Positions 1 to 42,310 of a DNA stretch of 42,310 nt are shown here, in pieces. Positions within the stretch are counted from its first letter, which is position 1, and each line of letters begins with the position of its first letter. The notes under the pieces were generated by a model. That model had not been told where the DNA came from and did no database searches. It saw only the letters and a program-made list of their open reading frames with translations. Location of the stretch: NCBI GenBank assembly GCA_030656075.1, contig JAUSOT010000096.1:1-42310 (forward strand). Direction: 5' to 3'. Both the position numbers and the translations under genes were made by a program. The stretch comes from Candidatus Cloacimonadales bacterium. GTDB lineage: Bacteria; Cloacimonadota; Cloacimonadia; Cloacimonadales; TCS61.

Positions 1-1
1 A

Positions 2-86
2 CCTTCTCCAAAGGAGAAGGAAATGAAACTTCCAATTGTCTAAACCCACTATTTTCCCTCTCCTTTGGGGAGGGCTGGGGTGGGTC
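2..86. repeat. Two palindromic intergenic repeats
   Basis: The first palindrome is CCTTCTCC-AAA-GGAGAAGG. The second is CCCTCTCC-TTT-GGGGAGGG followed by CTGGGGTGGGT. The second belongs to the same GC-rich palindromic family seen at 6175, 10085, 24236, 24450, 24715 and 33480. It lies just downstream of the minus-strand chaperone gene. It could act as a transcript-end hairpin, but there is no clean T-run, so it is called a dispersed repeat. Confidence 0.7.
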
Positions 87-128
87 AATTAATTTCAAAA
101 ACACCCTATTTATGCAAAACCTTTTATC

Positions 129-1874
129 CTATTTTTCAGGATTTTCGGTTTTGTTCATATCTTCAGTTCTTTCTGAAGAACTTTCACTTTCAAAGCTATC
201 TAATAAGTTACTCTTTCCTTCCAGTTCGTCAATCATAAATTTTGCCGATTCGTGAAGTTCCCCTTCCGGAAATTTAGTTAGAACATCATTGAAACAGGCT
301 AGAGCTTTCTCTTTTTCCTTCAGTTCTTCCGCATATAAAAATCCCTTCATGAAAGTAGCCTTGTAATCGTCCACGTTATTAGGATAGTTTTTGATTACCT
401 GATCATAATAGAAAATAGCATCGTTGAATTTGCGGCGTTTCTGAGCGTTTTCAGCTTTGTTGAAATACTCCTCAGATGTCAGGATCACGATCATTCTTTC
501 AGGATATTTTTTTAAATTATATTTCTTTTCCAGCTGAATCGTTATATCTTCAAAATTCTTTTTGGAAAGGTCTTTCATCATCTGTGATTTCACTTTCACG
601 GTGATGCTGTCGAAAGGTGAAGCGACTGCTTTCACGTCTTCCAAAATGCGGATGAAAGCATAAACATCTTTCGAATTCTTAAAAATCTTGCTCAGTTTAT
701 TCGGTTTTGTGCTCCAAACCATTTCATTATAAACTTCATCTTTTCCGATGCCGGGGATAATGCCGTTATGATAAACATGATCAAGAACTCCATCTTTGGC
801 AGTGTAAACGGAGCTTTCGGCGATGAGAGCAGAAATTGCAGCATCATCTTTTTTCTTGATGAGCTTTTTAACTTCCTTCTGCTTAGTCTTGGCGACGTCT
901 TCGTTCTCAAATCCGAAAGTCTGGATCTTGCGGTAGGGATTGGTGCTGAATTCAGCGATATTTTCTTTGTAGTATTTCCGCATTCCCTTATCTGATATAT
1001 CGATGGGATCAACTACTAATTGATTATACACGGTGCGCAGCATCATGTTGCGATGGATTTGGGAAATAGTGCTTTTCACGGTTGGATAGTTTTCATAGCC
1101 CAGTTCTACAGCTTTAAGGAAGAAAACTTCCAATTCAGTCCAATTTTGCAGGTATTTGTTCAAATCTTCATTAGTGCGGATGGCGGCTTTATTTTGGTCC
1201 GGCAAGGTTGCATAATTAGTGGCAAATTCTCCCACGGTAAGCTCAATATCCGGATTATTGCCGGTAACGAGGATCTGATCTGCATTGACCATGTTGCTGT
1301 CGATAGCGGTCAGGTTGAAAGAAGCGATAACATCATCATTGAGCTTAACTTCATATTTAGCAAAAAGTTCTGCCTTTATGCCAGCCATAAATTCTTTTTC
1401 TTTTTGCGGTTGCAGTCTTTGTTCGATTTCCTTTTCGGATTCCTCGTAGGTTCTGCCGGCAAATAAAGTGTTATTTTCATTGAAATAAGCTTTCTTTTCA
1501 GCATCTATATAGGTTAATTCTTCATCAATAACTTCCTTTTTATATTCATTAAAATAAACAGATTTCACCTGGTTGTCGATTGAACTGAAATATCTTTCAT
1601 CCTGTTTCACATTTCGAGCCAGAGCTTCCTGAAAAAATAATTCTTCCGTGCAAAGATCATTGAGAAGTGATTCTTTTCCTTCCGGTGTAGCATATTTCGG
1701 CTGGTATATTGGCGGGATCATTTCAATTCGAGCATCCAAGTCGCCCATCGATATGCTGCCGCCGTCAAATTCGGCAATTACGGTCTCAGCAGGAATACTG
1801 CCGGCAAAGATGTTCAATGCGATCAAATAAAAAAATGCCATAACGATAATTTGCTTTTTCTTTGTTCCTGTCAT
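129..1874 (-). CDS. Periplasmic parvulin-like (SurA/PpiC-type) peptidyl-prolyl isomerase/chaperone with C-terminal TPR
   Basis: Likely a periplasmic folding chaperone for outer-membrane or secreted proteins. After the start there is a signal-like segment (IIVMAFFYLIALNIFAGS). Next comes a SurA-N-like helical region (VIAEFDGGSISMGDLDARI, then EGKESLLNDLCTEELFFQEA) typical of this family. A central part (about residues 300-410) resembles a degenerate parvulin domain. The last ~110 residues hold TPR-like helices (FNDAIFYYDQVIKNYPNN). I place the start at ATG 1874 (581 aa) rather than the GTG at 1889 of the ORF track, because GAGG about nine bases upstream is a better ribosome site and the GTG overlaps it. 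Isomerase activity is not shown by the sequence and it may be a pure chaperone. It is divergent from the PTS IIA gene, and the PorV-like proteins nearby are plausible clients (inference). Confidence 0.75.
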   Translation of the reverse strand: MTGTKKKQIIVMAFFYLIALNIFAGSIPAETVIAEFDGGSISMGDLDARIEMIPPIYQPKYATPEGKESLLNDLCTEELFFQEALARNVKQDERYFSSIDNQVKSVYFNEYKKEVIDEELTYIDAEKKAYFNENNTLFAGRTYEESEKEIEQRLQPQKEKEFMAGIKAELFAKYEVKLNDDVIASFNLTAIDSNMVNADQILVTGNNPDIELTVGEFATNYATLPDQNKAAIRTNEDLNKYLQNWTELEVFFLKAVELGYENYPTVKSTISQIHRNMMLRTVYNQLVVDPIDISDKGMRKYYKENIAEFSTNPYRKIQTFGFENEDVAKTKQKEVKKLIKKKDDAAISALIAESSVYTAKDGVLDHVYHNGIIPGIGKDEVYNEMVWSTKPNKLSKIFKNSKDVYAFIRILEDVKAVASPFDSITVKVKSQMMKDLSKKNFEDITIQLEKKYNLKKYPERMIVILTSEEYFNKAENAQKRRKFNDAIFYYDQVIKNYPNNVDDYKATFMKGFLYAEELKEKEKALACFNDVLTKFPEGELHESAKFMIDELEGKSNLLDSFESESSSERTEDMNKTENPEK

Positions 1875-1921
1875 TTGTGTTAACCTCACTCACTTATTTA
1901 ATTTGCAACACAAAAAATTAT

Positions 1922-1939
1922 TTGACTGTTTCAAGTCAA
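1922..1939. promoter_or_regulatory. Small inverted repeat between divergent genes
   Basis: TTGACT-GTTTCA-AGTCAA is a perfect 6-bp inverted repeat in the ~118-bp spacer between two divergent genes. The position would suit an operator or part of a promoter, but six base pairs is short and no regulator is identified. Confidence 0.25.
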
Positions 1940-1992
1940 GGAAATAAATGGATGCGTTTGAAATGCTTGAATAGTGATCGGGGAAAGATTTA

Positions 1993-2445
1993 ATGAGTAT
2001 GTTTGCGAGAGAATTAATAAAATTAAAATATTACGCTTTAGATAAAAAAAGTTGTCTAAACGAAATGGTAGAACTTTTATATGAGAAAGGCATAGTAAAA
2101 TTTCCTGAGAGATTTTTCAAGTCGATCATCGACCGTGAAAAATTGATGTCAACCGGCATTGGCAGGAAAGTAGCGATCCCTCATGCCCGTTCCGATGCGG
2201 TGGATGAATTGAAGATTGCCGTCTATCTGCTTGACAACGAACTGGAGTTCGACTCGATTGACGGCGAACCGGTGCAGATCATCTTCATGATCGCTGTGCC
2301 GGAAAGAATGAAAGAAGTATATATGAAGGTTCTGAGTGCGATCTCAAACTTTTTCCGCAAAGAAGAAAATCGCGACAGGATCTTGCATTGTACTTCAGTA
2401 GATGAACTTTGTACAATTTTAGAGGAAGTGAATGATGAAATTTAG
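1993..2445 (+). CDS. ptsN: PTS IIA domain protein, PtsN (nitrogen-type EIIA) like
   Basis: A 150-aa single-domain PTS EIIA of the fructose/mannitol/nitrogen type. The phosphorylatable His is His64 in GRKVAIPHARSD, preceded by the usual MSTGIG segment. Family members take phosphate from HPr/NPr. PtsN proteins act as regulators rather than sugar transporters. There is no IIB or IIC gene beside it, which favours a regulatory role. The C-terminus (ISNFFRKEENRDRIL...LCTILEE) is family-like. The last codons overlap the start of the PorV-like gene, so the two are probably translationally coupled. The ribosome site (GGGGAAAG) is modest, and ATG 1999 is an alternative start. Confidence 0.85.
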   Translation: MSMFARELIKLKYYALDKKSCLNEMVELLYEKGIVKFPERFFKSIIDREKLMSTGIGRKVAIPHARSDAVDELKIAVYLLDNELEFDSIDGEPVQIIFMIAVPERMKEVYMKVLSAISNFFRKEENRDRILHCTSVDELCTILEEVNDEI

Positions 2446-3376
2446 AATTCTATCATTACTGCTGTTAGCACCCTTATTTTTGATGGGAATTGATGAAGAT
2501 GCCGGGACGACCGGACTAACTTTTTTTAAAGTAAACTATTCAGCCAGAGCTGCTGCCATGGGAAATGCCTACACCGGGCTTTCCAATGATGCCAGTGCTG
2601 TGTTTTTTAATCCCGCCGGGCTGGTTCAGCTTTCCCGGATGGAAGCAACGGTGACCTATATGAGCTACCTGGATGGAATAAATTGCGGATCGATGGCTTA
2701 TGCCTATCCTCTTGATGAAAAAACCACTTTCGCTGTTTTCAGCAAAGTTCTTTCTGCCACCGAAGACAAAACACTGGTGGATGAATACGGGCAATATGGC
2801 GGAACGGACGGCAGTTTCGGTTTTTCAGATATCATTTTCGGAGTAAGCGTAGCTCGTTATCTTCTGGACATGCTGGATATGGGAATAAACGTAAAATATC
2901 TAAGGGAATCTATCGACGGACACACCGCCACTGCTGCTGCTATCGATGTTGGCATCATGCATCAAACCACCAGCAAAAACCTGAAAGTGGGAATTGCACT
3001 CAGAAATATAGGCCAGCAGCTTTCCTACTACACTTCCGAAGAATACGAAGAAAACCTGCCGACCATTGCCACGGTCGGTTTCAATCTGCATCCTAAAGAT
3101 AACCTTTATTTGACCGCTGATATTTATAAACCTTTGAATTATGATTACACCGGCAGGATCGGGATGGAATTTCAACCTCTTCCGTTGCTGGCTTTGCGTG
3201 CTGGTTATAAAACTAATGCCAAAGACTGGCAGGGCGGCAGTGATGACGCACTTTCCGGTATGTCTTTTGGCCTTGGCTTCGATCTGAGTGAATATAAGAT
3301 CAAATTGGATTATGCGGTGGTTTCCTACGGCGATCTGGGTTATGTGAACCAGATTACGCTGAATTATATATTTTAG
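2435..3376 (+). CDS. PorV/PorQ-like outer-membrane beta-barrel protein (copy 1)
   Basis: About 313 aa with a signal peptide (FRILSLLLLAPLFLMG). The family signature follows: TGLTFFKVNYSARAAAMGNAYTG then NDASAVFFNPAGL. The rest alternates as expected for a FadL-type/PorV barrel and ends with an aromatic final strand (NQITLNYIF). In Bacteroidetes PorV is the outer-membrane shuttle of the type IX secretion system, and PorQ-like relatives have less clear roles. ATG 2435 is preferred to ATG 2432 because AGAGGAAG then lies at normal distance. The gene overlaps the PtsN-like gene by 11 bases, and the CTD-tailed C25-like protein follows after a ~600-bp repeat-bearing gap. Whether it truly shuttles that protein is inference. 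Confidence 0.85.
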   Translation: MKFRILSLLLLAPLFLMGIDEDAGTTGLTFFKVNYSARAAAMGNAYTGLSNDASAVFFNPAGLVQLSRMEATVTYMSYLDGINCGSMAYAYPLDEKTTFAVFSKVLSATEDKTLVDEYGQYGGTDGSFGFSDIIFGVSVARYLLDMLDMGINVKYLRESIDGHTATAAAIDVGIMHQTTSKNLKVGIALRNIGQQLSYYTSEEYEENLPTIATVGFNLHPKDNLYLTADIYKPLNYDYTGRIGMEFQPLPLLALRAGYKTNAKDWQGGSDDALSGMSFGLGFDLSEYKIKLDYAVVSYGDLGYVNQITLNYIF

Positions 3377-3397
3377 AAGATAATTATACCTAAACCT

Positions 3398-3471
3398 TGC
3401 GAAGGTTAATTCCCTCTTGAGAGGGGTGCGGCTTTAGCCGTGGGGTGTGTACGACCTTAGCAAGGTTAATT
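3398..3471. repeat. Compound palindromic repeat
   Basis: It contains CCCTCTTGAGAGGG, then CGGCTTTAGCCG, bracketed by two related copies of CCTT-GC-AAGGTTAATT. It lies directly after the PorV-like gene and has no coding potential. Confidence 0.6.
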
Positions 3472-3532
3472 GTCATTTTCGGGAAATCGGGAATCAATCA
3501 AATGAGATACCAGATCGTGGTCGAGTATGACA

Positions 3533-3712
3533 TTTCCCTATAAATATTGGGTGGGTAGAACCTTCCGAACGTTGATTACTCTTTAAAAAAAACGTGTCTT
3601 TCTGAGAAACTCTTTGTGCTATTCTCACGAAGAATCTATTGAATCTTAATTTCAGTTCTATTATTGCATTGAGATTCTTCCGAAGAACTACGTGCAAGAA
3701 ACGTCAGAAAGA
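3533..3712. repeat. Dispersed repeat A, copy 1 (MITE-like, with 41-nt imperfect inverted arms)
   Basis: Bases 3533-3638 match 5885-5989 almost exactly: three substitutions and one A-run length change over about 105 bases. The element continues into an inverted arm. TCTTTCTGA...GAAGAATCT at 3597-3637 pairs imperfectly with AGATTCTTC...TCAGAAAGA at 3672-3712, both arms 41 nt. This resembles a non-autonomous hairpin element, and no transposase is present. Confidence 0.8.
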
Positions 3713-3993
3713 CAAAGCTGTCATTCCCGAGAAATCTGGAATCTATGAAAAAGGAAAACCCCAGTCAAGCTGAGGATGACAATAAGAGGGAAATAACATT
3801 CTACAAAGCCGGGTATATTTTACTATCTTTCTACAAAAAAAAAATCCTTGCAGAAAAAAATCCTTTTATTGAAATAGCATCCGAATAAGAAATTGATTTA
3901 ATTTTTCATTTTTACAATAAATATTTTGGGAGTTGCCGAACAGCCTTGATAGCTTTATTATCTTTGCAAATAATTTCAAAAAAGGGGAAAAAT
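3713..3993. other. AT-rich upstream region of the C25-like gene
   Basis: No gene is seen. It holds ATTCCCGAGAAATCTGGAATCT, a degenerate dispersed-repeat remnant, then strongly A/T-rich sequence leading to the AAAGGGGAAA ribosome site. A promoter is expected here, but none stands out clearly. Confidence 0.4.
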
Positions 3994-5823
3994 ATGGCAA
4001 AGCGACTTACAATCATAGGCATGATTCTCATGCTGATCAATCTCAATGCGATTAATTCTAAAAAACAGGAAAACATTGAAAGAGCGCGAACAGGGCAGCA
4101 TATTATAATCGCACCCGAAGAATTCTTAACTCAGGCAAACCTATTTGCAGATTTCTATTGGGATGAATTTCAAATTGAACGTGTAGTTGTCGATCAGCAG
4201 GACATATTTGATCAAATGAATGGCGGAGTTGCAGATCCGGATGCGATCCGAGAATACTTGATAGAATTCTTTGATGATCCTACTGTTTGGTTAGATAGTT
4301 CTGTTTTATTAATGGGAAGTGGAACTGAGGACTGGAACGTTCCTAATGATAAAAACCGGATTATTGTTACAGAATATTCTGATGATGAATTTGTATTATT
4401 AGATACAGATTATTACCCGGATGTTCCCATTGGCAGATTTCCAGCTCAGAATGAAGATCAATTAAATCTTATAATAAATAGGAACATTCAGTATATCACA
4501 AACCCCACAACTGGTTGGTGGCGTAATAAAATGCTCATGGTCGTGGATGATGAACATAAAGGAAATCAATTGGAAGGATTAACTTACAATAGTGGTTTAA
4601 ATCACACAGCCAGATCTCAGGATACAGCCGAAGTGTTATCTGATGCAGTTTGGCTAGACCGCGTGTTAGGAATTGAATATGAGATGTATCCAAATGGTAA
4701 TAAACCTGAAGCTGCTCAGGATGTTATCGATAAGGTAAATGAAGGCAGATTGATCTGGCATTATATTGGACACGGAAACGAAGATGTGTTGGGGGATGAG
4801 GAATATTTCAGAGCTTCTACTCAACTACAATTATTACAGAATGCAGATAAACTTCCTCTTTTTACTGCTGCATCTGTAGATGTAGGTGATTTTAGCTCTT
4901 TGGAATACGACTGTATGGCAGAACAATTTCTTACGTATGAATTTGGTGGAGCAATTGCTACTATTGCACCCAGGGGTTCGACTGATGGGCACTCAAACCA
5001 CCTTCTATTTCTGGCTTTTTTCCAAAATATGATCAATGATTATAATTATCTGGGCGCTGCTCTTCTTGATGCAAAACTTAATTGTTCTGCTTCGATTGGT
5101 AATAGCAAGCTTTACAACATATTAGGAGATCCGTTGCTTTTTGTGAATCCTCCGGATCGAGATGAAAACATTTCAATAGTTGGAAATCCAACAACTTTGT
5201 ATTATGAAGATGATGTTGAAATTTTCGGACAACTTCCGAACGCTAATTACACTTTTTCGGATTTCAAAGCATTTGAATCGGAATATGATTGCTATTATAC
5301 CAATACCTTGAATGGTGCTACTTACGAAGTGGATTACACTAAATTCGGTGAACCATATTTTGAAGAAGAAATTGCTATTTCCGGCGATTATTACGAAACT
5401 TCATTTTCCGTTACACCCGGTATTCAAACAGGTGAACAAGCCAGAATGATCAGCTACATTCATAGTGTTGAGGATGATTATGTTCAATACCTATATCCGA
5501 TTACTATTATGGAAGAAACGCAATCTCCGGACGATCCGATGTTGCCAAATGAATTATCAGCAAGTAATTACCCCAATCCCTTCAATCCTTCCACGACGAT
5601 TAGCTTTGCCTTACCGGAAGATACAAACGTAAGTCTTTCAATCTATAATTTAAAGGGTCAGCTTTTGAAACAACTTTTAGCTGAAAGCAAAATAGCAGGA
5701 ATGTATTCAGTGATGTGGGATGGTAAGGATTCTAAAAATACACAAGTTTCCAGTGGAGTTTATTTTTATCAATTGGAAACTCCGTCCAAAACGATAACTA
5801 AACGTATGTTGATGTTGAAGTGA
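3994..5823 (+). CDS. C25 (gingipain-like) peptidase homologue with C-terminal T9SS/FlgD-like domain; catalytic Cys position replaced
   Basis: The start is set at ATG 3994 (609 aa) behind AAAGGGGAAA. The ORF track began at an upstream TTG. Layout: signal peptide (LTIIGMILMLINLNA); a C25-type region with DVPIGRFPAQN, a Trp-containing WWRNKMLMVVDDE segment and the catalytic His motif HYIGHGNED (His260); then ASVDVGDF where family members normally have an ASC.VG.F-like motif. The nucleophile position is therefore Val (codon GTA at 4876-4878). The C-terminal ~85 residues form a sorting domain starting ASNYPNPFNPSTTISF and ending TKRMLMLK. From the family it would be a secreted or surface protein. 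The missing Cys suggests it is inactive as a protease or has another role such as binding. It lies next to a PorV-like gene and between two copies of repeat A. Confidence 0.82.
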   Translation: MAKRLTIIGMILMLINLNAINSKKQENIERARTGQHIIIAPEEFLTQANLFADFYWDEFQIERVVVDQQDIFDQMNGGVADPDAIREYLIEFFDDPTVWLDSSVLLMGSGTEDWNVPNDKNRIIVTEYSDDEFVLLDTDYYPDVPIGRFPAQNEDQLNLIINRNIQYITNPTTGWWRNKMLMVVDDEHKGNQLEGLTYNSGLNHTARSQDTAEVLSDAVWLDRVLGIEYEMYPNGNKPEAAQDVIDKVNEGRLIWHYIGHGNEDVLGDEEYFRASTQLQLLQNADKLPLFTAASVDVGDFSSLEYDCMAEQFLTYEFGGAIATIAPRGSTDGHSNHLLFLAFFQNMINDYNYLGAALLDAKLNCSASIGNSKLYNILGDPLLFVNPPDRDENISIVGNPTTLYYEDDVEIFGQLPNANYTFSDFKAFESEYDCYYTNTLNGATYEVDYTKFGEPYFEEEIAISGDYYETSFSVTPGIQTGEQARMISYIHSVEDDYVQYLYPITIMEETQSPDDPMLPNELSASNYPNPFNPSTTISFALPEDTNVSLSIYNLKGQLLKQLLAESKIAGMYSVMWDGKDSKNTQVSSGVYFYQLETPSKTITKRMLMLK

Positions 5824-5870
5824 TGTATAGCGACGTTGCGCGTTGATTAAACGTGCAACGTCGCTATACA
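5824..5870. terminator. Long hairpin immediately after the C25-like gene
   Basis: TGTATAGCGACGTTGC and GCAACGTCGCTATACA form a perfect 16-bp stem. It extends five more pairs (one mismatch) around the loop GATTA and begins at the base after the stop codon. There is no downstream T-run, so it may be a 3' stabilising or processing hairpin or another dispersed repeat rather than a classical intrinsic terminator. Confidence 0.55.
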
Positions 5871-5884
5871 AAAAGTTTGCGAAT

Positions 5885-6058
5885 TTTCCCTATAAATATT
5901 GGATGGATAGAACCTTCCGAACGTTGATTGCTCTTTAAAAAAACGTGTCTTTCTGAGAAACTCTTTGTGCTATTCTCACGAAGAATCTACTCAAAAAATA
6001 GATTCTTCCGACTTCGCTAAAGCTTCGACAGGATAAGTCGTCGAATGCGAAAGAATTG
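5885..6058. repeat. Dispersed repeat A, copy 2
   Basis: Bases 5885-5989 are about 96% identical to 3533-3638. The following arm (AGATTCTTCCGACTTCGC... to GCGAAAGA) is again an imperfect inverted complement of TCTTTCTGA..., but its inner sequence differs from copy 1. Together the two copies bracket the C25-like gene in direct orientation. Confidence 0.8.
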
Positions 6059-6174
6059 ATCACTTTGCCTCAACTTCTTTCAAATATTCTCGGGGGAGAT
6101 GTGGCAAAGTTTGGGGATTGCAAGAAACTAAATTTATAAAAGAACGAAGAAATGTGTTTAAAGAAATAAATCCG

Positions 6175-6210
6175 CTCCCCTCTTGATTTGAAGAGGGGCT
6201 GGGGGAGTTC
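6175..6210. repeat. GC-rich palindromic repeat (CTCCCCTCTT...AAGAGGGGCTGGGGGAG)
   Basis: CCCCTCTT-GATTTG-AAGAGGGG is a perfect 8-bp stem followed by CTGGGGGAGTT. It has the same design as the repeat at 56-86. Confidence 0.7.
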
Positions 6211-6343
6211 AAACATCCAATATCCAACCCGGAATTTCCAAGGATAAAGTAAAAAAGTGTAAGAATATGTGAAAGATGTATTTCCCCCTGAATCAGGGCA
6301 GAGTGTGTGAAAATAGTAGCCCGACACTCCGTGGCGGAAACCA

Positions 6344-6412
6344 GATGTTTTCGCTGATCGTCCTCGATCAGATTTGTGGGGCTTTCGGGACGAAAGCAAG
6401 AAACAAGGTGGA
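6344..6412. repeat. Dispersed repeat B, copy 1 (double hairpin)
   Basis: It shares GTTTTCGCTGATCGTC.TCGATC, GGCTTTCGGGACGAAAGCA and AAACAA.GTGGA with 24335-24411. It contains two small hairpins, CTGATCG-TCCT-CGATCAG and GCTTTCG-GGA-CGAAAGC. No protein-coding signal is apparent. Confidence 0.65.
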
Positions 6413-6711
6413 CACCCCGGGACGAGAAGTCCAAATAGTATTCCCTTCCGAAGCTTGTCTGCATGCGTTTCTTGTGGAAGAAGATTCGGAAAGGTGTGTC
6501 GTTAATTTCTTTCAAAGGAATCTTATATTCCCTCGCTTGCGACGTAAGTGTCGGCTTTCGACGAAAACGATCATCTTTTCTGTCATCTTTTCCGCAGGAG
6601 TAAGAGAGGGACAGCAGGGTGAGTTCATTTACTCATTTCATTTCTCCGAAAAAAGGTTAGACATAAATTTACAGATTTATTTTTTGGAACAAATTTGAAT
6701 TTGGGGTAAGG

Positions 6712-8808
6712 ATGCCGATAAAAGATTTTTTGCTTGAACTGGGAGTGGAAGAAATTCCAGCCGGTTACATTGCTGCTGCGATCAATAAAATAGAAGAACA
6801 TTTCAGAAAGGGTTTAGCAGCAAAGAAGCTGTCTTTTTCCAACCTCAAAACATTCAGCACACCACGCCGCTTTGCCATCAAAATTACCGATTTGCAGACG
6901 AAGCAGAGCGACGAGATCATCGAAAGGATCGGTCCCGCCAAAACTGCTGCTTATGATGCGGAAGGCAATCTGACCAAAGCTGCGCTGGGTTTTTTGCGTG
7001 GTGCAAATGCCAATCCTGAAGACATCTTTTTGGTCGAATCCACCAAAGGCGAGAAAATTGCTGTCAAAAAAGAAATTGCCGGACAGGAAACTGCCGAAAT
7101 TATCAAACAGTTGATCGTAGAAATTATCGAAAATATCTCCTTTCCCAAATCGATGAAATGGGGAAGTTCTTCGCTTAATTTTGCCCGGCCTATCCGTTGG
7201 CTGCTGGTTTTGTTTGGAAACGAAGTTATTCCTTTGGATTTTCAGGGAATTCAATCCAATAATATTTCTTTTGGAAATCGCTGGCAAAGACTGGAAAATC
7301 CGGTGGAAATAAACTCCATCGAAGAATATGAAGAAAAACTGGAATCGGTGTTTGTGATTGCCGATCGAGATAAACGGAAAACATTAATTCAAAAGCAGAT
7401 AGACGAGTTATTCTCAAATACCAATGATCAGATCGTTACTGATGAAAACTTGCTGGAAATCGTTACTGATTTGGTGGAATATCCCACCGCGGTAATCGCC
7501 AATTTCAGCGAAAATTATCTGCAGCTTCCGCAAAAAGTGATTACTTCCACGCTTTCTCAGCATCAGAAATATTTTGCTGTGCAGGATGCCAAGGGCGACA
7601 TCACCAATAAATTCGTCTTCATTTCCAATGGAGACAAAAAATATTCGGAACTGATCAAACTGGGAAATGAAAAAGTCATCACCGCCCGGCTGGAAGATGC
7701 CGGTTTCTTTTTTAAAGAGGATACAAGCGTTTCTTTGGAAAGCTTCGTTCCCAAGTTGGCTGAAGTTACTTTCCAGGAACAGCTTGGATCACTTTTGGAA
7801 AAAACCGAACGACTGAAAAATATCGTAGATTTCATCTCAAAAAAAATAAACGCAAATACCGAAATAAATGTTTCTGCACAGCGAGCTGCCTTCCTGTGCA
7901 AAGCCGACCTGGTTACTCAAATGCTGGGCGAAAAAGAATTCACTAAACTTCAAGGCTACATGGGCCGGGAATATGCTGTCAAAAGTGGTGAAAGTTTGGA
8001 AGTTGCCAAGGCGATCTATGAACATTATCTACCGCGCGGAGAGCGAGACGAATTGCCTGCTTCCATTGCTGGAGCTATCCTCGCCATTGCTGATAAAATG
8101 GACACAGTTTGTGGAATAATCGGCGTTGATATGATCCCGACCGGTTCCAGAGATCCTTTTGCTCTGCGCCGCGCTGCCAACGGCATCGTGCAGACCATCG
8201 ATAAATTCGATTTCGAGTTAAATCTGTCAGATTTAATCTATAGTACTTTTAAAGTTTTAAAAGACAAACTTCCCAAAGAAAATAATAATCTTGAATTCGT
8301 GATCGATTTCTTTAAACAACGGGTGGAGTGGCTGCTTAAACAGAAAGACATCGATTATGACGTGATCGAAAGCGTGATGCATATCGACCATAATAACATT
8401 CCCGACCTGGTTCATCGAGCTCTGGCTTTGCAGAATTTTAAGAAGCGGGAAGATTTCATCAAACTGGTGTTGGGTTTCAAACGGGTTTCCAATATCATTT
8501 CCGAAGTAAAAAATATAACAGAAATTCAACCGGAATTGCTTTCTGAAAAATCAGAACTGAAGTTGTACAAGGAATATTTGATCCTTTTTGCCCAAACAAA
8601 CGACTTGCTTATTTCCAAGTCTTATGAACAAATCCTGGAAAAACTGGTGAAATACGGTAAGACCATCGACCGGTTTTTCGATGATGTGCTGGTGAATGTG
8701 GACGAAGAAGCGATTCGTTCTAACCGCTATAACCTGCTTTTCAAAATCCGCGCTCTTTTCCTGCAGGTTGCGGATATTTCCAAGATTGTTGTAGATAACG
8801 AAAAATAA
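6712..8808 (+). CDS. glyS: Glycyl-tRNA synthetase beta subunit
   Basis: 698 aa, the normal size for GlyS of the tetrameric alpha2-beta2 enzyme. The N-terminus DFLLELGVEEIPAGY and the following TPRRFAIKI, FPKSMKW and RPIRWLLVL segments are diagnostic. The HD-like middle region includes LGEKEFTKLQGYMGREYA and DKMDTVCGIIGVDMIPTGSRDPFALRR, and the C-terminus looks like the anticodon-binding region. The beta subunit works only with GlyQ (alpha), which is usually immediately upstream. No glyQ is in this window, so it must be elsewhere. The ribosome site GGGGTAAGG precedes ATG 6712. The aminotransferase gene follows after 10 bp and is probably co-transcribed. Confidence 0.97.
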   Translation: MPIKDFLLELGVEEIPAGYIAAAINKIEEHFRKGLAAKKLSFSNLKTFSTPRRFAIKITDLQTKQSDEIIERIGPAKTAAYDAEGNLTKAALGFLRGANANPEDIFLVESTKGEKIAVKKEIAGQETAEIIKQLIVEIIENISFPKSMKWGSSSLNFARPIRWLLVLFGNEVIPLDFQGIQSNNISFGNRWQRLENPVEINSIEEYEEKLESVFVIADRDKRKTLIQKQIDELFSNTNDQIVTDENLLEIVTDLVEYPTAVIANFSENYLQLPQKVITSTLSQHQKYFAVQDAKGDITNKFVFISNGDKKYSELIKLGNEKVITARLEDAGFFFKEDTSVSLESFVPKLAEVTFQEQLGSLLEKTERLKNIVDFISKKINANTEINVSAQRAAFLCKADLVTQMLGEKEFTKLQGYMGREYAVKSGESLEVAKAIYEHYLPRGERDELPASIAGAILAIADKMDTVCGIIGVDMIPTGSRDPFALRRAANGIVQTIDKFDFELNLSDLIYSTFKVLKDKLPKENNNLEFVIDFFKQRVEWLLKQKDIDYDVIESVMHIDHNNIPDLVHRALALQNFKKREDFIKLVLGFKRVSNIISEVKNITEIQPELLSEKSELKLYKEYLILFAQTNDLLISKSYEQILEKLVKYGKTIDRFFDDVLVNVDEEAIRSNRYNLLFKIRALFLQVADISKIVVDNEK

Positions 8809-8818
8809 AGAGGATATT

Positions 8819-10024
8819 ATGAGTTTCCAGATTTCTCACAGAGCGAAGGCGATAAAACCTTCACCTACTCTCACTGTTTCCGCTCTGGCCAAGAAGATGA
8901 GGTCGGAAGGAATCGATGTGATCAATTTTGGGGTTGGCGAGCCGGATTTCAATACACCGGACTACATCAAGAATGCAGCGATCAAGGCAATTAACGACAA
9001 CTTTACACGTTATACGGAATCTTCCGGTATCCTTGAATTACGACAAGCGATTGCTGCCAAACTGAAACGCGATAACAACATCGATTGCAATCCGCAGGAT
9101 ATTCTGGTTTCGCCGGGTGCCAAAGCTTCCATTACTGCTGTACTCATGACGATTTGCGATCCGCGCGACGAAATTTTGATTCCTTCTCCCTATTGGGTCA
9201 GCTATACATCCCTGGTGGAAATGGTCGATGCCTTCCCGATTTTACTTCCCACCCGCATGGCTTCAAATTTCAAGATTTCAGCAGAACAATTAGATGAAGC
9301 ATTGACTTCGTTGAGCAATCCTAAAGCGCTGATTCTAAATTCTCCCAATAATCCGACCGGTTCTGTTTATAAGTTGAAAGAACTGGAAAAAATAGCTGAA
9401 GTCTGCCGGAAACATGATATAATGATCATTTCCGATGAAATATATGAAAAACTGATTTATGATGGAATGAAACATGTCTCGATTGCGTCTATCAGTGATG
9501 AAGTTCGTGAACGGACAATTTTGATAAACGGAGTTTCCAAAGCCTATGCGATGACCGGCTGGCGGTTGGGTTATGCTGCCGGTCCCACCGAGATCATAAA
9601 GCGGGCAGCCAGAATTCAAAGTCACACAACTTCCTGTGTAAATTCGATCACTCAGAAAGCTGCCGTTGTGGCTCTGAATGAATGTGATGGAAGTGTTGAA
9701 AGAATGCGTAATGAATTCGAGAAACGCCGCAATTTCCTGGTAGATGAATTGAATAAAATTCCCAACGTGAAGTGTAGTATGCCGCATGGCGCTTTTTATA
9801 CGATGCCGAGTATCTCGTATTATTTGCACAATAATAATCTTGGCATCAAGAATTCTGTGCAGATGTGCGAATATATTTTAAAGGAATATCATGTGGCAAT
9901 TGTGGCGGGATCAGCTTTTGGAGCAGATAAATTCGTACGATTTTCTTATGCAACGAGCCTGGAAAATATTAAGGAAGGCGTGAACAGATTTAAGAACGCA
10001 CTTCTAAATTGTGTGAAGCATTGA
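8819..10024 (+). CDS. aspC: Class I PLP-dependent aminotransferase, aspartate aminotransferase type
   Basis: 401 aa, the usual length for the Thermus/Bacillus-type aspartate aminotransferase. Visible features are INFGVGEPDFNTP near the N-terminus, NSPNNPTG (PLP-contacting Asn), IISDEIYE (Asp206 and Tyr209 at the cofactor), and NGVSKAYAMTGWRLGYA with the Schiff-base Lys241. The C-terminal domain ends with VAIVAGSAFGADKFVRFSYA, which carries the substrate-carboxylate Arg region. It would interconvert aspartate/2-oxoglutarate with oxaloacetate/glutamate. Exact amino-donor range cannot be read from sequence. It is separated from glyS by 10 bp with AGAGGA as ribosome site. Confidence 0.93.
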   Translation: MSFQISHRAKAIKPSPTLTVSALAKKMRSEGIDVINFGVGEPDFNTPDYIKNAAIKAINDNFTRYTESSGILELRQAIAAKLKRDNNIDCNPQDILVSPGAKASITAVLMTICDPRDEILIPSPYWVSYTSLVEMVDAFPILLPTRMASNFKISAEQLDEALTSLSNPKALILNSPNNPTGSVYKLKELEKIAEVCRKHDIMIISDEIYEKLIYDGMKHVSIASISDEVRERTILINGVSKAYAMTGWRLGYAAGPTEIIKRAARIQSHTTSCVNSITQKAAVVALNECDGSVERMRNEFEKRRNFLVDELNKIPNVKCSMPHGAFYTMPSISYYLHNNNLGIKNSVQMCEYILKEYHVAIVAGSAFGADKFVRFSYATSLENIKEGVNRFKNALLNCVKH

Positions 10025-10084
10025 GCAACGATAAAATGAAACAACCATGTTTGAGAAACACACAGGAGGATGATTTAATTGGCA

Positions 10085-10121
10085 AACCCCCTGTGTCCCC
10101 CTTGACATGGGGAGAATAAGG
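10085..10121 (+). repeat. 37-nt palindromic repeat of the AACCCCCT...AAGG family
   Basis: AACCCCCTGTGTCCCCC-loop-GGGGAGAATAAGG. The reverse complement of 33480-33516 matches it at 32 of 37 positions, with all differences in the loop. The repeat at 24715-24751 has the same length and plan. Confidence 0.8.
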
Positions 10122-10144
10122 AAAAAGGACATTTTTGTAATCAT

Positions 10145-10357
10145 ATGAAAAGTGATTTTCGAGAAGAAATAGCCAGAAGAAAACAGGAAAGACGGCGTCA
10201 GAGTTCCAATACCTGGGTCAATATGTTTCTCCGAATTCTGTTATTTGCAGCGATCATCATTGTCATCCGGCATTTCGGCAAGATCCGCGCCGAAAAGATT
10301 GGCGTTATGCTGCAATCTCATACAGCTGATACAACAGAAGTTATAGAAGATAAATAG
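10145..10357 (+). CDS. Small single-pass membrane protein of unknown function
   Basis: 70 aa. A strongly basic N-terminus (REEIARRKQERRRQ) is followed by one hydrophobic helix (MFLRILLFAAIIIVIRHF) and a short acidic tail. The charge pattern predicts an N-in inner-membrane protein. I do not recognise a family. No clear ribosome site precedes the ATG, but the coding composition fits the neighbours, and it sits 120 bp after the aminotransferase and 31 bp before the kinase gene. Function is unknown. Confidence 0.6.
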   Translation: MKSDFREEIARRKQERRRQSSNTWVNMFLRILLFAAIIIVIRHFGKIRAEKIGVMLQSHTADTTEVIEDK

Positions 10358-10388
10358 TCAAAATTGAATTGGTAAATAGGAAAAATAA

Positions 10389-11285
10389 TTGAAACTGGTG
10401 ATTGTTGGTTCAGTTGCGCTGGATGCCGTGAAAACACCTTACGGAGAAGTAGAAAATGTACTGGGCGGCTCGGCAGTCTATGCCTCTATCGCCAGTATAA
10501 ATTTTTGTGAAACAGGCATAGTCGGCGTGGTGGGAAGAGACTTTCCGCAAGAGCATATCGAACTTCTGAAAGAAGACGGCATCTGCCTGGAAGGTTTGCA
10601 GAAAAAAGCTGGAAAAACCTTCTTCTGGAAAGGTGTTTATAACAATCTGAATAACGCGGAAACTCTCGATACACAACTGAATGTCTTTGCCGATTTCAAT
10701 CCCGTCATTCCCGAAAACTATCGGAACTGTGATTTTCTGTTTCTGGGAAATATCGATCCTATTCTGCAAATGCAAGTTCTGGATCAAGTCAAAAATCCGG
10801 TTTTAACGGCGATGGATACCATGAATTTCTGGATCACCGGCAAACGTCCGGAACTTTTGGAAGTGATCAAACGGATCGATGTTCTGTTCATCAATGAAGA
10901 AGAGATCCACATGCTGACGGAAGAGAAAAATATTCTGAAGGCAGCACAAATAGCCCAGGATATGGGTCCCAAACTGATTGTGATAAAACGTGGGGAATAC
11001 GGAGCTTTGGCCTACAGCAGAGATTTTCTATTTTTCAGTCCGGTTTTTCCAGTCCTGGATGTGGTCGATCCCACCGGAGCGGGAGATTCTTTTGCCGGAG
11101 GTTTCATGGGCTATCTGGCTGCATCCGGAAAAGTGGATTATCCGGAAATTCGGAAAGCCATGATGTATGGAACGGTCACGGCTTCTCTCACCGTCGAAGA
11201 TTTCAGTTTAAATAAATTGAAAAATGCTGACAGAAAATTCATCGAGGATCGCCTTCAAAAGCTAAGAGAATATGTTGAGTTTTAA
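10389..11285 (+). CDS. PfkB/ribokinase-family carbohydrate or nucleoside kinase
   Basis: 298 aa starting at TTG, with AGGAAAA placed correctly upstream. Family marks are the N-terminal VLGGSAVYAS (GG substrate-binding motif), GVVGRDFP, and the C-terminal signature DPTGAGDSFAGGFMGYL (residues 227-240). The last includes the anion hole and catalytic base Asp233. It phosphorylates a small hydroxylated substrate with ATP. The substrate cannot be fixed from sequence, and no sugar transporter or isomerase lies nearby. Similar PfkB proteins act on ribose, fructose, adenosine or 2-keto-3-deoxygluconate. The 279 bp after it are AT-rich with no gene seen. Confidence 0.88.
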   Translation: MKLVIVGSVALDAVKTPYGEVENVLGGSAVYASIASINFCETGIVGVVGRDFPQEHIELLKEDGICLEGLQKKAGKTFFWKGVYNNLNNAETLDTQLNVFADFNPVIPENYRNCDFLFLGNIDPILQMQVLDQVKNPVLTAMDTMNFWITGKRPELLEVIKRIDVLFINEEEIHMLTEEKNILKAAQIAQDMGPKLIVIKRGEYGALAYSRDFLFFSPVFPVLDVVDPTGAGDSFAGGFMGYLAASGKVDYPEIRKAMMYGTVTASLTVEDFSLNKLKNADRKFIEDRLQKLREYVEF

Positions 11286-11564
11286 TAAAACTATAATTTA
11301 CATCAATATTATTGAATTATTTGATAACTGTGTCGGAATGCCACACCAAACTGTAGAAATATTTCCGCAATTTTCCTCCCTGCCAAACTACCATTTTCAG
11401 GTGAAATATTTTTCCGTTACATTGTTTTAATGTTTTATTAAATAATAAGATATGAAAAAGTTAAAACCAATTCATGAAATTCCGTTGTCGGTTGATTTTT
11501 TAAGGAATGTAACTTGCATTTAATGTTTGAGAAAGTTGTAGTTTTTTTTTAGGGGGCGGATATA

Positions 11565-12386
11565 ATGAAGTGGAGGATTTTAAACTCCGGCAAGTGTGGT
11601 TCAGCCGAAAATATGGCGATCGACGAAGCCATATTAAGCGGTATTATCAAAGGAACCTCGCTGCCTACAATCCGTTTCTATGATTGGCAATCTTCCACGG
11701 CTTCCTGCGGGTATAATCAAATTGCCGAAAAAGAGGTTGATTTCGCAGCTTTGCAGAAATTTGGTTTCGGCTTTGTACGTCGTCCTACCGGTGGAAGATT
11801 AGTTTTGCACGATCACGAAGTAACTTATGCAGTAATAGTTCCCATTTCAGGAAAACTGGATGGCAATGTAACGGAATCATATTCGGAGATCAGTAGAGCG
11901 CTGGCTACCGGTCTCAAAATTCTGGGGATCGAGGTGGAACTGGAAAAGGGAAATCTCAGTTCTGCTCATCAACGACAGGAAGCTAATCCCTGCTTTGCCA
12001 GCAGTTCCAGGTATGAACTGGCTTATCGAAATAAAAAAATCGTCGGCAGCGCTCAAGTGCGAAAAAGTGGCGTTCTATTACAACATGGCTCGATCCTGCT
12101 GAATTATAATCAGAGTAAATTGGCAAATATAATACCGGGATTATCGGAAGCAGAAAGAAACCGACTCTCGAATTATCTCGCCAATAAAACTATCGCCATC
12201 AACGAAATACTGGAGCAACCTGCATCGTATGAAGATGCTGTGCTGGCTTTAACTGCCGGCTTTGAGAAAACCTGGCTGTTTGATACTTTTGCAGCTTGTA
12301 AAGATATTGATATTGATGAAAGAAACGAAGTATTAAGGCTGATGAACAGTAAATACTTGACAGATGAATGGAATAAAAGAAAATAA
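11565..12386 (+). CDS. lipM: LipM-like octanoyltransferase / lipoate-protein ligase family protein
   Basis: 273 aa of the biotin/lipoate protein ligase catalytic fold. Motifs are RRPTGGRLVLHDHEVTYAV (substrate loop), NPCFASSSRYEL with Cys143, and KKIVGSAQVRKSGVLLQHGSI with the conserved Lys158. The Cys upstream of the GSAQ motif is the arrangement of the LipM-type octanoyl-ACP:protein transferase, whose catalytic Cys forms an acyl-enzyme, rather than of LplA ligases. It would load octanoate onto lipoyl domains of GcvH or 2-oxoacid dehydrogenases, preceding LipA. No lipA or gcvH is nearby. The ribosome site AGGGGGCGG is strong. A simple lipoate ligase remains possible. Confidence 0.85.
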   Translation: MKWRILNSGKCGSAENMAIDEAILSGIIKGTSLPTIRFYDWQSSTASCGYNQIAEKEVDFAALQKFGFGFVRRPTGGRLVLHDHEVTYAVIVPISGKLDGNVTESYSEISRALATGLKILGIEVELEKGNLSSAHQRQEANPCFASSSRYELAYRNKKIVGSAQVRKSGVLLQHGSILLNYNQSKLANIIPGLSEAERNRLSNYLANKTIAINEILEQPASYEDAVLALTAGFEKTWLFDTFAACKDIDIDERNEVLRLMNSKYLTDEWNKRK

Positions 12387-12418
12387 AATAGAGAAAAAGG
12401 GAAGTGTCTAAAAAAAAA

Positions 12419-12448
12419 TTGACACGATTTTTCTCGTATTTATTTTTG
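12419..12448 (+). promoter_or_regulatory. Promoter candidate for the TonB receptor operon
   Basis: A perfect TTGACA at 12419-12424 is followed after 16 bases by TATTTTTG. This reads both as a weak sigma70 -10 (TATTTT) and as the Bacteroidetes-type -7 element TAnnTTTG. It is ~40 bp upstream of the receptor start, in the only sizable gap before the eight-gene operon. Confidence 0.5.
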
Positions 12449-12485
12449 TTTGAAGCGAAATTATTAATCATAGGGGGAGATTTCG

Positions 12486-15400
12486 ATGCAAAGAAAAATT
12501 CTTTTTTTGCTGATTGCGACGATGCTGATAAGTACTTCGTTATTTGCGGGTACTACAGGAAAACTGGCTGGTAAAGTTACCGATGATAAGGGAAATGCAA
12601 TCCCATTTGCACAAATCGTTTTAGAGGGCCCTGAAATTGGTGCAGAAACCAAGGAAAATGGTTATTATATTATTATCAATATTCCTCCGGGCGATTATAC
12701 TGTGGCTTGTATGCGTCAAAGTTTCCAAACTCAAAAATCCACAGGAGTTAAAATCAATCTCGATTTAACTACGATTCAAAACTTTACATTAGTTACCCAG
12801 GCTGTTGAGATTATTGGTATTAAAGTAACAGAAGCAGTTGTCGACAAGGTTCAACCAACTAAAACCGGTTCAGGACTGTCGATTTCTGCGGAAAGTATCG
12901 AAAATGTAGCTGTAACCGACCTGGCAGGAATCATTGCTATCCAGCCGGGTGTTTCTATTACTAACGGCGAAGTACACTTCCGGGGAGGTAGAGGCAACGA
13001 AGTATCATATACTGTGGATGGTATGTCAGTTTCCGACCCGGTGGACGGCGGAGCTGCCCTCACAGTCGATATGGATGCCGTTGCTTTTACTGACGTTAAA
13101 ACCGGTGGTTTCACTGCCGAATATGGCAACGCTCAATCCGGTATTGTGAACATCATCACAAGATCCGGTTCAGATGTTTATACCGGAAAGATCGAAGGAA
13201 TTTCCGATCATTTGATTCCCGATTCCTACAATTCCAACGAGGATGAAATCAAATTCACCTTGGGCGGTCCGGTCTTGGGTCCAATTGCGCCATCTCTAAA
13301 AAATAAATTCACTTTCTTTGTAAACGGTAGTGGCAGTTGGTATGATGGCAGGTATTATAAAGAATATAAAAATGATCCTGTTGAGGAGTTGAAATACCTG
13401 ACGATCCAGAACTTTGAACCGAACGATCCTTATGCCGGCAGAAAAGATTTTATCGGTTTTGATCGGGGTAACAGAAATTATAATGACTATAATGCAAATG
13501 CAAAATTTAAGTACGAAATAAATAAACTGGCAAATCTGACTTTCTCCGTCCGGGGCGATAAATCAATTTGGAAACCCTTTAATTATTCCTGGAAATATTC
13601 TCTTGATCATTATCAAGCTTTAGAAAACAATCAGATTCAATATGCTATGACCTATGATCATACTTTTAATTCGCAGACGAACCTGAAAGTGAAAGCCAGC
13701 TACTATCATAAAGATATTGTACGCGGTCCTATCGGTTTAAACCTGGACGACTTCTTTGTATTAGATGAAGCTAATTTCGATTCATTAGCTACCAATGACA
13801 TGAATGAATGTACAGGTATCGATTATCTTACTGATTTAGATAACCCTGGTGTAATTGGTGATGAGAGGATTTACGACTGGACGATCACGTCGGACGGAAT
13901 AGAAAAAGAGCTTAGTAAATATACAAATTTTGTAAGACCGGGCTCTATTTTTGGTTTCTTCCAGGATGACGAAAACAGCATTTTCAATCTACGTACCGAT
14001 TTTGAATACCAGCTCAACCAGATCCACGGTTTTAAAACCGGATTCGAATTGATTAAACACAACATTAAGAAAAACCAGGTAACCTCTCCCTGGGTTTTAG
14101 ACAAAACTCGTTACGATCGATATTTGTCTAATGCTACTCCAACCTACTGGTTTTATGATTTCTCTACCGCCAACGCAGATTCTATCGATATTTACGTAAA
14201 CCGTTACGACTTGGATATTAAACCAAATTCAACTGTTTACTATACGAATACTGCTCCGGGAGATGAACTGATCAATAAATACTTTAAAGCCAACACCTAT
14301 AACTTGGATGATTATTACGCAGCCACTAAAGCTGCTTCGGGAAATACGGATGGTTACGAAGCCAATCCTATCCAGGGTGCGTTTTATCTGCAGGATAAAA
14401 TGGAATGGGAAGGCATGATCGTTAATGCCGGCTTGCGTTTTGACTTCTGGTATCTCGGTGAAAGATATAAGATTATCCGAGATGGCGGAATCGCTTCCTG
14501 GGAAGATTTTGATAAAGATGAAAGATTCCAGATGATGGTTTCTCCCCGTCTTGGTGTTTCTCATCCCATTTCCGAAACTGCTGTGATGCACTTTGCTTAC
14601 AACTACCAGAACCAACTTCCGCAAATGCAATATATTTTCACCACACAAACCTGGGAAGATGCTATCACCAGCAACCAGAATATCGTAGTTGGTACTCCCG
14701 ATCTGAAACCTCAGATCACGGTTACCTATGAAGTTGGTTTGCAAAAGTCGTTCGGCGATTATTATGTAATGGATATTCAGGCGTACTACAAAAATATCTA
14801 TAATTATGTGAGTACGAAAGAAGTAGCTGATACATCAGACAGTAACGTTACATGGTATAAATATATTTCTGAAGACTATGGTAGCGCCCGAGGTATCGAC
14901 TTGAACCTGGAAAGAAGTTTATATGGCAATATCATGGGATCGGTTTCCTACTCTCTGGCCTGGGCTAATGGGAACAACTCCGATACGGTCATTCAAACCG
15001 AAACGACCAACCTGAGAGAATTTCCGCTGGATTGGGATATGCGTCACAACTTCAGCCTCAGCCTCACTTTCACCGTTCCCAAAGATGAAGATTTCACGAT
15101 TCCTTTCACAGATATCACAACGCCGAAATTCATCACCGATGATTTCTCTATGAACTTCTTTTATAACATTGCCAGCGGAACGCCCTATACACCAACAACT
15201 CAGGAAAATAGACCCATGGATACAAATAGTAAGCTGAAACCATTTACCGAAAATGCCAACTTCCGCGTTAGCAAAAAAATCTGGCTAAATGACAAGACGA
15301 ATTTTAAGGCATATTTCCTGGTCGAAAACCTGTTTAATCGCAGAAATGTTTATGGTGTCTATTCTTACACAGGTTCTCCGTATTATGATGGAGCCAATAT

Positions 15401-15530
15401 CAGCGAACCTAACATCAACCCGCCTTACACTGCCGAGGAAGTTCAATATGTTCACGACCTCTCCACTATGAATCCGGGAAATGTCAGCCAGGGTCGCACC
15501 TACACATTCGGTGTTTCTTTCAATTTCTAA
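12486..15530 (+). CDS. TonB-dependent outer-membrane receptor with N-terminal carboxypeptidase-regulatory-like domain
   Basis: 1014 aa. It has a signal peptide (ILFLLIATMLISTSLFAG), a CarboxypepD_reg-like beta-sandwich (GKLAGKVTDDKGNAIPFAQI to PPGDYTV), and a plug domain (VTDLAGIIAIQPGVSI, HFRGGRGNEVSYTVDGMSV, GFTAEYGNAQSGIVNIITRSG). A large beta-barrel follows, ending in RTYTFGVSFNF with the C-terminal Phe of outer-membrane proteins. It would import, or sense, an unknown large substrate using the proton motive force relayed by the ExbB/ExbD/TonB genes directly downstream. The substrate is not evident, and no SusD-like partner is present. ATG 12486 follows GGGGGAGA. First gene of the operon. 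Confidence 0.92.
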   Translation: MQRKILFLLIATMLISTSLFAGTTGKLAGKVTDDKGNAIPFAQIVLEGPEIGAETKENGYYIIINIPPGDYTVACMRQSFQTQKSTGVKINLDLTTIQNFTLVTQAVEIIGIKVTEAVVDKVQPTKTGSGLSISAESIENVAVTDLAGIIAIQPGVSITNGEVHFRGGRGNEVSYTVDGMSVSDPVDGGAALTVDMDAVAFTDVKTGGFTAEYGNAQSGIVNIITRSGSDVYTGKIEGISDHLIPDSYNSNEDEIKFTLGGPVLGPIAPSLKNKFTFFVNGSGSWYDGRYYKEYKNDPVEELKYLTIQNFEPNDPYAGRKDFIGFDRGNRNYNDYNANAKFKYEINKLANLTFSVRGDKSIWKPFNYSWKYSLDHYQALENNQIQYAMTYDHTFNSQTNLKVKASYYHKDIVRGPIGLNLDDFFVLDEANFDSLATNDMNECTGIDYLTDLDNPGVIGDERIYDWTITSDGIEKELSKYTNFVRPGSIFGFFQDDENSIFNLRTDFEYQLNQIHGFKTGFELIKHNIKKNQVTSPWVLDKTRYDRYLSNATPTYWFYDFSTANADSIDIYVNRYDLDIKPNSTVYYTNTAPGDELINKYFKANTYNLDDYYAATKAASGNTDGYEANPIQGAFYLQDKMEWEGMIVNAGLRFDFWYLGERYKIIRDGGIASWEDFDKDERFQMMVSPRLGVSHPISETAVMHFAYNYQNQLPQMQYIFTTQTWEDAITSNQNIVVGTPDLKPQITVTYEVGLQKSFGDYYVMDIQAYYKNIYNYVSTKEVADTSDSNVTWYKYISEDYGSARGIDLNLERSLYGNIMGSVSYSLAWANGNNSDTVIQTETTNLREFPLDWDMRHNFSLSLTFTVPKDEDFTIPFTDITTPKFITDDFSMNFFYNIASGTPYTPTTQENRPMDTNSKLKPFTENANFRVSKKIWLNDKTNFKAYFLVENLFNRRNVYGVYSYTGSPYYDGANISEPNINPPYTAEEVQYVHDLSTMNPGNVSQGRTYTFGVSFNF

Positions 15531-15568
15531 TGAAAAAAATAAATAAAATAGTTTAGGAGGATATAGAA

Positions 15569-16381
15569 ATGAGGAAAAGATTCTTAACCGTATTATTATT
15601 AATGGCATTGGCAAATTTCTTGCTCACCGCTCTCGCCTATGCTCAAGAAACAGCCAAAGAAACCACAGCAACCGAAGAAGTGATGGAAGGAGAAGCCATT
15701 GCAGAAGTGCCATTTGAAGAATCACCTCAAACTGGCGGATTGGAGATGTTTGCACGCAAAATAGTCGGAAGCGGCTTAGTTGACCTGTTCATTCAAGGTG
15801 GATTCGTGATGTACCCGATTCTGCTTTTATTGATCTGGGGTATTGCTACTATTATATGGAAAATAATTTCTCTCAGCTATGCCAAGATCAATTTGAAAGA
15901 ATTTTTAGATAAGCTGGTACCGCTTCTGCAAGAAAAAAAATATGCTGAAGCTACTAAATTGTGCGAAGAAACAAAAGGACCTGTTTCTGCTATTATTCAT
16001 AATGGTTTGCTTAAAGTAGATAAAGGTATCGAAGCTGTGGAAAAAGCAGTGGAAAATGCCGGTGTTATTGAAATGGCTTTTTTGGAAAAAGGTTTCATTC
16101 CGCTTTCCACTACGATTAATCTGGCACCCATGTTCGGTTTCTTTGGAACGATCGTTGGGATGATCCGTGCTTTCCGCGATATTGCTGCCGCCGGTGAAGT
16201 TGAACCTACTATCGTGGCTACCGGTATCCAGATCGCTCTGATCACAACTGCCGCCGGTCTGGCTGTGGCTATTCCCATGCAGTTCTTCAACAATATGTTC
16301 CTGGGAATGGTGGATGGTCTGGTGATGGATATGCAAAGAGGTTCCGAGAAGCTTATTGAAACCCTTGTTGAACATAAATAG
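15569..16381 (+). CDS. exbB: ExbB/TolQ/MotA-family proton channel subunit
   Basis: 270 aa. It carries an N-terminal signal-like helix and an acidic linker (QETAKETTATEEVMEGEA), then the three-helix ExbB core: GGFVMYPILLLLIWGIATIIWKI, then NLAPMFGFFGTIVGMIRAF and IVATGIQIALITTAAGLAVAIPMQ. The last two helices contain the conserved GTVxGM-like and TTAAGL-type residues lining the ion path. In the inner membrane it forms the pentameric stator energising TonB. The extra N-terminal periplasmic extension is common in Bacteroidetes-type ExbB. AGGAGG precedes the start, 38 bp after the receptor gene. Adjacent ExbD and TonB genes support ExbB over TolQ. Confidence 0.93.
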   Translation: MRKRFLTVLLLMALANFLLTALAYAQETAKETTATEEVMEGEAIAEVPFEESPQTGGLEMFARKIVGSGLVDLFIQGGFVMYPILLLLIWGIATIIWKIISLSYAKINLKEFLDKLVPLLQEKKYAEATKLCEETKGPVSAIIHNGLLKVDKGIEAVEKAVENAGVIEMAFLEKGFIPLSTTINLAPMFGFFGTIVGMIRAFRDIAAAGEVEPTIVATGIQIALITTAAGLAVAIPMQFFNNMFLGMVDGLVMDMQRGSEKLIETLVEHK

Positions 16382-16390
16382 GGGGTATTG

Positions 16391-16807
16391 ATGCTTCGCA
16401 GAAAAAGAAAAGATATGGGAGGAATTCCCACCGCATCTATGTCGGATGTGGCTTTTCTGCTGCTTGTCTTCTTTCTATCAACTACCAAGTTCGATATCAA
16501 AAAAGGTCTGGGTATAAATCTTCCCGCTGCCAGTGCTGATACTACAACTAAAGTGAAACTCGATCCGAAGAATATCACCAAGGTCTGGATCGATGCGGAA
16601 GGTATGATCACCCTGAAAACTTTTGATACTGAAGAACAGATCAGCATCAATCAACTGGAAGGCAAGATCAGAAAAATCGTTTCCGGCAATTCGGAAATGG
16701 TGATTTCTCTGAAAACTGATAGAAAAAGTAAATACCAGAATATGGTTGTTGCACTTGATAAACTTCAAGCAGCAGGTGCAGAAAAAATATCGTTATCGAC
16801 GAATTAG
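16391..16807 (+). CDS. exbD: ExbD/TolR-family protein (first copy)
   Basis: 138 aa from ATG 16391. The track began at an upstream TTG, but GGGGGT fits the ATG better. A basic cytoplasmic N-terminus is followed by GGIPTASMSDVAFLLLVFFLSTTKF, the single transmembrane helix with the essential ExbD Asp in SMSD. A periplasmic domain of ~95 residues comes next. It partners the ExbB pentamer. The gene starts 9 bp after exbB and is followed 9 bp later by a second exbD. Confidence 0.93.
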   Translation: MLRRKRKDMGGIPTASMSDVAFLLLVFFLSTTKFDIKKGLGINLPAASADTTTKVKLDPKNITKVWIDAEGMITLKTFDTEEQISINQLEGKIRKIVSGNSEMVISLKTDRKSKYQNMVVALDKLQAAGAEKISLSTN

Positions 16808-16816
16808 GAAGGAACA

Positions 16817-17224
16817 ATGGCCAAGATAAAGAAAGCTGCAAGACCGGAGACGCTGATCCCGACTGCCTCTATGTCCGACATTGCCTTCCTGCTACTCCTT
16901 TTCTTCATGGTTTCCACCGTGTTTGTGAGAGAAAAAGGTTTGAAGGTAAGATTACCCCGGGCAGAAACCATTCAAAAAATCCCGCGCAGTCATTCCGCTA
17001 CTATTTATGTGGATAGGAACGGTACTATTTCCATTGATGATATGGTCGTTTCCATTCCCGATGTACAGTGGGTGATGCAGAAAAAATTATTGGAAGATTT
17101 CAATGTGATAGCTTGCTTCAGAACAGACAGAGATGCCAGCTACGGTTATATGTCAGATATTTTAAATCGACTTCGCGAGGCTGGAACCTTGCGGGTTTCC
17201 TTTGAAGCTAAGCTGAAAAGGTAG
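16817..17224 (+). CDS. exbD: ExbD/TolR-family protein (second copy)
   Basis: 135 aa. It has the same plan as the first copy (LIPTASMSDIAFLLLLFFMVSTVFV, with the membrane Asp), but the periplasmic domain differs strongly (REKGLKVRLPRAETIQKIP). Two adjacent, diverged ExbD genes are usual in FCB-group Ton clusters and may form a heterodimer inside the ExbB pentamer (inference). The ribosome site is AGGAAGG. Its stop codon directly precedes the tonB ribosome site. Confidence 0.92.
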   Translation: MAKIKKAARPETLIPTASMSDIAFLLLLFFMVSTVFVREKGLKVRLPRAETIQKIPRSHSATIYVDRNGTISIDDMVVSIPDVQWVMQKKLLEDFNVIACFRTDRDASYGYMSDILNRLREAGTLRVSFEAKLKR

Positions 17225-17230
17225 GTGATT

Positions 17231-17869
17231 ATGGACAAAAAAATAAACGATTGGAAAGATATTGCTGATTCGTATTACGATAAAGCGGTCAGCCTCGCCA
17301 TCCTTTTCCTGCTTTTTGCGTTCATAGTTTCGCCCAAGATCGAAGTGAAACCTTATGAAGTTCAGCTCAAAGATATTGAGGCAATAGATATCCCGCCGGA
17401 AATCAAGGAAAGGATCAAACCACCGGAAGAAGCTGTGAAACCGGTAGTAGAAATCGTGATCGATGAAGAACTGGAAGGCGATGATGATGAAGATATCGAA
17501 ATAATTTCCACGATCGAAAAAACCACACTTGATCCCTACGAAGAGATCACGGAAAATATTATCGGCAAAACTTCAAAATTCGTGATTTATGAAGATGCTC
17601 CCTTCCCAATCAAGAAAACACTTCCGAAATATCCTGATTTTGCCAAACAGGCTGGTATTCAAGGTGAAGTTTGGGTGGAAGTGGAAGTATTTGCCGATGG
17701 TTCGGTTGGTGCGATAGAGATCAAGAAATCCTTAATGGCTGGTCCCGGCGGATTGGATGAAGCTGCCATCAAAGCAGTAAGACAATGGGAATTTTCTCCT
17801 GCCAAAAGCGGTGGAAAAGCCGTGGCCTGCTGGGTCACATTCCCGGTTATCTTCAATTTAGAAAAATAA
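17231..17869 (+). CDS. tonB: TonB-family energy transducer
   Basis: 212 aa from ATG 17231; the track used the GTG at 17225. An N-terminal membrane anchor (AVSLAILFLLFAFIVSP) is followed by a Pro/Lys/Glu linker (EIKERIKPPEEAVKPVVE). An unusual acidic run (EELEGDDDEDIE) comes next, then a typical TonB C-terminal domain: PKYPDFAKQAGIQGEVWVEVEV ending AVRQWEFSPAKSGGKAV. It links ExbB/ExbD to the receptor's TonB box. It is directly abutted to exbD and followed 21 bp later by the large secreted-protein gene. Confidence 0.92.
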   Translation: MDKKINDWKDIADSYYDKAVSLAILFLLFAFIVSPKIEVKPYEVQLKDIEAIDIPPEIKERIKPPEEAVKPVVEIVIDEELEGDDDEDIEIISTIEKTTLDPYEEITENIIGKTSKFVIYEDAPFPIKKTLPKYPDFAKQAGIQGEVWVEVEVFADGSVGAIEIKKSLMAGPGGLDEAAIKAVRQWEFSPAKSGGKAVACWVTFPVIFNLEK

Positions 17870-17890
17870 AATACTCATTGGGGGAAATAT

Positions 17891-20800
17891 ATGAAATTAC
17901 GTAATGTGAAATTACTGATTATTTTGGCAGTTTTGATGGTATTTTGCGGATACCTGCTTGCCCGTTCGGTTGACAAAGGCGGTGCCAGCAAAAAATTCGA
18001 TTTGATCAAATACCATAATGTCGGAAACATCTGGTTGCGCGTGAGTAACTATGGATTCTTCGGTTCCGGAGATGATATTCAACCGCAATGGCCGTCTTTG
18101 GAATATCCCGGCGGTAGCGCCATCGACTACCTGTATCAGGGAGCTCTCTGGTTTGGTGCCAAAAAAGTGCGTCGAAATTCTTTTGGTGAAAAATTGTACT
18201 GGATCGATGATCCACCTCAAGACAGGGATGATTGCATTCCTGCCAGCGATCCGGAATGGAATTCCGATTTGAAATTGGTTGTGGATACTCTTACGACTCT
18301 TGGTTTTGACGGAGATGACGACCTTTATGAATTCCTGCCGGCTTATAATCCTCTGGAAGCTTCTGCTCTGGGTCCACTCTATAGTCAGTACAACGTGGTC
18401 GATACGATCATGGCTACCTCGATAAGACAATTCCGCCGCGGTGAGGATGATGACAGCGATGGTTTGATAGATGAAGACCCGGTTGGTTTTGGATTCCCGT
18501 TAAGAACTGTGGTTGAGCAAAACGAATTACCAACTCCTTTTCATTCCATGTCCGGGAAATTCCTTGCTGATGCAGACGATGCAGATATTGCAGCGATTAT
18601 CAGTTACAAAGACATCTGGTTTCCTTTGGGTTTTGTGGATTTGTCATATAATGGAAATACTCATTACAATTTCTGCCAGGTTAATGATGATGACAACGAC
18701 GGTCTTTTTGATGAAGACGGCTATCCGGTTTCAGAACAGGATTTTATCTCATTTTATTATGACTACAGTCCATTTGGCACAACAGGTGAAAGAGACTGGG
18801 GCGGCAGCGCTTCCGGAAATCACCACGGCGATAGCGAACATTTGAATATTCGAATTCGTCAGATGAGCTATCAATGGAGTTATGATTATATCAAGAATCT
18901 GGTTTATGTTGAATTCAATATTACAAATATGAATCAGCAGGATACTTTGTTTGACTGTGCGATGGGAATATACATGGACTCGGATGTTGGCCCTCAGGCT
19001 TACGATGGCGACACACGTTCTCTCGATGATATCAGTAGTTATGTAGCCGGTACAGGATATGAATTTGCTTACACGTATGACGAGGACGGTGATAATGGTC
19101 TAACTACCGGTCTGGTTGGTTCGCGCGTTTGTACTCCCGACCCGGATGTGCTGGAATTTGCCTGCTGGTATTGGAATAGAGGAGATGGCCCTGATGATGG
19201 TGATCCGCTTAATTTGACAGCCAATCCGACAGCTAACCAGAAATATTGGCTTTTAACCAATCAAAATCCGGCACCAAGCACTTATATATCTTTGAGAGAT
19301 GAGCCTGGTTCTCAATTGGAAGATCCCGCCGATACAAGATATTTATTCGCTTTCTATGGTGATATGCAGGGTATGACTGATCCGACCGATGCCTCCTGGA
19401 ATCTGGTTCCCGGCAAAACCATGAAGATTGTGATCGCCATTTTCCCGGGTGAAACCTTAACTGAACTTAAGACCCAAGCAACCTGGGCAAAAACTATCTA
19501 TGGCGAAGCTCAAAACCTGCAGACAGTTATTCTGCCTGATACTTTTGTTCATTATGAAGCTCCAGAACCTCCGACCATTCCCAATATGTATGCAGAAATG
19601 GATGCCAAGGGAAATACTATTTCTGTTTATTGGGATAACAGGTCGCAAATGGCCAACAGCGATAATAAAACCATCCCCAATGAAGATATTGGTTGGCAGG
19701 ATTTCAATCCGGCTCTGGACAGCTATGATGGTAATTGGAATGCGAGCACATTTCCGGAGGAATACGATCCGGCAAATACCGGTTTATGGAATGCCAACGC
19801 CTTGATCAATCCCTGGACAGGTTACCGTTTACGCCATGACTTCCAGGGTTATGCTCTCTGGGGTCGTTCCGGCAGCGGATCACAGGAATTCTGGATGTTG
19901 CATCAGCGCTGGGATAAAATTGAGACAGCTCAGGATATGTTGGATTATGATACTAACATCGGCACCGAAGAGTTTAAATACTTCGGAGGCAGCGGTGCAA
20001 TGTGGTCCACTGATATGGGGCTGCCGAATGCAGGAATTGCTGCTATCGATGATGTTGATTACTATCGTTTCGATGATTTCTATGCTTTGGTAAATTATGA
20101 AGTAGGCGATGAAATCTACGGTTATCCGATCTATGATGCTGCTGTAGTTTACAACACAGCACTGCAGAATCAGTCTGATGAAATAAGAGATGAGATGGAA
20201 TTGATGGCAGCCTCGGAAAACGAGATCATGAATGAACAAGCGTTACTGTTTAAAAATCCCAATATGAGAGATGATGTTTATCTGGCTTTGTATGATGATA
20301 AACTCATTCCTTTGACCGGTCACGCAGGGCAAAACTTCGCCTCAGGCGGTGTGGAAGATGTAGATCACATGCAAGACAGATTATCCAGAAGATACTACGA
20401 AGGTACGATCAATAATCCGCCCAAAGGGATTGAATATTACATTTCCATCACAGCCTGGGATCGTGGTATTCCCAGTGTGAGTTTGCTTTCTCTGGAATCC
20501 GGGCGAGATGGTAATATGAGAATATTCTTTCCGGGACCTACAGCTAATTCCAAAATGAATAATATCTATGTAGTTCCAAATCCTTATGTGGGTCAAAGCA
20601 AGTTTGATGGCAAGAGAAGTAATGACGAAAAAGGTGATAAAAGCCGTCGTATCTGGTTTGTGAATATTCCTGAAAAATGTAAGATCAAAATCTTCACTCT
20701 GGCAGGCGACCTTGTAGATACAATAAATCATGATGGCGTAGAAAGTGAAGATATCATTTCGATCAGTAAAGCAGCAGCCTCGGGAATTTCACCCAGTGGA

Positions 20801-20923
20801 ATGGCTACCTGGAATCTGTTATCAAAAAATAACCAGATCATCGCACCGGGAGTTTATCTGTTCTCTGTGAAAAATCTTGATAACGGCGACATCAAAGTCG
20901 GAAAATTTGTGATAATCAAGTAA
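17891..20923 (+). CDS. Large secreted protein with Asp-rich calcium-type motifs and C-terminal sorting-like domain
   Basis: 1010 aa. The signal peptide is LLIILAVLMVFCGYLLA. At least two thrombospondin-3/EF-like Asp motifs are visible (EDDDSDGLIDEDP and NDDDNDGLFDEDG), and a shorter FDGDDDLYEF. The C-terminal ~120 residues (YVVPNPYVGQSKF, then IKIFTLAGDLV, WNLLSKNNQIIAPGVYLF, ending GKFVIIK) resemble a FlgD-like/T9SS type A tail. The middle has no family I recognise. It is likely exported and surface-attached or released. Its position between TonB and a PorV-like gene that carries the same Asp motif suggests the products work together. The role is unknown; structural or adhesive function is possible. 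Confidence 0.8.
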   Translation: MKLRNVKLLIILAVLMVFCGYLLARSVDKGGASKKFDLIKYHNVGNIWLRVSNYGFFGSGDDIQPQWPSLEYPGGSAIDYLYQGALWFGAKKVRRNSFGEKLYWIDDPPQDRDDCIPASDPEWNSDLKLVVDTLTTLGFDGDDDLYEFLPAYNPLEASALGPLYSQYNVVDTIMATSIRQFRRGEDDDSDGLIDEDPVGFGFPLRTVVEQNELPTPFHSMSGKFLADADDADIAAIISYKDIWFPLGFVDLSYNGNTHYNFCQVNDDDNDGLFDEDGYPVSEQDFISFYYDYSPFGTTGERDWGGSASGNHHGDSEHLNIRIRQMSYQWSYDYIKNLVYVEFNITNMNQQDTLFDCAMGIYMDSDVGPQAYDGDTRSLDDISSYVAGTGYEFAYTYDEDGDNGLTTGLVGSRVCTPDPDVLEFACWYWNRGDGPDDGDPLNLTANPTANQKYWLLTNQNPAPSTYISLRDEPGSQLEDPADTRYLFAFYGDMQGMTDPTDASWNLVPGKTMKIVIAIFPGETLTELKTQATWAKTIYGEAQNLQTVILPDTFVHYEAPEPPTIPNMYAEMDAKGNTISVYWDNRSQMANSDNKTIPNEDIGWQDFNPALDSYDGNWNASTFPEEYDPANTGLWNANALINPWTGYRLRHDFQGYALWGRSGSGSQEFWMLHQRWDKIETAQDMLDYDTNIGTEEFKYFGGSGAMWSTDMGLPNAGIAAIDDVDYYRFDDFYALVNYEVGDEIYGYPIYDAAVVYNTALQNQSDEIRDEMELMAASENEIMNEQALLFKNPNMRDDVYLALYDDKLIPLTGHAGQNFASGGVEDVDHMQDRLSRRYYEGTINNPPKGIEYYISITAWDRGIPSVSLLSLESGRDGNMRIFFPGPTANSKMNNIYVVPNPYVGQSKFDGKRSNDEKGDKSRRIWFVNIPEKCKIKIFTLAGDLVDTINHDGVESEDIISISKAAASGISPSGMATWNLLSKNNQIIAPGVYLFSVKNLDNGDIKVGKFVIIK

Positions 20924-20941
20924 AGATAGAAGGGGTAAAAT

Positions 20942-21967
20942 ATGAAAAAATACATTTGGTTTCTACTGGTACTAATAATTATTCCAGGTCTTTTATTGGC
21001 AGATGTATTTGCCAAGACGGGTACGGCCGGTCTTCAGTTTCTGAAGATAGGTGTAGATGCCAGGGCTATTGGAATGGGTGAAGCATATGTCGCAGTAACA
21101 GATGATATCTCTTCAGTTTACTGGAATCCGGCTGGTCTGGCTCTGAAAATGCAAAACCAGATCTTCGTTTCTCACACGGAATGGATAGCCGGCATCAGGT
21201 ATGAATTCCTGGCTTATTCTATGGTTACAAATTATGGAACTTTTGCTGTCAGCGGCGGTCTGTTGCATATGGGCTATATGGATGTAACCACGGCAGAAGT
21301 TTTCGGTCCAACCGGAGAAACATTCACTTGCAGCGACATTGTTAGCGGCATTACCTATGCAAATTCATTTACCGAAAAATTTGCTTTTGGTTTCTCGGTG
21401 AAATATCTGCGTGAAAACCTGGATGAATATGCTGTTAATGGAGTTTCCATCGATCTTGGCTCTATTTATAATACTCAGTGGAAAAACCTGACCATCGGTA
21501 TGGCACTGAGGAATTTTGGACCAGATCTGAAATATGATCTGGATAATGATGGTGATGGCGATTTGGACGAAGATCCATTTGACCTTCTGGATAATGACGG
21601 AGACGGGCTAATCGATGAGGACAGAGAAGAAGTCGGCTTCAAGATTCCCATGAATTTCTCTTTGGGAATCGCAGCAGATCTGTATCGGGAAGACGGCCAG
21701 TCTTTAATCGGTTCCGTTCAATTGGACAACTGCGTAGACAGACGTGAAACTTATAATACCGGTCTGGAGTATAAACTCGGTACCTTCAAACTGAGAGGTG
21801 GTTATCAAATAGGTTTTGATGCAGCTTCTTATAGCGCTGGTTTCGGATTTACCATTCCCACCAGCTTTGCTGTGATCGATTTGGATTACTCATATTCAAA
21901 TTTTGGTGATCTTACCGAAAGCTTTATCAAGACACCTCACAGGTTATCAATGAAATTCTATTTTTAA
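20942..21967 (+). CDS. PorV/PorQ-like outer-membrane protein (copy 2) with calcium-type insertion
   Basis: 341 aa. A signal peptide (FLLVLIIIPGLLLA) is followed by the PorV signature GLQFLKIGVDARAIGMGEAYVAVTDDISSVYWNPAGLAL. Between predicted strands there is an insertion of two tandem Asp motifs (DNDGDGDLDEDPFD, then DNDGDGLIDED). These are not found in the other two PorV-like proteins of the window but are similar to those in the preceding gene's product. It ends with an aromatic strand (RLSMKFYF). By family it is an outer-membrane barrel, possibly a T9SS-type shuttle. It lies 18 bp after the large secreted-protein gene and 39 bp before the CTD-tailed gene. Confidence 0.87.
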   Translation: MKKYIWFLLVLIIIPGLLLADVFAKTGTAGLQFLKIGVDARAIGMGEAYVAVTDDISSVYWNPAGLALKMQNQIFVSHTEWIAGIRYEFLAYSMVTNYGTFAVSGGLLHMGYMDVTTAEVFGPTGETFTCSDIVSGITYANSFTEKFAFGFSVKYLRENLDEYAVNGVSIDLGSIYNTQWKNLTIGMALRNFGPDLKYDLDNDGDGDLDEDPFDLLDNDGDGLIDEDREEVGFKIPMNFSLGIAADLYREDGQSLIGSVQLDNCVDRRETYNTGLEYKLGTFKLRGGYQIGFDAASYSAGFGFTIPTSFAVIDLDYSYSNFGDLTESFIKTPHRLSMKFYF

Positions 21968-22006
21968 AATAGATTAAAAAAAAGCACACAAAAAGGGAGG
22001 AAGAAA

Positions 22007-24130
22007 ATGAAAAAACTCTTAGTTTTTTTGATTGTGTTAGTATTTGCGACTTGGATGTTCGCAGATTTAATGCAAGATGTTCCACGCGAGGCCGCAACCT
22101 TTAATGGACATGTTACACCTAGAGTTCTGGAAAACTCTACGAGACTCGTTCCCGAGTGGGAATTTTATCGTGATCCTATTGGATTGATCACAAACTACTA
22201 TGATTACATGCCTGGTAGTTATAATAGTACTCCAGTACAGATTCAACCGGACGCAGTAGGCGGTGGAATTTATATCACATTCCATGCCAGAGAAACAGCT
22301 GCTTCAACCCGCAGGGTATATTATGCCTACATCGATGCTGCTGGTAATTTAACTAACATTGCCACCATCAGTTCTACCGACCTGCATGAAGGTTATTCAG
22401 GCGTTGATATCGATCCGGAAACCGGCGACCCGTTTGCCGCCTGGCATGTTAACATCATTCCTGCTTCTGCACATTTGGAAGTTGTTGGTACTTATGACCT
22501 TTATCATCTGGGCAGCCCCGGTTTGTGGAAAACACCCTGGGTCATTATTGAAGACACAAATCCGAACTTCCCCAATGGTACGACTGATGAATTCATTTGG
22601 CCTTATGTTTATATCGGCCCATCCCCGGATGCCGCTAAAAGAAGAGTTTACGTTGTTGCTAATAACTCCGACTCTACACCTACCGGTAGCCCTTCAGAAA
22701 ATCAATTCTGCGCTTATGCAGACTTTGATGTAAATGATTTCAATGCCCAGTCAGAACTTGATTGGTCATATTTCACACTTCCGGAAATGAATGACTGGCA
22801 CAATGGTATTCCTCAGTGGGAACGTCCCAGCGGCGGTATGGCAGTATCTGAAGACGGAAAAGTAGCTTTCATGGGATATGTTATCACTGATGGTACTACT
22901 TCTACTACACCAGACAGATACTACGCATTTGTTAACGACAACTACGGTGAAGGTGATTTCGATTTTGTTGAATTAAGCTGCGAATATGACATTCCTAATC
23001 CGCAAAACCAGGACGGAACTTATCGCTTCTTGGATGCAACTACTCTTCAACCGCTAGATCTTTACATGGAACCTTATCTTTGCAACCATCAGAACATTCT
23101 CTTTGTTGATGGCGGCACCAAACTTAAATTCATGGGCAACATGAACATGATGATCCGTCCTGCTTCCTGGTATCCAACTCTTCCTATGATGTATCCCAAA
23201 ATGTACACTTATGATATTGCTACTCAAGAATTCAGCTTCGTTGACATGTGGATCACCGGTGCAAATCCTTCTGATGACGTTCCGATGCTGCCCTGGGATT
23301 TGGATGAAGACGGTGTGGTTGACGAATACGATCCAGACGGATACGTTATGTGGGTTGACGGTTGGCCAATCTATCATTATGATAATGCTGTAGCCTTCCA
23401 TGAAAACACCATGAAATTATGCAAGAATGAAGAAAAGGGCTGGGTTGCTGCTGTTTGGTCGGAAGGTTTGAAATCTCGTTATGGAAATGAACCAGATCTT
23501 TTCCCCGGTTATGAAGATTGGGCAAATTATCCTGAAGTTGCAGTAGCTATTTCTAATGATATGGGCGAAACCTGGCAGGAAACAATTATCTTCAATGCCA
23601 AAGCTGATGATGATAATTATGCTCCCGAACTTGACGGCATGATCCCCTGCTACATTTATCCAGGCGATAAGATCGAAGACCTGGGTGACGGCTATGGAAT
23701 GCTGCACCTGTTCTTCCTGGATGACAACAGCTACGGTTCATTTATTCAGGCACACGGCGAAAACCTGGGCGGCACACAAACTTATGCAGCCCTGAAAATC
23801 AACTTTGACACCATTCCCCCTGGTACCGAAAACAATACAGTTACTCCAGCTATCGCTGATCTTGGCCAAAACTATCCGAATCCTTTCAATCCTGTAACGA
23901 ACATTGCTTATAATATCCAGCAAGCCGGTGATGTAACAATCGAAGTTTTCAACGTGAAAGGACAAAAAGTAACTACCCTGGTTGATGGCTATCAAACAGC
24001 TGGCGACCACATGGCTACCTGGAACGGAAAAGATGTAAACAATAGTTCTGTATCTAGTGGCGTTTACTTCTACAAAATGAAAACCGGCGGAAGATATACT
24101 TCTACCAAGAAAATGATCTTGCTCAAATAA
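22007..24130 (+). CDS. Secreted protein with T9SS type A/FlgD-like C-terminal domain
   Basis: 707 aa. The signal peptide is LLVFLIVLVFATWMFA. The central ~550 residues are rich in Trp, Tyr, Asp and Pro, with segments (GGGIYITFHARE, SGVDIDPETGDPFAAWHV, GGMAVSEDGKVAFMGYV, AVAISNDMGETWQE) that look like the repeated blades of a beta-propeller/sialidase-type fold (inference). The tail is a clear sorting domain: ADLGQNYPNPFNPVTNIAYN, then EVFNVKGQKVTTLV, SSGVYFYKM, TKKMILLK. Substrate or enzymatic residues are not recognisable. It is the last gene of the operon, followed by a strong terminator. Confidence 0.85.
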   Translation: MKKLLVFLIVLVFATWMFADLMQDVPREAATFNGHVTPRVLENSTRLVPEWEFYRDPIGLITNYYDYMPGSYNSTPVQIQPDAVGGGIYITFHARETAASTRRVYYAYIDAAGNLTNIATISSTDLHEGYSGVDIDPETGDPFAAWHVNIIPASAHLEVVGTYDLYHLGSPGLWKTPWVIIEDTNPNFPNGTTDEFIWPYVYIGPSPDAAKRRVYVVANNSDSTPTGSPSENQFCAYADFDVNDFNAQSELDWSYFTLPEMNDWHNGIPQWERPSGGMAVSEDGKVAFMGYVITDGTTSTTPDRYYAFVNDNYGEGDFDFVELSCEYDIPNPQNQDGTYRFLDATTLQPLDLYMEPYLCNHQNILFVDGGTKLKFMGNMNMMIRPASWYPTLPMMYPKMYTYDIATQEFSFVDMWITGANPSDDVPMLPWDLDEDGVVDEYDPDGYVMWVDGWPIYHYDNAVAFHENTMKLCKNEEKGWVAAVWSEGLKSRYGNEPDLFPGYEDWANYPEVAVAISNDMGETWQETIIFNAKADDDNYAPELDGMIPCYIYPGDKIEDLGDGYGMLHLFFLDDNSYGSFIQAHGENLGGTQTYAALKINFDTIPPGTENNTVTPAIADLGQNYPNPFNPVTNIAYNIQQAGDVTIEVFNVKGQKVTTLVDGYQTAGDHMATWNGKDVNNSSVSSGVYFYKMKTGGRYTSTKKMILLK

Positions 24131-24155
24131 TTATTTTTTGAGTTTGATATACTTA

Positions 24156-24184
24156 AGAGCACCCGGTTTCCGGGTGCTCTTTTT
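24156..24184 (+). terminator. Intrinsic terminator of the Ton/PorV operon
   Basis: AGAGCACCCGG-TTT-CCGGGTGCTCT is a perfect 11-bp GC-rich stem with a 3-nt loop followed by TTTT. It begins 25 bp after the last stop codon of the operon. Confidence 0.93.
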
Positions 24185-24235
24185 GTTTACATGCTTCGAA
24201 TACTTTTTCTCATCTTCTTTCAAAAAATCCGGGGG

Positions 24236-24303
24236 AGATGTTCCAACGCCAGAGCATTGGAACAAGGTTTCTTCCCCCTGTCAAGGAGGATCGAGGGGGT
24301 TGA
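24236..24303 (-). repeat. 68-bp repeat, copy 1 (contains the CCCCCT palindrome)
   Basis: It is 66 of 68 identical to 24450-24517. It carries GTTCCAA-N10-TTGGAAC, then CCCCCTGTCAAGGAGG and GAGGGGGTT. The latter part is the reverse complement of the AACCCCCT family. Confidence 0.85.
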
Positions 24304-24334
24304 TTATGTTGGTTCAATCGTCCCGCTTGAACCT

Positions 24335-24411
24335 GACGTTTTCGCTGATCGTCTTCGATCTGAGAAAAATTGAGTGACGGCTTTCGGGACGAAAGCAGGA
24401 AACAATGTGGA
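24335..24411. repeat. Dispersed repeat B, copy 2
   Basis: It shares two blocks with 6344-6412 (GTTTTCGCTGATCGTC.TCGATC and GGCTTTCGGGACGAAAGCA...AAACAA.GTGGA). It differs by an 8-nt longer, unrelated middle. It sits between the two 68-bp repeats. Confidence 0.65.
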
Positions 24412-24449
24412 AAAAGAGAAATTGGATTTTATCCGCAGGAGCGGAGAAT

Positions 24450-24517
24450 AGATGTTCCAACGCCAGAGCATTGGAACAAGGTTTCTTCCCCCTGTCAAGG
24501 GGGATAGAGGGGGTTGA
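24450..24517 (-). repeat. 68-bp repeat, copy 2
   Basis: Direct repeat of 24236-24303, start to start 214 bp, with two substitutions. The rest of the 24131-24696 spacer holds no gene. ORFs drawn through it are repeats read in frame. Confidence 0.85.
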
Positions 24518-24611
24518 ATTTGTGACAAAGTTTAGGGAATAATGTGCAAGAAACTTCCGCAAAGCTTATATAAAAAAAGTGAAAGAACTTTTGGGAAAGT
24601 CAATGAACAAG

Positions 24612-24630
24612 CTCCCCTTTTGAAGGGGAG
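24612..24630. repeat. Short palindrome CTCCCCTTTTGAAGGGGAG
   Basis: A near-perfect CTCCCCTT/AAGGGGAG palindrome, the same class as 33451-33468. It is downstream of truA, which ends at 24697 on the minus strand, and has no T-run. Confidence 0.55.
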
Positions 24631-24696
24631 AAGTGAAACGCAGTTTCATAGAAGAGTTTTGTTTGAATGATGATGCAAAGTTTTTTAATCATAAGA

Positions 24697-25497
24697 TTAT
24701 TTCTTATTATAGCGAACCCCCTTTAGTTCCCCCTTCCAAGGGGGACAAAGGAAACAATTCTCAGGATAAAAAATCTCTTTCAGATATAATCCATTTGCCG
24801 GAGCAGTGCTGATCAATTTGTTTTGAGTCGTACAAGCCGCAATGAGTTCTTTGATAACAGCAGGATTTTCATTTTTATGGCTGATGTTGACAACTGTTCC
24901 AATGATGCGGCGAACCATATTGTGCAGGAAGCGATTAGCTGTTATTTCTAAATAGAGATCTTCGGTTGTTTCCCGAAAAGAAAAATCAATGACTGTGCAA
25001 ATAGGAGATTTAATCTGCGGATTGAACTTGGAAAAAGATGTAAAATCATGTTCGCCTATGAAATAGGGAAGGCAAGCATTAATGATCTCCGGCCGGAGAT
25101 ACTTCCTCTTAAAATATGTTTTATAATGTCTGTTAAATGGAGTTGGTGTTTTGGTGATAATGTATTCATACGTTCGCTGATAAGCATCATATCGCGCACT
25201 AAAATCCGGTACAGCTTTTTTCACTTCCACGATCTGAATATCGGGTGGTAATTTTGCTTGAATTGCTTTCAGAATCTGATTTGCCGACATTTCGATCATA
25301 AAATCAAAGTGGACACATTGCGCCAGAGCGTGAACTCCGGCATCGGTTCTGCCGGCACCGGTAACTGCAATTTTTGTTTTGGCAATTTCCGAGAGGATAT
25401 TCTCGATATCCTGCTGTACTGTTCTGCCTTTTTTTTGATTTTGCCAACCCTGAAACCCGGTTCCGTCATAAGCTAACTTCATAAAAAATCTTTTCAC
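24697..25497 (-). CDS. truA: tRNA pseudouridine(38-40) synthase
   Basis: 266 aa from a GTG at 25497 chosen because GAGGT sits correctly in front. The track start at 25524 would overlap the upstream gene, and the protein then begins in family style (KRFFMKLAYDGTGFQGWQ). The catalytic Asp is in GAGRTDAGVHALAQ. RRIIGTVVNI and LISTAPANGLYLKEIFY are also conserved. It converts uridines 38-40 of tRNA anticodon arms. The gene sits 7 bp after ecfT, as in the classic ecfA1-ecfA2-ecfT-truA order of Firmicutes. Oddity: the last ~17 codons (CPPWKGELKGVR...) are encoded by a 37-nt palindromic repeat (24715-24751), so the native C-terminus has been extended or replaced. Confidence 0.95.
   Translation of the reverse strand: MKRFFMKLAYDGTGFQGWQNQKKGRTVQQDIENILSEIAKTKIAVTGAGRTDAGVHALAQCVHFDFMIEMSANQILKAIQAKLPPDIQIVEVKKAVPDFSARYDAYQRTYEYIITKTPTPFNRHYKTYFKRKYLRPEIINACLPYFIGEHDFTSFSKFNPQIKSPICTVIDFSFRETTEDLYLEITANRFLHNMVRRIIGTVVNISHKNENPAVIKELIAACTTQNKLISTAPANGLYLKEIFYPENCFLCPPWKGELKGVRYNKK
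24715..24751 (+). repeat. 37-nt AACCCCCT-type palindrome inside the 3' end of truA
   Basis: AACCCCCTTTAGTTCCCCC-TTCCAA-GGGGGACAAAGG has the same length and plan as 10085-10121 and 33480-33516. On the minus strand it is read through in frame as part of truA. Confidence 0.8.
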
Positions 25498-25504
25498 AAC
25501 TACC

Positions 25505-26125
25505 TCAACAGAATAAGATAACACAATTAATTATGATCAAAAAAAAAGGAATTAGATTAGCTGCAAGATCGAATTTTCTACCGGGTGAATCTAAGCTGGC
25601 AACTGCTGCTTCTTCCACTTTCCTGATCTGAGAAAAGCTTTCCCGGATAATTTCCGGAAGAATGGAAATGCCTTTTGGGGCAGTACTTTTTTTTTTCTGG
25701 AAGGCTTGAATGAAAATGGGAATGAAAAACATCGTCGAGACGAGAAAAAGGCGCAGATCATTCATCAATCCATGCTTGCCCCAGCTATTTGTGTCAGCCA
25801 GAAAATTATCGATACTGCTGGTAACCAGCAGTAAAACGGAAAGAAGTAATATAAGCATAATTCGCGCAATCATGATCAACTGCAGATCGAAGGGTGTATT
25901 AAAGATCAGGCTGATCCCCAGCAATGAGATGAAAAACGGTAGAAGTTTGAGCAGAATGTTCAGCCAACTGAGGATGATCTTAAAATTAACAGAAATGAAA
26001 AGAAACTGTAAAGCGGCCAGGATCAGTAATCTGTTAAGCGGAGCAAGAGCAACTGCAAGTGTAGTGATCAGGATATAAATCAGTTTTACAAGAGAATTCT
26101 GCCTGGCAAAAAAACCTTGTTCCAT
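25505..26125 (-). CDS. ecfT: EcfT/CbiQ-like transmembrane protein
   Basis: 206 aa, strongly hydrophobic, with about five membrane segments (LIYILITTLAVALAPL, LLILAALQFLFISV, LLKLLPFFISLLGISLIF, IMLILLLSVLLLVTSS, LFLVSTMFFIPIFIQAF). The layout with the N-terminal SLVKLIYIL and the TSSIDNFL...FIPIFIQAF pattern fits the T component of energy-coupling factor vitamin transporters. In those, EcfT couples two ATPases to a substrate-binding S protein. Its place directly before truA matches the ecfT-truA order of many bacteria. The two EcfA ATPases normally upstream are absent here, and a TPR lipoprotein gene takes that position, overlapping by one base (TAATG). Weak conservation of the C-terminal coupling helix leaves doubt. 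Confidence 0.65.
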   Translation of the reverse strand: MEQGFFARQNSLVKLIYILITTLAVALAPLNRLLILAALQFLFISVNFKIILSWLNILLKLLPFFISLLGISLIFNTPFDLQLIMIARIMLILLLSVLLLVTSSIDNFLADTNSWGKHGLMNDLRLFLVSTMFFIPIFIQAFQKKKSTAPKGISILPEIIRESFSQIRKVEEAAVASLDSPGRKFDLAANLIPFFLIIINCVILFC

Positions 26126-28908
26126 TAGTTTTCAGTGCTGTTGTCAGGTTGCTGCGGATCTTCGGTAGATTTTTCTTCCGTTTGCTGCTTAGTAGTTTTT
26201 GTGGAATCGGAATTAGTTTCTTCTTCCACAATTTTCGTTTCTTTGGGTTGAGTTTCGTCTTTAATGGTTTCTGTTTCTTTGGAAGGAGTTTCTTTCACTT
26301 TTTCATCAACCGGCAGCGCTTCATTCTCGCCGGCAGGAAGTTCCTCTTTTTCAATAACCGGAACTTCTTCCTTAACCGGCAGCGCTTCGTTCTCATCGGC
26401 AGGAAGTTCCTCTTTTTCAATAACCGGAACTTCTTCCTTAACCGGAATTTCTTCCTTCTCAACAACTGGAAGATTTTCCATTTCATCTATGATGATTTTT
26501 TCCGAATCTTCAATGCTTTCTTCAGGTTCAATTGATTTATTGCTTTCATCGATTTCCGGCTCGATCTCTTCAGTCTTTTCAATGATTTCTTTCATCTCAT
26601 TTTTACTGGTTTTTTGTTTCTCAAGCTCTTCTTTCGTGAGGTTTTCTTTTTTAATATCTTTCTGCTTGGAAGTCTGTTCACTATCTTCCTTGGTAGTTTC
26701 GGTCGCTTCCTCTTCTGCTTTTTTCAGGGCAGCTTCTTCCTGGGCAGCCAGTTTTCGTTCTAATTGAATAATAGCCGGAAGCCGGGTAACGACGTTGAAG
26801 GTATTTCCATTGTACAGCTTTTGAACGGCAGGAAGATATTCATTGTTCTCTTTAACAGACATGACAATATCATAATGTTGTTTTGCAGCAACGCTGTCTG
26901 CCAGCAGGAAATGATTCAGATATCCCAGGCTGTAGTTGGCTTTCAAAAAGTAAATATTACTGGAATCAGCAGCAATTTCCTGCAGCAGCACATTGGCAGA
27001 ATCAGGAGCCGTGTAAATGTTCTCAATTGCCTTTTCATACTGGGCAAGCGCCATCACCTGCTGTCTCGTTGTAATTTCCACTTTCTTGTCCTGAAGCATG
27101 AGTTCCGCAGCATAAGTGTATTTGTTTTCAGGATAATTTTCGGCTAAATCCGCAAATTGTTCCTGAATGCGGAGTGAATCGTTGTAAACGATTTTATATA
27201 ACCAGAGCTTAATGAATTTGGCGAAGGGAATGAACTCGTCGTTATATTTGATGATATCCTGTTCATTTCTACTTACCTGCTGATTCAGAACTGTTACTTC
27301 AGCTTGAAGTCTCAGTTTCTCTGTTGTAACTTTCGCCAGCGTCAAAGGTTCAGCAGTTTTCCCCGGTTCTGCTTGTTTTGCGGTAAAGGTAGAATCCAGG
27401 GAAGTTTCTACTAATGCTATAGAATCGGGGATAATTTCTTCTAAAACCAATAAAGAATCGAAACTGATTTTCTCTTCTGTCTCGCTTGAATCGGGTCGAA
27501 CCAGCTCTGCAATTTCGGTTGTGTCGGGTTCTATGTTTTCGAAAGTTAATTCTTCTTCAATTAATTTTTCATCTGCAATTTTTGTAGAATCAGCTACTAT
27601 CTCTTCATTTGCTTTCTCTGTTTGTTCCGCTTGCAGTGTTGTTTCGAGTTGGGCCATCGCTTCGAGGCTGTCGGAATAAGCCCGCAAACTGATACGCAGA
27701 GAATCGAGTTTTTGGATGAAAGCACCTTTTTGTTCTGTGATATGATCATAGACGATGAGCGCAGAATCAGGCAGATTTAAATATTCCACATAGAATTCTG
27801 CCAGTTTGAACTGTTGTAAAACCAGTTCTTCTACGGTCAGATGGGAATCCGGATTATTGAATTGAATAATCTGGCTGGCAACTGCACTGCGCGTGACTGA
27901 TTGTTCCAGAAACTCAGTTTGGGCGCTTTCTTTTTTAACCTTATTATAGCTTTCAATGGCATGTTCGTAGTCATGCAGATCGTTGAAGTATAATTCAGCC
28001 AGGTAAAAAGAAGACTCAGCAGAAAGCAGGCTGCGCGGATTATCGGTGCTCACGGCATTAAAAAGCTGGATCGCATTATCATAATCTCCATTTCCAGCCA
28101 AACTGCGTGCTTTCAGAAGCTGAATTTTGGATATCTTGTCTTCCCTGTATTCATCCTTCAAAAGATTCAGAGAATATTTCTCAGCTTTATCAAAATCACC
28201 CAGCATAATATAATTTAATGCGATATAATAACGGGCATCAAATTTCAGATTACGCGGTACTTTAGATTTTAATAATGAGAAAAATACTTCATTTGATTTC
28301 TCGTAATTACCAGCTTCAAATTGGGTTTTTCCCTGCGAGAAAAAAGCGCTGTCATATTCCTTGGATTTTGGATATTTCTCAATGATCCTGTTCAGATAAT
28401 AATCTGCATCTACGAAGTTTTTATCTGCCAGATGATAATCTGCCAGAAGTTGCAAGGCTTTGGAATGGTCATCTTTATATTTATTGTCCTTCAGAAATTC
28501 CTGCAGAAGTTCAAAAGCGAGTTTTTTCTTTCCAAATTGATAATTTGCCCGGGCAATATACAATTTCGCATCCGGAATGAATTCACTTTCCGGGTAAAAT
28601 TCGATCAATTCCTCTAAATGTTTTATCGCTTGAGTTGAATTTCTGCCGATGTAATAAAAGCAGCGAGCCATCAGAAAAAGTGCATCGTCAGCATATTTAG
28701 AGTCTTTATAATCTGTGAGAACAATGCCGCATTTTTTGATGGTTTTATTATAATCCTGCACAGCATTTGCGCTCGGTTGGCCATCTTCTCTCAAAGCCAT
28801 AACCTGCGCTTCATCGAAATATTTTTCGGCATTGAAAAACGTATTATAATAAACACAGCCGGAAATAACCAGCAAAACGGCAAGCGCGAGTAAGCTAAAC
28901 CTGAGCAC
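26125..28908 (-). CDS. Large TPR-repeat lipoprotein with low-complexity acidic C-terminus
   Basis: 927 aa from a GTG start behind AGGAGA. The signal peptide has a lipobox VISGC with Cys18, so it is a lipoprotein. Residues ~20-380 are tandem TPR-like helices with BamD/YbgF-type spacing (ADDALFLMARCFYYIG, YLNRIIEKYPKSKEYD, GNYEKSNEVFFSLL), and a second TPR-like block comes after ~residue 560. The final ~190 residues are Glu/Lys/Pro/Thr-rich, with a 22-aa tandem repeat (KEEVPVIEKEELPA). It is probably a periplasmic scaffold attached to the outer or inner membrane. BamD-like proteins are ~250 aa, so this is not a simple BamD. It lies 8 bp after hutH. Confidence 0.8.
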   Translation of the reverse strand: MLRFSLLALAVLLVISGCVYYNTFFNAEKYFDEAQVMALREDGQPSANAVQDYNKTIKKCGIVLTDYKDSKYADDALFLMARCFYYIGRNSTQAIKHLEELIEFYPESEFIPDAKLYIARANYQFGKKKLAFELLQEFLKDNKYKDDHSKALQLLADYHLADKNFVDADYYLNRIIEKYPKSKEYDSAFFSQGKTQFEAGNYEKSNEVFFSLLKSKVPRNLKFDARYYIALNYIMLGDFDKAEKYSLNLLKDEYREDKISKIQLLKARSLAGNGDYDNAIQLFNAVSTDNPRSLLSAESSFYLAELYFNDLHDYEHAIESYNKVKKESAQTEFLEQSVTRSAVASQIIQFNNPDSHLTVEELVLQQFKLAEFYVEYLNLPDSALIVYDHITEQKGAFIQKLDSLRISLRAYSDSLEAMAQLETTLQAEQTEKANEEIVADSTKIADEKLIEEELTFENIEPDTTEIAELVRPDSSETEEKISFDSLLVLEEIIPDSIALVETSLDSTFTAKQAEPGKTAEPLTLAKVTTEKLRLQAEVTVLNQQVSRNEQDIIKYNDEFIPFAKFIKLWLYKIVYNDSLRIQEQFADLAENYPENKYTYAAELMLQDKKVEITTRQQVMALAQYEKAIENIYTAPDSANVLLQEIAADSSNIYFLKANYSLGYLNHFLLADSVAAKQHYDIVMSVKENNEYLPAVQKLYNGNTFNVVTRLPAIIQLERKLAAQEEAALKKAEEEATETTKEDSEQTSKQKDIKKENLTKEELEKQKTSKNEMKEIIEKTEEIEPEIDESNKSIEPEESIEDSEKIIIDEMENLPVVEKEEIPVKEEVPVIEKEELPADENEALPVKEEVPVIEKEELPAGENEALPVDEKVKETPSKETETIKDETQPKETKIVEEETNSDSTKTTKQQTEEKSTEDPQQPDNSTEN
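26308..26439 (-). repeat. 66-bp tandem repeat (two units) in the TPR lipoprotein gene
   Basis: Units 26308-26373 and 26374-26439 differ at three positions and encode the 22-residue acidic Pro/Glu/Lys unit. A partial third unit begins at 26440. The low divergence suggests recent expansion by slippage. Confidence 0.9.
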
Positions 28909-28916
28909 AATTTCTC

Positions 28917-30440
28917 CTATTTCAGATCGATCATCGTTTGCACGATTTCGGTTATTATTTCGGAATCGATAAGTTCTTTCATTTTATTAATGTCTGTAGC
29001 CAGAAAGCGGTCTTTTTCCAGGAAGGCTACATTCTGACGCACTTCCCGGCGCACAGCTTCGATGGCAGGAGAACTTTTCAAGGTTCTCGTATCCAGCGCC
29101 TGGACTGCCAGCATTAATTCGATTCCCAGAATGAAGGCAACATTATCAACAATTGTGCGAGCTTTCATCGCTCCTATCGTGCCCATACTCACATGATCTT
29201 CCTGGTTTGCGGATGTAGGAATGGAATCTACAGAGGAAGGATGAGCCAGTACTTTATTTTCAGAAACCAGCGAAGCAGCAGTCACTTGAGCAAGCATGAA
29301 GCCGGAATCTAAACCGGGCCGGGGAGCCAGGAAAGGATTCAAACCTCTGTTCAGCGCAGGATTCAAAATCTGTTCCATGCGGCGGTCGGAAATATTTCCC
29401 AGTTCGGCAACAGCGATTCCCATCATGTCGCAGGCAAAGGCGACCGGTTCGCCATGGAAATTTCCGCCGGAGATCACTTTATCTTCCTCAGGAAAAATCA
29501 GGGGATTATCTGTGGCGGAATTAATTTCGACTTCGATCACATTTCGTACATAATCCAGGGCATCACGCACCGCTCCATAAACCTGGGGAGTGCAGCGGAT
29601 ACTGTAGGCATCCTGCACATTCTCACAATCGCGATGAGATCTGTTCAGATCGCTGTTATGCAAAAGTTTTAACAGGTTTTCGGCAGAAGCAGTTTGTCCT
29701 TTGTAGGGCCGCAGCTGATGGATCAACGGATCGAAAGCTGATGTGGTTCCCAATAAGGCATCGATGCTGGCAGCAGCGATGATATCCGCAGCCAGGCAGA
29801 GGTTTTGGGAACGGATAAGCGTTAATGCTCCCACTCCGGTCATCACCTGGGTGCCGTTATTTAAAGCCAGTCCTTCCTTTGCCTTCAGTTTTACAGGTTT
29901 TAGCCCGGCTCGTTTAAGCGCCAGACTACCGTCGATAAATTTTCCCTGATATTCGGCTTTTCCCTTTCCCAATAAGACAAGCGCCAGATGAGAAAGCGGA
30001 GCCAAATCTCCGCTGGCACCCACCGAACCTTTTTCAGGAATACAGGGATGAATGTGTGCATTCAGCATGTCGATCAAAGTCTGCAAAGTTGTAAGCCGGA
30101 TGCCGGAATGACCTTTGGCCAGCACATTGATGCGCAGCAGCAGCACCGCTCTCGTTTCGGCAATGGAAAGGTTTGGCCCTACACCTGTGGCGTGACTGAT
30201 GATCAGATTTTCCTGTAATTCTTCTATTTGTTCGGTTGGAATACGAATTGTGCTGAATTTGCCAAAACCGGTGGTAACGCCATACACAACCCTGTTTTCT
30301 TTTACGATATTTTCTATATATTCTCTGCAGCGATTCACTTTGATTATCGAATCGGGATGCAGTTCGATTTTTTCGAAATTATAAGCAACCTGCTTGATTT
30401 CGGGCAAAGTCAGGTCATTTCCTGTAATGATAACAGGCAT
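28917..30440 (-). CDS. hutH: Histidine ammonia-lyase
   Basis: 507 aa, the standard length. The MIO cofactor triad Ala142-Ser143-Gly144 is in GSVGASGDLAPLSHLAL. Catalytic Tyr53 is in VVYGVTTGFGKF, and Ser82-His83 in LIISHATGVG is the histidine-specific selectivity pair. Also present are SGGNFHGEPVAF and SVDSIPTSANQEDHVSMG with the Glu typical of HAL. It deaminates histidine to trans-urocanate, the first step of histidine degradation. No hutU, hutI or hutG is in the window. It lies 22 bp after a second lyase paralogue and 8 bp before the TPR lipoprotein gene. Confidence 0.95.
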   Translation of the reverse strand: MPVIITGNDLTLPEIKQVAYNFEKIELHPDSIIKVNRCREYIENIVKENRVVYGVTTGFGKFSTIRIPTEQIEELQENLIISHATGVGPNLSIAETRAVLLLRINVLAKGHSGIRLTTLQTLIDMLNAHIHPCIPEKGSVGASGDLAPLSHLALVLLGKGKAEYQGKFIDGSLALKRAGLKPVKLKAKEGLALNNGTQVMTGVGALTLIRSQNLCLAADIIAAASIDALLGTTSAFDPLIHQLRPYKGQTASAENLLKLLHNSDLNRSHRDCENVQDAYSIRCTPQVYGAVRDALDYVRNVIEVEINSATDNPLIFPEEDKVISGGNFHGEPVAFACDMMGIAVAELGNISDRRMEQILNPALNRGLNPFLAPRPGLDSGFMLAQVTAASLVSENKVLAHPSSVDSIPTSANQEDHVSMGTIGAMKARTIVDNVAFILGIELMLAVQALDTRTLKSSPAIEAVRREVRQNVAFLEKDRFLATDINKMKELIDSEIITEIVQTMIDLK

Positions 30441-30462
30441 TGATACTCCAATATTTTTCTGT

Positions 30463-31989
30463 TTAATAGATTTTCAAAGGACCTATTTCTGCTTCCACAG
30501 CATGCAGAATGTCTCTGTTTTTCACTGCTTCCATCATGTTATTATGATCGTCAAATAACGGTCGGTCTACATCGAGGTGCGCCACAACTTTTCGCACAGC
30601 TTTATGAGCAGCTCTGGTTCCTTTGCCGGGAGTGTAATCTCTGAAATCCAAAGCTTGAGCTGCTGCGATAAATTCGATTCCCAGAATTCCGTAAGCGTTA
30701 TCCAATATCTGGCGGGTTTTGAGAGCGGTGTTCATGCCCATACTCACAAAATCTTCCTGGTCGGCGGCAGCGGGAATAGACTGACAACTGGCCGGATTGG
30801 AAAGAATTCTCTGCTCCACGATCATCATGTCGGCTGTGTATTGACTGAGCATGTGACCGGAAAACATGCCGGCGCCTTTGGTGAGGAAGGCAGGTAATCC
30901 GACGCTTAGAGCGGGATTCAGCAGACGGTTCAAGCGTCTTTCCGAAATAACGCAAACCATTGTGATGCAAGCACCCAGCATATCCATGGGAACGGACACG
31001 GGAGAGCCCTGAAAATTGGCTCCGGTGAGCACAACTCCGTCTTCGGGCAGGAAGATAGGATTATCACCTACGCCGTTCAATTCGATCTCAATCTGGCTGC
31101 GAGTCCAGCGCAACTGATCTCTGGCAGCGCCCAGAACCTGAGGTGTGGAGCGCATGCTGTAGGCATCCTGAACTTTTACTTTCATTCCTTTCAGCAGGTC
31201 GGAATCATCGATCATGTGTTTGATGTTTTCAGCAGATGTAATTGCTCCCTGGAATCCTCGCAGTTGATGCAGTCTCGCATCGTAAGGTTTCAAGTTTGCC
31301 ATCAAAGCTTCCAGAGTCATGGATGCAGCGATCTCTGCTTGTTTAAAGAATCTTTCGGTTTCGTATATTATAAGAGCAGACATAGCTGTGAGGAGGTTGC
31401 TGCCGTTGATAGCTGCCAGGCCGTCTCTGGCTTTCAAACCGGGAATTTCGATTCCGGCTTTATCCATGGCAACTTTGCCGGGTAGTTTTTCTCCTTCATA
31501 AAATGCTTCGCCTTCGCCCATCAAAAGCAAGGCGATCTGACTCATGGGAGCAAGGTCGCCGCTGGCTCCCACGCTGCCTTTTTCGCAAACGACAGGAGTT
31601 ACGCCTTTATTCAGCATTTCCACGTATGTTTGTGTGATGATCGGACGACAGCCGGAATATCCGTTGGCATGAACATTGATCCTTCCCAACATGGCAGCGC
31701 GAACATGTTCGATGGGACATGGCTTTCCAATCCCGGCGGAATGATTGTAGATCAGGTATTTTTGAAATTGTTTGATCTGTTCATCATTCAAAACCACTTC
31801 CGAGAATTCACCGATCCCGGTATTCACGCCATACATGATCTCGCCTTCCACGATTTTCTTCTCGATGAAGGTGCGGCAAACTTTCAGCCTTTCCAAAGCA
31901 TCAGGATGAAGTTCTACATTTTCATTGCGAACCGCTACATTATAGACGTCTTCGATTTTTAAATTCTTACCTGTGATAACAACAGCCAT
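30463..31989 (-). CDS. MIO-type aromatic amino acid ammonia-lyase/aminomutase family protein, HutH paralogue
   Basis: 508 aa, colinear with HutH. The MIO triad is Ala142-Ser143-Gly144 in KGSVGASGDLAPMSQIAL, with MYGVNTGIGEF containing the catalytic Tyr. Differences from the neighbouring HutH fall at active-site positions: Asn82-His83 (LIYNHSAGIG) for Ser-His, GANFQG for GNFHG, SQ for SH after the MIO loop, and ADQEDFVSMG for NQEDHVSMG. The fold and cofactor are therefore conserved but the substrate is uncertain. It could be histidine, another aromatic amino acid, or an aminomutase. A strong ribosome site (GGAGGATC) precedes the ATG. It is adjacent to hutH and certainly co-transcribed with it. 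Confidence 0.85.
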   Translation of the reverse strand: MAVVITGKNLKIEDVYNVAVRNENVELHPDALERLKVCRTFIEKKIVEGEIMYGVNTGIGEFSEVVLNDEQIKQFQKYLIYNHSAGIGKPCPIEHVRAAMLGRINVHANGYSGCRPIITQTYVEMLNKGVTPVVCEKGSVGASGDLAPMSQIALLLMGEGEAFYEGEKLPGKVAMDKAGIEIPGLKARDGLAAINGSNLLTAMSALIIYETERFFKQAEIAASMTLEALMANLKPYDARLHQLRGFQGAITSAENIKHMIDDSDLLKGMKVKVQDAYSMRSTPQVLGAARDQLRWTRSQIEIELNGVGDNPIFLPEDGVVLTGANFQGSPVSVPMDMLGACITMVCVISERRLNRLLNPALSVGLPAFLTKGAGMFSGHMLSQYTADMMIVEQRILSNPASCQSIPAAADQEDFVSMGMNTALKTRQILDNAYGILGIEFIAAAQALDFRDYTPGKGTRAAHKAVRKVVAHLDVDRPLFDDHNNMMEAVKNRDILHAVEAEIGPLKIY

Positions 31990-32011
31990 GTTGATCCTCC
32001 AAATTTATATT

Positions 32012-32686
32012 TTAAAATTTATATGATAAAGTTAAAGTCGGATTCATTTCCGAATTAAGTTCCATTCCCATTTCCAGGCGGTTAATTTTGTTGGTCAGCA
32101 GCAGAGAATTGATCGCGCTGACAAGATGGTTGGCAATGATAATACCGGAGATACCACTGATATAATTGCTATATTCCGTGATGCGTTTCCGCATGATGGC
32201 ATAATCGTGTTTTCGGTTTTTATCATCCCAATTCCAGTAGAAATTTTCGGAGTAGGAATTTGCCTGGATATAAGCGGATTGGGCCGCCTGATCATCAGGA
32301 TATTTTGCCATGGCAGTTTCCACAATATGCGCATTATATCCACCTGTTTCATAACCGTAATTGACGTATTTGGAAAGGTGATAATAATAATCTTCGTTGT
32401 AATCGCCTTGCGGATCGATGTGCGCATATTTGATGGCATAATTGATCGAAGCTTTATCTTTCAGTTTGGTTTCTTCCTTGAAGTAGAACGTGGTGCTCCA
32501 CATCATAAATTCCGCTGCCAGGAAAACATAACCGGAATTTTTCTGCATGGAAAGTTCACCCCAGCCGGGGATCAGGGCAGATTTTAAAAATTGTTTTCCG
32601 GGATTGATTTGCTGCGAAAACAGAAATGATGATAAAAACATTATCATAATTACTGTTAGAATGATTTTAGTTGATATTTTTTTCAA
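32012..32686 (-). CDS. DUF5683-like envelope protein, paralogue 1
   Basis: 224 aa. A signal peptide (IILTVIMIMFLSSFLFS) is followed by the family-type motif KQFLKSALIPGWGELSMQK, a hydrophobic stretch (GYVFLAAEFMMWSTTFYF), a Tyr/Asp-rich middle and a second hydrophobic patch (GISGIIIANHLVSAINSLLL). It ends with LTLSYKF, like the last strand of an outer-membrane barrel. Function is unknown. Two homologues lie directly upstream in the operon. Confidence 0.72.
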   Translation of the reverse strand: MKKISTKIILTVIMIMFLSSFLFSQQINPGKQFLKSALIPGWGELSMQKNSGYVFLAAEFMMWSTTFYFKEETKLKDKASINYAIKYAHIDPQGDYNEDYYYHLSKYVNYGYETGGYNAHIVETAMAKYPDDQAAQSAYIQANSYSENFYWNWDDKNRKHDYAIMRKRITEYSNYISGISGIIIANHLVSAINSLLLTNKINRLEMGMELNSEMNPTLTLSYKF

Positions 32687-32706
32687 AATGCTTCCTCTCC
32701 GGTCAG

Positions 32707-33378
32707 TTAGAATTTATACTCATAATTGAGGAAAAAACCACCTTTCGTAAAATCAGGGGTTACGCTCAGTTGTCCTAATTTTTTATTTTCATTATTAAAT
32801 CTTTTGGCTGAAATAGCAGCATCGACCAGGCTGACAAAGCGATTGACTATGACTGCCGCAAAAGCAAATTTCATATAAATTTCCATGTCCTGTTTATCAC
32901 GCCTTAATGAGCGGAATTTAAACCAGTTTTTCTCAGTTTCCCAATCCCAGGCTTTATCCTCCGGGACGAGGTAATTGTTCAGATAATCCTCATAAGCAAC
33001 CGGGTCGTTTTTGTAGATAAGGTAATAATTCCTGGCATCCCGAATAATGCTTTCATTATACAAAGCGCTGCTGCGATAGTCCTGCAGAATCTGATAATAC
33101 CAGTCTTTGCTGTCTTTGGGAGTTCCCGCGATTGAATAGGCGAACTGCTTGTAAGAATTCAAAGCCCATTGTCTTTCATTTTTCAAACGGAAGTAAGTGA
33201 AAATTGTGGCAGCCTCAATGGTGAGGAAAACAGCAGCTTTATTATAGTTCTGAGTGTAGATTTCTCCTAATCCCGGAACCAGGGCAGAAAAAACGATCGC
33301 TTTGCGGACGGATTTCTGCTGGGCAGAAAGATCCATCAACATTAACAGCAAAACAATTATCAGAAAACTTCTTTTCAT
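32707..33378 (-). CDS. DUF5683-like envelope protein, paralogue 2
   Basis: 223 aa with a signal peptide (FLIIVLLLMLMDLSA). The shared motif is VRKAIVFSALVPGLGEIYTQ, then AAVFLTIEAATIFTYFRLK, and near the end AFAAVIVNRFVSLVDAAI and the terminal GGFFLNYEYKF. Layout and length match paralogue 1, so the two are tandem duplicates that have diverged widely. Function is unknown. The ~190-bp gap upstream of its start carries a hairpin array. Confidence 0.72.
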   Translation of the reverse strand: MKRSFLIIVLLLMLMDLSAQQKSVRKAIVFSALVPGLGEIYTQNYNKAAVFLTIEAATIFTYFRLKNERQWALNSYKQFAYSIAGTPKDSKDWYYQILQDYRSSALYNESIIRDARNYYLIYKNDPVAYEDYLNNYLVPEDKAWDWETEKNWFKFRSLRRDKQDMEIYMKFAFAAVIVNRFVSLVDAAISAKRFNNENKKLGQLSVTPDFTKGGFFLNYEYKF

Positions 33379-33413
33379 GTGATTAAATTCCTATTTTTCT
33401 TATTAACCCCTCT

Positions 33414-33516
33414 GTTCTGCACTAATTTTCGAAAAATAAGTGCAGAACCTCTCCCCTTAACAGGGGAGAAATTAGGATTCCTTATTCTCCCCCTAAATAG
33501 GGGGACACAGGGGGTT
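33414..33516. repeat. Array of three hairpins, including a 37-nt AACCCCCT-type repeat
   Basis: From left: GTTCTGCACT/AGTGCAGAAC (10-bp perfect stem, five further inner pairs), CTCCCCT-TAAC-AGGGGAG, and 33480-33516. The last is the reverse complement of the 10085-10121 repeat apart from the loop. They fill the only large gap within the minus-strand operon, between DUF5683 paralogues 3 and 2. A role as RNA processing or attenuation elements is possible but unproven. Confidence 0.75.
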
Positions 33517-33570
33517 AGTGTCATTTCAATCATGCTCCAGTATGTTTTCTCAGTCCTGGCTGTCATTATA

Positions 33571-34434
33571 TCAGAACCTTTTGGAAACAAAGAATGCTGC
33601 CGAAAGCTGATTATTGACCAGAATCGGGCCAACTTTGAATTGCAGGTGATTTTCAGCGTATTGCCTGTTATAATGCTTCGTTAAACGAACAGCATCCAAG
33701 GCTGCCAGAATATGATTGGCAATGATGCCGAAGCTGTAAAATCTGCCTTTGTCATAATATCCTTCCGCTGACTGTCTCATATCGATATAAATCTGGCGAT
33801 ATCCGCTGTACATGCCGTCCTTTGCATCATAGAGGCTACTTGTCATATCATTATAATACAAGGAATCAGAATTGGCTGGGCCTGTTAATCCATAAACCTT
33901 GCTCACGCCGAGTGAATCTTCAACCCAATGCCAGTTTGGAGTGGTGTAATTGCCGATGTCATCAATGGCATAAATATTGAACCAGTCGATCCAGCCAAAA
34001 ATATATTTGGGGTATTTACCGATATCTTCATAGAAATGCTGGGTATTTGTATCATCCAGCCGGAAATGACTATCATAAAATCCATTATCGAAATGCTCCG
34101 GATCATCATCCTCAATAATTGTATTTTGAGCATATTCCTGGTAAGCCCGGTTATAATACTCATCCGCATAATTCTGGTAATCCTTTTCTGTTTGCAGACC
34201 TTTGTTGTAGTAATGGATATAACCGATCCATAAACCTACTTCCAGAACTGGAAAAATATAGGTCGTAAAACTGGATTTATCGGCATAAAACTGGCCGGCA
34301 CCAGGAAAAAGCGAAGAAAGCAGCATGGCTTTTTTAACGGATTTCTGATCATAAGTGATTCCGGTTTTTTCCTGGGCAAAGATTACAACAATTAGATTTA
34401 ACATTAGTACGATCAAAATGATTTTTTTAAACAT
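33571..34434 (-). CDS. DUF5683-like envelope protein, paralogue 3
   Basis: 287 aa, longer than its two neighbours because of a Tyr/Asp-rich insertion (YADEYYNRAYQEYAQN onward). The signal peptide is IILIVLMLNLIVVIFA. The motif is SVKKAMLLSSLFPGAGQFYADKS, then VLEVGLWIGYIHYY, FGIIANHILAALDAVRL, and a terminal SAAFFVSKRF ending in Phe. The PGxGQ/E-Y motif is the family mark. Cellular role is unknown. The gene lies 10 bp after the M6 protease gene, and the hairpin array follows it. Confidence 0.72.
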   Translation of the reverse strand: MFKKIILIVLMLNLIVVIFAQEKTGITYDQKSVKKAMLLSSLFPGAGQFYADKSSFTTYIFPVLEVGLWIGYIHYYNKGLQTEKDYQNYADEYYNRAYQEYAQNTIIEDDDPEHFDNGFYDSHFRLDDTNTQHFYEDIGKYPKYIFGWIDWFNIYAIDDIGNYTTPNWHWVEDSLGVSKVYGLTGPANSDSLYYNDMTSSLYDAKDGMYSGYRQIYIDMRQSAEGYYDKGRFYSFGIIANHILAALDAVRLTKHYNRQYAENHLQFKVGPILVNNQLSAAFFVSKRF

Positions 34435-34444
34435 TTTTCACTCC

Positions 34445-37400
34445 TTAGTTTACAACTGCAAAAGGAACTTTTTTTGTTTTACCGCCGCTTTTGATAACGG
34501 CGAAATATACGCCGGGGGCTATTTTACTCGTATTCCAGCGGATATCCTGGGCGTTCGTTTCTACCCGGTTCACCTCACGATCGTGCAAAAGATTGCCGGC
34601 AATATCGAAGATCTTGAGTTTGATATCAGAGTCTGCATTCAGCACTTTGAATCTTACTTCACCGGTACCGGCAGGATTGGGAAAAGCATAAGCTGAGAAA
34701 CTGCCGTCACTTCCTGCTGCGGGTGAAATGGAACCGTTATAGATGGAATATTTCTGGTTTCGAAAACCATTCCAGATAAGAGGATTTTGCACAATATCTA
34801 CAGAGTAGCTGGAAAAAAGATTATGCTGGTTATCGGCATAAATATAATACAAATATTCTTTGTCATCATCCCAGTAATATTGATCGGAAACATCGTTGCG
34901 AGCCCAGTAAAATGAATATTTCAAGCTTTGTTTGGCATTTGTATTCACCGCCACAAAACCATTGTGGGCTTCTTCCAGGACGATCACGGTTTCATCCGGA
35001 AAGGCGATGATGCGCGGATAAGCAAAAGCTTTGATACTGCGATTTTCCAGATAGCCGGGAAAGCCGGAAGCCAAAGTACCATCTAAAGTTATGGCAAATA
35101 CTCTATCACCTGCACCGAAAGCAAGATACACATTTCCATCATCGAAAATATCGCCCAGAGCCAGTTGAGAAGGCTGAGCGGAAGTGTAGGGTGAAAGCCG
35201 GAAAATCTCATTGGCTACGCCATTTTGGATTTTATAAATATCTCCGTCCTTATTTTGCATAAAAGTGGCATTATTGGCATAATCCGCTTCATCCACAAAG
35301 CTGACGGGGCGATAGACGGGAGAATAATTTTCGATTTCGATTTCTTGAATAGAAGCTCCGGAGAGGGAAATATCAGGAATCAGATAGATTTTTCCTGCTG
35401 TTGCTGCGATGAGATTTACGCCGTCGTAAGAACAAACAGCGCCATGAATGTCAGTTTGTTGATTCTGAGGGATGAAATGAAGTGATTCATCAGTGGGAAT
35501 AACCAGAGTTGGACTAACCCAGTTTTCGATAAAAATGGGTGCATCAGATAAATTTGATCCGAACTGGGAAATGGATATTGTGTCGATCGTGAAAGATGTA
35601 GATTCATTTTGATCTGAAATTAAATATTCCGATTCTCCATCCAGATTGGAATCAATTGGAATAATTGGGAAATCAGAATTACCACTATAATTTAGACTCG
35701 CTCCGAAATTATTTGCCCAGTTATCGGCGATGAGAGAATAGAAATTTATCTCATTTTCCGTCAGAATGGGGAAGGTGGGAAATCCCAGGGAAGTTCCTAT
35801 CTGACCGATAGCTTTCAGGGAATCGAATTCGGCGATTTTTTCGGTCACATCAAAAGAACGCACTCCAAAATGGAAGGACATTGCTCTTTTCTGGAACAGA
35901 TCGACAGAATAACTGCTGATATCGTAGATCGAAAAGATGGACGGATCACCGTCGTTGGTGTTCAGAGCTGGTGAGGAGATTGAAGAAAGTTCATCGCTGA
36001 AAAGCATGCCGATAAATTCCAAATCACCGCTGGAATTCAGGATGTATTCATCATCCCAGCCTTGAAACGAGCCAGCTTCATCGATAATTGGCATGTATTT
36101 AAAAAATGGTTCGTAGGCCGTTCCCTGCCAAAACATGGAATATGGATTGCCAATGTCGTCGATGTTATCTGCTTCGACTATTTTCACTGCTCGATGGGAA
36201 TGCCTTATATTCACTGTGTTATTGATATAATTATCGTTTTCTTCCAAGATTGCATTGTCTATGTGCCAGACGAGAAGTCCACCGCCGAAATAGAAATATT
36301 TATCAAGGATGGCATCGTAGTGATCAAATCCGGGCAACAGGAAATCGTATTCATAATTATTTTCGGAACTGGGATTCGGATCAGGATAAGTCGGATAAAG
36401 TATCACCCGACCGTCATTGGAAGTCATCACCACATTTCCTCCATCGCCATCGGGATCGATCTGACGGTTTTCGATGAGGAGATATTCGGTGTCATTTAAT
36501 GGAACTTTGACAATATAGGCAGTCGAATCATTTAAAGCATTTGCATCAAATGGCTTGCTGGAAGGTAAAACTGTGATCGATTTTGACAGATCAAATTCGG
36601 TGATATCTTTTAAAATACCGCGCGCTCTAAAATCATCTTCAAAAGCAATAATGCGGGACCAAGAACCCGGCAATGCCGGATACACTCCCTCCAGATAATA
36701 TGTCAGGTCACCATCGGAAGCTCCAATCAGCGGTGCACCTCCGCTGTCCATAATATCGTAATAACCAACCTGTGGTGAATAATTCATCGTATTATAAAGG
36801 TCTGCAAAACCGAGAGAGTGACCAAATTCATGCACCATCACTGCATTGATGAAACCGTAATTGAAAATATATGTTTCACCGTTTTCTTCATCGATCTCAA
36901 TATCCTGCGTAATAGTCTCCGGCACATTGCAGGCATGATCGATCATAATCCCGTCATCAACGTAAACTTCTTTTCCGGTTCCTACTTTAATGAAAAAAGA
37001 GGGAATGTCGGCGGGTGAATCTCCATTTACATCATGCTGCCAGTCCGAGCCGGCATGAATGATCATAAAGTGGTCATACAAACTGAAATTGATTAAAGTA
37101 TCCGGATCGGCAGTGATAAATGCGTCCTGAAAATATTCTTCAAAACGGGAAACCATCAATTCGCTGGAAGCTCCGGGTGGATTGTAGTAGCTCATTTCAT
37201 GCGGCAAAGTATAGGCGTCAAATTGCGTAATCGGTGCTTGCGGATAAATATCGGAATCCACATTGAATGAACCATAACTGACAGCAATATAATATTGCCG
37301 TAATGCTTCCAATTGATCTCCAAAAAAGAGAAGATCGTGGGGTGGTCTGCCAAAGGTGAACGGATAATCACCAGGATATTGAATAAATTTACCGGTGCCG

Positions 37401-37636
37401 GTAGTTTGCGGATCATTGTCTTCTTGAAAATCTACCAGCAAAACGAGCAGCTTGTTTGCTTCCCTGCTTGTTCTATCCAGCTTTCCCGTTCCCGAAAGAA
37501 GATGCTCAATCGGATGTATTTTCTTTTCCTGTTTTCGGTTTATCCGGGTTTTCTCAAGATGCAATTTCTCAGCAAATGATAGTCTGGGTATAAGCATACC
37601 CAATACTATCAAGAACGATAGTATGAGTCTTTTCAT
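34445..37636 (-). CDS. Secreted M6-family (immune inhibitor A-like) metalloprotease with C-terminal sorting domain
   Basis: 1063 aa. The signal peptide is LILSFLIVLGMLIPRLSFA. The catalytic domain has KLLVLLVDFQED near the start of the mature part and the zinc motif VMVHEFGHSLGFADLYN (HExxH near residue 269, with the third ligand further on), typical of M6 peptidases. A long region rich in beta strands (LTENEINFYSLIADNWAN, WVSPTLVIPTDES) looks propeller-like. The tail AYAFPNPAGTGEVRFKV, KIFDIAGNLLHDREV, IAPGVYFAVI is a FlgD/T9SS-type sorting domain. It is likely secreted or anchored and degrades extracellular protein, fitting an amino-acid-fermenting life style. It is preceded 9 bp upstream by a PorV-like gene. 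Confidence 0.9.
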   Translation of the reverse strand: MKRLILSFLIVLGMLIPRLSFAEKLHLEKTRINRKQEKKIHPIEHLLSGTGKLDRTSREANKLLVLLVDFQEDNDPQTTGTGKFIQYPGDYPFTFGRPPHDLLFFGDQLEALRQYYIAVSYGSFNVDSDIYPQAPITQFDAYTLPHEMSYYNPPGASSELMVSRFEEYFQDAFITADPDTLINFSLYDHFMIIHAGSDWQHDVNGDSPADIPSFFIKVGTGKEVYVDDGIMIDHACNVPETITQDIEIDEENGETYIFNYGFINAVMVHEFGHSLGFADLYNTMNYSPQVGYYDIMDSGGAPLIGASDGDLTYYLEGVYPALPGSWSRIIAFEDDFRARGILKDITEFDLSKSITVLPSSKPFDANALNDSTAYIVKVPLNDTEYLLIENRQIDPDGDGGNVVMTSNDGRVILYPTYPDPNPSSENNYEYDFLLPGFDHYDAILDKYFYFGGGLLVWHIDNAILEENDNYINNTVNIRHSHRAVKIVEADNIDDIGNPYSMFWQGTAYEPFFKYMPIIDEAGSFQGWDDEYILNSSGDLEFIGMLFSDELSSISSPALNTNDGDPSIFSIYDISSYSVDLFQKRAMSFHFGVRSFDVTEKIAEFDSLKAIGQIGTSLGFPTFPILTENEINFYSLIADNWANNFGASLNYSGNSDFPIIPIDSNLDGESEYLISDQNESTSFTIDTISISQFGSNLSDAPIFIENWVSPTLVIPTDESLHFIPQNQQTDIHGAVCSYDGVNLIAATAGKIYLIPDISLSGASIQEIEIENYSPVYRPVSFVDEADYANNATFMQNKDGDIYKIQNGVANEIFRLSPYTSAQPSQLALGDIFDDGNVYLAFGAGDRVFAITLDGTLASGFPGYLENRSIKAFAYPRIIAFPDETVIVLEEAHNGFVAVNTNAKQSLKYSFYWARNDVSDQYYWDDDKEYLYYIYADNQHNLFSSYSVDIVQNPLIWNGFRNQKYSIYNGSISPAAGSDGSFSAYAFPNPAGTGEVRFKVLNADSDIKLKIFDIAGNLLHDREVNRVETNAQDIRWNTSKIAPGVYFAVIKSGGKTKKVPFAVVN

Positions 37637-37645
37637 AAGCTTTGT

Positions 37646-38863
37646 TTAGAATTCTAATTTAAGGGAAAGGGTTTGATTATATTGTTGTAATTCCCCACCG
37701 GGCTGGAAGGCATAATCCACGCCGGCAAGATAAGATTTATTTATCAGGTAATGCACTCCGAAACCAAAAGAGAAGCCTTCGATATCACCCATTCTATCGG
37801 AAAAATAACCGCCACGCAGGGAGAGTAGATCAAGATAAACATATTCCATGCCGATGCCCCAGATAACTTCCTGCACTTCAATGGAGTTCACGAAATTATT
37901 GATGGAAGCAAAATCATTGATTTTTTCACCGGCGTCGTTGGTTTGCATGTTGAAATCGTCTGTCCAGGCGGTGAAAATTCTTTCATAGAGCGGATCACCA
38001 TTTGCCAGCAATTTATTCATATCGGCATTGACGGTGAAGCGGTTATACTTCGATTCGAGAAAGCGATAAGAAAATCCCATGCGCCAGTTCATCGGCAGTG
38101 GATCTGCCTGGGATTGGTTGATGTAGGTGATATTAGGTCCAATGTTTTGAAAGTTCAAGCCGAAATCAAGTTTATCGACGGGAAGGCTGAAACCTGAATA
38201 ATTAGCTTTTCCTGATCCGACCAAATCGGCAAAACCGTTATAGAGACAGAGAATTCCATTATAAGGAGAAACCATGATCTGACCAAAATCAACGCCTTTG
38301 TGTTTCACGCCAAGATCAAAAGCATAAGCAATTCCCTGACCGTTTACATCGGCTTCCGTATCACCGGTTCCTTCCGGAGCAAGGTCACTGTAAATGAACT
38401 TAAAGGTAATTCCCAATCCGGTTTTCGGACTTGATTGATAACCATAAGAAAAAGCCATCGAAACGTCGTAGCTGCTGAATTCACCTAAAACTTCGCCAGT
38501 TTCACCGTCGGTTCTTTCCTGGGTTCCATAAGCCATATAAGTAGCATTAATTCCGAGGTTTCCCACATCTTCCATATAGGTGTTTCCAGCTAAATGAAAG
38601 AAATAAATATCGTTGAAGACTTCACCCAGCCAGTTACAATATTGAGTAGCAAATTGATTTTTCCTGTTGAATGCCATGGCGCCTGGATTCCAATATCCGG
38701 CAAAAGCATCATCGGCCTGAGCGACATAAGCCTGTGCCATTGCGTTGGCCCTGGATCCGGGTTCGATCAGTAAATATATGACTGCTCCCTCTGAAATTGC
38801 GTGTATGGTAACGGGTATAAAAATCAGAGCAGCAGCTATGATTAACAAGATTCTATATCTCAT
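37646..38863 (-). CDS. PorV/PorQ-like outer-membrane protein (copy 3)
   Basis: 405 aa with a signal peptide (ILLIIAAALIFIPVTIHA). The family signature IEPGSRANAMAQAYVAQADDAFAGYWNPGAMAF is clear. It is followed by barrel-like alternation (GLGITFKFIYSDL, RGGYFSDRMGDIEGFSFGFG) and a C-terminal SLKLEF. It is longer than the other two copies. It is the first gene of the minus-strand operon and directly precedes the CTD-tailed M6 protease, the expected arrangement for an export partner (inference). Confidence 0.87.
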   Translation of the reverse strand: MRYRILLIIAAALIFIPVTIHAISEGAVIYLLIEPGSRANAMAQAYVAQADDAFAGYWNPGAMAFNRKNQFATQYCNWLGEVFNDIYFFHLAGNTYMEDVGNLGINATYMAYGTQERTDGETGEVLGEFSSYDVSMAFSYGYQSSPKTGLGITFKFIYSDLAPEGTGDTEADVNGQGIAYAFDLGVKHKGVDFGQIMVSPYNGILCLYNGFADLVGSGKANYSGFSLPVDKLDFGLNFQNIGPNITYINQSQADPLPMNWRMGFSYRFLESKYNRFTVNADMNKLLANGDPLYERIFTAWTDDFNMQTNDAGEKINDFASINNFVNSIEVQEVIWGIGMEYVYLDLLSLRGGYFSDRMGDIEGFSFGFGVHYLINKSYLAGVDYAFQPGGELQQYNQTLSLKLEF

Positions 38864-38957
38864 TTTTCCTCCAGTAATACAATTTAATGAAAATTGAAAT
38901 TAAGCAATACGATTGTTGCTCTAACAAATTTTTATATTCCCTCCAGAATTCACTAAA

Positions 38958-39044
38958 TGGTGCCGAAGGCCGGACTCGAACCGGCACGAGCAAATGCTCG
39001 GAGGATTTTGAGTCCACTGCGTCTACCTATTTCACCACTTCGGC
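38958..39044 (-). tRNA. tRNA-Leu (anticodon CAA)
   Basis: 87 nt including an encoded CCA. The acceptor GCCGAAG pairs with CTTCGGC. The D-arm is TGGTGAAATAGGTAGACGCA, close to bacterial tRNA-Leu, and the anticodon loop is CTCAAAA (CAA, reads UUG). A long variable arm CGAGCATTTGCTCG marks class II, and the T-arm is GCCGG-TTCGAGT-CCGGC. The anticodon stem GTGGA/TCCTC has a U-U mismatch at its second pair. It lies between groEL and the PorV-like gene. Confidence 0.96.
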
Positions 39045-39201
39045 ACTTGCCACGTATGAAAAAAATTGGTGTTTCTGGTGTCAAGGCTTTTTTGAAAGTG
39101 CTTCGCACGGTTAAATATTCTTGATTCACCAGTAAAAAATCTCTCCTAATCTTTCACATACAAGGTGATTATGCAAGTTATGAGCCAATCTGATCAGCAA
39201 T

Positions 39202-39237
39202 AAAAAAGAGCTTTCCTAACTTGCAGGAAAGCTCTTT
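39202..39237 (-). terminator. Intrinsic terminator of groEL
   Basis: On the minus strand AAAGAGCTTTCCT-GCAAGTT-AGGAAAGCTCTTT is a perfect 13-bp stem followed by a T-run. It lies just after the groEL stop codon and separates groEL from the tRNA. Confidence 0.92.
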
Positions 39238-39258
39238 GAATTTATCAGATGTATTTTT

Positions 39259-40917
<1,659 letters not shown>

Positions 40918-40934
40918 CTATTATTTTTAACTTT

Positions 40935-40961
40935 TTAGCAATCACTCACTACGAGTGCTAA
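40935..40961. promoter_or_regulatory. CIRCE operator (HrcA-binding site) of groEL
   Basis: TTAGCAATC-N9-GAGTGCTAA matches the consensus TTAGCACTC-N9-GAGTGCTAA with one mismatch. It is placed ~36 bp upstream of groEL. A TTGACA -35-like hexamer on the minus strand (40987-40982) lies just beyond it. This predicts heat-shock regulation by an HrcA repressor encoded elsewhere. Confidence 0.93.
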
Positions 40962-41071
40962 GGAAAAGCTAAGCTATTTTTTGTCAAACAAAAATATTTT
41001 TTTCAATTTTTTTGAATACATCAACACAATCTATAAATGATAATTAAGTAATCTCAAATCTTTAATTTAAT

Positions 41072-41110
41072 AAAAAAGACACAAGCCGGAGCCTGTGTCT
41101 TAATTTTTTT
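41072..41110. terminator. Bidirectional intrinsic terminator between divergent groEL and cas genes
   Basis: A-run, AAGACACA, AGCCGGAGCC, TGTGTCTT, then ATTTTTTT. The 8-bp perfect stem is flanked by A and T runs so it can act on either strand. No annotated gene ends here, so it is an orphan terminator. Confidence 0.75.
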
Positions 41111-41114
41111 GTTA

Positions 41115-41143
41115 GATACATCGTCTTTTTCTTGACATATAAT
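41115..41143 (+). promoter_or_regulatory. Weak promoter candidate for the cas operon
   Basis: A perfect TATAAT at 41138-41143 has GATACA 17 bp upstream (matching the ACA of the -35). It is ~50 bp before the cas6 start and just after the orphan terminator. A TTGACA overlaps the same place but has no good -10 at the right distance. Confidence 0.35.
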
Positions 41144-41194
41144 TCCTGCGTAGAGAATTTCTCATTGTTCTGATTTTTCCAGTTAGGAGTGATG

Positions 41195-41866
41195 ATGGAA
41201 GCGAAGATTTTAGTTATTGTTTTTAATTCTGTAACATTATTTCCTTCTCAAATTCCCAAACTGCGCGGATTCTTTTCGAATAAATTTCCTGATGATCTCG
41301 AGTTCCACAATCACTTACCGGATGGCAGCTTTTCCTATAAATTTCCCCAAATACAATATCGGATCATCAATAAACATCCCGCTTTGATTGGGATTGAAAA
41401 TGGAATTGAAATCCTTAAACGCCTATTTTTTTCTCTCGAAGATATTATTATCGACAATAGAGTTTATCAGCTTCACGAAAAAGAAATATCTATGAAATCA
41501 ATGCAAATCGGGATGGCCGAGGATTTCATTAATTACAGGTTCACTTCTCCCTGGATGGCTCTTAATGAAGATAACTACCAAAATTTCAATTCAAAAGATA
41601 AATTTGAACAGCAAATTTTCCTGAAGCATCTGCTCAGAGAAAATCTGAAAACCCTCTCCAAAGGTTTCAATTATTGGATAGAAGACATCGAAAAAGTGAA
41701 GGTGGAAGGATATTTCAAACCCAAACAGGTTAATTTTAAAAACCAGAAAATGCTCTGTTTCACAGGTGATTTTATGACCAATTTCTACATCCCGGATTTT
41801 ATGGGATTAGGAAAGCAGAGCGCGAGAGGTTTCGGAGTTGTTCAATCTGCAACTCCCAAAAAATAA
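41195..41866 (+). CDS. cas6: CRISPR-associated endoribonuclease Cas6 (Cas6b type)
   Basis: 223 aa from ATG 41195, chosen because AGGAG is 5 bp upstream (the track used GTG 41189). The N-terminal half has the Cas6b-style LRGFFSNKFPDDLEFHNHL, then SYKFPQIQYRII and ALIGIENGIEIL. The C-terminus has the family glycine-rich loop DFMGLGKQSARGFGVV. It cuts the pre-crRNA within repeats and stays bound to the crRNA. A candidate catalytic His lies in EFHNH, but this is not certain. The next gene, 63 bp later, looks like Cas8b, which supports a type I-B locus continuing to the right. No repeats or spacers are in the window. Confidence 0.88.
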   Translation: MEAKILVIVFNSVTLFPSQIPKLRGFFSNKFPDDLEFHNHLPDGSFSYKFPQIQYRIINKHPALIGIENGIEILKRLFFSLEDIIIDNRVYQLHEKEISMKSMQIGMAEDFINYRFTSPWMALNEDNYQNFNSKDKFEQQIFLKHLLRENLKTLSKGFNYWIEDIEKVKVEGYFKPKQVNFKNQKMLCFTGDFMTNFYIPDFMGLGKQSARGFGVVQSATPKK

Positions 41867-41929
41867 TTAATGAACGAATGCGACTTAGCCTATGTCGCCA
41901 TCAGCAAAGAAGAATTTTGGAGGTGAAAG

Positions 41930-42310
41930 GTGATAAATGCGATTGCAGAACTCGGGAAATATGAAAAAACAAATAACCCGAATATCTCAAGTTTTGATAT
42001 TTGGTTGGAAGATTCTTATGATGAAAATAATTATCCACATTTGCTTTTAATCGAATTCAAAAAAGTAAAGAATGATGATAAAAGCGATTTATTAGATGAA
42101 GATTGGAAATGGGTTTTCAGTAAAGTTGATTATCGTGAACACAGTTCAAATTTAAAATCTAAACTTTTATACAAACGAGGTTCACCAAGAGGAACAGATA
42201 AAACGCCTACTTGTAAAACAGCAAATAACCTCGCAGGAAGCTTTAATCAAAAAATTAAATCTTGGTTTTCTCAAAATCAAAATATTTCTTTTCTTGATGA
42301 TAATTCTAAA
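41930..42310 (+). CDS. Cas8b-like (TM1802/Csh1-type) Cascade large subunit, truncated by window end
   Basis: 127 codons are open without a stop to the window edge. The start is a GTG preceded by GGAGGTGAAAG. It is missing from the ORF track because it is incomplete. The translation begins MINAIAELGKYEKTNN, similar in style to Cas8b/Csh1 openings. It later contains YKRGSPRGTDKTPTCKT and SFNQKIKSWF, which resemble the N-terminal region of TM1802-type proteins. Position directly after cas6 fits. As the large subunit of a type I-B Cascade it would recognise the PAM. Only the first fifth or so is visible, so the family call is moderate. Confidence 0.6.
   Translation, partial: MINAIAELGKYEKTNNPNISSFDIWLEDSYDENNYPHLLLIEFKKVKNDDKSDLLDEDWKWVFSKVDYREHSSNLKSKLLYKRGSPRGTDKTPTCKTANNLAGSFNQKIKSWFSQNQNISFLDDNSK

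Follow-up and report, generated by a model that had tools for sequence, protein, structure and literature searches.

Conserved operons of PorV-family barrels and CTD-bearing secreted proteins in Cloacimonadota, putative surface-anchor pairs of a type IX secretion system

Three genes encoding PorV/PorQ-family barrels (at 2432, 20942 and 37646, here termed PorV_A, PorV_B and PorV_C) are found in the Cloacimonadota window, i.e. the whole stretch of 42,310 nucleotides that was analyzed, and each has a neighbor encoding a protein with a C-terminal domain (CTD) of the type IX secretion system (T9SS). The features considered are the following:

2432..3376, + strand: PorV_A, PorV/PorQ-family barrel nearest PorQ (PF19572 32 bits, NF033709 172 bits)
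3946..5823, + strand: C25-like protein, PorU-related, with a type A CTD over cut-off (PF01364 216 bits)
12486..15530, + strand: TonB-dependent receptor with an N-terminal CarboxypepD_reg domain (Oar-like layout), opening the PorV_B operon (PF13620, PF07715)
15569..16381, + strand: ExbB/TolQ-type proton channel (PF01618; TolQ/ExbB models below cut-off)
16388..16807, + strand: ExbD-type protein 1 (by position and layout, with homologues at the same place in relatives)
16817..17224, + strand: ExbD-type protein 2 (conserved; TolR/ExbD models below cut-off)
17225..17869, + strand: TonB-type protein (PF03544 70 bits; TIGR01352 over cut-off)
17891..20923, + strand: SecB_up, conserved secreted protein of 1010 aa with a diverged, PorZ-like CTD in about the last 120 residues
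20942..21967, + strand: PorV_B, PorV/PorQ-family barrel (PF19572 42.5 bits, NF033709 198 bits)
21536..21631, + strand: loop in PorV_B, rich in Asp and carrying two DxDxDG motifs (conserved columns)
22007..24130, + strand: secreted protein with a type A CTD, encoded downstream of its partner PorV_B (PF18962 42 bits)
32012..34434, - strand: three small proteins, two of DUF5683 type (PF18935)
34445..37636, - strand: M6-type metalloprotease with a type A CTD, partner of PorV_C (PF05547, PF18962)
37646..38863, - strand: PorV_C, barrel closest to canonical PorV (PF19572 83.7 bits, NF033709 219 bits)

All three barrels are assigned by sequence to the PorV/PorQ family, as each passes the cut-offs of both the Pfam PorV model (PF19572, 27 bits) and the NCBIfam PorV_fam model (NF033709, 90 bits). 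No window barrel reaches the cut-off of the equivalog models for PorV (NF033710) and PorQ (NF033711), PorV_C scoring 160 bits against the former (cut-off 250) and PorV_A 141 bits against the latter (cut-off 220), and consequently orthology to either is not assigned. Together with Por_Secre_tail matches over cut-off in the C25-like protein (3946-5823), in the product of 22007-24130 and in the M6 protease (34445-37636, reverse strand), these results bear out the first-pass annotation, which had described three PorV-like genes with a CTD-tailed neighbor each and whose gene calls were right. The intergenic gap is 9 bp between 37646 and 34445, 18 bp between 17891 and 20942, 39 bp between 20942 and 22007, and 569 bp between PorV_A and the C25 gene. 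In a tree the barrels fall into four fully supported clades, A to D, the fourth belonging to a conserved pair (PorV_D) encoded outside the window. Comparison with relatives indicates that the pairings of B and C are conserved, whereas that of A with C25 is peculiar to the present genome among those compared.

In the relatives, PorV_A adjoins PTS EIIA and/or glyS and, judged by synteny, has no CTD partner; none of the seven relatives whose A locus was read, the same-genus one included, carries a C25 gene beside it. Given this lack of conservation, PorV_A and C25 were rejected as a dedicated pair. The C25-like protein was likewise discarded as the sortase of the system, because its catalytic Cys is replaced by Val (AASV aligned with AASC) and a better PorU homologue is encoded on contig C122.

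The operon of PorV_B has the order TonB receptor, ExbB, ExbD, ExbD, TonB, 1010-aa CTD protein, PorV_B and CTD protein. Among loci picked by PorV_B sequence alone, SecB_up lies upstream of PorV_B in all 77 testable ones, the TonB-dependent receptor is conserved upstream in 43 out of 45, and a CTD-type gene follows 3' in 60 out of 66. The CTD of SecB_up (17891-20923) is undetected by Pfam; its C-terminal 126 residues are similar to the PorZ CTD region (NF052228; 23 bits, E 2e-5), and the structure predicted by AlphaFold matches those of PorZ (5m11) and PorU (6za2). In both sequence (6h3i_F, E 1.6e-20) and fold (8gl6_F and 6h3i_F), PorV_B matches PorV of the SprA translocon. Its Asp-rich loop is specific to this barrel, being missing in A, C and D, and the strand order of the model would place it on the extracellular side. 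The co-phylogeny check proposed by the first-pass annotation had a mixed outcome for PorV_B: raw distance correlations with its partners are high (0.76-0.90) but shrink to weak partial correlations (0.14-0.36, 27 loci) once the TonB genes and the receptor are controlled for, so that they do not count as proof of contact.

PorV_C is paired with the M6 metalloprotease in 14/14 genomes, with HExxH intact in every one. Accordingly, two of the three pairs noted in the window, B and C, are operons fixed across the phylum. PorV_D is encoded with an M6-like protein that lacks HExxH and with a large CTD protein, at least one of these partners being present in 8/8 genomes. Three small proteins are usually encoded 3' of PorV_C and M6 and are kept in most relatives.

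The search for sov (sprA) and porU suggested in the first-pass annotation recovered homologues of both. Sov/SprA (TIGR04189) was found in 8/8 genomes (481 bits in the window's own genome, cut-off 200), and PorU homologues, in which the catalytic Cys is retained, also in 8/8, over cut-off in 3/8, the one of the own genome being a fragment on contig C122. With no positive control genome at hand, the GldL and GldN models gave no match at E<=1 in the 8 genomes, and the GldM model one chance-level match (E 0.05) in these and none at E<=0.001 in 75. Type A CTD proteins are many, and along with the Sov/SprA and PorU homologues they are best explained by a type IX secretion system in Cloacimonadota. 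In the own genome at least 150 genes encode a CTD and four reach the cut-off of the PorV family; the complete genome of a relative, G032, holds 67 CTD genes and 8 PorV-family genes. For five of these eight, a CTD gene lies on the same strand no more than 300 bp away, compared with about 7% expected (P ~6e-5 under a rough gene-order null that assumes 2000 genes, range 1800-2200, with some gene extents set by hand), and a sixth adjoins a CTD-like protein below threshold; a random-placement null (1.3%) was set aside as too lenient. Thus the proposed enrichment of PorV-family genes beside CTD genes is borne out, and where the first-pass annotation took a lack of enrichment or of any T9SS core component as decisive against its proposal, enrichment was seen and Sov/SprA and PorU homologues were found. 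The PorV-adjacent CTDs score below the remaining ones on the type A model (P 0.035, weak, the test having been chosen after ranking). A stronger P, which scores undetected CTDs as zero, is not relied upon, and low partner scores on our own CTD profile are excluded as evidence because that profile was derived from the top-scoring CTDs.

Considering the homologies, the conserved gene order, the Sov and PorU homologues and the atypical partner CTDs observed here, we hypothesize, with a probability of roughly 0.55, that the barrels and their CTD-bearing neighbors are surface anchors resembling PorU-PorV and PorZ-PorQ, and not one shuttle per cargo; particular secreted proteins would probably use the PorV-family barrel of their own operon as their own surface anchor. 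Of the four old PorV/PorQ-family barrels, B, C and D, whose genes each accompany those of one or two specific CTD proteins, would bind the CTD of a neighbor that has been exported via Sov. With PorU-PorV and PorZ-PorQ as the models, this CTD is probably uncleaved, and barrel and protein may form a lasting complex at the surface: C with the M6 protease, D with the HExxH-less M6-like protein and the large CTD protein, and B with the conserved 1010-aa protein, beside a TonB-energized receptor. One common barrel, most probably C, would serve ordinary cargo. As in attachment-type pairs the partners carry a CTD, found by Pfam in 22007 and 34445 and by the PorZ model and fold in 17891; nothing in the sequence marks the CTDs of the M6 protease and of 22007 as uncleaved, since both look typical by Pfam, and no PorU gene was seen beside a barrel here.

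The first-pass annotation had favored dedicated shuttle and cargo sets. On such a view, each barrel would take only its neighbor's CTD from Sov, as PorP/SprF do with Type B CTDs, forming parallel export lanes. The conserved linkage of barrels and CTD genes, with B and C as fixed operons, agrees with this, and Type B pairs do operate in such a way (PMC12618676); however, the partners are single conserved proteins and not cargo classes, and PorV_A has no conserved partner. Since the four main barrels face at least 150 CTD genes, such pairs are unable to serve all cargo, and those CTD proteins without a barrel of their own must share one. A one-to-one shuttle for every cargo is thus rejected, the proposal fails as a general export route, and for the conserved pairs it is possible though unlikely. 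Chance adjacency in a CTD-rich genome accounts for A and C25, neighbors in this genome alone among those compared and 569 bp apart, but for B, C and D it is ruled out by the gene order kept in relatives; the short same-strand gaps of B and C (9-39 bp), the conservation of the pairs throughout the phylum and the enrichment in G032 make it hardly credible as a general explanation. Since the barrels and the CTD proteins belong to one envelope pathway, and contact is not readable from sequence, their genes might also be neighbors as members of a type IX regulon with no specific contact. Conservation of an operon can indeed reflect co-regulation without contact, but the partner is always one same orthologue and not just any CTD gene, which renders shared regulation alone very improbable.

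A different view of operon B is that it serves mainly TonB-dependent uptake, PorV_B and the 1010-aa protein forming a surface part comparable to SusC/SusD though anchored by a type IX barrel, with no part in secreting other proteins. The TonB receptor, ExbB, two ExbD and TonB genes lie upstream of PorV_B phylum-wide, and the SecB_up body resembles sugar-active enzymes in a fold search, albeit by weak matches (TM-score ~0.14); as pairs C and D are left unexplained, we consider it rather unlikely. The absence of significant GldL, GldM and GldN matches (no positive control) led to the speculation that the type IX system lacks a GldL/GldM motor and that the ExbB-ExbD-ExbD-TonB module beside PorV_B powers the export or surface assembly of CTD proteins, which is doubtful.

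On the prevailing view, in well-studied relatives a single PorV serves all type A CTD cargo, with cognate barrels for Type B CTDs only. PorV paralogues locked to particular type A partners would be natural matched pairs for the study of CTD-barrel recognition, and would also allow asking what sets anchoring versus release. A further question concerns the energy source of a type IX system with Sov and PorU homologues and unrecognizable GldL, GldM and GldN (no positive control). Our literature search, in which subscription journals were thinly covered, found no paper on PorV-CTD or TonB-PorV operons in Cloacimonadota.

The premise that in Bacteroidota one PorV serves many cargos without being encoded beside them stands in part: all type A CTDs are reported to use PorV (PMC12618676), but PorU:PorV and PorQ:PorZ are sub-complexes of the Porphyromonas gingivalis T9SS attachment complex (PMC5562754), and in Flavobacterium johnsoniae the genes of Type B CTD proteins and their cognate PorP/SprF shuttles are often adjacent (PMC12618676). 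Like the attachment complex, the pairs proposed here would have a PorV/PorQ-family barrel holding a particular large CTD protein at the surface, and the CTD of SecB_up resembles those of PorZ and PorU; unlike it, the putative partners are M6, subtilase-type and other proteins in an operon with the barrel, and PorU homologues are encoded elsewhere. With Type B pairs they share a shuttle-like barrel gene directly adjoining that of a secreted CTD protein, whereas Type B is defined by a TIGR04131 CTD and a PorP/SprF barrel and here the CTDs match type A and the barrels the PorV family. The TonB receptor with an N-terminal extension next to TonB, ExbB and two ExbD genes (12486-17869, conserved) recalls Oar, which mediates TonB-dependent protein secretion in Myxococcus xanthus (PMC6434023), but the Oar system has no PorV or CTD, and a secretion role of the Cloacimonadota operon is hypothetical. 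A barrel with one large surface protein is also found in BamG-BamH, where a FadL-fold barrel holds BamH, which, in contrast, is a lipoprotein (PMC12611786); the score of PorV_B on the BamG model is low (27 bits, with a cut-off of 250). Finally, G032 carries a pair resembling PorU2 (NF052324) and PorV2 (NF052325), and in pairs C and D most of the M6 partner's length aligns to T9SSA_dep_M6i (NF052323), although every score lies below the curated cut-off and, unlike that family, the M6 protease of pair C retains HExxH.

In the genome that holds this contig (3.23 Mb, 94% complete), the gene calls of the first-pass annotation proved correct, and its three PorV-family barrels were confirmed by Pfam and NCBIfam:

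2432, PorV_A: PorV family, closest to PorQ (Pfam, NCBIfam)
20942, PorV_B: PorV family (Pfam, NCBIfam)
37646 (-), PorV_C: PorV family, closest to PorV (Pfam, NCBIfam)

Together with PorV_D, a fourth barrel on another contig (C210), these fall into four separate and fully supported clades, one per barrel, and PorV_B resembles the PorV of the SprA translocon both by sequence and by fold. Type IX C-terminal domains (CTDs) were found on the C25 protein at 3946, the protein at 22007 and the M6 metalloprotease at 34445 (-). The CTD of the secreted protein at 17891 escapes Pfam, yet the CTD region of PorZ matches it, and the AlphaFold model of this protein matched PorZ and PorU.

The adjacency of PorV-family and CTD genes, on which the annotation had built its proposal, exceeds chance. 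In a single-contig relative (G032) with 67 CTD genes, a same-strand CTD gene lies within 300 bp of five of the eight PorV-family genes (P ~6e-5, assuming 2000 genes), a PorU2-like/PorV2-like pair being among them, and a sixth is located directly behind a 477-aa protein whose end is CTD-like but under the threshold. Another of these pairs links a barrel (L226/L227; G032:C1:1881517-1882473) to the open frame immediately upstream, which codes for 6463 aa and ends in a type A CTD. Pairs found across genomes were counted as conservation and not as repeat tests, since owing to common descent they are not independent events.

Gene order was drawn for the A, B, C and D loci in 8, 14, 14 and 8 genomes, respectively, own genome counted, and the pairing claimed for all three window barrels is conserved for two of them, PorV_B and PorV_C. 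For the former, 80 named loci were selected by the PorV_B sequence alone; where the contig extends far enough, a 17891 homologue is found upstream in 77/77 loci, a CTD-type gene downstream in 60/66, and ExbD/TonB and a TonB receptor in the operon in 65/65 and 43/45, respectively. Nearly all named contigs with this operon belong to Candidatus Cloacimonadota; two Armatimonadota-named ones (L163, L168), with ~70% identity to the window operon, are probably mislabelled metagenome bins. PorV_B carries an Asp-rich loop (21536-21631) with DxDxDG motifs that resemble motifs in its upstream partner (17891-20923) and are lacking in PorV_A, C and D. Judging from strand order in a low-confidence region of the model, this loop may be extracellular; a contact that depends on calcium is no more than a possibility.

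Likewise, the M6 protein follows PorV_C in 14/14 genomes, always with an intact HExxH zinc motif. PorV_D is flanked on one side by an M6-like protein without HExxH (7/8) and on the other by a large CTD protein of ~1390 aa (7/8), a subtilase in the single member tested, and at least one of these partners is present in 8/8 genomes. In our genome the M6-like partner (L094:11084-14236, G000:C210) has lost HExxH (THNFGHQ), which the window M6 retains. Three small proteins (32012-34434), two of DUF5683 type, are usually found downstream of PorV_C-M6 in relatives. The window also has a tandem pair of genes for aromatic amino acid lyases (28917-31989), of which relatives keep one or both.

The remaining window pair, PorV_A and the C25 protein, is incidental and was ruled out as a real pair: among the eight genomes compared the C25 gene adjoins PorV_A in our own only, being missing there in G001, a relative of the same genus, and the neighbors of PorV_A are PTS EIIA and/or glyS. 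The C25 protein (3946-5823) lies near the Cloacimonadota PorU homologues, though it is shorter; Val replaces its catalytic Cys (AASV vs AASC), the His-bearing GHG motif is retained, and the protein is probably an inactive relative.

The annotation regarded the pairs as dedicated shuttle and cargo sets. However, our genome has at least 150 CTD genes against four barrels that reach the family cut-off, and therefore the linked barrels cannot be one-cargo shuttles for the entire secretome. We favor anchor pairs, in which each partner would be exported, dock through its CTD onto its own barrel and remain with it at the surface. This reading is based on those numbers, on the precedent of P. gingivalis, in which PorV holds PorU and PorQ holds PorZ (PMC5562754), on type A model scores somewhat lower for PorV-adjacent CTDs than for the remaining ones, and on the likeness of the 17891 CTD to those of PorZ and PorU. 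In BamG-BamH, a single large surface protein can be held by a FadL-fold barrel (PMC12611786). The cognate barrels of Type B CTDs are PorP/SprF proteins, and the two genes are often adjacent, whereas PorV is said to recognize all type A CTDs (PMC12618676); the Cloacimonadota pairs combine the Type B layout, a barrel beside a CTD gene, with the PorV/type A family.

The type IX-like secretion suggested by the annotation agrees with the presence of Sov/SprA in 8/8 genomes and of PorU homologues in 8/8, above the cut-off in three; a review names Cloacimonadota as possible carriers of type IX systems (PMC11285876). At E<=1 the GldL and GldN models had no match in the eight genomes, GldM had a single chance-level match (E 0.05), and at E<=0.001 it found nothing in 75 genomes. 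As the GldN model and the 75-genome GldM search were silent throughout, absence is unproven, and diverged motor proteins are possible. Two or three ExbB/TolQ/MotA-type genes occur in each of seven genomes, one of them within the PorV_B operon. Since Oar-dependent protein secretion of Myxococcus xanthus in E. coli also requires ExbB, ExbD and TonB (PMC6434023), a role of this operon in TonB-driven export is conceivable.

Follow-up and report, generated by a model that had tools for sequence, protein, structure and literature searches.

The right end of the 42,310-nt stretch analysed here (the window, which is the entire contig C46) raises the question of how the first genes of a CRISPR-Cas operon came to stand beside groEL, and whether these genes share one ancestry. 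The contig belongs to a bin of 3.23 Mb and 94% completeness, whose close relatives are Cloacimonadota. The features discussed below are collected in Table 1.

Table 1. Features at the right end of the window
Feature	Position	Strand	Basis
groEL, conserved left neighbour of the insertion	39259..40899	-	87-90% identical to nearest relatives
CIRCE-like operator of groEL, TTAGCAATC-N9-GAGTGCTAA, one mismatch	40935..40961	.	upstream of groEL in most relatives
AATATTTTTTTCAA, 14-mer, probable left boundary of the insertion, possible target-site duplication	40993..41006	+	repeated on C119
Intrinsic terminator hairpin within the inserted segment, flanked by the groEL and cas transcription units	41076..41101	-	pattern scan, folding
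cas6b, crRNA-processing endoribonuclease	41195..41866	+	Pfam, PADLOC, PDB matches
Seam, G001-like cas6b / G008-like cas8b	41867..41929	+	identities, trees
REP-like palindrome GCGACTTAGCCTATGTCGC in the cas6b-cas8b joint	41880..41898	.	19-mer; matches relatives' arm
cas8b (TM1802 type), N-terminal 127 residues, truncated by the contig end	41930..42310	+	Pfam, PADLOC

The start of a type I-B operon

An earlier note, made from the sequence alone, had read the right edge as cas6b followed by a truncated Cas8b-like gene, and both identities were confirmed by profile searches. Cas6b matches Cas6b_N (6e-29) and Cas6b_C (2e-35) of Pfam, Cas6b of PADLOC (2.5e-70) and the PDB structure of Cas6b 4z7k (1e-41), and the ATG at 41195, preceded by TAGGAG, is a better start than 41189. 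Of cas8b, the contig includes the first 381 bases; tested against Cas8b profiles over these 127 residues, the reading frame matches positions 1-109 of Pfam Cas_TM1802 (PF09484) at 7e-16, above the cut-off, and PADLOC Cas8b of CAS-I-B at 6e-14. These matches uphold the proposal that a type I-B operon starts at the right edge. With a Cas8b signature protein, a Cas6b processing nuclease, and a CRISPR array on contig C119 of the same genome, the locus is supported as the beginning of a type I-B CRISPR-Cas operon of a Cloacimonadota bacterium.

The genes cas7, cas5, cas3, cas1, cas2, and cas4 were not found in the bin, whose contig C46 stops in cas8b. Searches of the genome with working controls revealed neither a second Cas8 nor any Cas1; a query that concatenated Cas7-5-3-2-4, run without a positive control, had no match beyond the window. 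In relatives, the genes of Cas3, Cas5, Cas7, and the adaptation proteins are present in order. The full operon of G001, a genome of the same genus, reads cas6b-RAYT-cas8b-cas7-cas5-cas3-cas1-IVP-cas2-cas4 and closes with the first repeat of an array. The repeat on C119, CTTTGAATTTGATTTCCATTAGAACAAGGATTGAAAC, is 37 nt long, ends in GATTGAAAC, and resembles that of G001. Three cas loci (L037:9298-9693, L116:2385-2852, L164:549-989) have a gene for IVP, a four-helix protein of the 23S rRNA-intervening-sequence type, placed between cas1 and cas2.

Insertion between groEL and an M1 peptidase gene

The C119 array stands at the contig edge, and the next gene encodes a secreted M1 peptidase. In seven relatives, the M1 gene (56-78% identical) is located upstream of groEL and transcribed divergently from it. 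Since the array adjoins the M1 gene and the two genes are paired in these relatives, the cas locus was inserted between groEL and M1 in the window genome, in agreement with the earlier supposition of an insertion beside groEL. Upstream of groEL, homology to the groEL-M1 spacers of G001 and other relatives stops at 41003. The 14-mer AATATTTTTTTCAA has a second copy on C119, after the array and before M1, where the insertion has its right edge; its occurrence at both edges would fit insertion with target duplication and, in AT-rich sequence, is suggestive only. In G001, a UPF0158 gene lies between groEL and the M1 peptidase gene (L114:1-3506), so this spacer has taken other insertions as well. 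The groEL leader carries a conserved TTGTCAAAC promoter element upstream of the CIRCE-like operator, typical of an HrcA-controlled groEL.

The hairpin between the groEL and cas genes is genuinely terminator-like, and more so when read leftward. As minus-strand RNA it folds at -18.0 kcal/mol (z = -6.2; 0 of 200 shuffles equally stable), with an unbroken stem of 11 pairs that includes one G-U pair. As plus-strand RNA, it reaches -14.2 kcal/mol with an A-C mismatch in the stem. It had been described as a bidirectional terminator that ends no annotated gene. The latter is true; the former holds for the U-run, which is present on the plus strand too, and less so for the stem, and the pattern scan picks the hairpin on the minus strand only.

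As for its role, the hairpin would most likely separate groEL-side from cas-side transcription and may thereby act as an insulator, one of the three possibilities offered earlier, and it would have arrived with the inserted cassette or arisen in it. A remnant of a gene displaced by the insertion fails as an explanation because groEL and M1 diverge, so that no ancestral gene, and no transcript, ended at this site; moreover, the homology ends left of the terminator. No matching hairpin was detected before cas6b or in the groEL-M1 spacer of relatives. Relatives showed no terminator conserved together with either their cas operon or groEL; that of G023 sits just after its upstream gene. The hairpin might instead close a small RNA missing from the annotation, or a groEL-region leader, as its strength, its U-runs, and the lack of an annotated gene upstream could suggest; an Rfam scan yielded tRNA-Leu as its sole match, a promoter scan revealed no excess, and 41007-41110 is not conserved in relatives, which leaves this reading distinctly unlikely.

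Discordant ancestry of cas6b and cas8b

The two cas genes of the window point to different relatives. Cas6b is 80% identical to that of G001 and 53% to that of G008, a member of a different genus, whereas for the N-terminus of Cas8b the identity is 27% with G001 and 77% with G008. In phylogenetic trees, the Cas6b of the window grouped with that of G001 (98/97) and its Cas8b with those of G008 and G020 (100/99), and the DNA of the window and G008 is 81% identical from the cas8b ribosome-binding site on. Similar discordance is found elsewhere in the phylum. Between G008 and G114, which belongs to another family, identity is 79% for Cas6b, 28% for Cas8b, and 41% for Cas7, and comparison of G008, G114, and G020 places the exchange at the cas6b-cas8b joint on contigs that extend past it. 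G001 and G020 share a block of 81% identical DNA from the RAYT gene to the start of cas8b, where it ends.

The ancestry change lies less than 450 bases from the contig end and the remaining operon is absent from the bin, as would be expected if the assembly had joined two organisms there. However, the same joint is exchanged in other genomes whose contigs run past it (G008, G114, and G020), and the joint of the window contains a proper ribosome-binding site together with a palindrome typical of this joint in relatives. An artefact is thus conceivable for the seam of the window genome, near a contig end, and not for the pattern across genomes; we regard it as quite unlikely. It could also be argued that the whole cas locus, cas8b included, was inherited together and that the swap is only apparent, produced by fast divergence of Cas8b in G001, since Cas8 proteins evolve quickly and vary widely among these loci. 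Yet the Cas8b of the window is far closer to that of the other-genus G008 than the Cas6b is, and the conflict between the trees is strongly supported, so that inheritance as a unit appears very improbable. We consider that the effector module starting at cas8b was probably exchanged, as set out below.

Other genes also occupy this part of the operon in relatives. In G022, cas6b and cas8b are separated by a SWIM protein (L038:14148-14615). Between its cas6b and cas1, G023 carries, in place of the effector genes, a SWIM-like protein of 583 aa, a protein of the UPF0158 family, and a truncated RAYT, and the array is kept (L051:10610-12803). In G037, a KilA-N gene between cas6b and cas8b (L039:5463-5906) is followed by a duplicated 3' end of cas6b and looks as if it had been inserted with a duplication.

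RAYT genes and palindromes at the joint

Among 125 genomes of the phylum, 16 close RAYTs were found, of which 10 are located in cas operons and six elsewhere; a RAYT strictly associated with CRISPR was accordingly rejected. In seven of the cas-operon cases, the RAYT gene directly follows cas6: it is directly 3' of cas6b in G001, G020, G124, G013, G114, and G122 and follows a different Cas6 in G041. The other positions are between cas3 and cas1 (G028), before cas1 (G023), and between cas4 and cas1 (second operon of G020). To explain the RAYT tree, two or more moves between cas and non-cas sites are needed, which gives the cas-operon RAYTs at least two origins. The G001 protein matches NCBIfam NF047646 above the cut-off (1.9e-24) and the others fall slightly below it; the match to PDB 4er8, the E. 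coli TnpAREP, is 2.6e-4, and the alignment includes HFH (the HUH motif) and the catalytic Tyr. The window genome has no close RAYT of this subfamily, only distant RAYT-like matches. No relatives were detected when plasmids were searched with the G020 RAYT and viral contigs with the RAYT profile.

The RAYT genes of relatives are flanked by palindromes. Palindromes of 20 nt and the form GCGA(C/T)...(A/G)TCGC occur 24 times on the cas-bearing contigs of four genomes (72.8 kb) and 3 times on control contigs (498.9 kb); they are not high-copy genome-wide elements, being a handful found mainly in cas loci. Most are intergenic around RAYT, cas1, cas2, cas4, and cas6, and one lies between cas5 and cas3. 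Some palindromes lengthen the N-termini of the cas2 and cas4 frames, like in-gene palindromic elements (L153:7715-8202, L051:14756, L037:10056).

The palindrome in the window, a short 19-mer with a modest RNA hairpin (z = -1.7), is the only GCGAC-N9-GTCGC of its genome. Patterns of this kind arise randomly a few times per genome (a control pattern of like specificity occurs four times in 3.2 Mb), the copy is a single one, and no close RAYT accompanies it, all of which would suit a chance inverted repeat without any link to RAYT. Against this, its position is within the 63-base joint, which holds palindromes of this type in relatives, and the probability of such a hit is ~1e-4 at the control density of ~4 per genome; its extended left arm, CGAATGCGAC, is the reverse complement of GTCGCATTCG in relatives, and, like its counterparts in G001 and G020, it immediately precedes the ribosome-binding site of cas8b. 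A chance origin thus seems unlikely, and we infer that the palindrome is a residue of a RAYT-palindrome joint.

A possible history and its relation to known systems

As a whole, the most plausible explanation, and in our judgment a highly likely one, combines an inserted cassette, an exchanged effector module, a palindrome remnant, and a separating terminator. A cassette of cas6b, cas8b, the other cas genes beyond the contig end, and the CRISPR array would have been inserted between groEL and the divergent M1 gene. Cas6b, the reader of the CRISPR repeat, would belong with the host genus, the effector module starting at cas8b would have been replaced by that of another genus, and the single REP-like palindrome at the joint would be what remains of the RAYT-palindrome element that occupies the joint in relatives, in an order of events that we infer. 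That palindromes drive all exchange was rejected: effector exchange is also seen in G006 and G037, whose loci have no palindrome or RAYT, so neither is needed for it. A bolder and rather doubtful proposal is that a RAYT subfamily with GCGAC...GTCGC palindromes resides at module joints in Cloacimonadota cas operons and promotes effector swapping by nicking the palindromes or providing homologous joints; in the window, on this view, the joint would have been swapped and its RAYT lost. For the events at the joint during the known swapping of effectors next to cas6, an HUH single-strand transposase with palindromes, recurrent at the joint and largely confined to cas loci, is a concrete and testable candidate.

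The locus resembles known type I-B systems (Cas6b, Cas8b/TM1802-Csh1, Csh2, Cas5h, Cas3, Cas1-2-4) in its gene families, in their order in the same-genus relative, and in the 37-nt repeat ending in GATTGAAAC. It differs in the cas1-cas2-cas4 order of relatives, several of which have a RAYT separating cas6b from cas8b and the four-helix protein IVP separating cas1 from cas2. In-situ exchange of effectors next to the attractor genes cas6, cas1, cas2, and cas4 has been described (PMC6452270). As in that process, cas6, the adaptation genes, and the array are kept and cas8-cas7-cas5-cas3 are replaced; unlike it, the joint here is marked in several lineages by a RAYT gene or by REP-like palindromes. 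A link between RAYT/REP elements and cas operons was not found in open-access papers. RAYTs are reported to be inherited vertically and not to occur on plasmids (PMC8049555), whereas the RAYT here would lie in a mobile defence operon. REPs are normally scattered in hundreds of copies (PMC3116915). The arrangement in relatives resembles REPtrons (RAYT/TnpAREP plus REP; PMC3733652, PMC8266576) in that an HUH/Y1 RAYT is flanked by short palindromes, some of them within coding sequence. It departs from them in having few palindromes clustered in cas loci instead of hundreds genome-wide, in the GCGAC...GTCGC form of these palindromes, and in the residence of the RAYT in a mobile defence operon.
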